Part shown: positions 1 to 64,000 of the stretch, piece by piece
How positions within the stretch are numbered: position 1 is the stretch's first letter
Layout of the letters: each line of letters opens with the position of its first letter
Origin: Brachycybe producta
Lineage: Eukaryota > Arthropoda > Diplopoda > Playtdesmida > Andrognathidae
DNA: 64,000 nucleotides
Direction of reading: 5' to 3'
Assembly: GCA_036925085.1 (NCBI GenBank)
Contig: JAUPFP010000027.1
Coordinates: 186,001 to 250,000, forward strand
Position numbers and translations under genes: made by a program
Notes under the pieces: generated by a model
Database searches by the model: none
What the model was told of the DNA's origin: nothing
Seen by the model: the letters and a program-made list of their open reading frames with translations, nothing else

Positions 1-544
1 ACGAGGGTTGGAAGTTGAGGCTAGCTTATTAGGAAACGCCAATCCATTACTAGCCACATTGGAGTAGCTAAAGACAGCAATTTGCTCTTGGCGTCAGTCT
101 CTAAAAGGGGCGCCCTTCATATAATTTTATAATAATTAGTAAGGAATTTAGAATTTTGTTTGAATGTTGACGCTAATTTCACATCTGAATTCTAGCCTCA
201 AACCTATAGCTACGCTACAGACTAGCATCCACCTCGAATTCTACTCATTTGAAAGATGGAATCGTTTGAGATGAAACGCACCTCAGTTTTAAAAAAGGGG
301 GCAGAAAATAAGGGCAACAACATGGCGGCGACGGCTGCCCCATAATTCCATCCACCCTCTCTTTCACGAGTCCCTTAAAGTCTAAAACCTCTCAACAACC
401 ACAATGAAACACAATGTCACCAACATAACATGTGTAATAGACATGTATATATTTGAAAACAAATAATAAAAGTCCCCTTTAATAATATGATATATTAAGC
501 TAAATATGTAATTTGCTAAAAAAAAATAATAACGATTTTCTTAC
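1..544 (-). other. Tbx2/3 intron 4 (partial)
   Basis: Intronic sequence downstream of exon 4, cut by the window edge. I see no exon in it. Positions 318-337 hold an AACATGGCGGCGACGG stretch that resembles a YY1-type site; the rest is AT-rich unique sequence. Confidence 0.7.
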
Positions 545-621
545 TTCTTTTCACGTTTTCCGGCTCCGGTGTCTCGAAATCCTTTTGCAAATGGATTGTG
601 GTCGATTTTTAATTGCGTTAT
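545..621 (-). CDS. Tbx2/3: Tbx2/3 exon 4, end of T-box domain
   Basis: 77 bp, residues 271-295 plus two bases (AA) of the next codon. It encodes [19 protein letters not shown] then AGKREK, the C-terminal helix of the T-box that inserts in the minor groove (NPFAKGFRD). Acceptor CATATTTCAG at 622-623; donor GTAAGA at 544; phase 2. Reading through the donor meets a TAA immediately, so splicing is required. His replaces the usual Asn in KIDNNPFAKGF. Any further exons, including the C-terminal repression domain, must lie beyond position 1. Confidence 0.95.
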
Positions 622-647
622 CTGAAATATGACAAAAAATAAAATCT

Positions 648-985
648 TACTTAATGTGATTTTAAAGTGTAAACGCTCCTTAAAACTCTTGATTATTCTG
701 TTATTCAGAAGAACACACTTGAAACTTGAAAGTGTTTTAGAAACTAGAAAGGGTAGCACAGTCCCCTTCAGCTTTTTATGTCAGTTTGAAAATAATCTAA
801 CTTTAAGCAGAACAATAGGTTTTTTTTTTTACAATTAATTTTATGTAAAAAATTTTTTTTAAATATACCAATATGAAAATACTATTAAGTGATATGGCTA
901 CCATTCTAGTTTCTAACAAACTTTCAATTATTTCTTATTATCGCTCATCTGAAACACAGAATAATCAGAAACCTCATTACAAAAA
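648..985. mobile_element. Rep-E1, palindromic MITE next to exon 4
   Basis: Copy of the most abundant family here. Landmarks: TTTTAAAGTGTAAACGCTCC, TGATTATTCTG, GTGTTTTAGAAACTAGAA, the mirrored ATTCTAGTTTCTAA and CACAGAATAATCAG. The two halves are inverted repeats, so the unit folds back. Its edge is about 25 bp upstream of the exon 4 acceptor. Confidence 0.7.
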
Positions 986-1199
986 AGTCATAAAATTGTG
1001 ACAATTATACCTTATAATGTTATTACTTGTGTACAATTATTTTATGACTGTTACGTCATTTTTTACACCAGTCAATGGCAGTCATAATAATATTTTGTAA
1101 ATTGCTATTGTGATTCTTACAAATATCGAAGCTAAATATGACAGTGTTCATTGGATTTCTGTAATGAATCTAATGATAGGGGGCCTACTCCAGAGTTCC

Positions 1200-2130
1200 G
1201 TCAAAAGAGCGAACAAGAGCGAGCGAGCGAGCATTCTCACTCAATAATCGTCTGCATGGTGAATACCGGTTAGCAAGCGAACAAACATTCGCGCTCGTGC
1301 TTGTGTTCAAAAAAGATCGGGTGGATAACGGGGGTTAGGTCTACATCAAAGAAAATCCTTGTTCGTGCATGTTTAGTGCGTGGAATAAAGAGTGCTCGCT
1401 GTAAACGATGGATCAACCGCGAACAAGAACCATATTCATTCCGATATGGACTATAGGACTGGCGATATATTGAAAAAATCGAAATCGGTCCGATATTTAA
1501 AAAAAAATGATTTTTAACGAAATAGTGAAAAATTCGAGACAAATTGAAAAAAATCAAAAAATCGAAAAATTGAAAAAAATCAAAAAATCGAAAAATTGAG
1601 AAAGATTGAAAAATCGAAAAAAATCGAAAAATTGAAAAAAATTGAAAAATCGAAAAAATTTAAAAACTTAAAAAAATCGAGAAAGTTCAAAATATTAAAA
1701 AATCGAAAAGAATCGAAGAAAAGCGGAAAACTGAAAAAACTGAGAAAGATCGAAATATTGAAAAATCAAAAAATTGAAAAACTGAAATAATAAAAAATCG
1801 AGAAAAAATCTAAAACCGGAGAAAATCGACAAAAAAGTAAAAATAAAAAAACAATCGAAATATCGAAAAACCGAGAAAAATCGATATTTTCTTTTTTTTT
1901 TTTTTTTCGCTATTTCCATTTTTTCGTTTTGATTTTTTTTTTTTTTTTTTAGATATTTTGATATACTGTATTGAGTACTGTTTTTTTTTAAATATCGCAC
2001 GATATTTTTAAAAAAAATACCGAAATATCGATATATCAAAAATCTTGCCAGTCCTAGTGAGCATTTCAAGAGAACACGAGCAAACATCAGCGAGCGCGTG
2101 CAAATATTTGCACATCCTCGCTCTTTTGAC
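1200..2130. mobile_element. Composite repeat: outer GTCAAAAGAGCGA TIRs around a hAT-like element
   Basis: Outer termini GTCAAAAGAGCGA (1200-1212) and its complement (2118-2130) enclose GAGCGAGCGAGC-rich arms. Inside, TAGGACTGGC (1454) and its complement GCCAGTCCTA (ending 2056) bound a core made mostly of (AAAAATYG)n simple sequence (about 1500-1900). Either two nested elements or one element with complex ends. No clear target duplications, no coding capacity. Confidence 0.55.
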
Positions 2131-2542
2131 AAAAATACCTAACTTAACAAATCCTAATAAATATTATAAAATACAACGAAAAAGTTGAAATTTATAAGAA
2201 TTTCTTCTTTTTTTTTTTTGACAGCAAAAAAAAAACCCCATCAAGTGAGAATGTCGACATAATAATAATTAATAACTCATAAGATTGAGAAATAATCATC
2301 AAAAGTTATTCTCTCTCTTTGGTTGTTTCTTTTTAACTATCTGTTTTTTTTATTTCCTGAATTATAAAACACTTCTAAAAAAAAAGTGTAATATAAAAAA
2401 TATCTTGATAATAATTTTTTTACAGGGTGTGTTTTTTATTAAGAGAAGAGGAGAGGCTATATATATAAAAGCCATACAGATATATACATTATATATTTTA
2501 AAATGTACAATAAAATTTGAAAGCAGCAATAAAAAGTAAGAT

Positions 2543-2546
<4 letters not shown>

Positions 2547-2576
<30 letters not shown>
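2547..2576. repeat. (AG)n microsatellite
   Basis: 30 bp of AG in intron 3. Confidence 0.95.
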
Positions 2577-2581
<5 letters not shown>

Positions 2582-3534
2582 GTCCCTTTTCTTAGCAAAA
2601 TGTGCAATAGAAGAAGATAGTTAGATATATTTTAAAATACAACATTTTTTTGTTGTTTGTTTGTTGCACGGGGCTATTTGTTTTATTTGTCTGCCTCCCG
2701 CAGTTTTTCTAACCAAAGAAAAGAACCAAAAATGGGGGCATAATTCGTAACCTTAACGCCGCTTGTTGCCAGCAAACAACACCAACAACAAAAAAAAAAA
2801 AACGAAAAAACCTCAACAAACAACAACAACTCAACGCTATCAAGATAGTTTTTTATTCGAATATAAAAACCATCTCAGTCGACTCATCATCAATAATGAA
2901 CAGCGGGAGATTGTCGCCCGTTTCACGGCTTTATATATGAACACGAGGCGACTGAATAAGCGCCAGCAGAATTTGATGAAGAAGAAAGAAAAAACAACTA
3001 CCAAATGAAATAAGTGACAAACTTGAACCACACTGTAAATAAAACGCCAAAAATGTCGTGACATTTCTTTTCAGTTTTCTAGATTGAAGAGAAGAAGTCC
3101 GAGTATACTTTAGAGGTGGGAGCCAACGCCGCTGCCTTTTTTTTCTGCGCCGATTTTTAAGCCCGCGCCATAAGCGCTTATGATTTTCGCTCCCACCAAC
3201 GCCAAGTTCATTTGGCCATCGACTTCTACCTCTTAGTATGTTTGAAAAATATCTTTGGTTAATTTTAGCCTCTTATCCTTATTGCGCGCCACCAGAACCA
3301 TAACGAGTGTATTTTGCGCCCGAGGTAATAATATAATTAGTACCCCCTCCCCCAATAAGTATTACCATTTTAACCATTTTGCGCCCTTATTTCCGTACTT
3401 GAGGCAGGTGTTTCACTCGCTTTGCTCTAGTTACGGTTTTGCACACTACACCTACAGTATATAACTTAACAAGTACGCAATTAAAGCTTGGAGGCTATTT
3501 TTTTTAGTAATTGTAGTGAGGGTTTGGTGGCATT

Positions 3535-3760
3535 CAGTTTGGCGTTTGATCAATTTACTATTAGATCAGCGCCACCATATGAACAGAAAGGCGTCTGAAT
3601 AAGCTCCAAAGATTGAACAAAACGCCAGAACGAATACCGAATTTGGCGATTATTATACTGTAGGGCATTTGCTTAATCTGTTGCTTATTTTGTTTGGCGT
3701 TTGTTCAATTTGGCGCTTATTCAATTATCACTTGTTCAGTTTGGCAATTTCTCATGAACA
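3535..3760. repeat. Rep-D related block
   Basis: Degenerate copies of TTTGGCGTTTGTTCAATTTG and GCGCTTATTCAATT with an ATTAGATCAGCGCCACC motif at 3569-3585. Confidence 0.65.
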
Positions 3761-4849
3761 CCCATAGGAAGACCTCAATACACCTTCCATTTTGAATAAG
3801 CATAACTTTCAAACCAGACAACTCTATAACAGAAATGAAGACAAAGTTGTCTTGCTACCATACTATAATAACGTTCTGGCATTTGGCCTTTTCCTGGTTT
3901 ACGTGAAAGACATGTTTGAATTTGCATTGTCAACTGGCAACACCAGTTAGCAATTAAGTAAAACAACCAGCAACTAAATTCGTGCCAATTTGTCAATTGG
4001 CTTTTTCAAAAAAAAAAAAAATTCTGTATATTTCTCAAAATGAAGCTTGGTCATCAAAACGTCCATCTTTTTTTATAGTGATAGCGACTAGAAGATACCA
4101 ACTGATAACCCTAACCACTATACTATAGAGATCGCCATCTGATTCCAATCAAATCAAATCTCTTTTGAGCTCTCCAACATCCATATTGCACCTCCTCATG
4201 TCAATTACTCACTGACTTTTTCCCTTCCATTTTCAACCCTCCTCACCAAAAGTGCGCCACCAAAATACAAAATCTTAACTCCCTCCTCCTCCTCCTCCTT
4301 TTTTTTTTGCCAATGCCATTAATGGCGATTGAAATGATTAAAATCTCAGCAGGGATCAAAAAGTTTGGCCAAGAAGATTCAATAAAAACTGCCTTTCAAC
4401 TATAGTAAAAATGTTACTTTTTAGTATTGGCTTTTAAGTTTCAAAAGTTAAAAGGAGGACCAAAAACACAAGTACACTGTTTTGTAATTTAACAACCACG
4501 GACACGGGGTGTGTCAAAAAGTTTAACTGCGATTAACATGTTCTCCTCGGCTACCAAAAAAAAAACAATACCATAAAATGACACGAAATTAGTTTTTTTA
4601 TGACAATTATGAGGACATCATTTTATTCTTGTCTTGAGCTTCAGAATTCTGAAGAGTTGGCCAATGTTGCAAAAAAATACATAAGGCTCATTTAATGTTG
4701 GCCCTAAAATCACTGCCTCAGATGACAGATTCAGTGATTGTTGGGTTCATCGAGCACAGCCCAATAGTGAGACCAATGGCCAAACATTAAGGTTGACTAA
4801 ATCATTAGACCCAACATGTTTACATAATCGCCAATGAAGCGTTTGTATT

Positions 4850-4925
4850 ACGTTTGATTCTTTGTTAGCGCGCTTGCCTGGGTTGGATCTCAGTAATGAC
4901 CATTGTGATTAGATTTTTTTTAAAA
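4850..4925 (+). repeat. Possible tRNA-derived SINE fragment
   Basis: GTTAGCGCGCTTGCCTGGGTTGGATCTCAG compresses an A-box-proximal GGTTAGCGCGCT-like segment and a B-box-like GGTTGGATCTC, as in decayed tRNA-type SINEs (motifs at 4866-4895). The cloverleaf is not complete, so it is not a tRNA gene. Confidence 0.3.
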
Positions 4926-5967
4926 AAACGAACATTTTGATCTACCCTCGCCTTGAAAAACTTTCTTCTTGCATTTTCAATTGAAAAAAAAATATATATA
5001 TTCCAACTTTTTGGTTAACTTGTCATAAAAATCCAAAGTTGAGGACATCCGGAATATTTCACAATGTATCTTAATAAATTGTATACGGCCCACATTTCTT
5101 ATTCACTTGTATAGAATTTAACATATTTGATTTGGTATCTGACCACAAGAAGCCTCTCTCTCACACCAAAATTACAGTCCATGGGTTTCCTATTTTATCC
5201 CACACAACTAAGATGACACACCCATACCCCCAACACTCCACACCCCCCAAAAAAATTCAAAAAAAAAGGGGGGTAATATATGGAGTGGGGTAAGGGGTAT
5301 TTTACTCTTTTAGCAGATAAAATGGAGTAATATAGATTTTTTTGGTTGATATTTTAGTTGAGAAAAATGGAGGGGGGGGGGGGGGGGAGATTTTGTGCAA
5401 TAATAAATCCTGAAAATGATTTGAAAAAATAAAAACTGACCAGTCCACACACTGTTGTCCATTCCACCAACATATATACATTTAAGTAGCCTTTTACAGA
5501 AAAATAGTATAAGCAAAATAAAAAAAATGGCCATGTTGTGTGGATGATTAAAGGTTATGAGAGGAGGAGGAGGAGGGGGGGGGGGGGAAGATATAACAAA
5601 AAATCAGTGGGGGGTTTTCAAATTGTGACCACATACTAAACGAGAGGGGGGTGGGGTCTCTATAGGGCCGATACCCTCCCCCCTTCCTTCAACCTAGACA
5701 TATATATGAAGGAGGAGAACAAAGGGGGAAAAGTGGAAATTGTGGGTAAAATTAGGCAATCGAAAATGGAGAAATAAAAAATCTCTTATCTATAATTTAC
5801 AATTTTATAACAGCATATATTATATTTGATTTTGTCTTCTTCTTTTATTCTTTTTCAACATTTTTTTTGTTGTCATTATGAAAAAAGGTTAAGAAAATAA
5901 ATTCCAAATTCAAGAATATATAGATTTATTATAAAAATTGACATCCAGAATAAAAAAAATACACTAA

Positions 5968-6266
5968 TGCCTTGTACACAACACATGAGTTAAATGAATT
6001 CAAATTAAATGTGTTTAGGTGAATTATACGGAATCCAGTTAAGGACATGAACCGAATAAAAATTGACTTCATTATTAATATTTTAAATTGAAATACTAAA
6101 TCAATAGTTTATATATTATATATTTAAGTATTAACTCAATATTTTCAGATTAATCAACTGAATAAATTGAATTCGATAGATTTGTTTGCTTGCCCTTCAC
6201 GGGGCTCTGTAGAACACGTTTATTGCTTTTAAATGCATTTAAATTATCCGGTGTGTTCTATAGGTA
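5968..6266 (+). mobile_element. Rep-A1, PIF/Harbinger-like MITE
   Basis: About 299 bp, begins TGCCTTGTACAC and ends TATAGGTA, flanked on both sides by TAA (5965-5967 and 6267-6269). The terminal inverted repeat consensus of the family is TACCTNGTACACAC. Internal landmarks shared by all copies: GGAATCCAGTTAAGGACATG and CTCTGTAGAACACGTTTA. No ORF, hence non-autonomous. The class call rests on the 3-bp TWA target duplication. Confidence 0.8.
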
Positions 6267-6509
6267 TAACAGAGAATGTGGTGTTCAATTTCTAAGCTGT
6301 GTTTGAAAAACGGTTCGAATATAGCTTTGTTTCATTTAAAAAAAAATAATCACAAATGTTTTGTATACATCGATAATTATATTTTGTCCTAAATAGCGTC
6401 TCATACATACATAGATGCCAGTCTAGGCATTTTGAAAGCGCTTAGCAACTGAACGCATTCAGTGACAACTGGGTTGTTATGGAATCGTCTCCATATCACA
6501 TGATATCCG

Positions 6510-6960
6510 ACTAAATTAAGCGCCAATTTTACCAAACACTACAAAACTGAATAAGCGCCAAATTCAACAAACGCCATTCAGAAGAATGTTTGCAGTAATT
6601 GCCTACAAACAAGGGGCAAAATGGTAGCGAACACGGGGGTGGCGGAAGCGCTGATTAGACAGGTAATTAGAAATCGGGACGAACTTCAGTTGGCTCCGCC
6701 CTTTTTTTATGACGACCGGCAACTTCTATTGGTTTGTTGTGTGGTTTGACGTTTCAAAAGGGCGGAGCATGTGACGTCAGACTACATAACCAACCAATTA
6801 GAAGTTGTGTTCGTCATAAAAAAGGGCGGAGCCAACTTCAGTTCGTCCCGATTTCTAATTGCCTATGATGATAAGTGCCAAACTGAGCCAAAGTCAAAAT
6901 AAACGCAAAAACTAAATAAGTGCCAAATTGAATGCAAAACTGAACAACTGCTAAAAAAAT
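6510..6960. repeat. Rep-D block split by Rep-B1
   Basis: GAATAAGCGCCAAATTCAAC near 6550 and AATAAGTGCCAAATTGAATG near 6915 flank the Rep-B1 foldback, whose insertion separates them. Confidence 0.6.
6660..6865 (+). mobile_element. Rep-B1, foldback MITE
   Basis: About 206 bp with terminal inverted repeats of about 50 bp (AATTAGAAATCGGGACGAAC at one end, its complement at the other, continuing through GGCTCCGCCCTTTTTTATGA). The inner part contains a second inverted pair around GACGTTTCAAAAGGGCGGAG. Rep-D sequence flanks both sides, so it is inserted in Rep-D. Class uncertain, no ORF. Confidence 0.8.
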
Positions 6961-7201
6961 TATGGCGTTTTTTTATTTATAAATTTTGGCTTTTACCTAA
7001 TTAAATATATTTAGGATTTATATGTAATTAACTGAAGGCACTCAACAAACCATGTTTAATTTGAATTCATTTAGCTCAAGCGTATAGCTAGCTAGCTATA
7101 GCAAGCAGCCAAGCTAATAAGGGGTTTTCTTTTCTTTCAAAAGTGAACATAAGACATAAATATTAATTATTATTCTTATTTTTTCTTATGGTTACGCTTA
7201 C

Positions 7202-7348
7202 CTTTTCGTTTTGATACGCAGTGACCGCAATGAATTCCGTCTCTTTGAAGACGTAAGTACGAAACGTACTGTAGGGTAACTTCAAAATATCATTCGCACG
7301 AACCAAATGGAAGCGAGGTTGATATTTGTGCATTGAGTTTAAAATAGT
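7202..7348 (-). CDS. Tbx2/3: Tbx2/3 exon 3, T-box DNA-binding domain
   Basis: 147 bp, 49 whole codons, residues 222-270. It is too short to appear as a stand-alone ORF and was found by looking for the segment that must follow HGF. It encodes [20 protein letters not shown], then [19 protein letters not shown], then [10 protein letters not shown]. This part of the T-box includes the DNA-contact region around the FIAVTAYQN motif. Acceptor AATTTTTAG at 7349-7350, donor GTAAGC at 7201; both flanking introns are phase 0. The TYVFKETEF and QNEK residues match protostome (insect omb-like) proteins as I recall them, rather than vertebrate TYLFPETEF and QNDK. Confidence 0.97.
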
Positions 7349-7824
7349 CTAAAAATTTCAACATAAAAATCAAATTAAATATTAAAAAAGTCAATTGGTC
7401 ATTTTTTTAGAACATGCAAAACGAATATCTATCAAGCAAAAGTTCATCATCATTCATTCATTTTGTAAAATAAAAACTCAAATCTTAATTAAATCTTGTT
7501 TAATTATTTTATATTAAAATTCATCCAAAAATACCTTTCACCTAACCACCCACTCTCCCTCCTGGGTCCCTCCCTTCCACCCACAAGAGAATAATTTAAT
7601 AATTAAATTATACAAGACGTTACACCTAATAAAGTTGTCTCATTAAAATTAAAAACACCTAATTAAGAAAACCTCATTATTAAAGAGAGAAAGAGAGAGA
7701 GATAATATTTTTCAATTCCCCAAGTTTTATTATCTAATTTCTCAGAATTACTTGCGTCATACTTATGAAGCACGTACAGTCGCCGCACTGTTAACTTAAA
7801 GCTCGTGACGTCAGAAAAGGCTTA

Positions 7825-8134
7825 TACCTATAGTACACACATGATAATTTAAATGCAGTTTAAATAATAACCGTGTACTACAGAGCCCTGTGAAGGGCGA
7901 ATAATCAATATTGTCGAATTCAATTTATTCAGTTAATTAATCTGAAAAGATTGAGATTAATACTTAAATATAATTTATATAAACTTGACAAAATATTGAT
8001 TTAAGTATTTCAATTTTAAAAATATTAATAATTAAAGTAAATTTTTATTTGGTTCATGTCCTTAACTGGATTCCGTATAATTCACCTAAACACATTTAAT
8101 TTGAATTCATTTAACTCATGTGTGAGTACAAGGT
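7825..8134 (-). mobile_element. Rep-A2, PIF/Harbinger-like MITE
   Basis: Reverse-oriented copy of Rep-A, starting TACCTATAGTACACACATGA and ending GAGTACAAGGT, flanked by TTA (7822-7824 and 8135-8137). It has small indels relative to the other copies. Confidence 0.8.
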
Positions 8135-8663
8135 TTAAAATCGCCTCAAACTGTTGAGAACATTTCTGATAACTTATTGTGTTTTTATCAGACAAAATAA
8201 CGAAATTTGAATCAACCTCCTCTGACGTCACAAGCTTCATGTTTTTTAAGTAATTTTTTTTTGTTTGGAACTTTTATTTTGATTGAACATCAATCATAAT
8301 TGAACACGCAATGAATTTGTGTATTTTATAAAAAAAATCTCTTTATTTTCTATAAACCTATTAATATTAAATGGTAAAAATAAACTGTAATAAGATAGCT
8401 AACAGTTTTTTTTTTTTAATATTCACTAATCCTTTTTTTTTACCTGATAAGGTGATACTCCATGTTTAAGACTCAAATTCAAGAGAAAAAAAAATGGCAC
8501 ACTTGAACTTCAACTTGAACCGTCTGAACAGGGATTTCAACATAGAAAAAACCCTGTTAACATGGGGCAAGAGGGGGCACTTGCTCCCTACCCTTTGAGA
8601 AAAAAAATATCTAATTTTTTTACCTACTACTGTTTGGTTTTTTAACCAGTTTCTTCGCACTAA

Positions 8664-8973
8664 TACCTGGTACACACACCTGATAATTTAAATGCATTTA
8701 AATATTAAACACGTTCTACAGAGCCCCGTGAAGGACAAACAAACAATATATGTCGAATTCAATTTATTCAGTTAATAATCTGAAAATATTGAGTTAATAC
8801 TTAAAATATAATTAGATAAACTATTGACAAAATATTGATTTAGTATTTCAATTTAAAATATTAATAATAAAGTCAATTTTTATTTGGTTCATGTCCTTAA
8901 CTGGATTCCGTATAAATCACCTAAACATATTTAATTTGAATTCATTTAACTGCATGACTGTGTGTACAAGGTA
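8664..8973 (-). mobile_element. Rep-A3, PIF/Harbinger-like MITE
   Basis: Reverse-oriented copy with the clearest ends, TACCTGGTACACACACC and GTGTACAAGGTA, flanked by exact TAA duplications (8661-8663, 8974-8976). Confidence 0.85.
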
Positions 8974-10065
8974 TAAGGCACTAAAGCACTAAAGATCCAC
9001 TAAGTGGAACTCAGAAATTTTAACTTGAAAAAACCTCGATGAAAAATACCCAAGTTGTTCTTAATTTCCTGTTTTGCATTTTTCAAGCACTTACTAAAAA
9101 TTTAACCTTGACCATTGTGTTTTGCTCCCTCTTGCAAAAATCTCTACATGTTAATACAGATTTGTTTCTATAGAAAAACCTCTTCAGAGAATTTAAGAGT
9201 TTAAGTGTTAATTTAAACATTCTTCTTAAATTTGGACCTAAACAAGGGGGGCAGGAGAATAGCAAAATAATTCAAGAATGAATTGTTAAAATTGATAAAA
9301 ACCTTCCATTTCTATCAGACTAAATGAATACAATTCCTCAACCCCTCTGACGTCATAAGTTTCTTCCTAACGATGAGGCAGGTATATAATATCTTAACTT
9401 AAAGACGTTTTTTTTCTACTTCAGCTCACAAGGTACCCATATACACAATAATAATAAGCCTATATAAGAAATAATAATAAAAAGACCTTGAAGCATTGCC
9501 AAAGATGGTGGTAAAGATACGTTTCTAATGTGTAGTTTATGGTAGAAAACGTTCTGAGCATTTTTGTTCCAACAGCGAAAACGCTCACATTAAAAAAAAA
9601 CCCCAAAACTAGAAACACCATAAAGAGTGTCTCACAGAGGAAACAATTCATACTTTAAAAAAAAACTTGGCTAATTAGAAACTTCAAAGTTTGCCATCAA
9701 ATTGGCTTTTCTATTTTTTCTTAATATACATTTAACTATATTTATATTATAGTTTGAGCTGCCAAACACCTTTTTTTCTGTTCTTAAAAAACAATAATAA
9801 CTATTATACAATTATATAGTTGGCTGAATTTCAGTACCAAAAAAAAAAAGCGTGGTTAAGAGTATGGTCCATAAATTCAAATTAGAAGAAAAGCCGAGAT
9901 TAAGTGTTAATTTTCCAGAACAACTATACAGTATACATGTATGTAGTTAGTTATAACTAACTATTCATCCACCTGAAGGTTATCTACTTAACTAACCTCC
10001 AAAATTAGAAGTAGAAAAAAATCAATTGTTTCATTTTAATTTTCTTTGATGATTACTAATAATTA

Positions 10066-10910
10066 CAGCTCGGATTTTTATGCAATATCAACCCAAATGT
10101 TTCTCAATGTGTGGCCCAAGTGCCAATTGTGAAGTAATCATCATCATCATCATTATATCTAGTACACACCTTATAATTTAAATGCATTTAAATAGTAAAC
10201 GTGTTCTACAGAGCCCTGTGAAGGGCAAACAAACAATATGTCGAATGCAATTTATTCAGTTAATTAATCTGAAAATATTGAGTTAATACTTAAATATAAT
10301 TAGATAAACTATTGACATTAAAATATTGATTTAGTATATCAATTTTAAAATATTAATAATAAAGTCAATTTTTATTTGGTGTTCATGTCCTTAACTGGAT
10401 TCCTTATAATTCACCTAAACACATTTAATTTGAATTCATTTAACTCCTTGCTATACAAGGTATTAGAGCAAACTGCAATTATACTTTTTTCTAATCAAAA
10501 ATGGCTAGTTAAAGGCTAGATGTCTGGCTACTATCAGTTGTCAACTAGAGTTCTAGCCTCTAATCACTGTTTTAATTAATTGAAAGAAAAAAACCATAAT
10601 TGTTGGTTGACCTAAACAGAATTGCTATTTCACAATTAGCCCTTGAACCCACACATTGAGAAATATTTGTTTGATAGTGCATAAAGGCCAGTTAGAGGCT
10701 AGATGTCTGGTTACTATCAGTTATCAACCAGAGAGTTCTAGCCTCTAACCAGTGTTTTTGATTGAGAAAAATCATAACTGTTGGTTGATCTAAATGGGCT
10801 TGTAACTTCACAATTGGTCCTTGGGGCCAAAGATTGGCTTGATTTTGCATAAATAAAAAAAGATATAGACCTACTGAGTTGAATTGAATTAAATTAGCCC
10901 TTATTGTCAA
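10066..10910 (+). mobile_element. Rep-C1, partly duplicated hAT-like MITE interrupted by Rep-A4
   Basis: Left end CAGCTCGGATTTTTATGC at 10066, then Rep-A4 at 10156-10462, then the Rep-C interior resumes (TAGAGCAACTGCAATT). The central hairpin block (GTTAGAGGCTAGATGTCTGG ... TTCTAGCCTCTAACC) occurs twice, near 10510-10570 and 10690-10755, so the interior is duplicated in tandem. Confidence 0.75.
10156..10462 (-). mobile_element. Rep-A4, PIF/Harbinger-like MITE nested in Rep-C
   Basis: Starts TATCTAGTACACACC, ends CTATACAAGGTA, flanked by TTA on both sides. The flanks rejoin as the Rep-C sequence CATCATTAGAGCAACTGC seen uninterrupted at other Rep-C copies (for example 62030), so the insertion site and the TTA duplication are confirmed by an empty paralogous site. 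Confidence 0.9.
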
Positions 10911-11908
10911 TTTTGTTTTGTGCAATCTACACAACGAATTTACTAAATATAACAATCATTCTTTCATTGTGTTTTCAATGACCGTTTTTTTTTCTATTTT
11001 CTAATCAATATGCCAATAAGGTAGGATATTGCACGTTAGTAGCTTATAACAACAATATACTGTATGGTCGTTTATTATTATTATTATTATTTTGTATTAA
11101 AAGAAAACCTCTAAACTTCTGAATTACGACCACACACAGATATATATTACAACCTAGAAAATTATAATAATAAATACGTTTGAAGACTCGCATAGTTAAA
11201 TAAATTGACGCCGGAAATAATAATGTACAACAAAACTGGTCATTTCACTCAAATTCGTTCAGAAAATAAAAAAAAATTGCATAAATATATATGAATATAT
11301 ATAGAAGGACCCTGAAGAAAAAATTCTAATAATTGGTTGACAATTTTTTTTAATAGAAACCGCACGCAAAATATTTACGGTTAAAAAAAAAGCATTCAAT
11401 TTTTTGATAAAAAAAAAATATACTTGAAATCAACCATTAAAAACGTTTTCTGACTTTTCTCCTTTTATTTAACATAAAAAGAAGAAGAAAAAGACCACCC
11501 AAAAAAAAAAAAAAGAAGATAATTTCCTCGTTGTGTTTTTCCAAACAAACAATTGCCAAAAATTTGACAAAAGTAACAACAAAAAAAAACGCAAAATATC
11601 TAAGAAAATAATCTAATATGTCGTGTTTTATTCATGCTGAAAAAAAAAATTATTCATTTCTATACATAAATATTATTTTAGAAAATGCATTCAATTTTTT
11701 TTAAAGAAAATTATGTATGTTTCACAATGTTTATTTCGCATGAATGCAATATATATTTAATTCTCATTATTTTATTTAAAAAAAAAGCTATCATCTCAAC
11801 ATCATGAATGAATTTTCCGCTATAATATAGTCAATAGCTAATAATGATATTAATAAGATGGGTGGACGACAAAGTAATTTTTTTTAAAAATGATCTTTTT
11901 TCAAGGTA

Positions 11909-12164
11909 CAGTAGAGTAGAACGTCGATTATCGGGAACTAATGTTGGATATATGCATAGTTCTGATAATCGAAAGTTCATATAATCGAACTCCCATTAAA
12001 AAAAAGTGTAGAAAAGTAAGAAAAAACCGATTGCAAAGAAGTTTTTTTTTATCTCCATAAGAATAAGTAAAAAAAAATTGGTTCCGATAATCGATCGGGT
12101 TCCAATAATTAACCGAAGGTTCTACTAACCGAAGGTTCCGATAATTATAATCGACGCTCTACTG
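11909..12164 (+). mobile_element. Rep-F1, pogo/Tigger-like MITE
   Basis: 256 bp, from CAGTAGAGTAGAACGTCG to TCGACGCTCTACTG, flanked by TA (11907-11908, 12165-12166). TIRs with ACGTCGATTATCGG and the TA duplication are typical of pogo/Tigger (Tc1-mariner superfamily) elements. No transposase is present. Confidence 0.8.
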
Positions 12165-12234
12165 TATACATGTAACTTATTACCATTTTGTTTAACAAAA
12201 AAAAGGAGGCCTAACAATTTGAACTGGAACACAA

Positions 12235-12396
12235 AGACCACACTTTCGCCGGTCGATTTCGACTGCAAAATGAAATAGGGTTGTCGCCGAAATTGACCAT
12301 ATTAAATCTTTCCATAAAACATACATTTGCAACCACAGCATAACAAACCAACTGCAATTTCATTTTGCAGTCGAAATCGACCACCCAAGGTGGTCT
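12235..12396. mobile_element. Rep-H1, foldback with 26-bp perfect arms
   Basis: A perfect 26-bp inverted repeat (12251-12276 and 12357-12382, containing TCGATTTCGACTGCAAAATG), with outer AGACCAC / GTGGTCT ends. A relative lies at 21652-21824. Confidence 0.7.
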
Positions 12397-12406
12397 GTAT
12401 GCCAAG

Positions 12407-12633
12407 TAGTGATAGTCCGATAACGTTATCGATTAGCATACTAAATCAGAACTAAAAAAATCCAATCTCTAATTAATCGGAACTAAAAATCTATTATGCA
12501 ATTAATCGGAACTGAAAAAAAAATCGATTCTTCAATTAATCGGAAGTAAAAAAAAAATCAATTCTCCTATATTAATCGAAACTAGAAAAAAAATCTATTC
12601 TGCGATTAATCGAATCAGAATCGGGCATCCCTA
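12407..12633. mobile_element. hAT-like MITE with internal ~40-bp tandem units
   Basis: Ends TAGTGATAGTCCGAT and ATCGGGCATCCCTA form imperfect TIRs reminiscent of hAT ends, flanked by GCCAAG / GCAAAG. Inside are about five units built on ATTAATCGGAACTAAAAA. Confidence 0.5.
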
Positions 12634-14077
12634 GCAAAGAATACTTATAAATGTTATAATATACTCTCTAAATAGATCTATGGTCCTTTTCCTTTCGTGA
12701 AAGTTGCACGACGAGTTTACTAGTATAATTTCTATAAAATATTGGCTTCCAACCGAAAAACATAACGCTTTTCAGTTTTCACCTATAAGTGACTACAATG
12801 AATAAGAGAGAATATTGATGTGAATGTTGTGCATTAAACTGGATCCAATTATTAATATAGCTTAGAAATAAAAGAGAGAGAGAGAGAGAGAAAGAAACAT
12901 ATCGCATTTATAGTGGTTCATAATTTCACATGATATGAAAACCGAGCAAATTATTTTTCACCAGCTTTTCACACAAAAGGAAATCCGGTGTGGTTCCACC
13001 ACTATGCATAGTATTATTATAAAACCGCCTCCAAACCTACGGTGGCCCTTTTAGACAGCTATTGAGGGGGGGGGGGGGACCCCGCCTCTTAATATATATT
13101 TATGTATAGGACCCTGCAAGGAGTAGGAGGAAGAGAAAAAAAAAAGTGTCGACAGAAAGAGAGAGAGAAAAATGACACAATTTGTTAATAAAATGGGCGC
13201 CTTTTATATTGATCCAGTTTAAAGTTGATGGTCCATATTATAATTATTATTGAAAAGTTCCATTAATTGTTCTGTTTTTTTTACAGCATTTTTAGAAGAA
13301 GAAACCAAAAAAAAATTTAATTTATGCAATTCAGCAAATCAAACATGTAAAATAATAATTTGTAGTTAATTTGATAACAAATTTATCTTGTTAAGGTTAA
13401 TTAACATTTCTCGTTAGATTGTATGGAGAGATTATGTTAAAAATGTCTTTTTTTTATCTTTCAATCCTAATTTTAGCTTTGTAATATTAACGTTTTTTTA
13501 TTAAGAGAAAATTGTCAACTTAGTCATAAATTTTGCATCTCTTAATGTAGTCGGACATAAAAGCTTAAAGCGCTTTACGCTTAATTTCAAATCGCTCGTG
13601 GACTTCTTTTTTTATTATTAAATCTACCTGAGGCATAAAAAAACATATAACACGCGTTTATGTCTTGCTAACTTTCAGTTTTTCTCATTTTATTTAGGTT
13701 AATAATACGTTTGAATTTGAATTTACATCTTAGTGACACATTTTATGACACATTTATGACACATCATTAATTAATCAGATTCTAAAACGTTTCTTAAAAT
13801 AAAGCATAAGATTGAAACATCATGACTAACTTATATAAAGTAAGTCTATGGAGAGATGATTCTGTTTTTCATTTATGTTCCTGTAGCATTAGATGGCGCC
13901 ACTAGCCCTCCCCCCATATAAACGTACTGACACTAACTCTTTGACTCACCTTCGGTTTTTTTCACGTGGCAAACTATTAATTGCGTCATCGTTATTTCTC
14001 TACACGTGCTCTCTTCACTTATAATTATGTACTGGATTAAGTTTGTCACGTGCTGATAATTATGGTTGTTTTGGACA

Positions 14078-14290
14078 CAGGCAAATTAGAAATTGGGACA
14101 AACAGAAGTTGGCTCCGCCCTTTTTATGACGACCGGCAACTTCTAATTGGTTTGTTGTGTGGTTTCGACGTTGAAAAGGGCGGAGCATGTGACGTCAGAC
14201 TACATAACCAACCAATTAGAAATTGCCGGTCGTCGTAAAAAGGGTGGAGCCAACTTCTGTTTGTCCCGATTTCTAATTGGTTGGTTATAT
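14078..14290 (+). mobile_element. Rep-B2, foldback MITE
   Basis: Same family and orientation as the copy at 6660, with CAGGCAAATTAGAAATTGGG at the left end; the right end runs into ATTGGTTGG instead of ATTGCCTG, so it is altered there. Because of the long inverted repeat, both strands are open over about 190 bp, giving spurious ORFs. Confidence 0.8.
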
Positions 14291-16402
14291 AAAAGGAGGC
14301 TGAAAGGCTAAAAGGAGGCTGCATTCCATTTCAACTAATTGCATGCGATTGTAGTTTGCCATCTATGGAGGTTGCAGGCGCCCTCTACCTTACATTTACA
14401 CAAGTATTTTTCTATGAAGCCCTCTTAAATGGGTATTTTTCATGTTGATATCTTTTAAAATTAACGTTTTATGGTCAGGCAGACAATATTTTTTTTTAAA
14501 TTTAATTCTATAAAAAGTTAATTATTTTGAAAAATATCAAACATTAAAACATTATTAAGTGAATCAGCTACTGTTTTACTTTCTAATTACGTTTACGTTT
14601 TACTTACTACAGAATAACCTGCTAAATAACCAGAGTTTGTAACAACTTAAAAGATAGGTTTTTTTTATTATTATTTAAGAAAGTAGAAAAAATAGGTTTC
14701 TTTCTTGTGAAAACGTTTTGAAATGAAATTTTTTTTTAAAAGAAAATCTTTGTCGTTGTCGTTGTTGTTGTGCACGCCATCTGTTTACCACCAGGTACTA
14801 AAAATTACACACTTAATAACTAAAAAGCCACAATGAAATGAATGAATTGGTGGCCATGATTATAGTTTTACTTCTTCTTCTTCTTATCCAGAAGGGGGTA
14901 ACAAATGAAAAAAAAAGTGGCAAGAAAATGAGGAGCCCCTCACATTTTAAAATAATACCTTTTTATATTATATTTTCTATGTGACACACATAAAACGCAA
15001 CTCTCTCTCTCTCTCCATCAATTGTCAATTTTAATATAAAAAAAGTCAAAAAGGCGAATCCGAATTGTTGTTAAAAAATTACAATAAAGAAAAACCTTTC
15101 AAGATTAAAAAAAAGAAGTGACATGAAAGAGGTGGTCACAAATTTGCGTTAATTGCACACCTTAGAAACACACATTTTTATATAATATTCATTATAATAT
15201 GTGGGTTAGACACAGAGAGACAGAGAAAGAGAGAGAGGTGGGCCAAAATCATCATAATAATAATAATAAAAATGAAACCCACGCTTTTCAATAGATTAGA
15301 AAAATTTCAATTGTAATATCCATCCCATAAGTGAAAGAAAACCTGCTTATAATAATAATTATTATTATTATTTTATTATTGAGACGCGCCAAACAAGAAC
15401 CACATTTTTTTTCCATTCAATTCTTTTTTTAACGACCGAAAACAGAAATTTGTCAAAATTGGGGACAAACTAATAAAAAGACAAATGTTTGAATGCAAAC
15501 AAACAAAAGGAAAAAAAAAACGTTTAAATTTTAAAATTACTATTATTTTTTCGTTTAAGCCTATTTTACCAGTGCCTAGAATACTTCGGACGTTTTTTTT
15601 TAAAAAAAAAAAAGAATAAATCTAAAAGTGTTTTGGAAACTAGAAGAGTTGCTGAACAACTTTTGCTGATAACTTTTTATGACACTTTTGAACAAAAAGA
15701 CTAAATTTGAACATGTTATCAATTTTTTTTGGGTCCAATTTGAAGTTTAGAAAATAAAATATGTAGAATTTTGAAATTATCCTCATAGGTGATTCCGTTA
15801 CTCTTCTAGTTTCTAAAACTTTTTTTCAGATTCTTCTTAAAATTCCTTATAATCATCTCAAACACAGAATTACTATAGAGTTCATTTTGCAGTGTTCTCT
15901 TTAATTAGCAAGTTTTGCATATTTCGGCTATGTCATCTGTTAGTCGAGACAGAAAATGTCAACTGAAAATGGAATTTCTATTCTATTTATTTAGCAGAAA
16001 ATAAACAAAACGCGCTCGTGTTAATTCGTCACATGTTTTTTTTTAGACACTTTCTATTTTCAGTTGCATTTTCAGCAAGCGTTTTCTGCTTGTGGAACTT
16101 GGGCTAGGCGCATATTGAGACGCGTGTGAGGCGACACAGCACAGCAGCACGTTCTTTTGTAACCAACGAAAATTAATAGGACGGCCTTAAATTGGTAACA
16201 CGACGCTACGGGCGCTGTGGTCGAGACACAAGTTTCGTCGTGCCCCGTGCGCGACGTGTCGTATTCAGGTCATTCATTTCTACACCTGGGGCTGCGTCGA
16301 GAGTTCACTACTTGCGTCGCAATATGCGAATCACCAACGCTACGCGTGTTTGAGTCATGGCGCTCATGTCATATCGTTTCACACGCGTCTTGATATAGTT
16401 TA

Positions 16403-16608
16403 CAGGCATTTAGAAATCGGGAAGAACTTCAGTTGGCTCCGCCCTTTTTATGACGAAAGCAACTTCTAATTGGTTGGTTATGTAGTCTGAAGTCACATGT
16501 TCTCCGCCCTTTTCAACGTCGAACCACACAACAAACCAATTAGAAGTTGCCGGTCGTCATAAAAAAGGGCAGAGCCAACTTCTGTTCGTCCCGATTTCTA
16601 ATTGCCTG
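16403..16608 (-). mobile_element. Rep-B3, foldback MITE, intact ends
   Basis: 206 bp from CAGGCATTTAGAAATCGGG to CCGATTTCTAATTGCCTG. The asymmetric centre is reversed relative to the copies at 6660 and 14078, so this copy is inverted. It sits at the edge of a locally GC-richer 16.1-16.4 kb stretch. Confidence 0.8.
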
Positions 16609-18441
16609 TCCTTAGTCCCACTTAATTTTAAAAAAGGTGCTAATTTCAACTTGTTATTAAATTGTAACTGCAATTGCACAGTTTGTCAGTGTTATTTCAA
16701 TAATTACAAAATTAACAAATTTCTGTTTTTTTAAAAAAAACTTAATATTCTGAATGCTCAACAAAAAAAATGAAACCTTGAACCCTTTTTTTCAAGGTAA
16801 AATCTCTTAAAACATCAAAAGAATTAAAAATTATTGGTAAAACAAACAAAAAATAAGATATCGAAACCCAAACTCATAAATAACAAAATAAGAAAAAATG
16901 TTTTAAATGAAAACCGAATTGTTAAAATAATAATAAAAATAAATCTATTCTCATGTGTGTCAAAGTGTCGGCTAAATATTTCACCAAGTGACGTTTTCTT
17001 TTGTTTCATTCTCTCCCTCTATTCCTGTCTTATTGTAATAAGAGAAAATATCAAAGGGAAACAACTTTGTGACTTGAATACATAATTTCTTATAATATTA
17101 AGTCTTCCATTTTTTTCTTCTTCTCAAAGTTATTAAAGAAACACAAAAGAGAAAGTAAGGTGTTTGTGTGTTCCCCATCTTAAAAACGACGACAAAGGGT
17201 TGGAGGTGGAGGCTAACAGTACTTCTTAAGATAACAGCAGTCGGAATATATTTATCTGAGGCCTCATTAAAACAGTAAATTATCATATCTAACTCACAAC
17301 CGTGTAATTTTCACAAGAACAAATTACAAAATTGTCATATGACTGTCATTGACTTAGTGTATAGAATAATATGACAAGTCATAAAATAACGCCACAAGCA
17401 GTAAAGGCGCGCATTTACTAGTGAGCTGAAGAAGAGAATTGTTGTAGCTAACCATCTTATGCTTTTATCTTTTATCAGCTCTTGACATTTGCATATAAGC
17501 TGAAGATGAAAAGATTTCAACTGAAGCAGCAAATTGGAGCATAAAATGCACTTGAGCAACTTACCTATTTTAGCCCATTTGTAGCTGAACAGCTAGTGAT
17601 GAAATTCATCATCACATGATATCCGTCAACCAATAGGAATGTAAAAATTGTATTACATGCAAATAATTATCTTATGTGAACTGAAAAGCTTGAGCTGTTT
17701 TGTTGCAGCTGAAGATGGTTAAACAAACATGTTCATTTTCAGCTCAGTACTGCTTGAAATACAGGAATTTCATCTTCAGCTCACTATAGTAAACGCGACT
17801 TAAGATATTGATTGTCACAAGTTTATGACCTCATTGCTTGCTTTATTATAGAACATTGATTGATGTCTATGGAGATAGATCTCTTAACTTTTGAACTCAA
17901 ATTTAGTCCGTTATTTTAGTCACTTATTCCTCTTGGCTTCTAAGCCCCCATTATATACAAGCGGCTAAGAAGAAAAATCCCAATTAGAATAATTAGATCT
18001 TGTTTTTTGTTTTTTAAAAAGAGGGAAATAATCTGCTTCAATGATCCAAAACACAATTTTTTTTTCAAAAAATACATATATATTTCATAAATTGTGGAAT
18101 TTTTCTTAATAATAATAATAACATATAGAAATGTTGTCGCCTAAGAATGGGGTCATTTAGACAGGTTAACCTCTGTCTCTCTCTTTCTATCTTATCCCAC
18201 CACCTTATCCCCCTAATTTCACCCCTCTAAAACAGAAAAAACAAGAAGCAAGAAAATGTTAAGAAACAAACAAAACATAAGAAACTGGACACTGGATTAA
18301 TTCAGGTATAAAAAGCCGACAAAGACATTTTTTTTGTCCTCAACTTAGCCACCCTTTACTCTCCTCTATTGTTGTCTCAACAAACATTAAATGGCTTTTA
18401 GTAGAAAATGAAACGTCCAGTTAAGTTTTAACTTAAAAGGG

Positions 18442-18464
18442 GAGAGAGAGAGAGAGAGAGAGAG
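18442..18464. repeat. (GA)n microsatellite
   Basis: 23 bp of GA in intron 2. Confidence 0.95.
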
Positions 18465-19386
18465 GAGAGGCTAAATAGGAGTTTTGTATAAACAATTTCG
18501 AAAAGGACGACACACACGTAATCTTATAGCTCTTTTTCTCTCTCTCCATTTTTTTTAAAAATGAAATTCAGGGTCCCTATTATTTTGGTCACCTGTACAA
18601 ATTGATTCTTAGATTTCACAAAAGAAAGAAAAAAATTTGGTAATATTTTTCTTTTTTGTAAAAAAAAATAAGCTAAAAATAAGCTATTTTTCGGTTAATT
18701 TTTTTTTTGAACAGACCACTACTACTAGTACTTTGTCCATTTTTACTTAAGTTTGTTTTTCACTAAGTTTGTTAACTACTTTTATTCCTATATAGTAAAT
18801 TTTAAAAGTTATCCCTCTAGCTATTTATTTTTTTCCTTACCTACTTTTTTTTTTCTGTATAGAAGTTAAAAAGATTATTTGAGGAATGGGCGTCAAACAT
18901 ACAACCCCTGAATTATCCCCCCTAAAGCGTCCATTATACCCTTCACCCTGCTGTTTATAATAGGTGTCTATGAGATGGGCACCTGAATTTTTAATAGGCC
19001 TCAAGACAAAAACTACCAAGACCTTTAAAAACTATCAACATTTGACAGCTTTTTTTTTTGGAGGTTTTTTTAAAGCAATTACTCACAAACAAAAAACACA
19101 CAACGATATTTTCTCATGAATATTAAAAAAAAGTCAGCCATTATCATCAATTTTATATAACAAGATTGAATTAATTCGTAAAAGTGAAACATTTCCAATT
19201 TAATTTTACAAAGTTAAAACCTCACACTGTGTTTATTGTTGTTTGTGGAAAAAAAAGTTAAGATGTTTCAAGCAAAAAAAAGCCTGTTTAGAGGCTAAAC
19301 ATCTATAAGAAATCTTGATTAAGTTAGGATTACCTCTTAGAGGATTTTAGCCTCTAAACAAGACTTTTTGATTGTAAAAATTCAAT

Positions 19387-19735
19387 GTGTTTTAAAAACT
19401 AGAAGAGGTTAACAGAATCCACTGAAAATCAACTTAAAATAAAACTTTTTTTTATTACAATTTCAAATTCTAAATTTTTATTTTTTTCAACTTCAAGTTT
19501 CGCCAAAAAAATTGAAGAAAAAAAAAATCTCATAACTGATTAACTTAAAAATTTGATCATTTTAAACAATTATAAAAAAAGTTTTATTTTTAATGAAATC
19601 AAAAAACCACACCCTGCAGGTAATTTGTTCTTCTAGTTTTTATAACTATAATAAACAGTGCCACTTTTCCATCATATTTTACCCTGACGGTGATCATTGG
19701 CTCTTCTAGTTTTTATAACACTTTTAATCAATCTT
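19387..19735. mobile_element. Rep-E4
   Basis: Degenerate palindromic copy: GTTTTAAAAACTAGAAGAG at the left, repeated TTCTTCTAGTTTTTATAAC motifs at 19629 and 19701 on the right. Confidence 0.6.
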
Positions 19736-21124
19736 AAAAGTTGCTTTCAAGACATCAAATAACTGATGTTTGACGTGAAATGTCTGCTACTCAATTAAAC
19801 ATTACTAATTTTCCATCATATTTCGGTTTTTGCTTTTTTTTTTTTTTTTTTGCTTTTTTCCACCACAATTTCTGCTCTTTTTTTCAAAATTTTTCTCCTT
19901 TTTTTCTGTTCTGTGTCCAAATGTCCATTTTTTTTGTTAGGTTGAAAGCAATTATGGCAATCAGTACCATAACAAGAGAAAAAAAGGCGGGATTTAGAGA
20001 GGGACTATGTACACACATATGCAGTTATATAAACAGACATCACTGTAATTACACTCAATATACGCTTTGATATACACATACATACAGCATATACAACATG
20101 CTGTCTTATATTGGAGCACCCCCTCCGCCCTACCCTCCTCCTCCTCCTTCCCTTATATATATAAATTTGGGCCTTCCAAATACCCACATCAAATATAACA
20201 GGTGTTGAAAACCTTCAAAAATCAACTGGTTTTAACGAAATATGTTCACTAATTTGCGTTTATTAACAGCAAAATGCAGGTGAAAAGTATATAATCAACT
20301 ACAATGAATGAAAAAACATTATTTTGAAACTCCCCCCCTCTCCCCCACCAACTCCACCCGACCTAAAACCCACTCATCCCTTCCTCTAAAATAAAATAGA
20401 ATTTATTCCCATCTAGGACCCTGGTTTATATTTTTGCAATATACCTGAAGCGCGCGCCACTATGTACAAGAGTATAACACAGAAGTAACTTGTATTATTT
20501 TACAAGTAACTGTTCAAAAATGGATTACTCCATCAGAGCCGGCTATCTATCTGCCTCGAGCGCAAAAGCTCAAGAGTGCATAGAGGCGCAAAAATATAAC
20601 TAGCGCCTGCTTCTTTTTTTACTACGGGTGCAAAGTTCAAGTGCGCAAAAAAAAATAGATGCGCAAGATAACTATAGAATAATAATAATAATAAGAGGGG
20701 CGCCAGTTTTATGCTTGCCTCAGGCGCAAAATTTTTTAAGTTTGTTACGGATCTGCTTCAGGGTCACACGTAACGAATGGATAGAAATGAGAAAATCGTA
20801 GTTTTTTTGTGTTTCGTTAAAACACAAATAATAATGAATGAATTTTGATGGCTATCTTTTTCTTTATTAAATTTTGAATGCTTCAGTAACCTTCAATGTT
20901 AGAAACAGAAAAGAGAGAGAAAAACCGCCAAAATTTGCACGTGTTTGATATCAAACTCAGTCATTTTGATCCAATTAAGAGGCGGTAAACAACAATGAAA
21001 ACTAGAATGGTCCACACACACACACAAAAAAATGGCAGCCATCTTGTTTTTGTTTGTATGTTTGGTGGGATTTTGATAATTTGTTGTTTTTAAAATTTTA
21101 ATTTTTACATATCAAAATTAGCTT

Positions 21125-21605
21125 TATAAAATGGAACGTTTGTTAGAAACTAGAAGAGTAAAATGAATTGGATTTCTTGTGTTTTATGTTTTAAAATTGA
21201 AATATTATTGCAATTTAAAAATGATTAAATTTTCAAAGAATTTTACTTAAAAAATGATTAAAATGGGTTGGACATTAGATTTTTTTTAAAAAAAACTAAC
21301 TTAACTACAATTTTAAGGTGTAAACGCTCCTCGAGTTGTGGTTATTTTTTCTTTCCGAGGGTACCTCTTATCACTTAAATGTATTTTCGTATTTAATATC
21401 TTTTAAAATAAACATTTTAACGCAACGTTTAAGTAGACATTTATTAATTTCTTGTCTATAAAAAGTTTATTTTAAAAGATATCAACAAGAAAATTCTATG
21501 AAATAATTCAGCAATACCGTTCTATAGTTTCTAACATGCATACAATTATATCTTATTGACATTGCTCTTTTGAAACGCAGAATAAACTCAAGAATTTGAA
21601 AATCA
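21125..21605. mobile_element. Rep-E5
   Basis: Contains GTTTGTTAGAAACTAGAAGAG, TTTTAAGGTGTAAACGCTCC, AAAAAGTTTATTTTAAAAGA and CTATAGTTTCTAACATG; the order suggests two overlapping or rearranged units. Confidence 0.6.
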
Positions 21606-21651
21606 GCTGTTCCTAAAACATCTTAAACCCTTTTTGCACACAAGACGACGA

Positions 21652-21824
21652 TTTTTTGACCACTTTTCGACTCTAAAATGAAGTCGGGTTGTCGCCAAAA
21701 CCGACCGACCACCTTGAATCCTTGACTCTTTATAGCCTCTTTCCATAGAAAATCTCATTGCAACCACAGTCCAACCACTTTCGACTTCATTATATGCAGT
21801 CGAAAAGTGGTCAAAAAGTGGTCT
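21652..21824. mobile_element. Rep-H2, foldback repeat
   Basis: Related to the 12235 element: arms TTTTTGACCACTTTTCGACT and AGTCGAAAAGTGGTCAAAAA, shared internal GGGTTGTCGCC and TTGCAACCACAG motifs. It overlaps the end of a Rep-E copy. Confidence 0.65.
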
Positions 21825-21994
21825 ACGGTATTTCAACCTCCAAACGAGACGATTTTATTTAAAAAAAATAACGTCTAAATTAAGAATGAAAAAACATATT
21901 CGATATGTACTTATTAAAATTTGACATTTATGTAAAAATTGACAAAAAGACATGAAAAAAAAAAGGATTATCTTGAAATCTGATTTTCACACCT

Positions 21995-21995
<1 letters not shown>

Positions 21996-22049
<54 letters not shown>

Positions 22050-22050
22050 T
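21996..22050. repeat. (CT)n microsatellite
   Basis: About 45 bp of pure CT then an interrupted extension. Leads into the tandem array upstream of exon 2's donor side. Confidence 0.95.
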
Positions 22051-22065
22051 ATCTTTTTATATCTC

Positions 22066-22760
22066 TTTCTATCCCTTTCAATATATTATTATTAATAAAG
22101 TTATTTTCTATATTCTTCAAACTAAATTACAAATTGTGTAATTAGCTTTAATAATTCAAAATAAAACTTCTCAAATGCACCTTTTGGGGAGGGGGGGGGG
22201 GCATATTTTTCCCTCTCTATCTTTCTATCCCTCTCTTTCTATATCCCAATCAATATATTATTAATAAATGTTTTCTATATTCTTAAAACTAAATTTACAA
22301 TTGTGTAAATTAGCTTTAATAATTCAAAATAAAAGTTTTCAAATGCACCTTTAGGGGGCATATGAAGCTCTAGCTCTATCTCTCTATTCCAATCAATAAA
22401 TTATTAATAAAAGATATTTTCTATATTTTTAAAACTAAAATACAAATTGAGTGATTAACTTTAAAATTAAAAAAAAAAAGTTCTCAAATACATCCTCTGT
22501 GGTCCAACCAAAAAATATTTAAATTTTATTTACAAAATAAAACTTCTGAAATGCACCTTTTGGGGCACATTTTCCCCTCTCTTTCTATCCCAATCAACAT
22601 ATTATTAATAACGATATCTGCTATATTTTCAATACTAAAATGCAAATTGAGTGATTATTACTGATTAATTTTAAAATAATTCAAAATAAAAGCTTTCAAA
22701 TGGACCCCTCTGTTACCACCTCCCTCCCCCGAAAGAAAAATAAATATTTAAATTTTACAA
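22066..22760. repeat. Tandem array of four ~140-200 bp degenerate units
   Basis: Units start near 22066, 22240, 22382 and 22582. Each has TCTATCCCAATCAATATATT, TTTTCTATATTCTTAAAACT, AATTGTGTAATTAGCTTTAA, TTCAAAATAAAA and CAAATGCACCTTTTGGGG. It follows a long (CT)n tract and ends about 120 bp from the exon 2 donor. Confidence 0.8.
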
Positions 22761-22827
22761 AATATTTTCCTTTTTCGTATTCTTGATGAAATTCAATGAA
22801 CATGTGCGAAATAAAATCCGATGTTTA

Positions 22828-23154
<327 letters not shown>

Positions 23155-23765
23155 TTACAATAACAACAAAAAAATGATAATTAAAAAAAAAACTTATCTC
23201 AATTCGAACAAAAGTCATAATAATAATAATAATAAGTATATCATATTCTATAATATAATATTTAATTATTTGTCAGGTGGAGAAGAAAGAACGTCCGGTC
23301 TAGTCTCTTAGTTCACTCAAACCCCGTCATTTCAAATTCACTCTTAATTTCATATTATTATTATTATTATTATTATTATAAAACATCAAATTATTTTATT
23401 TAAAAGTCACTGTTTATAGAATACATATTAATAATTATTTTGACAGCCTTTTTTTTTTTAAACAAAAAATGTTATAAAATGAAATGTTTCATATTAAGAA
23501 CCCACCTAGTGACACACTTTAAAAGTAAAATGACATCTGTTTGAAGAAAACTGACAGAAGAAAGAAAGAAAGAAAAAGGTTCAAATCTTAAAACCTTCTA
23601 ATTTAATATAAAATATATTCTTGAGTGTGAATCCGGCTTTAAAATGGTTCTCAAGTCAATTTATTAAAACATATTTCAAAGGTCCAAATTCAAGTAAGAC
23701 ACTTGGCCTGGATCAATTGCAATTTTTCAAGTTTCCAACATAGAAAACCCGCTCTCCCTCATTAC

Positions 23766-24085
23766 TAGGGGTCGGACTTTGATGCAATATCAACCAGGAT
23801 GTTTCTCAATTTGTGGCCCAAGTGCCAATTGTGAAGTAATTATCATTATCATCATTAGACCAACTGCAATTATGTTTTTTTTTTCTAATGAAAAAACTGG
23901 TTAGAGAGGCTAGATGTCTGGTTACTATCAGTTGTCAACTAAAGTTCTAGCCTCTAACCATTGTTTTTTTTTAATTAGAAGGAACAATTTTTTGTTATCT
24001 AAACGAGATTGTCACTTTACAATTGGCACTTGGGCCACATATTGAGAAACATTGCTGTTGATATTGCATCAAAATCCGAGCCCTA
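23766..24085 (+). mobile_element. Rep-C2, hAT-like MITE with 8-bp target duplication
   Basis: 320 bp, ends TAGGGGTCGGACTTTGATGC and GCATCAAAATCCGAGCCCTA. It is bounded by exact 8-bp duplications CTCATTAC (23758-23765, 24086-24093). Long subterminal inverted repeats (TTGTGGCCCAAGTGCCAATT) enclose an inner hairpin around GGTTAGAGAGGCTAGATGTC. 8-bp duplications are typical of hAT elements. No coding capacity. Confidence 0.9.
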
Positions 24086-24261
24086 CTCATTACACTTATT
24101 AAAACAGAAGTCTTTTTACTATGATGGAACCCTGGTTAGAGGATTCAAGTTGACGTTCAAGTACTACGTTACTTTTTAGAATTTGGGTCTCAAAATTTTA
24201 TAAAAAATGGGTTTAATTTAGTATAAAATGGCATCTTTAACTCTGGTTATCCCTGTAGAGA

Positions 24262-24610
24262 GTGTTTTAGAAACTAGAACAGTATACTCTTCTAGTTTCT
24301 AAAGGTTATTTTACTAATTTCATGTTTGATATCTTTTCAAAAATAAGTTTTTTTTTATCTGAGTTTGAACTAAATTTAAGCAGACACATTTTTTAAAGAA
24401 ATAATTGTTTATAAGAAGGTAATATTAAAATATACCCATTCTAGTTTCTAATATACTTTCAGTATATAGTTCTTCATAAAATATCTAAAGAATTAAATTT
24501 AAAGAAAATAAAATTCAAATTTACATTTATAAACCCCATCTTCAATTAAGATATCGTTAAAAAATAAACTTTTTATAATAATTTGAATATCATTTTTTCG
24601 TAATGTTGCG
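24262..24610. mobile_element. Rep-E6
   Basis: GTGTTTTAGAAACTAGAACAG is immediately followed by its complement at 24286, then a second half with TTTAAGCAGACACATTTTTT and CATTCTAGTTTCTAA. Confidence 0.6.
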
Positions 24611-25366
24611 CTTCTGAAAGAAGTTTACTGGGTGAAAAAGGGTGATGACGTCATAAAAGTAAACCGACAGCCATTTTGATGAGGATCAAAATAAGAGTGG
24701 ATGGACAGAGAGAGAGAGAGAGGAGGGGGTTTGTCTCCCTATGATCCTTATTTCGTTATAATCTGCGCCCGGCTCTTCTGTCATCGTCCGCACTCTGATG
24801 GTCAGTCAGCACATAATTAGTCCCCCTGGTCACTTAACCCCCACCCCCTCTCTCCTTTTCAACCACCCATGTACCTTGTGTACATATAGGATAATCTTTT
24901 CCTCCCCCTTCTCTCTCTCTCTCCCTTTTTTTTTGTTGTTGCCTTATATTACTGCGATGGTCAAGTATATTTCCCAGATGACCTTTAACTGCTCGCGGTG
25001 GTCTCTCATCCAAGATGACCCATTCTCAGTGACACCCCACCCCCTTCTTTTTTTTCTCTCTCCCCCCCCCCCCACCTATTCTTTTTCTTCTCCATCTTCA
25101 AACCAATTCTTCCCCTTCAACCCCACACACAATTCAATCCAAAATTACAACCTCTCATCCACGGCCATTTAGCGAATAAACGCGGAAAAATAGACAAGGG
25201 GATAAACAAACTTAACCAAACAAAAAAGTTGTCTTTATCAAGGAGTTCGAACACCAACCCATTAAGTACTACCAAACGCCATCTAGTGAAAATGACCATT
25301 ACTGACAACAAGAGGCTCACTTAGATAAAGCTCAAAACACTACTTTGCTAGTTGCAACTTTAAAAT

Positions 25367-25507
25367 TAAGGAAGAATCACACAAGCTGAAAGATATCCCA
25401 CTGAATTTCACTTTGTAAAGAATTTACTGGAAGCGCCATATATTTAGAGAGAAAAGGAACACACAGAATTTTTAATTTCTATTTTCAGCATGTGTGATCC
25501 TTCTGTT
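25367..25507. mobile_element. Rep-J1, short TIR element
   Basis: About 140 bp between AAGGAAGAATCACACAAGCTG and TTTTCAGCATGTGTGATCCTTC (imperfect TIRs). Shares TCCCACTGAATTTCACTTT with the 28525 copy. Confidence 0.65.
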
Positions 25508-26264
25508 ACTGCATGAGTTATACCTGAATTTAACATGCATGAAGAAAAAAACAAACAGAAAATATTCAATAGAAACAGAAATAAAATGAATTGGAGAAAA
25601 TTTTCTCTACTTTTCTGCTTTCCGTCGCGTTCAAGCCATAAAGAATGATGTATTTGAAGGATGCCTTCCTAATGGCTGATAATAACATGTAATTTTGCGT
25701 TACAAAATATGAAAAGTTAAAACAATTTCAACTTTTTTTTCTGCCTTACATTCTGCGACATAAATAGAATGCAATTCTTTGAATTAGATCAATTTCTTTT
25801 TCAGTTGGCTTTTTTTTTTCTATATATAGGACCGTAGCCTTTCTGCCAAAAGTGAAAATTCTACATAATTACTAGTCACTTTGCAAAACCACCAATTCGT
25901 TGTTAAGCCAAGAACCCACACAAAGAAAACACTGACTGAAAATAAAAATTATCTAATTTAAATAATTCTATTTTTCTGCCAAAGTAAAGCGAAATTCTAT
26001 TTTCAGTTGCATATTCAATTTTGCTTTTTCTGCATATGAAACCTTCTCCTTGCTGATTATGTCAGCAGAATTACACAAGAGTATTTTTAATACAATTTCA
26101 GATAATGTATAGAATGCCTATAACACTTAGTTCAATTTAGATAAATGTCATTAATTTATAAATTGACAATATATGATACGTTCTCCACATTGCCTAAAAA
26201 ACACTTAATTCTGCAGATTTACTATATAATAAAGCAACTTTTCACATTGACTTGTGATTCTGAA

Positions 26265-26438
26265 TTAGGAAATAGATCACACATGCTGAAAAACCACCAG
26301 AAAATAGAAATATAGAATAGTGTTTCAGTTATATTTTTGTTCTCTTTTGTACTCAAAAGACAATGGCGCGTCTGGTAAATTCCTTACAAAATGGGATTCA
26401 AGTTTTTTTTTCTTTCAGCATGTGTGATCTTTCCCTAA
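26265..26438. mobile_element. Rep-J2, short TIR element
   Basis: Ends TTAGGAAATAGATCACACAT(GCTGAAA) and TTTCAGCATGTGTGATCTTT. The interior runs opposite to that of the neighbouring copy at 25367. Confidence 0.65.
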
Positions 26439-27304
26439 CCATCTTGAAATACGAAAAAAAAAAATGTTACTGTTCAACTATACTTCCTATATAATCAAAT
26501 TCAAAACCATTTACATTTTTAAAAGAAAAGTATTTAAATTGAATATAGGTTTCCACACACACACACACACAAACGGCAGCCATTTTAAATTTGAAGTTCG
26601 AACTGAACATGCAATGCAAAAAGTTCTTTCAAGCTTGGTTCATTTCTTTAAATATATTCTATAGAAATTCAAGACAAGATGATCATTGTTGAATGACACA
26701 CACGGAACAAAATAACCAGAAGAAGAAGACATTGGGGTATACATAATAGCCAGTGGTCACCTCACCTCCCCCTCTTTTTTTCTTTCTTTCTCTCTGTCTA
26801 TCTCTTATTCAATACAATCTAACCCATTCTCTTATATAGGCCTACATGTATAACCAACAACAAAGATGGCCCCCATCCGAGTTATATCACGACAGGAAGT
26901 GAAAGAAGAAAAAAAAAAACACATACATACACGCGACACGTACAGACAGACGTCACACATTTAAGAATTGCTGTTTCTTTTACAGAGATAGATTGAAAGA
27001 CAAGCAAAAATAACCTCCTCCATTTCCTGTGCACGCGTTTAAGCATTCATAATTAATTTTAAAGATGCTGGTTGAATGAAGAAGACAATAATAGAAATGT
27101 TGTCTTTGTTGATTCACCCTGTATATAACACGTTTAGCTGTGAATGCAGCTGCGTTTATAGCAGCTCAAAAGTATTGGTGAATTGTTAATTATTTCGGAA
27201 GGACGGGACCAACAAAATAATACAGACTATAAATGCGGCATTAAAGCAACAAATAAAAATTATTCTTAATTATTTTTGTTTAAAAATTAATATAAATTTC
27301 TGAT

Positions 27305-27605
27305 TAAGGCGGTTTTAAAAGTGTAAAACCTCCTAAAACTGATTATTCTGTTTTTCAAGTGCAAAAATAAGAAACTAGAAGAGTAGCTCAATTATTTAAA
27401 GGTATTTTCACGTTGAATATATCTTTCAAAATAAGCTTTTAATATGTCAGTTTGAAAACGACATAACTTTTCAAGCAGAAAATATGTATTTTTTTTTTGT
27501 TAAATTTCTGTTATCTATAAAAAGTTTATTTTGAAAGATATCAACATGGTTGAGCTACCCTTCTAGCTTCTAAAACACATCTTAATTAAATTCTAATCAT
27601 CAACT
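27305..27605. mobile_element. Rep-E7, well preserved
   Basis: Full layout: GGCGGTTTTAAAAGTGTAAA, GATTATTCTGTTTTTCAAGT, AAGAAACTAGAAGAGTAGCTC, AAGCAGAAAATATG, AAAAGTTTATTTTGAAAGA, GAGCTACCCTTCTAGCTTCT. Best copy from which to derive a consensus. Confidence 0.7.
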
Positions 27606-28524
27606 TGACATCTAAAAAATGATATTTTTGCAATTAGAAAAGGATGGTTAGAGGCTAGAGTTAACCTAAAAGTATAATTCACCTGTATTTCAATTTTTAG
27701 AATAACTCTATATAACCTCTAAGCAGATACTTTGATTGCAACAAAAATCATACTTAATTCTTTGCCTTTAGTAATGATAAACTGAGGGATGTTCGAAAAG
27801 TTCTGACACAGAGAGAAAGAGGGAGAGAGAGAGACCAAACACATACTGTAAGTACAACCAATCAGTCACCTGTTCCATCATCAATATTGTATATGTATAG
27901 ATAAACTACAAGCGCCATCACGTGGTCCTAATTGTATTAAGACAAAAAGTAAATACAAATGGTGACAGAAAAACAATTGCCCAATATTGCCTAATATACA
28001 CACAACAAATATACTTCTATATATATTATCTAAGTATTTAGTCTACATTATTATATTACAAGGGTTTTATAAGTTTAATACAGTTATCATGCACTGTATA
28101 TACACATAGATCTCTACACGTGTTTATATTACACCCCGTATATTTGTACATTTCAAATATATAGAAATTAATAATATTAACTAACATAAACATTTAACTA
28201 TCAGGTGTAATTCTTAAGTGGTACTTGGAGAATGTCAAATAGACCACCAAATGGTGTCTCTTAATATATGTGGTTATTTTGAACCAACTATAAAACTGGA
28301 AAACCAGACAGACAGACACTCTTGTTTTTGTCTGACAGTTTGTGTCAGGTAAAAAAATAAAAGTGTTATATTTTAACATAAGAGAGTAGAATTTAAACAC
28401 CTTTTTATACGTCACTTATTGTATCAGTATACAGTATAGCTCAAATATTTAAAACTAGATTAGTGAACATATTTCATACTGTAAACTTGACTTGACAAAG
28501 AATAGGCCTACTATATGCCAAGTC

Positions 28525-28700
28525 TGGGATGAATCACACACCTTGAGAAAAAAAAAATCCCACTGAATTTCACTTTTTAAGGCATTTTACCAGAAGCGTG
28601 TTAGCCTATCTTTGATATCAAACGAAAATGTACAGAATTTTTCATTTCTATTTATTGTTTTCTGATGTTTTTTTTTTCAGCGTGTGTGATCCTTTCCTAA
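28525..28700. mobile_element. Rep-J3, short TIR element
   Basis: Ends GATGAATCACACACCTTGAG and TTCAGCGTGTGTGATCCTTT; the interior matches the 25367 copy (CACTGAATTTCACTTT, ATTTTTCATTTCTAT). Confidence 0.65.
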
Positions 28701-29239
28701 CTCCTATAGATTATATAGAGAAAATTACTAGGTAGACTGTCAACTAAGGTTATTAACTACGTGTATATATATAGGAATGCATGATGCAGAATTTTCTGCA
28801 TGAATGACCTATGCAGAAAAAGCCAACTGAAAATGAGACCGAAAAAGAAATTTATCTCATTTGAAGAATTCCATTCTATTTATTTAGAAGAATATAATAC
28901 AAAAACGAAAACGCTGAACTTGGTTCAACTTTTTTTTTTAAATATTATTCTGCCACGCGGAATTCCATATTATGAGCCTATAATGAGCCTATAGATTTCA
29001 AACGCATCATTTTCCTATTTTCTGTTTCGTCTCTTCTGTATATGTTAAAATGTCGTTGAAGTGTTTTCTGTTGTAATTAATGTATGAGAACCTTTGACAG
29101 CGAAGAAAAGCTGAAACTGAAATCATAGGCTACTTTTTACTGACTTTTTTTAAAAATTTAAGAGTTAAATTTTTCTGATTTTATTTTTTTGACGCAATTT
29201 TAATCCATATATGCCTTAAATGCATGGTTGCTCGCATTA

Positions 29240-29395
29240 GGTGTCAAACTGAATAAGCGCCAAATTAAACAAACACCAAACTGAATAATACCAAGCCGTT
29301 GGCATTTTTATTCAGTTTAGCACTTGTTTAATTTAGCACTTATTTAAACTGGCGTTCGATCACTTTGGCACTAATTCAGTTTACTATATATTGAG
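29240..29395. repeat. Rep-D related block
   Basis: AACTGAATAAGCGCCAAATTAAACAAACACC followed by its mirrored half (TTTAGCACTTGTTTAATTTAGC), giving an inverted arrangement. Quoted units are split at 16 bp in the array. Confidence 0.6.
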
Positions 29396-29624
29396 AATTC
29401 GAGATTGCATCATATCTTTGAAAAGTTTTTGGTTCATTTTAGTTTTTACGCGTATATAGCTTATCGATTTTTTACGACGCAATCGGCAGCGCTAAACCAC
29501 TGCAACAATGTTTATATTTATATTATTATTAATATTAATATTTTCATTATTTCATTATTTTCATTATTATCTTGGAAGCTAAATGATTTAATATTTTTTT
29601 GTAGTTGAAGTGAACCTTAATGTA

Positions 29625-29742
29625 GGAGTTTAGTTCAATTTGGCGCTAGATCAGCGCCACCTGCTCAACACAGAATAGGTACTATTCTGTATAGAGCAAG
29701 TGGCGCTGATCTAGCGCCAAACTGAACTAAACTCCTATATTG
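29625..29742. repeat. Rep-D foldback with paired GGCGCTAGATCAGCGCC palindromes
   Basis: Left arm AGGAGTTTAGTTCAATTTGG then GCGCTAGATCAGCGCCACC, a short centre with AATAGGTACTATTC, and a right arm that is the near-perfect complement (GTGGCGCTGATCTAGCGCC, AACTGAACTAAACTCCTA). Arms are about 40 bp. Confidence 0.75.
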
Positions 29743-29824
29743 CACAAATGCACAAATTAGTCAAAATTTGTTTTGTTACAAACTTTGTAACTTTCCTAAA
29801 ACGTTTATCGTCACTTCGAAATTT

Positions 29825-29826
<2 letters not shown>

Positions 29827-29881
<55 letters not shown>
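29827..29881. repeat. (TC)n microsatellite
   Basis: 55 bp of uninterrupted TC. Confidence 0.97.
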
Positions 29882-29882
<1 letters not shown>

Positions 29883-30271
29883 GATGTAGCTTTTATGTAA
29901 AATGTAGTCGTTTATTAAATAAGAGCCTCAACATCTCTTTAAAGAGCTCAATCCATATTAATAGAAAGAAAAGTAGAATTATATAATTCAATTTGAGTGT
30001 CTTATTGTATAATCAATTAGAAAAGAGAAGTTTTTAAAAACGGTTTTCTAGTATATAACAATATTGAACGGCATGCTATCTCTCAACTATCTCAACTCAG
30101 GCTTACAATTTTTGTCAAAATCGATCTCAATGACTGACACACACAAACGCGGGTACAAACACACAGACACAACATACTATACTGTATATAGTATATACTG
30201 TATAGGAAGGAGGACGCGTGTGTTCTAATATACATTATATATAGGCCTACTAATATATAATCTAACCAAGA

Positions 30272-30282
<11 letters not shown>

Positions 30283-30306
<24 letters not shown>

Positions 30307-30705
30307 TAGAGAGCTTTTTTCAAATGAATAAATCAATTTAGCTCGAGATAGAAACTAGAAAGAGAGAGAGAGAGAGAGAGAGAGAAAGAGGGGAGGGGGG
30401 GGGGGGAGGACTAGTAAGAGAGCGAAAATTGAACTGTGAAAAGTTCAACCTATAATACAGTATATATGAGTGTTGAAACACACACATAGATCTGGACTTA
30501 ATAGAGAAACGGATCGTTCAAATTAGAAAATTAACTCAAATATTTTTGTTGTTGTTGTTGAGCTCCCATACATATACAAATGCACATACATATGCATGCA
30601 TGCAGATAAGAGATAGTGCGTGCAATTTGTTATTCAAACATACGCCAAAGACAAGAAGAGAGAGAGAGAGAGAGAGAGAGAGTTTAAATATGGGGGGGGG
30701 GGGGG
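30283..30705. repeat. Cluster of (GA)n and poly-G tracts
   Basis: (GA)n at 30283-30305, 30360-30385 and 30656-30683, the last two followed by poly-G runs; (TG)n follows at 30747. Confidence 0.9.
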
Positions 30706-31289
30706 AAACGCATCTGGTGTCTCCAGTTACAACATTATATACCGTGTGTGTGTGTGTGCGTATGTTTAGTTCGCTAATGTGTAAAAACAAAAAAAAAACA
30801 ATCAGTCATTACATAAAACAACTAGTCAATTTAGACACATAGATAGATAGTTAGAGAGAGAATCCCATCCGATTTAAAAGAATATTTTGCATAATAGACT
30901 AAGTAATAACAGAACCGCGACTCAAACTAGGGCAAGGCAAGTGAGGCACCTGTGTCTCGAGTGCAAAGTTCAGGGGCGCAATATTACCATAACAAATAAT
31001 AAGGCCTACTAAAAGTGCGCCAAGTTTTATTCTTTTACTTGGGTATACAAAGCTCAGGAATGCAGAAATAGGAGCCGCACAATGACTTAAGAAGGCGCCA
31101 GTTTTCTTGGCGCAAAAAATTAGCTATAGTTACGGTTCTGACTAATAATAGCATTGTATAGGCAATTTGTGTACAAAATATTCTAAACATACTTGGAAGC
31201 TAATCTGAGCATTCATTCATTTGCATATTAATGAAAAGTGAGTATATATATATTACCTGCTCAATTGTTCAAGTTTTTTTTAAGCAGGT

Positions 31290-31735
31290 GCTCGAGTTTG
31301 TATGAATGCATGAGTAGGTGCTCAAATTGAGAGCAACCTATACCTATATATAGGGGTTCTCTATCCCTCGTTATCTCCACCATTTTGTAACATGACTTGA
31401 TCCCCCGTCCAGTCGTTTCTGAATCATAGAATTTGCTCTTACTTGATCAATTTATGGAGTACATACTCATTTTTTTAAGCAACTGCTTATAGTTTTAACA
31501 GTGTATACACACATGTTATGAACAACTGTTAAAACTACAAGCAGTTGCTTAATTTTTTTATATGAATAAAAAAAAATGAGTATGTACTCCATAAATTGAG
31601 TAAGAGCAAATTCTATGATTTGAGAGAGTGAGTACATACTCACAGCGCCATAGCAGATGCTCCATTTTCCTTTCATGGTACCTTTATTCATATGAAAATT
31701 TGTGCACAAACTCCTATGTTTGAGCACCTACTCCG
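31290..31735. repeat. Large foldback repeat
   Basis: The left half (GAGTAGGTGCTCAAATTG, ATAGAATTTGCTCTTACTTG, GGAGTACATACTCATTTTTT, TTAAGCAACTGCTTATAGTT) is mirrored on the right in reverse order (AACTACAAGCAGTTGCTTAA, ATGAGTATGTACTCC, AGAGCAAATTCTATGATT, GAGCACCTACTCC). The arms can pair over about 150 bp with indels. Confidence 0.75.
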
Positions 31736-33553
31736 GTTCTTTTTTTTTTTTTTTGAGTAGACTATATATCTTGCTCGTGAACACATATGCTCAACTTTAT
31801 TATTGATTTGGCTTGTTGATATTTAGGCATTTTTTTCTTTTTCTTTTTGTGTGCAAATTACTCAATATGCATATTTAATGTCCGAATTGTTGATTAGACA
31901 AATTGACTAGTGATTTTACAGAATGGCTGATTTTTGCAGTTTGACATTAACATGCAACAGAAGAAGAAGCAGCAGCAGCAAAAAAAAAAAAACGCACATC
32001 GAATTTATACACACACACACACATCATTGTGTTTTATTTTATTTTTTTCTGAGTGCGTTTTCAATAGTTGCGTGCGTTTTTGTCATATGGCCCGTCAATA
32101 TAGGTGTATGCGTGTGTGATATACACTCAAAAAAAAAAGGCTGTTGTGTACAATCGGGGTCAAAAGTGTACACATAAAAATGCTGAGAAAAAAAAAAGGG
32201 GAGAGAGAAAAAGAGAGAACACGTAATCAATCCTCGTCACTATATACGTGCTTTTTGCAGCTGTCTTTTAAAACGACACAATCAATTGTCTATATTTAAT
32301 AAACAGTTTTGGTCCTTACCTTTTTATCAAAAAAGTCCTAATAAAAAAGGACCTCAAATAAGAGTCTATATTAGTCTTCAAACATTTTTAAGCTGGTGCC
32401 AATAGATGGCATTTTATTCAAACCTCATGACGATCCCCGTACTTTCTTTTATTTATTAATATAGGATTAAATGGACCTTAATTCTATATATATAAGAATA
32501 GGACTTATTGTTCAAAATTAAATGCATCTTTTAGGACCTTTTCTTCACGTTATACATTTGTCATATAGACCCGAATGGTTTCATAAAATGAACGAGTTTT
32601 TTTTACCTCATGAGAAAATTTTTTTAAATATTTATTTGAAACAATAAAAAGAGTAAAACCTAAAGTTGCATTGTTATTTTTTCAAGATCTGATACATTTT
32701 AAAATATACTTTTTTCAACGACATATTTATAAAATTATTTTCTTTGATTCATTACATAAAAAGCCGTAAAAATTACGACATTTTCAAAACAATATATAGT
32801 TTAAAAAGTTTATTTTGAAAGATAAAATCATAAAAATTGTTGATGCAGCAACATCTTTTCTAAACTATTCTAGTTTTTATAGATAAATCTTGAAATTCTT
32901 TTATAAGTTGCTTCGATAAGGACCTGCATGGTTAGCTCTTGATATATTTATTGGAAGGTCTATTTATAGTCCTTTTTATAAAATGAACCATTTCACCTGC
33001 AATTAATAAAAGACCAATAGAGACCTAGAAAACAGCGAAAACCTTTTAACACGAAAATATATTTTCAATCCGTATAGAATTAGCGCAACGCTTAAAAACA
33101 GTCTTTTCTTTACGAAATTCGTTTAACACGAAATAATATTCCGATTCCGATTCTTGTTAAAACGATTACCAACTATTTTAGAAGAATTACACTTTCAGGT
33201 GTCCTAAGAGTGTGTCCTATTTGGGCCTCATAATAAAAAATAAATGCTGCCCCCTAATACACCTTTTTATGTCATCATCATCATTTCCTGTACCTTATCC
33301 CGCAAGCAGCAGGGTCGGCCTTGCTGGTTCTAACTCTCCACTCGTTCCGATTTTGCACCAAGCCCCCAGTGACCCCACATGCCACCATATCCCGTTTTAC
33401 TACCATATCCCGTTTTAATACACCTTTTTATGTAGAAAATTTAAAAAAAAAATTGACTGAAAGTGCCTCAAAAGATATATTCTCACCTGAAACAAACGAA
33501 AAACCGCGAGATTGCAAACAAAAAACCAAACCAAAAACAAAAAAACGTCTTAC

Positions 33554-33948
33554 CTTCCAGATTTAGTGATGACCATTTCAGTTCCAAGTACATGAAACTT
33601 TTCCCAAAGATCTTTCGATTCGAGAGTGACTTTAGGATCATCAACAACACCATCGTCTTCCGGTTGAAGTGACCGAAGAGGCCTTAAATGTGACTGATGA
33701 GCCAAAACATCTTCGGCCGTCGTATAAGGATGACCAAGAGGTTGTGGTAATTTAGGTAATAAAGAAGCCGGATAAGAACCAGCAGCTGCCGCCGCCGCAG
33801 CAGCTGCAGCGGCATGAGGATTCAAAGTAAGCCCAGGAAAATACTGAGGTGGCGTCAGAATAGAGTTCATACTGAAATCTGTTGGACGCTGGAGAAGAAA
33901 CGGATGGTAAGCCATCTCCGGTCCGCTTTCTGACTGTTCGAATCTCAT
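33554..33948 (-). CDS. Tbx2/3: Tbx2/3 (optomotor-blind-like) exon 1, N-terminus and start of T-box
   Basis: First coding exon of a T-box transcription factor, a nuclear sequence-specific DNA-binding protein whose Tbx2/3 relatives are mostly repressors in patterning. It encodes residues 1-131 plus two bases of Arg132. Visible features: the subfamily N-terminal motif [16 protein letters not shown] at residue 12, an 11-Ala run (residues 46-56, coded by mixed GCN codons), an acidic stretch (EDD, VVDD), then the T-box from about residue 103 ([28 protein letters not shown]). The start MRFEQ at 33948 is chosen because vertebrate TBX2/3 also carry about ten residues before MAYHPF. The second ATG (33915) sits in a much stronger Kozak context (G at -3 and +4) and may be used too. 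The frame stays open upstream to 34119, but that stretch is low-complexity Phe/Lys and is taken as leader. Donor GTAAGA at 33553; intron phase 2. Confidence 0.95.
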
Positions 33949-35140
33949 GGAGAGAGAGAACAAGGGGGGAGAGCACAATATCACGCAAAAATCAAAAAAT
34001 AATAATAATTTAAACACACAAAAAGAAAAATGATTTTTTTTTTTCTTCAAATTTTTAACAAAGAATTTTTTTTTTCTTAATAAAAAATTGCAACAAAAAA
34101 AAAAACTAAAAAAACTCACGCGTGTTATAAGTTTAAATTTTTTTTTTAAAAAAAAGATATTAATAATAAACGATCAGCGCTTTTTTTTCTATTATTTGTC
34201 AAAAACCGCAATTTTCTCGCATAAAAACGCAAATCTTATAAAATGTTTTTTTTTTTTCTCACGCAAAACAAAAAAAGGTCAACCACAACAACAGTTCCGA
34301 CAACAACAACAAAAAAAGAGTTCCGTATAAAATATGTAATATCTCACGATGAGTCAGTCCACCACGGCCAAATGGACATACATAAAAGCAGTGGTCCGAT
34401 TCAAACAATTTTTAATTTTTTTTTTGCGTGTCCACACAACAAGAAAACAAGGAAGACCTGCAGATTGATGTTAATTTATAAAGATGAACGGTTTTGACAC
34501 AACAAAAACATCATCACGAAAAAGATGATGGCAAAACGGCAACATTTGACGCGAAAATAAAAAAAGAGTTCATCTTTTTTTAACGGTGAACGATGATGAT
34601 GATGATGATGATTTAAGTTCCCGAACTTCATGCATGCACGCATGCCGCGTTCATAACGCTTAAAAGCCGCCTTCAAAACACTCACACGAACGTACCCGCA
34701 CAAACCGTGAAATGAAATATATATAATGTCCGAAATTTTAACTTGACCAAACACACATTAAAAACGACAAATTACATTTTTTTGTTGTTATTTTTGAATC
34801 AAAATTTAAAAAAAAAAAAAATTCTCACGCTTTATAAAGTTGCAGTTCCTGAAATCCTTCTTTTTATAGAATTTTAAAAAATAAAAGATTTTTTTTAAAA
34901 AAAAAATCTCTATATTTATATTTTGTGGTCAAAAATATTCTTCAAAAAGGTCCTCTTCTTCTCTCCTTTACGAAGGGTTTTTCTTTTTTTCCTTCTTTCC
35001 CCTTTTTCCTATTATAATATGCACGTCCATATAGTATTACATAGCCATTGTATGGTTATATACGTAGGTCTATGTATATGTATTACATGTATATTGTATA
35101 TACATATATATACGTGTATAGATAGATATATATAGAAAAA
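33949..35140 (-). promoter_or_regulatory. Probable 5' leader / proximal upstream region of Tbx2/3
   Basis: Sequence just upstream of the Tbx2/3 start. Immediately before the ATG there is a short GA/TC tract (33950-33960). The rest is AT-rich with many T/A runs and a (GAT)n tract at 34593-34613. The open frame through 34119 encodes only Phe/Lys-rich low complexity and is read here as untranslated leader. No splice acceptor for an upstream non-coding exon can be fixed by eye. Confidence 0.4.
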
Positions 35141-37430
35141 TCAGGCTTAAAAAGAAGACGGGAAGGAGAAAGTGCGACTAACAGGATATCGACAGCAACG
35201 TCGCACTTTGGCGAACAGAAAAACTCTCGCCACTTCTCACTACTGCCGCCACCTTTGACTCAATGCGTGTGAAAATCCCATTGCTTCTGCGCGCGGACTT
35301 TTGCACCACCAACTTGTGTGTATGTGTGTGTGTGTGTTAATGAGGGGGAGGATGTTGTCGGTTTTCGATTGGTTATTTCGTGAGAACCAAGCCAATAAGC
35401 GTCAAAGAGTGTTAGGCGTGTTTTTTAGAGACGTTAACTTAAGCAAAAAGAAGGTGTCGATTTCGAAGACACCAACGTCTATCGCTGTTATCACCCTCAG
35501 ATATGGCGTCACAATTAAAAGAAAGGGGCAGAGAACAAACAAAACCATCCTTTTTCCCCCCTTTTTTTTTTTTAGAAAAAAAAAATACAGAGAAGGGGGG
35601 GGGGTGGATATTTCTCTACATATTAAGAGACTATAGGGACCAAGAAGGCGGCTATATACTCATTCCCACCCACCCAAAAAAAAAAGAGGGCCGAAACTTA
35701 GCCTTCAAGGGACGAACTAACTTAAAAGGCGTGGGACAAATGGGTGGTAGGCGTATCAACTTCAATCCTCTCGCACAGGAAGGAGGAAAAAAAAAACACG
35801 TGGACCGGTAAAAGGTGGCAACTACGGAACCATCTTAGGTGGCAGCTGGCGACAATGGTTTCTCGCTGAGATTTTCAGAAAAAGATGGAAACACTTTCAG
35901 AAAAATATGGCGTTGAAGAGTTTTAGCCGTCAGAAAGCATACTCTTTTCGGCATCAAAACACTTTTCTCGACAAAAAAAAAACACTATATATATATATAT
36001 CTCTAATCGAAGAAACTGTTTTGGTGGCTTGATAGATCACGGTCGCTTACTGATCAGCGCAATGCAACGCTCTTTATAAAGAGTGAAAACGAGGCCGCGA
36101 TTTTTGTCAGCGACGGTGGCAACAACACCCATGAAAGGAAAAGAGCGACAGTTTTTTAAGCAAGAAAAAAAAAGCGTTCGGAATATAGATGGTGTATGTG
36201 TGTGTGTGCGTGTGGCTGGCGCCTTTATCACTTTTAGAATATAGTAGTTTTAAAAAGTATATATAACAAGAAAGTGGAATTAATTGGGCAGTGTTTTACA
36301 GTCCCGCCCAATATGAGTGACAGATTTTTTTTTCAGGGCGCAAAACAACAACCAAAAAAAAAAAAAAGTTGCCTCTTATCAACAGAGTGACAAACCATCA
36401 ACTTGATAGAGCAATGTTGCCTCTCCGAGTTTAAATTTTCTCAGCCAATCCTCACACCAGCAGCACCCTTTTTATTGTGGGAGGGGATAAAAGGTGCTAC
36501 AGAATGGTGGTGGTTGTAGGTGGGTGGGTGGGTGCTACCTTTGTCACTGTTTTGCTGCAAAATGAAGGCTCCTTTCTCTCTTTCTGTTAAGGTTCGGATA
36601 ACCGATGTCACTCACTGACACTCCTGCCGAGCCTTTTGCTTTTTTTCTTTCTTGTTTTACAGCAACAGCGGCAGTGAAGATGGCGCCTCTGCCTTGACAC
36701 CGTCATCATTATCATCATCAGCAGCAACAACATCAGCTGCTTTATGCTAACTTCGGAAGAAGAAGGAAAAAAAATGGGGGGTGTGACTCGCGGGAGTGTC
36801 AAAAAGCAACAACAAACCGAGGACCAGGAACGAGCTCAATAGTGTCATAGGTAACACCCTCACTGCATGAATAAAGGCGGAGCTAACGCGTCAGGGCGAA
36901 AATGCGAACTGTAGCACTCACTAGTGGCGGCTTTGGTGGTAGTGGTGGGTATACCGTGCAAAAGTTCTCGCATGCATCTTGTTGCAAAATCTCTCAGCTT
37001 TTACTATTGCAAATTTTGCAACAACAACAAAAAAAAAACATTCTCCCACATACCCCCTCCCTCCCTCTCTGCACCACTACCAACACCACCTCGGCGACTT
37101 CTCACGTCGCCTCCCACTTCCTCCACCCCTAAAAAATACATCACCTCCCACTTATAAGCGACACCCAACAATGTTAAAAAAAGATGGGCCCTGTAATATG
37201 TATACAATAGGCAAGTGATAATAGCCGAACGATTCGTTATCGTCATCGTGGATCCATTGCGTGGAACAGACGGCGACCTGAGATAAGAGAAGAAGATGGC
37301 GACGGTGGCGGCGACCAAACACAACCGACACAACAACCTTTCGGCGGCAAGTAGCTTCTTTATAACGACATTCATTTACATATATATAGTTAGGGTCTAT
37401 TGAGCCAAATTCATATATAAATTTCAAATA
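35141..37430. promoter_or_regulatory. GC-richer upstream region of Tbx2/3
   Basis: By eye this stretch is less AT-rich than its surroundings, with CpG-containing segments (35160-35300, 36660-36900, 37080-37350) and two AGATGGCG motifs (36678 and 37294). A 10-bp inverted repeat (35169-35178 / 35200-35209, AAAGTGCGAC) flanks 21 bases next to an E2F-like TTTGGCGAA. Short ORFs here are low complexity and unrecognised. Probably promoter-proximal regulatory DNA; the transcription start cannot be set. Confidence 0.35.
36049..36078 (-). promoter_or_regulatory. Candidate core promoter: TATA box plus TCAGT initiator
   Basis: On the minus strand TATAAA (36078-36073) is followed by an arthropod-type initiator TCAGT whose A falls at 36051, 27 bases downstream of the first T of the TATA box. 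That spacing is slightly shorter than typical. It lies about 2.1 kb upstream of the ATG in a less AT-rich stretch. The TATA is within the palindrome CTCTTTATAAAGAG, so it could serve either strand. Inference only. Confidence 0.25.
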
Positions 37431-38238
37431 TTGTAATATGCCTTCCTACATTTTTTAAAAAAAAAGTGAGAATATGCCTTAAACTATATTATAATTTATT
37501 ATAAACGTTTTTAAGTAAGCCTATAATTTTTGTATTTATACATAAACACTTTCTATAGATTCTATAGATAGGGCCTATAAAAGCTATCTACTTTTAATTA
37601 AATTTATAAATAGCTTTTCTCCATTTATATATAGATTAGGCCTATGCATTAAAATAGGTATATAGGTTAAAAATATATAAAGGTCCTTATATAGTATGTT
37701 ATATACCTACATGATGATGATGATAATTTACTAACATGATATAGGCCTATATATTTAGGCCTATACCACACCATTTATGCCGCAATTATGGCATCAATCT
37801 GTCTGCAAATGTGCCCCACTATACGTCATTTAAAATAATTTCCATATACAACATGATCTATTATACATATATACACACAATAAACACATAAAGGCAAACT
37901 AAGACAATATTAAAATAGATTTAATGTTTAATAAAGTGATTTTAAGATAGGCCTATACGTTATAGTATAGGCCTATCAATTTTTTTTAAAAAAAAATCTT
38001 ACATATAGGATTAGGTCCTTATTCATGTGTGTGGTCATTTAAACCTATAGGCCTAGGTCAATATCTAGGCATATAAGAATAGCATTCAGACATGTAGCAC
38101 GACCTTTAATAATATAATGTTAAATAATTTAAGACTATATATACGGTATTCATAATAATGATGATCATTGATCAGTGCATTATATATTTAGCTAATATTC
38201 GAATTTGCATATTGACAGATCTAATTTATAAATGTGTA

Positions 38239-38272
<34 letters not shown>

Positions 38273-38940
38273 GATCTCTATGTAAAAAAGGTCTATAATG
38301 ACTAACAATCAAGGACAACATATAATATATCTAAGATTTTGTTATATAATTACTGAGATATATCATCGAGATAGTCACATAGTTCTGACAATTGTCACTT
38401 TTTTTTTTTTGAGCAGGTGAGAATGCAACTTTCTTATAGGCCCTATTAAGACTATACAGAATCTCGCCATTGTGTTTAATTATAATATGTACAAATGCGA
38501 GTATATTTTAGTGGTGTTTACTTCAACCCTCTGAGATCCTTATATTCATAATTACAGTATTGCCTACACAATTAGGCATATATACCATTATCGAAATTCA
38601 ATTTCACACTTTTTTCTATACAATCGAGGCTAAACTTGCTTATATTAATATTAGGTCCCTTTGATTAATGTTATATAGGCTACACTTTAAATAACAACAA
38701 TCATTTAGATTTATATAAAAAATATGGCACAAATTTAAGAAAGAAACCATAAAAAAAAGGTCTATCATTACGTTTGAATGACTGATATATGCTTATAGGC
38801 CTATAACATCAAGTGCAAATCACAATTAGATCTTGTTGCACATCACCATTATGGCCTATACTATAGAAAATAGAAAAATGATTTACTTATACTCTATATA
38901 AAGCTTATTATTAAGCCCTCAATTAGTTTAGGCAAAAAAG

Positions 38941-38942
<2 letters not shown>

Positions 38943-38992
<50 letters not shown>
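38943..38992. repeat. (TA)n microsatellite
   Basis: 50 bp of uninterrupted TA. Confidence 0.97.
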
Positions 38993-38993
<1 letters not shown>

Positions 38994-39211
38994 CTCTAAT
39001 AAAAATTGCTGCAAACTAGGGCCCCCTCCCCCAATATGCATGCAGTTAATCACTAGTGATTTTCACCAATTGTCCACCCCACCTTTAGTGTATACGTCAC
39101 GATATTCCGATATCAGATATTCATTTGCATTTTTTTTAAAAATATATTTAGCATTATAGTTATAGATACATTTAAGCCTATAGTGTTAATAAATATAATT
39201 ATTAATTAGTA

Positions 39212-39556
39212 TAGGGCTCGGATTTTAATGCAATATCAAGCAAATGTTTCTCAATTTGTGGCCCAAATACCAATTGTGAAGTAATCTTCATCATCATTAG
39301 AGCAACTACAATTAGATTTATTTGTTGTTTTGTTTTTCTAATCAAAAACGCTAGTTAGAGGCTAGATGTCTCTGGTTACCATCAGTTATCAACTATAGAG
39401 TTCTATAGTGTTTAGCCAATATTTTTTTTTATTGAAAAAAAAACCGTAATTGTTGGTTGATTTAAGTGGGATTGTTACTTCACAAATTGGCTCGTGAACC
39501 AAAAATTTAGAAACATTTGCTTGGTATAGAGTATTGCACAAAAAATCCGTGCCCTA
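39212..39556 (+). mobile_element. Rep-C3, hAT-like MITE
   Basis: About 345 bp, TAGGGCTCGGATTTTAATGC to AAAAATCCGTGCCCTA. The 8-mer AATTAGTA precedes it (39204-39211) and recurs at 39559-39566, two bases beyond the end. Internal bases are more diverged than in the 23766 and 61945 copies. Confidence 0.85.
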
Positions 39557-41540
39557 ATAATTAGTAAATCTCCAGCTATAAATACAGAAATGATATAAAT
39601 ATTTAACAATATATAAAAAATGTTAGGACTATTGATCTTTTTCACTATTTCATGTTTGAATGAAATAAATTTTAAAAATTTCAATCATTGAATTCAAAAT
39701 AGTTCTCACATCCAACATATAGTATAAATGAGAAGGACCAATGCTCAAATTGGACACAAAGTGGACCCCAATTTAGAAACAAGCCGTATATACAAGCCGT
39801 ATATAGAAGCCAAGAGGAATAAGTGATAAAAGTAATATTTTAAGTAAATTGAGTTCAAAGTTAAGATACCTCCATTCATTTCAATGTTATATATTTCTAC
39901 ATTTTCATACAGCAGCAATGAGCAGCTTTTTCATTAATTTCTTTTGTCCACCAAATTCTTTATCATTTCATTGACCAAATTATGGTAGGACTACTTATCT
40001 CCCATTTTTATACATAAAAAAAATGTCACTTATCCCCCTTGACTACTAATTCAATCCTATAGATATAGAGAGAGAGAGATAGAGAGAAAGTTGATTCCTT
40101 GCATCTTTAGAAATATGTATGACGCATGCGCAAGGGTATATGCCGGATTGCATGATGCGTGTTTCCAAGCAGTTATTCCCTGCATTCAATATCCTCCATT
40201 TTATCATTTGGGATTTTCTCTTCTTTTTCTATATAGAGATAGATAAATAGATAGAAAACTCTCCCTCTGAAACACATACAGAGATTGAAAAATATATAAA
40301 ATGAACAGAATGAAAGAGAGACATAAGGGGAAGAGGAGGAGGACACCGGGGGGGGGGGGGGGGGGTGGAGAAAATAAAAACCGCCATTTTGATTAGTTTT
40401 TCGTGCAAATTGAAGCGTGGATTCGTAACGCCTTACCGTTCATACTAAATATCAATTGGGGTGGAGCACAAGACTTTTAACTTTTTTTTTCTTCTTCTAA
40501 TATGTATTTCAAATATTCCTATAAATAGGTTTGAGAAAACCTATTAATGAGAAAACGAATTTCCCTCCCTTTTTTTTTTTGTTTTTTTTTTCTCCAATTC
40601 ATATTATAACGAACTACTACTTTCATTTTTAAGACCCAAATCAAATTTGTGAAACATTCCTAATATATATATATATAAAAAATCCCTTATTACACTGTCA
40701 AAAAAATAATAATGAGATTTTGTTTTTATTATATGTTTGTCTGGTTTTGACAAATCATTTTTGCATGTAATTTTACCTCTTATAATTGAGAATATTGTAC
40801 CTCTGTCACAGGCCTTCATGCATTGGCTGTTTGTATATAATAGGTTTAATTTATGCAATTAAGAGTCTATCAGATTTCTTATTAAATTTTTTATTCAAAT
40901 CAAAGAGACCATATATATTGATAGACACGTCTTGTTTATTGTTGAGGCACGCACACACGCACACAAAATAGCATAATATAATGTGTATAGCAAGTAGTAT
41001 AAAATATAATCAAACAAAACAAGTAAAAAAAAGGAGTGACATTTGTAACACGCAAAAAAAAAATGAATGTTACACAAAACAAATTAATACGATTTAAAAA
41101 AAAAGTTTCAATCGTAAATAAAACAAAACAAGAAGAAATCTGTTCCATATCGAATTTGGATATTTTATCATAGTTTTTCTATAATGTATAGGCGGCCTAA
41201 TGTAGGAATTGACTCACGCGAAATTTTTCACTTTGTTCTCATTTCATTCGATTGACACGTGTAAAAAAACCCCACTGTTTCTATATGTATTTCTATTATA
41301 TGCACGAGAATAATTAATTACTTTCTTTGTTTTCTTCATTTTCATATCTATATATGCAAATATATAACAGGGATGCTTTGTTAACTTGTAAAACACCATT
41401 AAAGTGAATTTTAAACGAGATTAACTTGCAAAAAGCAGTTAATGATGCGTTTATATAGTCGGTATTTTATGACGACATCTTCTATAAGGTTTACATTCAA
41501 TTTGAAGAATTTAATTTCTAATCAGATGTATAGAGGGTGT

Positions 41541-41815
41541 GTGGCGCTGATTTAGCGCCAAATTAAACAAACATCAAACTGAATTTGGAATAAGCGCCAA
41601 ATGGAACAAATGCCTAATAAAGGAGAACACTAAAGAGACAGTGGCGCTGATCAAGCGCCAAATTGAATAAGCGCCAAATTGAACAAACGCCAAACTGAAT
41701 AAAAGCCAAATGGAACAAACGCCAAACTGAATAAGCGCCAAATGGAACAAACGCCAAACTGAATAAGCGCCAAATGGAACAAGCGCCAAACTGAATAACT
41801 GCCAAAATGTGATAA
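41541..41815. repeat. Rep-D minisatellite array (16/32-bp units)
   Basis: Tandem half-units of 16 bp alternating GCCAAACTGAATAAGC and GCCAAATGGAACAAAC, bounded by GTGGCGCTGATTTAGCGCC and GTGGCGCTGATCAAGCGCC. Because a 32-bp unit shifts frame each turn and has no stops on the minus strand, it creates long spurious ORFs with WRLF/FGAYS repeats. Not coding. Confidence 0.85.
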
Positions 41816-41822
41816 ACACATT

Positions 41823-41877
41823 GTTAGGTTAGGTTAGGTTTGGTTAAGTTAGGTTAGGATTGGTTAGGTTAGGTTAG
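41823..41877 (+). repeat. Degenerate interstitial (TTAGG)n tract
   Basis: About eleven pentamers, mostly TTAGG with TTTGG, TTAAG and GATTGG variants. (TTAGG)n is the usual arthropod telomere repeat. It lies directly after the Rep-D array. Confidence 0.7.
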
Positions 41878-41892
41878 CTTATGGTAATATAA

Positions 41893-44200
41893 CATTTTTA
41901 CATTTTTTATATATTTCAAAATAAACTTTATAAAATTGTCTGCTTAAACCATAAAAAGCTTATTTTAAAAGATATCAAACAACATTTGAGTGATTGAGCT
42001 ACCATTCTATAGTTTCTAAAAACGCTTTCAATTTTTTCTTAATTTTGTTTAAAGTGGCATTTAAACTTTAAAATCACCTTATACCTAATACACACTTGAT
42101 AATTTAAATGCATTTCAATAATAAGCGTGTTCTACAGAGCCCTGTGAAGGACAAACAAACAATATGTCGAATTCAATTTATTCAGTTTTTAATCTGAAAA
42201 TACTGAGATTAATACTTAAATATAAATATATAAACTATTGACAAAATATTGATTTAAGTATTTCAATTTAAAATATTAATAAATTAAAGTCAATTTTTAT
42301 TTGGTGTTCATGTCCTTAACTGGATTCCGTATAATTCACCTAAACACGTTTAATTTGAATTCATTTAACTCATGTGTGCACAAGGTGATACACTTGAATT
42401 AATTTCTTTTAATAAATTAATATCATCAGTAATAATAATATTCAAAATAAAACAAAAGGTGCAAATTTAACGTTCGGTTACTTACCCAGCATGCATGCAT
42501 GTCTGCCCAAATCATGGAGTTTCAGTCTCACCCGCGATACCGAATTATATGAGTGACCATCATCATCATTATTACCACTGTTGTTCATGTCAATGCAGCA
42601 CATAACAAATAAGGTGACAAGAATTTCCGGGCAATAAAACAAAATAAACAAAACAAGAAAGAAACCAATAATTGAAAAAGCTAATTAATTAATGAGGAGA
42701 AACTTAATATAAAATTGTAAATCATAAACAATCAAAATCATTCGTGCATCACACATAAGGAATGAAATTGCAAAAAGTAAAAAAAAAAATTGGGTGTAAA
42801 AACATAGAAAAGACAACCAAAAAATTAAAAAGTAGAAAGAAGAGAAGAAGAAGATAGAAAGAGAATGAATAAATATCTCTGATGAAAAAAAAAACATTTT
42901 CAAATAAGCTTGCCCCCCCTTTTTATATATATATTAGATATATATATATATCATGATATGATATCAACATGTGCATATATATATAATATAAATCAGAACA
43001 AAACATTGATTTTTTAAGTCCGTTAGATGGCGGGGAATCCAAATCATAAAACAGTTGTAGCGGTCGGTGGTTCCGGGAACAAAATGGGGATAGATCTATA
43101 TCCCCCCCCCCCCTCCTCCTTTTCCCCTATATATCATATCATTATTACAATATGGAACTGATCCATCACAGTATATACATATCTTGAATTACACATTATT
43201 CAGAAAGACAACAACAAACATTTCTTTACACTATTTTTATATGTATTTTATTATTGCATCATATATTCTCCCTCTAAATCTCATTGCGATTTATAAGCAA
43301 AATTCGTCCTAGAAGCAAATTTAATATGAAGTTCTACAAATATGTGGGGGTACATCTTAGAAATTAGAATATTCAACGAAATTCTTAAAGGTATATATAT
43401 TTGCATATCTATTCTATCTTTTTAAAATAAGCTTTTCATGTAAGGTTTAAACAAAAATGACACAATTTTAAGCAGACGACATTTTTTTAAAAAAATTTTT
43501 TATCCGTAAAACATTTATTTTGAAAAGATATCAACATGAAAATACTCTTACGATAGCTTTATAAATATGTATTTTGTTTTTGTCCTCCTAGATGGCGCGC
43601 TTGCGTGGCTATTATGTTCTATAGAGAGATCTATTCCACCACACATGGTTTTGAAAAAAATGCTCTAACGTTTTTCAGGAGAAATGTTTTATAAGAAACT
43701 AGAATAGTTCGGGGATAATATTAAAAATAAATTTTACAACAGTTTGAAAAAGGCGAAAATAGTTTTTCATGAAATTTCAATGGAAAATCCCAAAAACGGG
43801 TCATTTTCAAACTGAACTATAAATAAAATGTTTATTTTTTTAAGTTATTGCATGAAAAAACTTTTAAGATAATATTTTACCATTCTAGTTTTTAAAACAA
43901 TATGAATTTTTTTCGTAATGTTTTTTCAAAAAAAAAAAACGTTCGTTTGACATTTTTGCGTACAAATTTTACAAAATAAAAAACGTCTATGAAGCATAAA
44001 CATAATTAGCCGTAAGGAGGGGACAAAAAGCAAAATGAATATCTAGATCTATCTATAAAGCCACCTTAAATGATAGAGTTTTACCCTTCTAGTTTTCTAA
44101 AACACTTCTTTTTAGTTTTCAATTAATTTTGTTCTTCCGAAAAGACAAAAAGAAGAATCAAGAATTCGAAAATCAGCTTATTCATAATTTCATAAAACCA
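41893..44200. mobile_element. Rep-E copies at 41893-42081, 43355-43570, 43680-43930 and 44085-44200
   Basis: Four partial copies recognised by AAAAGCTTATTTTAAAAGAT, TTTCAAACAACATTTG-type centres and (C)TTCTAGTTTCTAAAAC ends. Between them lie Rep-A5 (42082-42387), unique sequence and an AGATGGCGCGC motif at 43590. Confidence 0.55.
42082..42387 (-). mobile_element. Rep-A5, PIF/Harbinger-like MITE
   Basis: Reverse-oriented copy with TACCTAATACACACTTGA at one end and GTGCACAAGGTG at the other. TTA precedes it; the right duplication is degraded. It directly abuts a Rep-E copy. Confidence 0.8.
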
Positions 44201-45284
44201 TCTTTTAATGAATAATTAATTATAAAATAAGCGTTTGTCAATTTTTTTTTTTTTTATTTCTCAAGGAGAAATTGACTTAAATATACTAAAAAATTCTAGT
44301 AATAAGAATTATATCTAAAAATAGATTATGATGATCAGTAGACCGACAACAACTTGATTAAAGATATTTATATAATCTTCATTTGTATAAAATAAAAAGG
44401 AGGGATGGGAAGAGGGTATATTTTTTTTTAAAAAGAAGGGGAGAATTATATATATATATACCCTGTTATTTGAGGTCAACCACACATTCCATATATAATT
44501 TTTTACGCAAAAAAAAAATATATAATAATCTGTGGCTGTTTCATGGCGTTAATGAGTGCGGCATTTTCAACTAGTTTCACCATCATAAGCATCTAGAATG
44601 TCATATCATCATCATCATAATAATATCCTTCTTCAAACACTTTTTTTTTTAACTGAAGGATTTTTTTTTCTTACCAAAAAAAATGAAGTGGAGGTTAAGA
44701 CAGAAAAGGTCAACCTCATAATAAGTTCATTTCGTATTATCTTACTGTAAACTTTGGCACGAACGAACAAGAAAATTGTCACCAGAACTTCCTTTTACTT
44801 TTTGCATATTTCTATACATGTAATTATAATTAGTGGCGAGAAAAAAAAAAGTTGAACAAAAACACGCGGCAATACACTAATTAATTATTAAGAAAACTTT
44901 TTTTAAAAAAAATCTTGCCGACCAAATAAATCTCATCTGAGATCATAGTTTTTTTTTAATATTTGGCAACGAACTCATATTTTATTCTAAATTGGCTATT
45001 TGATATTATTTATACTTAAGAAATAAATAAATAACTCTTATAACTTGAATGTTACCATATTTGGTCGGTAAACGAGGTATATCATATTAATATCATAGAC
45101 TATAAGCCTTATTATTTATTGGAATTTTTTTTATGTGATAAATAAAGACTAGAAATCGTACGCCATAATGGGCGGCCATTTTGAGTTTTTTTTTTTAAAT
45201 CACAAATAAAAATTTTAAATCTGTGACAAATGTTTTATGATAGCACTGAAGTATTTTAAAGTAACAACTGAACTAAAACTAAAC

Positions 45285-45790
45285 AAGGCGCCAAACTGAG
45301 TAAATGTTAAAAAGTATATCGGTTATTCAGTTTGGCGTTCGTTCAATTTGGCTCTTATTTAGGTGAATCTACTACCTTGTACGTACACATGAGTTAAATG
45401 AATTCAAATTAAATGTGTTTAGGTGAATTATACGGAATCCAGTTAAGGACATGAACACCAAATAAAAATTCACTTTATATTAATATTTTAAATTCAATAT
45501 TTTAATGCCAATAGTTTATATATTTATATTTAAGTATTAACTCAATATTTTCAGATTATTAACTGAATAAATTGAATTCGACGACATATTGTTTGTTTGC
45601 CCTTTACAGGGCTCTGTAGAACACGTTTATTATTTAAATACATTTAAATTATCAGGTGTGTAATAGGTATAAATGTAATGGTTTGGCAGTTATTTAGTTT
45701 GGCGTATGTTCCAATGGTGGCGCTAATTCAAATTGGCGTTTATCTCATTCTATAATTTAGTGCTAGATCAGCGCCACCTTTTAATCAGTG
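45285..45790. repeat. Rep-D block split by Rep-A6
   Basis: AAGGCGCCAAACTGAGTAAA on the left and TTTAGTTTGGCGTATGTTCC, then CTAGATCAGCGCCACC on the right of Rep-A6 (45373-45669). Confidence 0.65.
45373..45669 (+). mobile_element. Rep-A6, PIF/Harbinger-like MITE inside Rep-D
   Basis: Forward copy, TACCTTGTACGTACACATGA to GTAATAGGTA, with TAC before and TAA after (one mutated base in the duplication). Rep-D minisatellite sequence lies on both sides, so Rep-A landed in Rep-D. Confidence 0.8.
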
Positions 45791-46055
45791 CAAAAGTAGA
45801 AAAAAAAACTCTGTAAATAACATTCTTTTCTGTAAAATCTGAATCATATTTGCAACTAAAAGCGATTTGTGTATTGCCATCAAAACGTATTAAAAAAATA
45901 AAATTTTCAAGTTTAACTAATATTTACGTTAATTAGTTATTTTTACTGCATGGTACATGCGATGAAAAATGTACAATGGTTGAAAAATATAAGAATTTGG
46001 ACAACAAAATGTTCTTTACAGGATACCGTACTTTTCCATATTTCAATAAAATTGT

Positions 46056-46115
46056 AATAAAATGACTGACATGAAAGATGATGATTTATCATCTTTTATG
46101 TCAGTCATTTTATTA
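46056..46115. repeat. Near-perfect hairpin, ~28-bp arms, tiny loop
   Basis: AATAAAATGACTGACATGAA continuing to AGATGAT is mirrored by ATCATCTTTTATGTCAGTCA and TTTTATT, with one or two mismatches and only a few loop bases. Confidence 0.75.
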
Positions 46116-47904
46116 ATAAAGTTGCATCGATTACTCAAATTGCAAAATGTCAAACTTCGTAACTAAAAATTCGAAATCCGATTTCCATCAAATTAATAAT
46201 TGGCGGTAAAAATCTTACAAACAAATAATATCTTTAACATCTTGACCTCTATAGCGCAGTATCAAAAAGATTAACATAGAATTAGTATTAATTAAGTTCT
46301 TTTTTTTTTGGACAGTGTCCAGTGATGGACATTTGTTCGTTAGTAAGTAAGCCATTCTCTCCCTCCATCTATCCTCCTCCCTGTTTCTACTCATCTTGTC
46401 CTCCAAGTGATTATTGGCAATCTTCAGTGAATTGATGATCCATGATATGGTCAACTAGTTACAATTTTTTCACTTCCAATTACACCAACCATTAAATCAA
46501 TAAAATTAATTTGAACGATGTCTTACAGATTTGTCTAACAAGAACCTAAAAAAAAAGAAGCCAATCAACAAAAAATCTATAAAAATGACATCCCATGCAA
46601 GAACAACTATCATTGACTGAGTGGCCAGTCAGTGTCCACTGTGTTGCAAAAATAAAAGGAAACTAGACAAAAGAAAGAAGAAAAAAAAAGGGAGAGAGAG
46701 AGAGGATGAAGGTTTGGAGGGGAAGGGGGGAAGCTATGGGTCATAAACACGAAAATGTTCCACTCTGTTGGACCTCAAACGGTTGTATTGCAACCGGGGA
46801 GCTACTGTGCCCTAATAAAAGTCCTGAGACACAACCCAAGGAAGGGACACACACACATATAAGGCCTACTTGTCGCCACCAACCACCATTTCCTCCATGC
46901 AGACAACACGACTCCAGTTTTTCACGGGGCCATGAGAATACACCATGTTATTGAAACTGACATATCGCATGCAACAACAACAAAAAAAACCCACACTGTC
47001 ACTTACCACTATACCAGTCAATAGTAGAGTACTACTACCTCACGGGGCAGCGTGCTATGACGCGTGATGAGATCACAAGAAGGACAGAGACGATCAAAAG
47101 ACATTGCCGCTATTCAAGTACGCATGCGCAGTTCAACCACGACAGCTGCTACTGCATCCCTTATCAACGAACTAACTCTCTTCTCTCCCCCCCCACCCTT
47201 AACCACCTCACCCTCCTGAAGATCCTTATCTATGTACTGTGACAACCATAGACATGTATACAAATATATATGCATGCAATGCCATTTTAGCAATGGCCAC
47301 ATTTATTAAAAGATATAAAGAGGGAGGGGGAAGATGTCCGACAAAGGTCAGGCATGTGTGTCATTGAGAACATTGAAATACAGCCTTATTAGTTGTGTTT
47401 ACACTGCCTGATCATAAACAGGTTTGACCAGTCCGTTAAAAGAGTGTATCAATGTATTATCCATCCCATCAGATGTTCTCAAATGCACTCTTCATTTTTT
47501 GTTGTTGTTTCATTTTTATTCTATAAAACATCAGTCATTCTGCATAATTACTAGACAATGAACAAAACTACAAATTTGATAGTAAGTCTGCATAATTATT
47601 AAAGTTATATATGCAGAGATAATGCCTAGAACAACTAGGCAATCTAAGATTATGTGAATAGTGTCTTCTTGTTCATAGTTAACTTGCTGCGTTGATGACA
47701 TTATGCATAATTAGTCATTCTGCACATTGTCTATTAATTGTGTAAAATTGATTTTCATTTTGCAGGTGATAACATTTGTGTTTAATTCCGTGGACAGATG
47801 AATATTTAAAGCAACCGCAAATAATACTTTGCCTTTTCGACTATATTCACTTTCTTATATGAAATAAAGCAAACCTGAAATTTTGTTTGTTTTAATGAGA
47901 AAAT

Positions 47905-48235
47905 GTTTTTTTTTGTTTATTTGCAAAAATCGATTTTTTGTAAAAGAAAAATTACAAAATTCATTTTTTTAAATTACAAAATTCGATTATTTTTTTAGAA
48001 AAAAATTGCAAAATTCAAGTATTTTTTTTTTACAAATTGACAAAATTCAATTATTTTTTTACAAATGGACAAAATTCAATTATTTTTTTAAAAAAATAAC
48101 GGAATTCAATTTCTTTAAAAAAAAATTTATAAGATTCATTTTTAAATACAAAATTTATACAAAAAAAATACAAATTTTTAAAATTACAATATTCAACTTT
48201 TTTTTAAAAAAAATTACAAAATTCTAACTTATTTT
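47905..48235. repeat. AT-rich minisatellite
   Basis: About eight to ten degenerate ~35-40-bp units built from ACAAAATTCAATTATTTTTT and poly-A/T. The frame open through it encodes Phe/Lys low complexity only. Confidence 0.65.
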
Positions 48236-49088
48236 GTGTCAAAAATAGTCTACTTTTCTTGTCAACATATAAAAATTACGTTTAAATATGCTTTAATGTG
48301 CTTTTTTTCCATGCTAACATATAACATAGTGTCTATTGGAGACAAACACATTCAACATGAAACCGGATAGTTCCTCTTGAGTTTAAACCACAACTGGGTT
48401 TAAAATATAGTACAAAAAAATCCCAGCATGTCTTCTTTTCTTTATAGAAATATCTACCTTATATATATGTATATGTATATGTATATATATAAAACACTAA
48501 ACTATGATGAAGTTTACGCTTCACTCGGATGACTATTCAAGTACATCACCATACAACAATGGGAAGATTTTTTTTTTGTAAAAATCTTCAGTAACTGTCC
48601 TCTTCAAACATTCTTCCTTTTCTCCCCACAAAAAATCATGTCATATTTTTCTTACATCAGTAATTCTTTTTTTAAAAAATATTTATAAAAATAAAATCAC
48701 CCTTCATTGTAGATAATATAGGAGGAACGAGTATAATGTATACAAGAGGTGCAGTTTAGCCGTGTGGCTTCACACCCATCTGTATAAAAGTTGAGCGCTA
48801 AAAGTGTAGCCCTGAATTCAATGAACCTGCAACACTTTCGAGTCCCCTCCCCCCCCCCTATACCTTATTCTATAGCGCACATATGGTTCATCCTCATGGG
48901 TCCTACCTAATACTGTACATCTAACAGGCCCACCACCCTCATTGAATAACACTAAAAGCCCTTCTTCTTCTTCGTGTGATTGATTTTTTTTATTTATATT
49001 TATATAAAAAAAAGATTCTGTCGACTAAACTCATTTTTCTCATTTTGTGAGAATCTCCTGAAATGTTTTACCTATATAATTATTGATT

Positions 49089-49830
49089 AAGGTGGTTTTA
49101 AAGTGTAAACGCCTTTCGAACTCTGATTATTCGTGTATTAGCTAGTAAACCCGTCGTGCAACTTGCACGTAAGGTTATAGACTCTAATGTAAGCAAAGGT
49201 TACAAGAGACATTTTAGTATTGCTTACTATATACAGAATGTACATAGATCTAGTGAATGCATGTAGAAGGAGGTAAGTTTTTGAAGCAATTAAGTGTACA
49301 TACATGGCGTCTAACACTAATGTGCATAATGTTTAGACGCCATAATGGTTCACCTATACAATACAAAGAAAACCCCAGCATATGCTTCTTTATTTTAAGG
49401 TATGTTCATTTTTTTTAATGAAAACGTATAGAGACGGTTATTTTTAATGATTTTTTTTTTTTTGCTTTTGCGATTTTTTACGGACTTTTCTTTAGTGTTT
49501 TCAGGTAGATCATCAGTTGGAATCCTTTAATTTTGTATGTACGTTGTGTCGAAGTTTGTTTTTGTATAAGCGCAATTCCAGGTACAAAATGAAGAAAAAT
49601 TTGATTATGTTATAATAAAAAACTAGAAGAGTCGATATCTTTCAAAATGAGCTTTTTATGCGAGTTTAAAAAAGATCCAACTTCAGGCAAACAATGCTTA
49701 ACACGCGTTATTTTTTAAATTTTTTTTCTATAAAAAAAAGTTTATTTTGAAAGATGTCACACATGATGAAAAGAATTTTACATCTTTCGATTACTTTTTC
49801 TAGTTTCTAGAAACTTCTAAAACACATCAA
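49089..49830. mobile_element. Rep-E13 split by a ~450-bp insertion
   Basis: GGTGGTTTTAAAGTGTAAACGC at 49089 breaks off after TGATTATTCGTG near 49137. The family sequence resumes near 49578 (CAGGTACAAAATGAAG, AAAAACTAGAAGAGTCG) and runs to TTTTCTAGTTTCTAG. The intervening segment begins ATTAGCTAGTAAACCCGTCG and contains a CGTGCAACTTGCACG palindrome; it is not recognised. Confidence 0.55.
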
Positions 49831-50609
49831 AACACAAGTTCTAGCCTCTAGGGGGACGTTTTCACTTCCAAATAAAACTTCAAATTTTCTACTCTTGTTG
49901 TAAGGCTATTCATTTTTTTTTATATTGATGTCTAAATGTACACAACAACAACATTGCCAAATATCAAAGAAATCAGAAGAACTAAGTTAACTAACATATA
50001 TAGATGGCGCTTAAGATTGTACATTAAGAAACAATCATTTACGCTTGAATGGCGTAAAACCTCACGGCTGTACACAAATGAATACACACACAGCCTTATA
50101 AGAAGAAGGGAAAAAAAAGTGAAGTTCACTTTGATGGAAAACAGAAATGGCGGCCGCTTGTTCACTCTTTATATTTTTTTTATATCTATAGACATTCCGC
50201 TTGGGCGTGTTGTATATATACCCGGTATATACATATCAGTTGCAATGTTGCTACTGCTGTAGATAATTAGAAATGGAAGATGATGATGTGAAGTCATTCT
50301 CTTGGAAGAACAATTAAGAAGACTTCAGGGACAAATTCTCAATTTTCTACATTTTGGTTGTCTCCAGCTTCCCCCTCCAATCCATCCTACTACAATCCCT
50401 CCACCTTGCCATCTTCCAACCCACTTCACCCTTTTTATAGAACAAAAAATTCCTCAAGAAATGTCACCACCATCTTTCATACATAGGTAGGTGTGTGTAT
50501 ACATTGATTGTACAAAAGACATCACCATTTCTACTCTCTTATTTTTTTTTTTTGCATCTTTTTAGAATTTTAAATTTAAAGCTGAAATTCAAAAAGAAAA
50601 CTTAGCTCT

Positions 50610-50880
50610 TTGACAAACGCCAAACTGAATTAACAGCTAACTTTTTGGCATTTGTTCAATTTGGAGCATACATTTATTCAGTTTGGAGTTTGTTAAATTG
50701 GAGCTTATTCAGTTGGCAGTTATTCAGTTTGGAGCTTATTCAGTTGGCAGTTATTCAGTTTGGAGCTTATTCAGTTGGCAGTTATTCAGTTTTTTTAGCT
50801 TATCTAAAGTTTGGCACTTAATAAATGTGTCACTTGTTTGCTTTGGAGCTTTTTCAGTTTGGTGCTTATTCAATGCCACC
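50610..50880. repeat. Rep-D variant, 31-bp tandem units
   Basis: At least three near-identical 31-bp units combining GGCAGTTATTCAGTTTGG and AGCTTATTCAGTT (about 50700-50800), with degenerate units on both sides. Confidence 0.75.
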
Positions 50881-51678
50881 AATAGAACCTTATTTAGAGT
50901 GTTCAAGTGCAAAGTTTCCATCTTGAATTTCAGCCTGATACATTTTAGAAAGGAAAAACTCCATATCTAAGGAAATGTTATATGTATACTTACAAATGGG
51001 ATTTTAAATAAATGTTTCACGATTTCACAAACCCATCATCAAAGCCTAGTTCCCACAGGAACACAATACATCCTACAGAAAACCATACATTTGTAAATCA
51101 ATAAAGAGGCTACATTTTGTGTTCAAGTCTTTGAGACGCCTTCAATTAAACTAATGCAATTCTTGCCTAAGCAATAATGCAAACGAATGGATATTTGGTA
51201 GTAAACGACTATAGAAAGCTTCCATTATGGCAACAAAACCCCCCCCCCCCCCCCTTATACATTTTCTCAGTGTATTTTTTTCTTTTAAAGGGGGTGGTGA
51301 TTTAATTAAGGAACTCCAATGCGAGCATGTGAAGCTGTATCGACCATACTACAATATAAGTAACATACGATATGTAGTAGAAAAACTAGCTCTCTTTTCA
51401 GATAAAGCAATTAGATTTACTCAGATTTCTAGAGAGGAAATTCTCTTCTGATTCTACAGGTTTTGAGCTAGAAAATCTTTTATAGTTAACTACATCCAAC
51501 AAAATAAGACATTATTGGTCTCTAGCGAGCATAGCGAGTTTAGCAAGAATGTTTCCAATAAAAAAAGATCTAAAAATTACTGTCACACTTCTATAGCTCA
51601 ATTCCTACGTATACTTATGAAACTGCTATATAAAATCTGATGTGCTTAAGATCTGAACGCCATATAGATCTAAAAAAA

Positions 51679-51909
51679 CGCTCGAATGAAGCTGCTCGAT
51701 ATGTGTTTTTGGAGCACTTCAAGCAATAAACGTCACCACTTGATTTTTTGGTGCGAGATGATATTTTTTACCATCAACATTTTGAATATACATTTCCATT
51801 TAGCCATTTTTGACATTATAGATAGCAAAATCATTGCACCGATTCAATTGCGAGCTATGCGTTCAATTCGTTTTTGAATGCTTATTACAAGCAGCTTCAA
51901 ACGAGCAAC
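51679..51909. repeat. Foldback repeat
   Basis: Arms GCTCGAATGAAGCTGCT (about 51681-51697) and AGCAGCTTCAAACGAGC (about 51890-51906) enclose ~190 bp of unique sequence. Class unknown. Confidence 0.5.
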
Positions 51910-53015
51910 AAGCGCAAAAAAAAAAAGAGGTGCTTAGAAATTGAACACAACAAGTGATCAAAGCTGGCAGCTTATTATGCTGGAGAAATTCGAGCAAATC
52001 GAACTGCATTTCCCTGAAGAGCTATACATTTGTTTACCACAGCTTTTCGCTCTTAGAGAAAATATTATTTTTTAAAATGTAATTTACGAATAAAATATAC
52101 AAATTATTAATTATTTCATGCTTTATAAGAAATATAACAAATGCAAAACGGTTCAATGTCAATTTGTTTCAAAAATTAGGTCTATTTATATAAATTAATA
52201 TATTTTTTTTATATAAAAAATGTTTTAATTTTATATGAAAAAAAAACCCCGGACCAATTTGAAGACGAAAAAAAATGGCTTACGCCTATATTAAATTTGA
52301 TAAATCTCAAGAAAATGTAAAATTACTTCAAATGTCGCCTTTGGCGCAAACAATTGCACGGATGAAAAAAATATATATATACAAAAAAAATCCAACTTTA
52401 ACCAATGAACATGTTCGTCTTAAGTCTTTATTACTATTATTATTATTAATTTTATTATTCAAGAGGTGCAATAGCAAAAGTGAATGTACCACACAAAACC
52501 AGACTTTCACTTTATTACAAGTATATTACATACAAAAGTTTAAATAACTTTATCAAGAAAACAACAATATAAAGAAAACACATTCTTGTCATCATATGTT
52601 TGCAGAGGGGGAGGGGGGAGAAGATTATTGTCACTAGATGGCGCATCACTGACAAAGCAAGCCTCACTGATAATAAAAAAGGATTATACCTATTTTATAT
52701 ATAGATTTTCTTTTGAAAGTCAATGATGCCTTTTGGTTGAAAAATGTATGGTTTTGAGTGAGAGAGAAGAAGAAAAAAAAAGCCCTACCGCCGTTGGTCA
52801 GTGAAATGACCGAAGCAAAAAAAAAAAAAAAGAATGAAGATATAAAAGAATAAGCATAGATAACAAGGGGTTAAATAAAGAAGATGCCTGTTTATAACTT
52901 CAAAGAAGAAGATAAGAGTCAGTAGCCTACATATAAGGAGATTAGGCTTTAAAAAGACTTTTGAGATGAAAAAAAAAAGAGACAGCAGAACGGCGTCAGT
53001 GTGGGCGACAGTGAC

Positions 53016-53100
53016 ACCACCACCACCACCACCACTACTACAACTACCATCACCAAGGGCATCAATATCCTCATCAGCATCATCATCATCATCATCATCA
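53016..53100. repeat. (ACC)n and (ATC)n trinucleotide tracts
   Basis: (CCA)n at 53016-53034 and (ATC)n at 53076-53100. Both make poly-amino-acid ORFs in this stretch that look spurious. Confidence 0.9.
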
Positions 53101-53721
53101 AGGGACAACCCCCCTCATATAAAACCACCGTGTAAAGTGCCTAATTGGCGGTTGCACTTGATGTCCAAGTACACTGATATACCCTCATGATAGCAATCTA
53201 TCTTCTATAGCTCATACAATTTACACAACACATATAGGCCTATCTATATACTGTATACATAGACAGACCTATAAACTCAGATAGGATTCAGTTTCACTGT
53301 TTAGGCTATCATTCAATATACTATATGGCCCACTTATTTCAATCTTGTACTTTTTTGGACCTTTCTATATAGTGCAGTATTTAAGCAAAATATATTTGAA
53401 ATAGATTAATATACATATAAAGCATGTCATTTCCATAATTCTCACTCATCTTGTTAGAAATGGTTAATTAGTATTGTTTACACCAAAGTAAAAAAAATTC
53501 CATAAAACATTCCCAAGTGTAAAATGAGTATTATAGTTGTATATTGTTTTTAACTACCACTTTTACAATAACAACAACTACGACTTTTAATTACTGTTAT
53601 TTAGGTTTTTAATGTAGTTTTAATTTTGTCTTAATTTCTGCCTACAATAACTAATTATAACCTCATAAAACCAAAAATACCCACTTACAAACGAATCTTA
53701 CTTGACTTTACTGAACAGTTA

Positions 53722-53989
53722 ACACCTTGTACACACACACACACACACACACACATGAGTTAAATGAATTCAAATTAAATGTGTTTAGGTGAATTATACG
53801 GAATCCAATTAAGGACATGAACCAAATAAAAACTGACTTTATTATTAATATTTTAAAATTGAAATACTAAATCAATATTTTAATGTCAAATTTAAATATT
53901 AATTTAATATTTTCAGATTAATTAACTGAATAAATTGAATTCGACGACATATTGTTTGTTTGTGCTTCACAGGGCTCTGTAGAACACGT
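53722..53989 (+). mobile_element. Rep-A7, truncated, with expanded (AC)n end
   Basis: Forward copy that starts ACACCTTGTACACAC and stops at GTAGAACACGT, lacking the last ~30 bp; a Rep-C fragment follows directly. The GTACACAC of its terminus has grown into a 24-bp (AC)n tract at 53731-53754. Confidence 0.75.
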
Positions 53990-54215
53990 AACAAATTTTA
54001 TATTTCAGATGTCAATCTGTGGCACAAGAACCAATTCCGTTAAGATCAACCAACAATTCTTTGTTTTTTTCTCAAATCAAGACCACTGGTTAGAGGCTAA
54101 AACTCGAATTGACAACTGACAGTAACCAGACATCTAGCCTCTAACCAGCCTTTTTAATTAGAAAAAGCATAATTGCTCTACTTGGACCATTGGCTTGGCC
54201 TCTTTATGCTTAAAA
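53990..54215 (-). mobile_element. Rep-C5 fragment joined to Rep-A7
   Basis: Truncated Rep-C with the GGTTAGAGGCTA hairpin and AACCAGACATCTAGCCTCTA, starting exactly where Rep-A7 stops. Both lack an end at the junction, which suggests a deletion joining two elements. Confidence 0.65.
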
Positions 54216-56018
54216 ATTTATGTTTTATGATCAGACTAGACACCAATGTTTAAATCTATTGTTTTGCTAATGCCAGTAGCAATGGTACTATACATGTAGC
54301 TGCAGGGAGACTTTAAGGTAGATCTATCGTTAAGCCATAAAAAATAACAGTATTATTAAAATCGCACTATATTTTATTTTAAAATATATAAATTATATAT
54401 TAAATTAATAAAATAAGAAGTTTAGCTTTGGAAAAACTGAGCAATTAATTGCCCAGACTTTCCTTTGCTTCTATGTCCAAGTTGGTTGTTTTTCACGATG
54501 CTCTTATTAACTTATTACACATTATAACAAGTGTCCTACTGTATATAAATGGGAACTATACCAACTTGAGAGGAGGGAGTGTGTGGTCAGCTAAAACAGC
54601 ATTCCAATACATATATGGCCCTTTTAAAGGGTCTTTATTTTCTCTGAAACTAAAACATCTTCCAAAATTAAATCGATTAAGGTATCTCATATATAAGTAT
54701 CGAGAAATGCATTAAAAGCAACAACGTTGGTGGCAAAACAAAGAGAGAAAAAGAAGGACGCCTAAATGACGGTGGTTCTGACGTCAATATAAATAGATCC
54801 CCGCGTAAAAAACAAAATTGTCGCCCAATATGTCTCGACCAAAGTCATTAGACTCATTACATGTTTAAAAAGTGCGATTAAGTGCAATTGTCTGTCTTGG
54901 CACTTCAGGGGTGAAAACAAAACAAAACAAAAAAAAGGCACCCGAATTTCAGAAATCTTTAGGCAAACCAACTTTCTTCTTGTCGGCAAATCCTTCTTCA
55001 ATATATAAATAACGAGAGAAACCTACTTAAAAGTTAAAATACCCCAAAAAGTTGCAATAATAATATCATTTTTCCCTCCTTGAAACTAGTTGTTCTTTTC
55101 TGAACACTTCTTTTTCATTAAACCAAGTCTTAACTATTAAAGGACTCTCTGTCTCTATGTTGGTGGAAAGGGGGGAGGGGGAGAGATAAATTGAAGAAAC
55201 TTCCACCAGGAAAAAAAAACCCCTTAAGAAACCTTTTAAAATCCCATCATAATATAAAATGTAAGCTATATGGACAATGAAGAATGGTGAAATCATCTAA
55301 GCGTAACTCGGCAAACACAAGAAAAAAGAAGGGAAAAAAATACATTCAAGAAAGAAGGAGTTGTTTGTCTTCAAATATATAATAATATAAGAAGAATAAA
55401 CCACGTGTAAAAGAAAAAAGAACTGTGTGCTACTTGCTGCTCGTGGTTATTTTTTTTTTGTATGTCCGTTCAGAACTTCCTTCTTTTCTTATGTCAATTT
55501 TAACGCATGTGCTAAATCAGAACTTACATGTATATTTTACACTGTGTTATATAATAAAAACCTTAATATATGTTGCGAATAAAACACTTATCGGCTATGA
55601 ATAATATTCTAATGTTAAGACTGTCACTTAAGGTGGCTCTATAGATATTTATTTTTGCTTTGGTTCCATCAGATGGCGCCACTGCATTAGCTAATGCATA
55701 CTATGTGCTCCATAAGATGTTTTTGGGGGGGAAATAATTTTCACGCAAAAACGTCAAGCAAACGTTTATATTTTTAGAAACAACATTATGAAAAAAAAAA
55801 CCCTAAATTGTTTTCAAAACTAGAATTAGTAAATAAAACCGTACATATAACCTAGAGTAACCTCAAAAAATGTCATGTAAAATAAAATTCAAAAATGGTG
55901 CAAATTATTTTTTTTTATATAAATTAATCATTTATGCAAATTAAAAAAGTACCCTCACCAAAAATGCAGAATAAATGCAAGAAAATTATTCGTTTTATGC
56001 AAATAAAAAAAATTATTA

Positions 56019-56185
56019 CAGTTGAGCGTCCGCTATCGGAATAATTTTTTTTTAATAAATTTTCTTTGCAGTCAGTTATTTCTTACGTTTCTCCACATTT
56101 TTAATGGGAGTTCGATTATATGAACTTTTGATTATCGGAACTATATGCATGTCCGACATTATTTCCGATAATCGACGTTCTACTG
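56019..56185 (-). mobile_element. Rep-F2, pogo/Tigger-like MITE
   Basis: 167 bp, CAGTTGAGCGTCCGCTATCGG to CGACGTTCTACTG, flanked by TA. It shares ATGGGAGTTCGATTATATGA with the 11909 copy in inverted orientation and is internally shorter. Confidence 0.8.
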
Positions 56186-58004
56186 TATAAACACAACACA
56201 CAATTAATAAAATAACTGATGCAATCATAAGAAGCAACAACAGAAAATGTAAAATCATTACGATTTGGGCCTTTTTGGTCCAAAAATGTATCTTTTTATT
56301 GAAGAAATAAATTTAAGTGAAATTTTATACAAGTTTCTAAAGATTATGAAATTTGTGTATTTGATGCATTTATATTTTGAATAAAAAACCTTTTTTATAT
56401 TAAAGGGTTAGAACCGTCGTTATGTGTTTTGTGCATTTTAAGCCAACCTTTAGTCTTTCTGAAAAGGTATAGAAAACAACTCTTCCATTCCTATTGTGGT
56501 TCATGGGGACAATACAGAAAAACAAAAGCATAATTTGTATATTTTTCATTACAATTGAAATCGCAAGGTAAATTTGCCAAGCATTTGTTTAGACCTAACC
56601 TATGGTAATATTCACACACATGTTTATCCATCATAATGAGTATTAATGACAATTAATGAGCATATCATACAGTATATATGTTTCATTTGGTATAAATATT
56701 TTCATAACAATTAAGAAAGAAAAACCTTCAATAGAAATTGTACCATTTTTTAACAATAATAATTATCATTAATATACAAATTAATGAATTATTGTGTTCA
56801 ACCCATTAAAATCAATCCTTTAGAAGTTGTATAAGTCTTGGCAATTTTATATCATCAGTAAAAAAAAGGTTAATTAAGGTGATGACAAATTAATGTTAAT
56901 AATTAACTTGGTGGTGACAAGTGAAACACCTTCAAGAGAGGTATTTCTGATAAGACTCTAGACAGTGGAAACCGTTTAATACGAAATAGGAGGGACTGGA
57001 GGGACTTTCGTTTTAAACGAATTTCGCATTAAAATAAAAAAAATGTATGCTATTTTAATGAACTAGACTTCATGTTATCCGATTTTGTTTGTTATTCGTT
57101 TTCGTACGAATACAAATTTCAATAAAAGAAATTCTAAATAATTATATTTATAATTGTATTGTGTATTTTTAAGTATTCGAATTACAATTATTTTCGTTTT
57201 TTGTTGTTGTTACCTTGGTTTTGAAATTGCAACTAAAAGAGTGCATAAATTGCACTTTTGAAATTTATATTATACGAAATAAAAAAAAAACCAGTACATT
57301 TTTTTGATAAATATAATTCTGAACATATATAGGCCTAAATATATATTTATAATTGTTTTAAAAATAAATATTGATTCGATTGTTGTAGTCGTGTCTGTCG
57401 TTGTAATTTTCTTTTGACAAATACAAATCCATGGATGTTTGGTATTTCCCGGGTTTCACTTTTCGATTATTATCAATTGAAGATCATCAGAACACCAGCA
57501 CCACTCTCCAAAAAAAAAAAAAAGAAAATGGTTTCCCCGTGAATGGTAGGCCAACAAAAACTCAATCTTTTCAACCATCAGGAGGAGACGAGTTATAACC
57601 ATTGAAAATATCAATTTTTTTTTATTTCGATTCAGATAGAATATAAGTTACACAATGAAATGAATTCAATAATAATAACATAATACGTGTACATTTTATA
57701 TTTATACATAGGTTCCATTCCAATTAAGATAACCACGGTCCACTGCATAATGGAGGCAGGTTCTCCCCATTTGGTTTTAGGTCCTGTTTGAAAACGTCTT
57801 TTGTATAGATCTATATATATACGTAACAACAAAAAAGCCCAACAAACAGGCATCACATTGAGATCTAAGGGCTAATGTGAACTTGGAGGGGCCCTTAACA
57901 AGTTACACAAAATAAATTCAACAACAAATTTGAAATTGTGATCATTGATCAATACAAGTGGAAACCGTACAACATGGACTGGAAAGGACCAAAATATTTT
58001 TTTT

Positions 58005-58090
58005 CGTGTTAAAAGGAAGAATTTTCGGGTTATTCTAAGAGATTCTCTTAGAATAACCCAAAAATCCTTCCTTTAAACACGAAAAAAAAT
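58005..58090. repeat. Long near-perfect hairpin inside a GTGGAAACCGT repeat
   Basis: TTTCGTGTTAAAAGGAAGAA then TTTTCGGGTTATTCTAAGAG pairs with CTCTTAGAATAACCCAAAAA and TCCTTCCTTTAAACACGAAA; arms of about 40 bp with few mismatches and almost no loop. The surrounding repeat starts near 57957 and has a relative at 56965-57040. Confidence 0.75.
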
Positions 58091-59243
58091 ATTTAAAAAA
58101 TATTTAAAAAAATATTTCCATCGAATATTATCCGATTTTTTTTAAAGACAAAAATTAAAAAAAATATCTTCTACTTGAAGTTGGTGCATTTTCAAACGTA
58201 CATAAAAAAGCTTATTTTGAAAGATCAACATGAAAGTATAGCTTTAAGTGATCTTCTAGTTTCTAAGACACTTTCTAGTTTCTCTTCATTTTGCACCTGA
58301 AAGTCAAAATAATCAAGAGTTTAAGAGGCGTTTAAATTTTAAAACCACTTTAAGTGGTTTTCACTCTATGAAGATACATTTTTCTGCAAAAAAAATCGTA
58401 TAATATTGGCAAAGGACCTAAAAAAAATTTGTGCCCAAATAGATCTATATTAAAAAAATTTTTTCAACAAATGGACCATTTTTTTAAAAAAAATCCATTT
58501 TAAACCATGATATGTTCACCAAAAATAGCAATGGTCAAACTGAATTCTTGAAGTAAAATAGGTGACGATTTTGTTGAATAATATAGATCTCTATATACCT
58601 ATAGTGACCATTTTGCCTTATCTCAATTTGGTCCTTATGACCTAAAATAAAAAATACACACACACGAATCTCCCTATAATAAAGGACCGACCACAAAATG
58701 GCATCTGTTATGATTCAAAAATCTCACTTCCAAGTTTTCACAAAATGTAAATAAAAACAAAAATCACGAATTAGAAAAATCTGCTAACGAAATTTATAAA
58801 AAAAAATGTTCAAGTTATATATTAATAATTAATAAGAAACTAAAATGAAAAATAAGTTTATCACAAGATAAGAGATAAATGTAATTATGTGAATGACCAC
58901 ACAAACACAATTTAAACCTTACATTTAGGCCTATTTCAAATTTTTGAGATAATGTACATTATCTTTTAAGTGTCTTTATTTTCTCTTAGTTAATGGAATT
59001 CAGACTAATGGGCTTAGATTTTTTTTTTGATTATTTTTGTTTAGAATCCATAAGAAGAAAAAAATTTATTCAACAGATTCCATATAAATAATATGGACAA
59101 CCATTGATGTGATTTTAGAAAATTGGAATAAATTACAGGGTTTGTGCAAACAACAATGTATAGATTATTATTATTATTATTATTATTATTGTACAAGAAA
59201 GAATAAACATTGGATCTTATTTATATAATGGCTCACGGCATCC

Positions 59244-59330
59244 AATTTGGACCTCCCAGTCTTTATACATTTAATAGAAATATAATTTGGACTTCCCAGT
59301 CTTTATATATTTAATATAGAAATATAATTA
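59244..59330. repeat. Two-copy tandem duplication
   Basis: AATTTGGACCTCCCAGTCTT plus TATACATTTAATAGAAATAT occurs twice in tandem with a ~42-bp period and few changes. Confidence 0.75.
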
Positions 59331-59589
59331 AATTAAAACATTGATTTTTGTTCTTTATTTTAAAGAAATGATTTTTTCTACGTTTTTATTTTTCTGTTCA
59401 ATTTTGTAATAATTAACATGTTATTTTCTTAACCTTTAAATAAAATATGAATTTAAAATTTTGAATAATTAATGAGAATTCTTATTATTTTTTCGTATAT
59501 ACAATATTATTTTAAGGATTTGTTTATATTAGTTTTTATAAATTTATAAGTTTGTTTTTCATCACTGTATGTAAATTGAACTTACCGCC

Positions 59590-59710
59590 ATATTTATAAT
59601 AATATTAATAATAATTATAAAAATAATAATAATAATAATAATAAAAATAGTAATAGTAATAATAGTAATAATAATAATAGTAACAATAATAAAAATAATA
59701 ATAATGACAT
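59590..59710. repeat. Imperfect (AAT)n tract
   Basis: About 120 bp of AAT with AGT and AAC interruptions. Confidence 0.9.
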
Positions 59711-59816
59711 AGATTAATTTCAAAAGTTGACTAAAATGAAATAAAATTATAGAAAAGAATCACATTAAATGTTATATATTAAATTAGATATTTGACATAA
59801 TTTTTTCTTCATAATA

Positions 59817-60003
59817 CAGTCGTACCTCGTTTAACGATGAAGATGCATTCTAGAAAAAATTGTATCGTTAACTGGATCGTCGTTAACCGAATCATTATTG
59901 AAATAAAGGCACATGTAAAGGCGCTTTTCTGTACAAAACAACAGAAAGTGCGAGATATTGGTCAACTATACGATATACCGAGGTATCGTTATGCGAGGTA
60001 TGA
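59817..60003 (+). mobile_element. Tc1/mariner-like MITE remnant
   Basis: Begins CAGTCGTACCTCGTTTAACG after a TA, with an ATACCGAGGTATCGTTATGC motif near 59975 that is a degenerate inverted match. The TIR start resembles the CAGTNGTACCTCG ends of pogo/mariner-type elements. The right boundary is not exact. Confidence 0.5.
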
Positions 60004-60354
60004 ATATATTTAAATGCTTTTTACTCATTTCATATTGAATTTTTTTAATGTCTTTTGTTGAAAATGAACCAACAATAAAGGAATTTGCTAATAACATTTA
60101 AATCACCTGTGACAATCAGCTAAAATTAATGAAGTATAAAAACAATGAAGAAGAACCACAATTAATAAAAATTATATTAAAATAAATACAATAATTAATT
60201 TTCTTTATAACATTTTAAAATGTGTTTTATCATATTTTCATTTTCTCGTTCTTGTTTCTTAAAATAACAACAATATGCAAAATTTTCAGATAAATTAATA
60301 ATACCATAATTAAGAAAAGAAAAAATGATTCAAATGAAAAATAAATATAAGGTT

Positions 60355-60715
60355 ATTTTAAGGTCTTTCTGTGGTAACAGAATGAAGAGAAACTAGAAAA
60401 AGTGTTTTAAGAAACTAGAAGGGTAGTTGAAAATCACTTAAAAGTTATACTTTTATGTTGATTATCTTTCAAAATAAGCTTTTTATGTCACTTTATAAGA
60501 CAACATTTTTTAAAAAAAAAATACCATCTCCTTAAAAGTCATAAAAGTTAAATTCAAACATGACATAAAAAGTTTATTTTGAAAGATAACACCATGAAAA
60601 TACCTCTTATACGTTGATTAAACTACATTTTCTAGTTTTTAAAACACAATTCAAACCTGAAAGACAGAATAATCAAGAATTTAAGATGCCTTTACAATTT
60701 AAAAAACTACCTTAA
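60355..60715. mobile_element. Rep-E15, nearly complete
   Basis: AGTGTTTTAAGAAACTAGAAG, TTGATTATCTTTCAAAATAA, AAAAAGTTTATTTTGAAAGA, TTTCTAGTTTTTAAAACACA, GACAGAATAATCAAGAATTT in the expected palindromic order. 14410-14640, 15618-15885, 32640-32900, 58195-58350 and 62462-62890 hold further, more decayed copies. Confidence 0.65.
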
Positions 60716-61944
60716 CACAAATAATATATATTAAAATAAAATATTCTTACTTGAAATACATTTTTTTTTGTTCACTTCATCCAATTTCATTTATAAAATT
60801 TGGTTCAATACAAAAAAAAAATAATAACTAAAAAGCCTGCAAATGATGATGAAGATGATGATGATGGGACCCAAATGCGAGTATTGTGTCGCGGTCAACA
60901 TCCAAAGTGACCATTTGACCACTCACTGCCCCAATCTCCGAGACGACGATGATGATGATGATGATGATAATTCGGATGAACAAGCTGGCTGCATTTGGAC
61001 TTGAAAATGAAGCAAAGAAGAAACAAGACGACGACGACGACCAAAAAGCGGCGGTAAGAAGAGGGATTTAATGCCGAAAATACCCTTCTTTCTTTCTTAA
61101 AGTCTCTCTCATTTGATATTATTATAAAACTACCCATATATCCACAACAAGATAAAGAGTAAGTATATTTATATAGATAGATATATATAATAATAATATA
61201 AGGGAGGAGAAAAATCCCACATTTAAAAAATAAAAAAGACAACGACTAAAAAGGACAATTTGAATGACGCCCGCCCGGTAGGAAGGCGGAACCAACTCCG
61301 TCATCAACCCCTTTTGTCTCTTATTTCTTTTTTTTTAAATAAGGTAGATAAATTACTACTACTACTACTACTACCAACTACTACTTACTACTACTATCAT
61401 CATTCAACTGATGAGATGGAAATAAAAATGAACTTATATATTATATTATAATATACACAAGTGATAAACTTGGAAAAAGAGACTTCTAGTCTCTATCTCT
61501 CTCCGCCTTTAGATTATAACATAGGCCATTTAAAATGATAAGTTTTGCATTTAAATGTCTCTCTAACGGCCCCCCCCCCTCCCCTTTCTTTTTTAGGCAA
61601 CTCCTTCTGTGTGTAATGAAGACAGAAATAATGACTTTTATCTAACAAACTTAAGTGGATCATCATTTTCATTCAAGTTTTTATATATTTTCTTCTTCAA
61701 AAAAAAAGCTACACCGACTTTTTTTTTTAAAAAAAAAGAAGCCACACAATTTAATAGCTCATATTTATAGAGACTATTTATAATAAAAACATACAATTTA
61801 TATAATTATTTTTTTTAAAAAAAAGACCACCCAGTTTTACTTATGTGGGTGTCTTTTCATTATAAAATCATACATAATTTTTTTTCCCCCATTATTTTAG
61901 GTATATTATGTATTTGGGGGGTTGGGGGTTTCTTTGCTCATCAT

Positions 61945-62250
61945 TAGGGCTCGGATTTAGATGCAATATCAACCGGAATGTTTCTCAATTTGTGGCCCAA
62001 GAGCCAACTGTGAAGTAATCATCATTAGAGCAACTGCAATTATGTTATTTCTAATCAGAAAAGCTGGGTAGAGAGGCTAGATGTCTGGTTACTATCAGTT
62101 GTCAACTAGAGTTCTAGCCTCTAACCATTTTTTTTTAATTAGAAAGAACAATTTTTTTTATATCTAAACGAGATTGTTACTTTACAATTGGCACTTGAGC
62201 CACATATTGAGAAACATTCCGGTTGATACTGCATCAAAATCCGAGCCCTA
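61945..62250 (+). mobile_element. Rep-C4, hAT-like MITE with 8-bp target duplication
   Basis: 306 bp, TAGGGCTCGGATTTAGATGC to CAAAATCCGAGCCCTA, flanked by exact CTCATCAT (61937-61944, 62251-62258). Same layout as the 23766 element. A Rep-D fragment begins immediately after it. Confidence 0.9.
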
Positions 62251-62261
62251 CTCATCATTTA

Positions 62262-62378
62262 AAGAGAGGTTGGAGCTAAATAAGCTCCAAATTGAACAAA
62301 CGCCAAGCTGTGTAAAAAGTCAAAAATGTGGCGCTTATTCAGTTTGGCGTTTGTTCAGTTTATAGCTCTTATTTAGTC
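62262..62378. repeat. Rep-D related block
   Basis: AAATAAGCTCCAAATTGAAC on one side and GTGGCGCTTATTCAGTTTGG on the other, arranged as an inverted pair, adjoining the Rep-C element. Confidence 0.6.
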
Positions 62379-63713
62379 GTCCCCCCTTAAAGGGAAGCCA
62401 TATTTTGTTTTTATCTTTCAAACTAAAAGGACCATTATTATTAAACACTGTTGTTATATCATTTGGTGGTTTTAAAGTGTAAACGACCCTCGAACGTTTG
62501 ATTAATCAATCTTGAATGTGTTTTAGAAACCATAGAAATGGGTTTATAGCTCAAATAACGTAAGGATATTTTTCACGTTGAATTTTGTCTTTCATGAGAA
62601 CAAAATTAAAGAGAAAATTCTTTCGAAACTAGAAGAGCCACTCAATTATACTTAAGATAATTTTATGGTTGGTAACATGGTATATCTTTTAAAAATACAT
62701 GTAAACAGTTTAAAAATGACACAACTTCAAATTTTATTTAAAAAAAAAAGCTTATTTTGAAAGAAATCATTACGAAAATACTATACAGTGATTCAGCATA
62801 TAGATTCTACCCGTTCTAGTTTCTAACGTATTTTCGATTTTTGTTTTGCTCTTGAAAAATGCAGATAGAATAGATCTAACTGGAGTTGGAAATTCACAAC
62901 GTTATGAAAATAAAATCCGATAAGTTGGCTTTATATTAAATTAAAACAATTATATAGGCCTATATTTTAGGGCAGTTTAATAATATACACCTACTCGATA
63001 CATCTCCACAGTTCACTAAAAAAAGGGCCTCTGATATCGATAAAAATAGAAACAAAATATGCCCAAAAAAGAGATACAATCGCCATCTATTGGTTTATAT
63101 TGGTCCTAATATGAAAATGAAATATTCAGCAATTTGAGTTTCAATCTCGGTTTTCTTGAAAATAAGATCTATCTGAAGTATAGGCCTAATTAAAAAAATG
63201 TTGCTATTGTCTAAAACCTCAAAATTGATCTAACTTTGTATAGTTGAACTCTGCATTAGGATTTAGCGAAACCATTGTATAAAATACAATTTTAGTAACA
63301 TTTAAAAATAAGACCAATAAGAAGATATTAAATTCCATAACAAAAAATATTTGTAGGTCTTCTCAATTTGTATTAATATTTCATGAAAATCTGTATTAAA
63401 AGTCAAAACGTATATATATATTTTATCAATTTTTTATAATTTATTATTCGTTAAAATTTATATGCAAATAATGTTTTGTCATTTTTGCCATAAAATCATA
63501 AAAAATGATAAATCTAAATATTAATGATAAAAATTGTGACTATTTCTTAAAAATAATTAAAATAAAATATGTTCAAGACAAAATTGAGAAATTTTTTTTA
63601 CATAAAGATGTTCTAAAATATCTTTTTTTTTATTTCAATAAAAGATGTCCATGAAATATTAACAAAAATTTATTAAATTTGGCTGTAACTTGCTTGGTAT
63701 TTATTTTTCGATA

Positions 63714-63843
<130 letters not shown>

Positions 63844-64000
63844 TAAATATGATTATAAATAACAGAAATTGTAAATTTGACCTAATGGGGGCCAGGCAGA
63901 AAAAAACCCCATACTTATTGAATTTGGGTTCCATTTTGAAGGTTCCATTCATAGCCTCATAGGTATAATAAAAAAAGGCCCTTCTCTCCAGTAAACATAT

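What the first reader, a model, noticed from the sequence alone, without database searches (positions are those of the whole stretch)
3535..62378. Rep-D: a dispersed, structured minisatellite with a recurring GGCGCTGATCTAGCGCC palindrome
At least eight blocks (3535, 6510, 29240, 29625, 41541, 45285, 50610, 62262) share 16-bp half-units that alternate GAATAAGC and GAACAAAC, sometimes as inverted arms. A near-palindrome with a GATC centre and GCGCCACC end caps several blocks. This resembles no transposon class I can name and is being spread somehow; the 16-bp periodicity and palindromic caps might be termini of a mobile unit or protein-binding arrays.
Basis: partly seen in the sequence, partly recalled or inferred. 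Interest (0 to 1): 0.7.

Follow-up and report, generated by a model that had tools for sequence, protein, structure and literature searches.

The report
Foldback jumping-gene family with tandem-repeat arms
The scattered repeat blocks are copies and relics of a small, non-coding "foldback" DNA transposon: many better-preserved copies still sit between duplicated 8-base target sites, so the family spread by ordinary insertion, and about half of those copies carry stretches of telomere-like repeat inside.

Summary
The blocks are copies and relics of a non-autonomous foldback-type DNA transposon. Well-preserved copies read GGTGGCGCTGATCAAGCGCC – tandem 16-bp units – short palindromic centre – inverted units – TTCAGTCGCCCC. 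Of 51 copies with both ends, 35 have a perfect 8-bp target-site duplication and 40 match at 7 or more of 8 bases, against 2 of 2550 for flanks paired across copies. The genome holds 1112 left-end and 953 right-end matches at up to 3 mismatches, reversed control 0. In the window, an element at 2944-3576 has a 9-bp direct repeat on both sides; the 62262 block keeps 8 of 9. No coding copy was seen, and the genome-wide transposase searches did not complete. The anatomy is closest to Mutator-like Phantom/Muta1 elements; Merlin is not excluded. 24 of 51 copies carry a GGTTAG-rich array with a fixed module; a long TTAGG array near one contig end suggests this is the host's telomere repeat.

The parts
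2944..3576 (-). Old copy in reverse orientation: right end GAGGCGACTGAATAAGCGCC at 2945, degenerate left end ..TAGATCAGCGCCACC ending 3576
   Evidence: Direct repeat ATATGAACA at 2935-2943 and 3577-3585, 9 of 9 (found by eye, no significance computed)
3586..3753 (.). Second degenerate foldback copy next to it (units at 3696-3727)
   Evidence: Lies between ATATGAACA (3577-3585) and ATGAACAC (3754-3761), so the target word occurs three times, the third partly
6513..6576 (+). Fragment of 16-bp unit array
   Evidence: Units at 6544-6575 with 0 and 1 mismatch
6636..6960 (+). Degenerate copy whose left cap (GGTGGCG..GCTGAT) is interrupted by an unrelated inverted-repeat element (about 6655-6870); limits approximate
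   Evidence: Read by eye; unit hit at 6909
29240..29387 (.). Old foldback copy, unit hits in order + + - -; limits approximate
   Evidence: right-end-like match at 29240-29261 with 4 errors
29625..29745 (.). Two left ends (GATCTAGC variant) back to back, bodies pointing away, 43 bp between the palindromes
   Evidence: Exact matches at 29642-29658 (-) and 29702-29718 (+)
41540..41639 (+). Left-end fragment (GATTTAGC variant) directly in front of the next copy
41640..41881 (+). Copy with left end, units and GTTAG-rich array but no right end: truncated
   Evidence: Left end with 1 mismatch at 41640-41659; array 41823-41881; no strict right end in L039
45285..45372 (.). Degenerate foldback relic; limits approximate
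   Evidence: Unit hits at 45318-45349
45684..45778 (-). Relic with left end ..TAGATCAGCGCCACC
   Evidence: Unit hits 45685-45734; 3-mismatch left end at 45759-45778
50610..50880 (-). Relic with expanded 31-bp double units; the end at 50861-50880 is too degraded to say which end it is
   Evidence: Period 31, 3.1 copies, 100% matches at 50698-50792; matches left end with 5 errors and right end with 4
62268..62386 (+). Compact foldback copy
   Evidence: Flanks TTAAAGAGA (62259-62267) and TTAAAGGGA (62387-62395), 8 of 9 bases; right end with 4 mismatches at 62364-62383; left end read by eye, not found

Best explanation
The blocks are copies of one non-autonomous foldback-type TIR DNA transposon family (the confidence given is for this), most likely of the Mutator superfamily, Phantom/Muta1-like (about 0.6). 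Shown: fixed ends (GGTGGCG...CGCCCC), an array of alternating 16-bp units leading into a short palindromic centre, the same units inverted at the right end, and an 8-bp target-site duplication. Inferred: a transposase made elsewhere binds the repeated units and the palindromic left end, cuts the element out and inserts it with little site preference. Unit number then changes by slippage or unequal exchange, giving lengths in 16/32-bp steps and occasional satellite-like expansions. The blocks in this window are mostly old, degraded or truncated copies.
For: 8-bp target-site duplication perfect in 35 of 51 copies and at least 7 of 8 bases in 40 of 51; control 2 of 2550 (first set 26 and 31 of 38, control 1 of 1406). 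Nine-base matches occur in at most 1 copy at any offset. 1112 left and 953 right ends genome-wide, reversed controls 0. Of 85 left ends entered (of 100 listed, of 1112), 52 pair with an exact right end, 47 of these at 126 to 925 bp. Of 15 lone right ends fetched (of 27), 11 had a left end with 1 to 4 mismatches 232 to 696 bp away; 8 of these have a perfect duplication directly at the end and 1 a base away. A 224-bp copy folds at -68.1 kcal/mol against a mean of -27.0 for shuffles, z -12.3. The palindromic centre is present in 34 of 41 rows. Termini of 32 copies differ from their majority sequence by 2.9% and 3.1%, but these copies were chosen for similar ends. [quoted passage not shown]
Against: No transposase was found: all 20 requests for the Merlin and MULE Pfam families in this genome did not complete, so the superfamily rests on anatomy alone. 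The palindrome sits at one end and the two ends differ. 11 of 51 copies lack a good duplication. Most window blocks are too degraded to show both ends.
Confidence: 0.93

Rival explanations
1. The same foldback transposon, but mobilised by a Merlin (IS1595/IS1016-like) transposase rather than a Mutator one.
For: Merlin elements have terminal 5'-GG-3', TIRs of 24-462 bp and 8- or 9-bp duplications; one Merlin family has very unequal TIRs, and copies of another carry 163-bp and 12-bp tandem repeats (PMC8101967, passages). Both ends here begin GG and the duplication is 8 bp.
Against: The passages read describe no palindromic end motif and no arms built of short tandem units for Merlin, whereas Muta1 and Tm1 have such arms. 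The Merlin family search did not complete (13 tries).
Confidence: 0.22
2. A plain dispersed minisatellite spread by recombination or replication slippage, without transposition.
For: Arrays of 16/32-bp units of variable length; local satellite-like growth, such as an open frame of 437 aa through an 18-bp unit in L014 and a 33-bp unit array in L006.
Against: Fixed ends and target-site duplications in 40 of 51 copies against 2 of 2550 in controls.
Confidence: 0.02
3. A Helitron/Helentron: the palindrome would be its terminal hairpin.
For: A GC-rich hairpin close to one end.
Against: Helitrons make no target-site duplication (recalled); here 35 of 51 copies have a perfect 8-bp one. The other end is an inverted repeat of the same units.
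Confidence: 0.01
4. Host regulatory or chromatin protein-binding arrays maintained for the host.
For: Regular 16-bp spacing and alternation.
Against: Copies are dispersed and flanked by insertion duplications; window copies are decaying.
Confidence: 0.02

Closest known systems
Muta1 and Muta5, MULEs of Aedes aegypti (PMC5225508, passages and section 7; grouped with Phantom in PMC6446971, passages)
   Same: 8-9-bp duplications; TIR made of a short terminal motif (palindromic in Muta1) plus short subterminal tandem repeats (12 bp with 3-4-bp spacers in Muta1, 15 bp in Muta5); many non-autonomous derivatives with variable repeat number and foreign internal sequence
   Different: No transposase linked here; the palindrome is longer and at one end only; left array long, right arm short; GTTAG-rich internal array
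Tm1 Mutator/Foldback family of Meloidogyne (PMC3169594, passages)
   Same: Composite TIRs of variable length made of tandem units of about 14 bp, unequal 7-bp terminal motifs at the two ends, MITE-like forms
   Different: 9-bp duplication, other motif sequences, transposase-bearing copies known
Tetris (Drosophila virilis foldback, PMC4079207, passages) and Galileo (P superfamily, PMC3688188, passages)
   Same: Foldback TIRs with internal tandem repeats; for Tetris also 8-10-bp duplications, no coding copy found, and seeding of satellite arrays
   Different: Longer TIRs, other sequences; Galileo belongs to the P superfamily
Merlin superfamily (PMC8101967, passages)
   Same: GG termini, 8-9-bp duplications
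   Different: Arms of short tandem units and palindromic end motif not described in the passages read; no transposase shown here

Membership tests
Foldback-type TIR DNA transposons | Inverted arms made largely of tandem repeats, able to fold back | tested here: met
   Units + then - with a palindromic centre in 34 of 41 rows; z -12.3 for one 224-bp copy
Foldback-type TIR DNA transposons | Target-site duplication of constant length | tested here: met
   8 bp: 35 of 51 perfect, 40 of 51 at least 7 of 8; control 2 of 2550
Mutator superfamily (Phantom/Muta1-like) | 8-11-bp target-site duplication | tested here: met
   8 bp; MULE range from PMC6446971
Mutator superfamily (Phantom/Muta1-like) | Palindromic terminal motif plus subterminal tandem repeats in both TIRs (as in Muta1) | tested here: inconclusive
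   Met at the left end (hairpin -8.8 kcal/mol, 3 of 200 shuffles as good) with 16-bp units; the right end has the units but no comparable palindrome (-4.8, 24 of 200)
Mutator superfamily (Phantom/Muta1-like) | MULE transposase in a copy with the same ends | tested here: inconclusive
   Seven requests for PF10551 in this genome unanswered; no coding copy recognised among the elements read
Merlin superfamily | Terminal 5'-GG-3' and 8-9-bp duplication | tested here: met
   Ends GGTGGCG and GGGGCGA, 8 bp; Merlin features from PMC8101967
Merlin superfamily | IS1595-type transposase | tested here: inconclusive
   Thirteen requests for PF12762 unanswered
Helitron/Helentron | No target-site duplication (recalled) | tested here: not met
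   8-bp duplications

The most novel reading that the evidence does not exclude
The family spreads telomere-like DNA. 24 of 51 copies hold at least two GGTTAG words together with a fixed module of about 100 bp, and in all 25 copies with a telomere-like word it points the same way relative to the element ends. The host telomere repeat is probably TTAGG. A foldback transposon that took up host telomere repeat and now disperses interstitial telomere-like arrays could affect telomere-protein titration, fragile sites or chromosome healing.
Probability: 0.2. Interest if true: 0.55.

Novelty: new member of a known kind. Interest (0 to 1): 0.33.

Why it matters
It turns a puzzling dispersed minisatellite into a defined transposon family with exact ends, insertion scars and a testable source of movement. 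It also adds a non-autonomous family, in what looks like an arthropod genome, with the tandem-unit arms seen in Muta1 and Tm1. The telomere-like internal array is an unusual cargo that could link foldback transposons to interstitial telomeric sequence.

Tried and rejected
Minisatellite without transposition, Helitron and host-binding arrays were considered and rejected or ranked low for the reasons given under the rivals. Coding copies were sought in two ways. First, two long simple left-right pairs (1463 and 1540 bp; three longer spans were left out as bridging neighbouring copies) were fetched: L069 is a chain of repeated left ends and L070 carries a 1-kb insert of another inverted-repeat element; no coding frame was recognised by eye. 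Second, 15 of 27 right ends without a left-end partner in the lists were fetched with 2.0-2.6 kb inward; 11 proved to be ordinary short copies and 4 (L078, L080, L082, L087) had no left end. A Pfam scan of 10 of 27 open frames (75 aa or more) listed from seven loci gave no transposase; one match (PF23780, E 0.021) is far below its cut-off. Other open frames were looked at by eye only. Rfam found nothing at gathering thresholds in the window. A 20-base left-end pattern has no exact match in the viral contigs. Target-site preference: no clear motif in 32 sites, and the sites are about 34% GC, much like the window. Literature searches on TU elements and on Merlin MITEs returned no paper. The sea-urchin TU elements were recalled as a possible parallel and are not used as evidence.
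Full report
Check of the observation. The window lies in an unnamed eukaryotic genome of 295 Mb (G000:C27:186001-250000). Scanning for the 16-bp units AAACTGAATAAGCGCC, AAATTGAACAAACGCC and AAATGGAACAAACGCC at up to 3 mismatches gave 40 hits in 12 clusters, against 0 to 6 in each of ten dinucleotide shuffles. All eight reported blocks carry unit or palindrome hits. Outside them are a cluster at 45685-45734 and single hits at 2949, 6909 and 55188; all but the last, which looks like chance, belong to elements. The quoted palindrome has five matches at up to 3 mismatches and 32 exact matches genome-wide with none for the reversed control.

Boundaries. The palindrome searched with its neighbours (GTGGCGCTGATCTAGCGCCAAA, up to 3 mismatches) has 1112 places in the genome and 0 reversed-control places. 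Reading such loci showed a second fixed end, TTTGGCGCTTATTCAGTCGCCCC, which has 953 places and 0 control places at up to 3 mismatches.

Target-site duplications. The 8 bases before GGTGGCG and the 8 bases after CGCCCC are identical in 26 of 38 copies and at least 7 of 8 in 31 of 38; pairing left and right flanks of different copies gives 1 of 1406. With more loci the figures are 35 and 40 of 51, control 2 of 2550 (L069 was left out there, and the set includes an internal left end of a copy that has two). Nine-base matches occur in at most 1 copy at any offset, so the length is 8. This shows insertion at these ends by an integrase or transposase.

Anatomy. The 51 spans measure 192 to 854 bp, plus one odd span of 101 bp and one of 1542 bp with a foreign insert. 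Many lengths step by 16 or 32 (192, 224, 256, 288, 320, 416). From the left: end motif, units in + orientation (350 of 430 neighbouring pairs alternate in type), a short palindromic centre (found in 34 of 41 rows), then inverted units (three to five in 37 of 41 rows) and the right end. One 224-bp copy folds far better than shuffles (z -12.3). 25 of 51 carry a fixed module of about 100 bp (TATAAAAGCTCACAATATTTGGACCATCAG...), and 24 of these also have at least two GGTTAG words. In all 25 copies with a GGTTAGG or CCTAACC word it is in the same orientation. A pure 70-base TTAGG pattern has 7366 overlapping places (442 on one strand, 6924 on the other); the 100 listed form one continuous array that begins at base 5001 of contig C1 and points as a telomere would, with nothing listed in the first 5000 bases.

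Age and variants. The outer 52 and 58 bases of 32 copies differ from their majority sequence by 2.9% and 3.1%. These copies were found with end patterns allowing few mismatches, so this is a lower bound on the family's spread of ages; it shows that a young group exists. GATCTAGC copies are more degraded; L005, L006, L007, L015 and L016 share short internal stretches, and three places elsewhere match the internal part of L005 at 72-76%. Chains of left ends (L062, L069, window 41540 and 41640) recall plant MULEs with tandem TIRs (PMC3310237, passages). One of three arbitrarily chosen 9-kb stretches (L093) also holds a small old copy, whose flanks GTCCAAT and GTCCAAC look like a decayed duplication; the other two had no unit hit.

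The window copies. The element at 2944-3576 has the 9-bp repeat ATATGAACA on both sides, one base longer than the family's 8; next to it lies a second degenerate copy ending at a partial third ATGAACA. The element at 62268-62386 has TTAAAGAGA/TTAAAGGGA. These were found by eye. The other blocks are truncated or too diverged for a confident duplication. Among ten of 30 window open frames of 90 aa or more that were scanned, the only family hit is the start of an optomotor-blind/T-box gene at 33550-34173 on the minus strand, which with the TTAGG repeat suggests an arthropod; the species was not identified.

Mechanism. Shown: insertion with 8-bp duplication, fixed ends, foldback arms; no coding sequence recognised in the copies read. 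Inferred: cut-and-paste in trans by a DDE transposase; units as binding sites, as shown for sites in Galileo's tandem repeats with its THAP domain (PMC3688188, passages); growth and shrinkage of arrays by slippage or unequal exchange. No clear target preference was seen (32 sites).

Comparison. The nearest described anatomy is Muta1 of Aedes aegypti: 8- or 9-bp duplications and 145-bp TIRs made of a 10-bp imperfect palindrome and nine 12-bp repeats with 3-4-bp spacers (PMC5225508, passages and section 7), which PMC6446971 groups with Phantom (passages). Tm1 (PMC3169594, passages) and Tetris (PMC4079207, passages) are further parallels. Merlin shares GG ends and 8-9-bp duplications (PMC8101967, passages). 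The deciding test, a search for a transposase with these ends, was requested 20 times for two families (PF12762, PF10551) and never answered. I therefore file it as a foldback TIR transposon with confidence, as Mutator-like at about 0.6, and as Merlin at about 0.2.

Novelty. The kind is known. I did not see this family in the listings and passages of the searches made, but those searches were by topic words and repeat databases were not available, so "undescribed" is not claimed.

Noticed in passing
window 6655-6870; also L028 after its left end: Another inverted-repeat element (arms CAGGTAATTAGAAATCGGGACGAACTTCAGTTGGCTCCGCCC...) inserted in or beside left ends of this family in two places.
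   Followed up: no
window about 41950-42030; L003, L005, L008, L023: A further dispersed repeat (TTAGAAACTAGAATGGTAGCTCAATCACTTAAG..., with inverted arms) lies near several copies (by eye).
   Followed up: no
window about 42082-42300 and L021: A 224-bp stretch 91% identical between the window and L021, downstream of a copy of this family in both.
   Followed up: no
L070 about 425-1440 on its minus strand: A 1-kb insert with ends CCCAGGTAGCA / TGCTACCTGGG inside a copy of this family; no Pfam hit in one open frame scanned.
   Followed up: partly
L014 from about 1780 on; L006 to about 1430: Satellite-like expansions next to left ends: an 18-bp unit (AACAATGGCCAAATTTAT) running through a 437-aa open frame, and a 33-bp unit array.
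   Followed up: no
window 33550-34173 (-): Open frame with optomotor-blind N-terminal region and the start of a T-box: first exon of a bifid/Tbx2-like gene.
   Followed up: partly
G000:C1 from 5001: Long pure TTAGG array close to the left end of a 22-Mb contig, pointing as a telomere would.
   Followed up: partly
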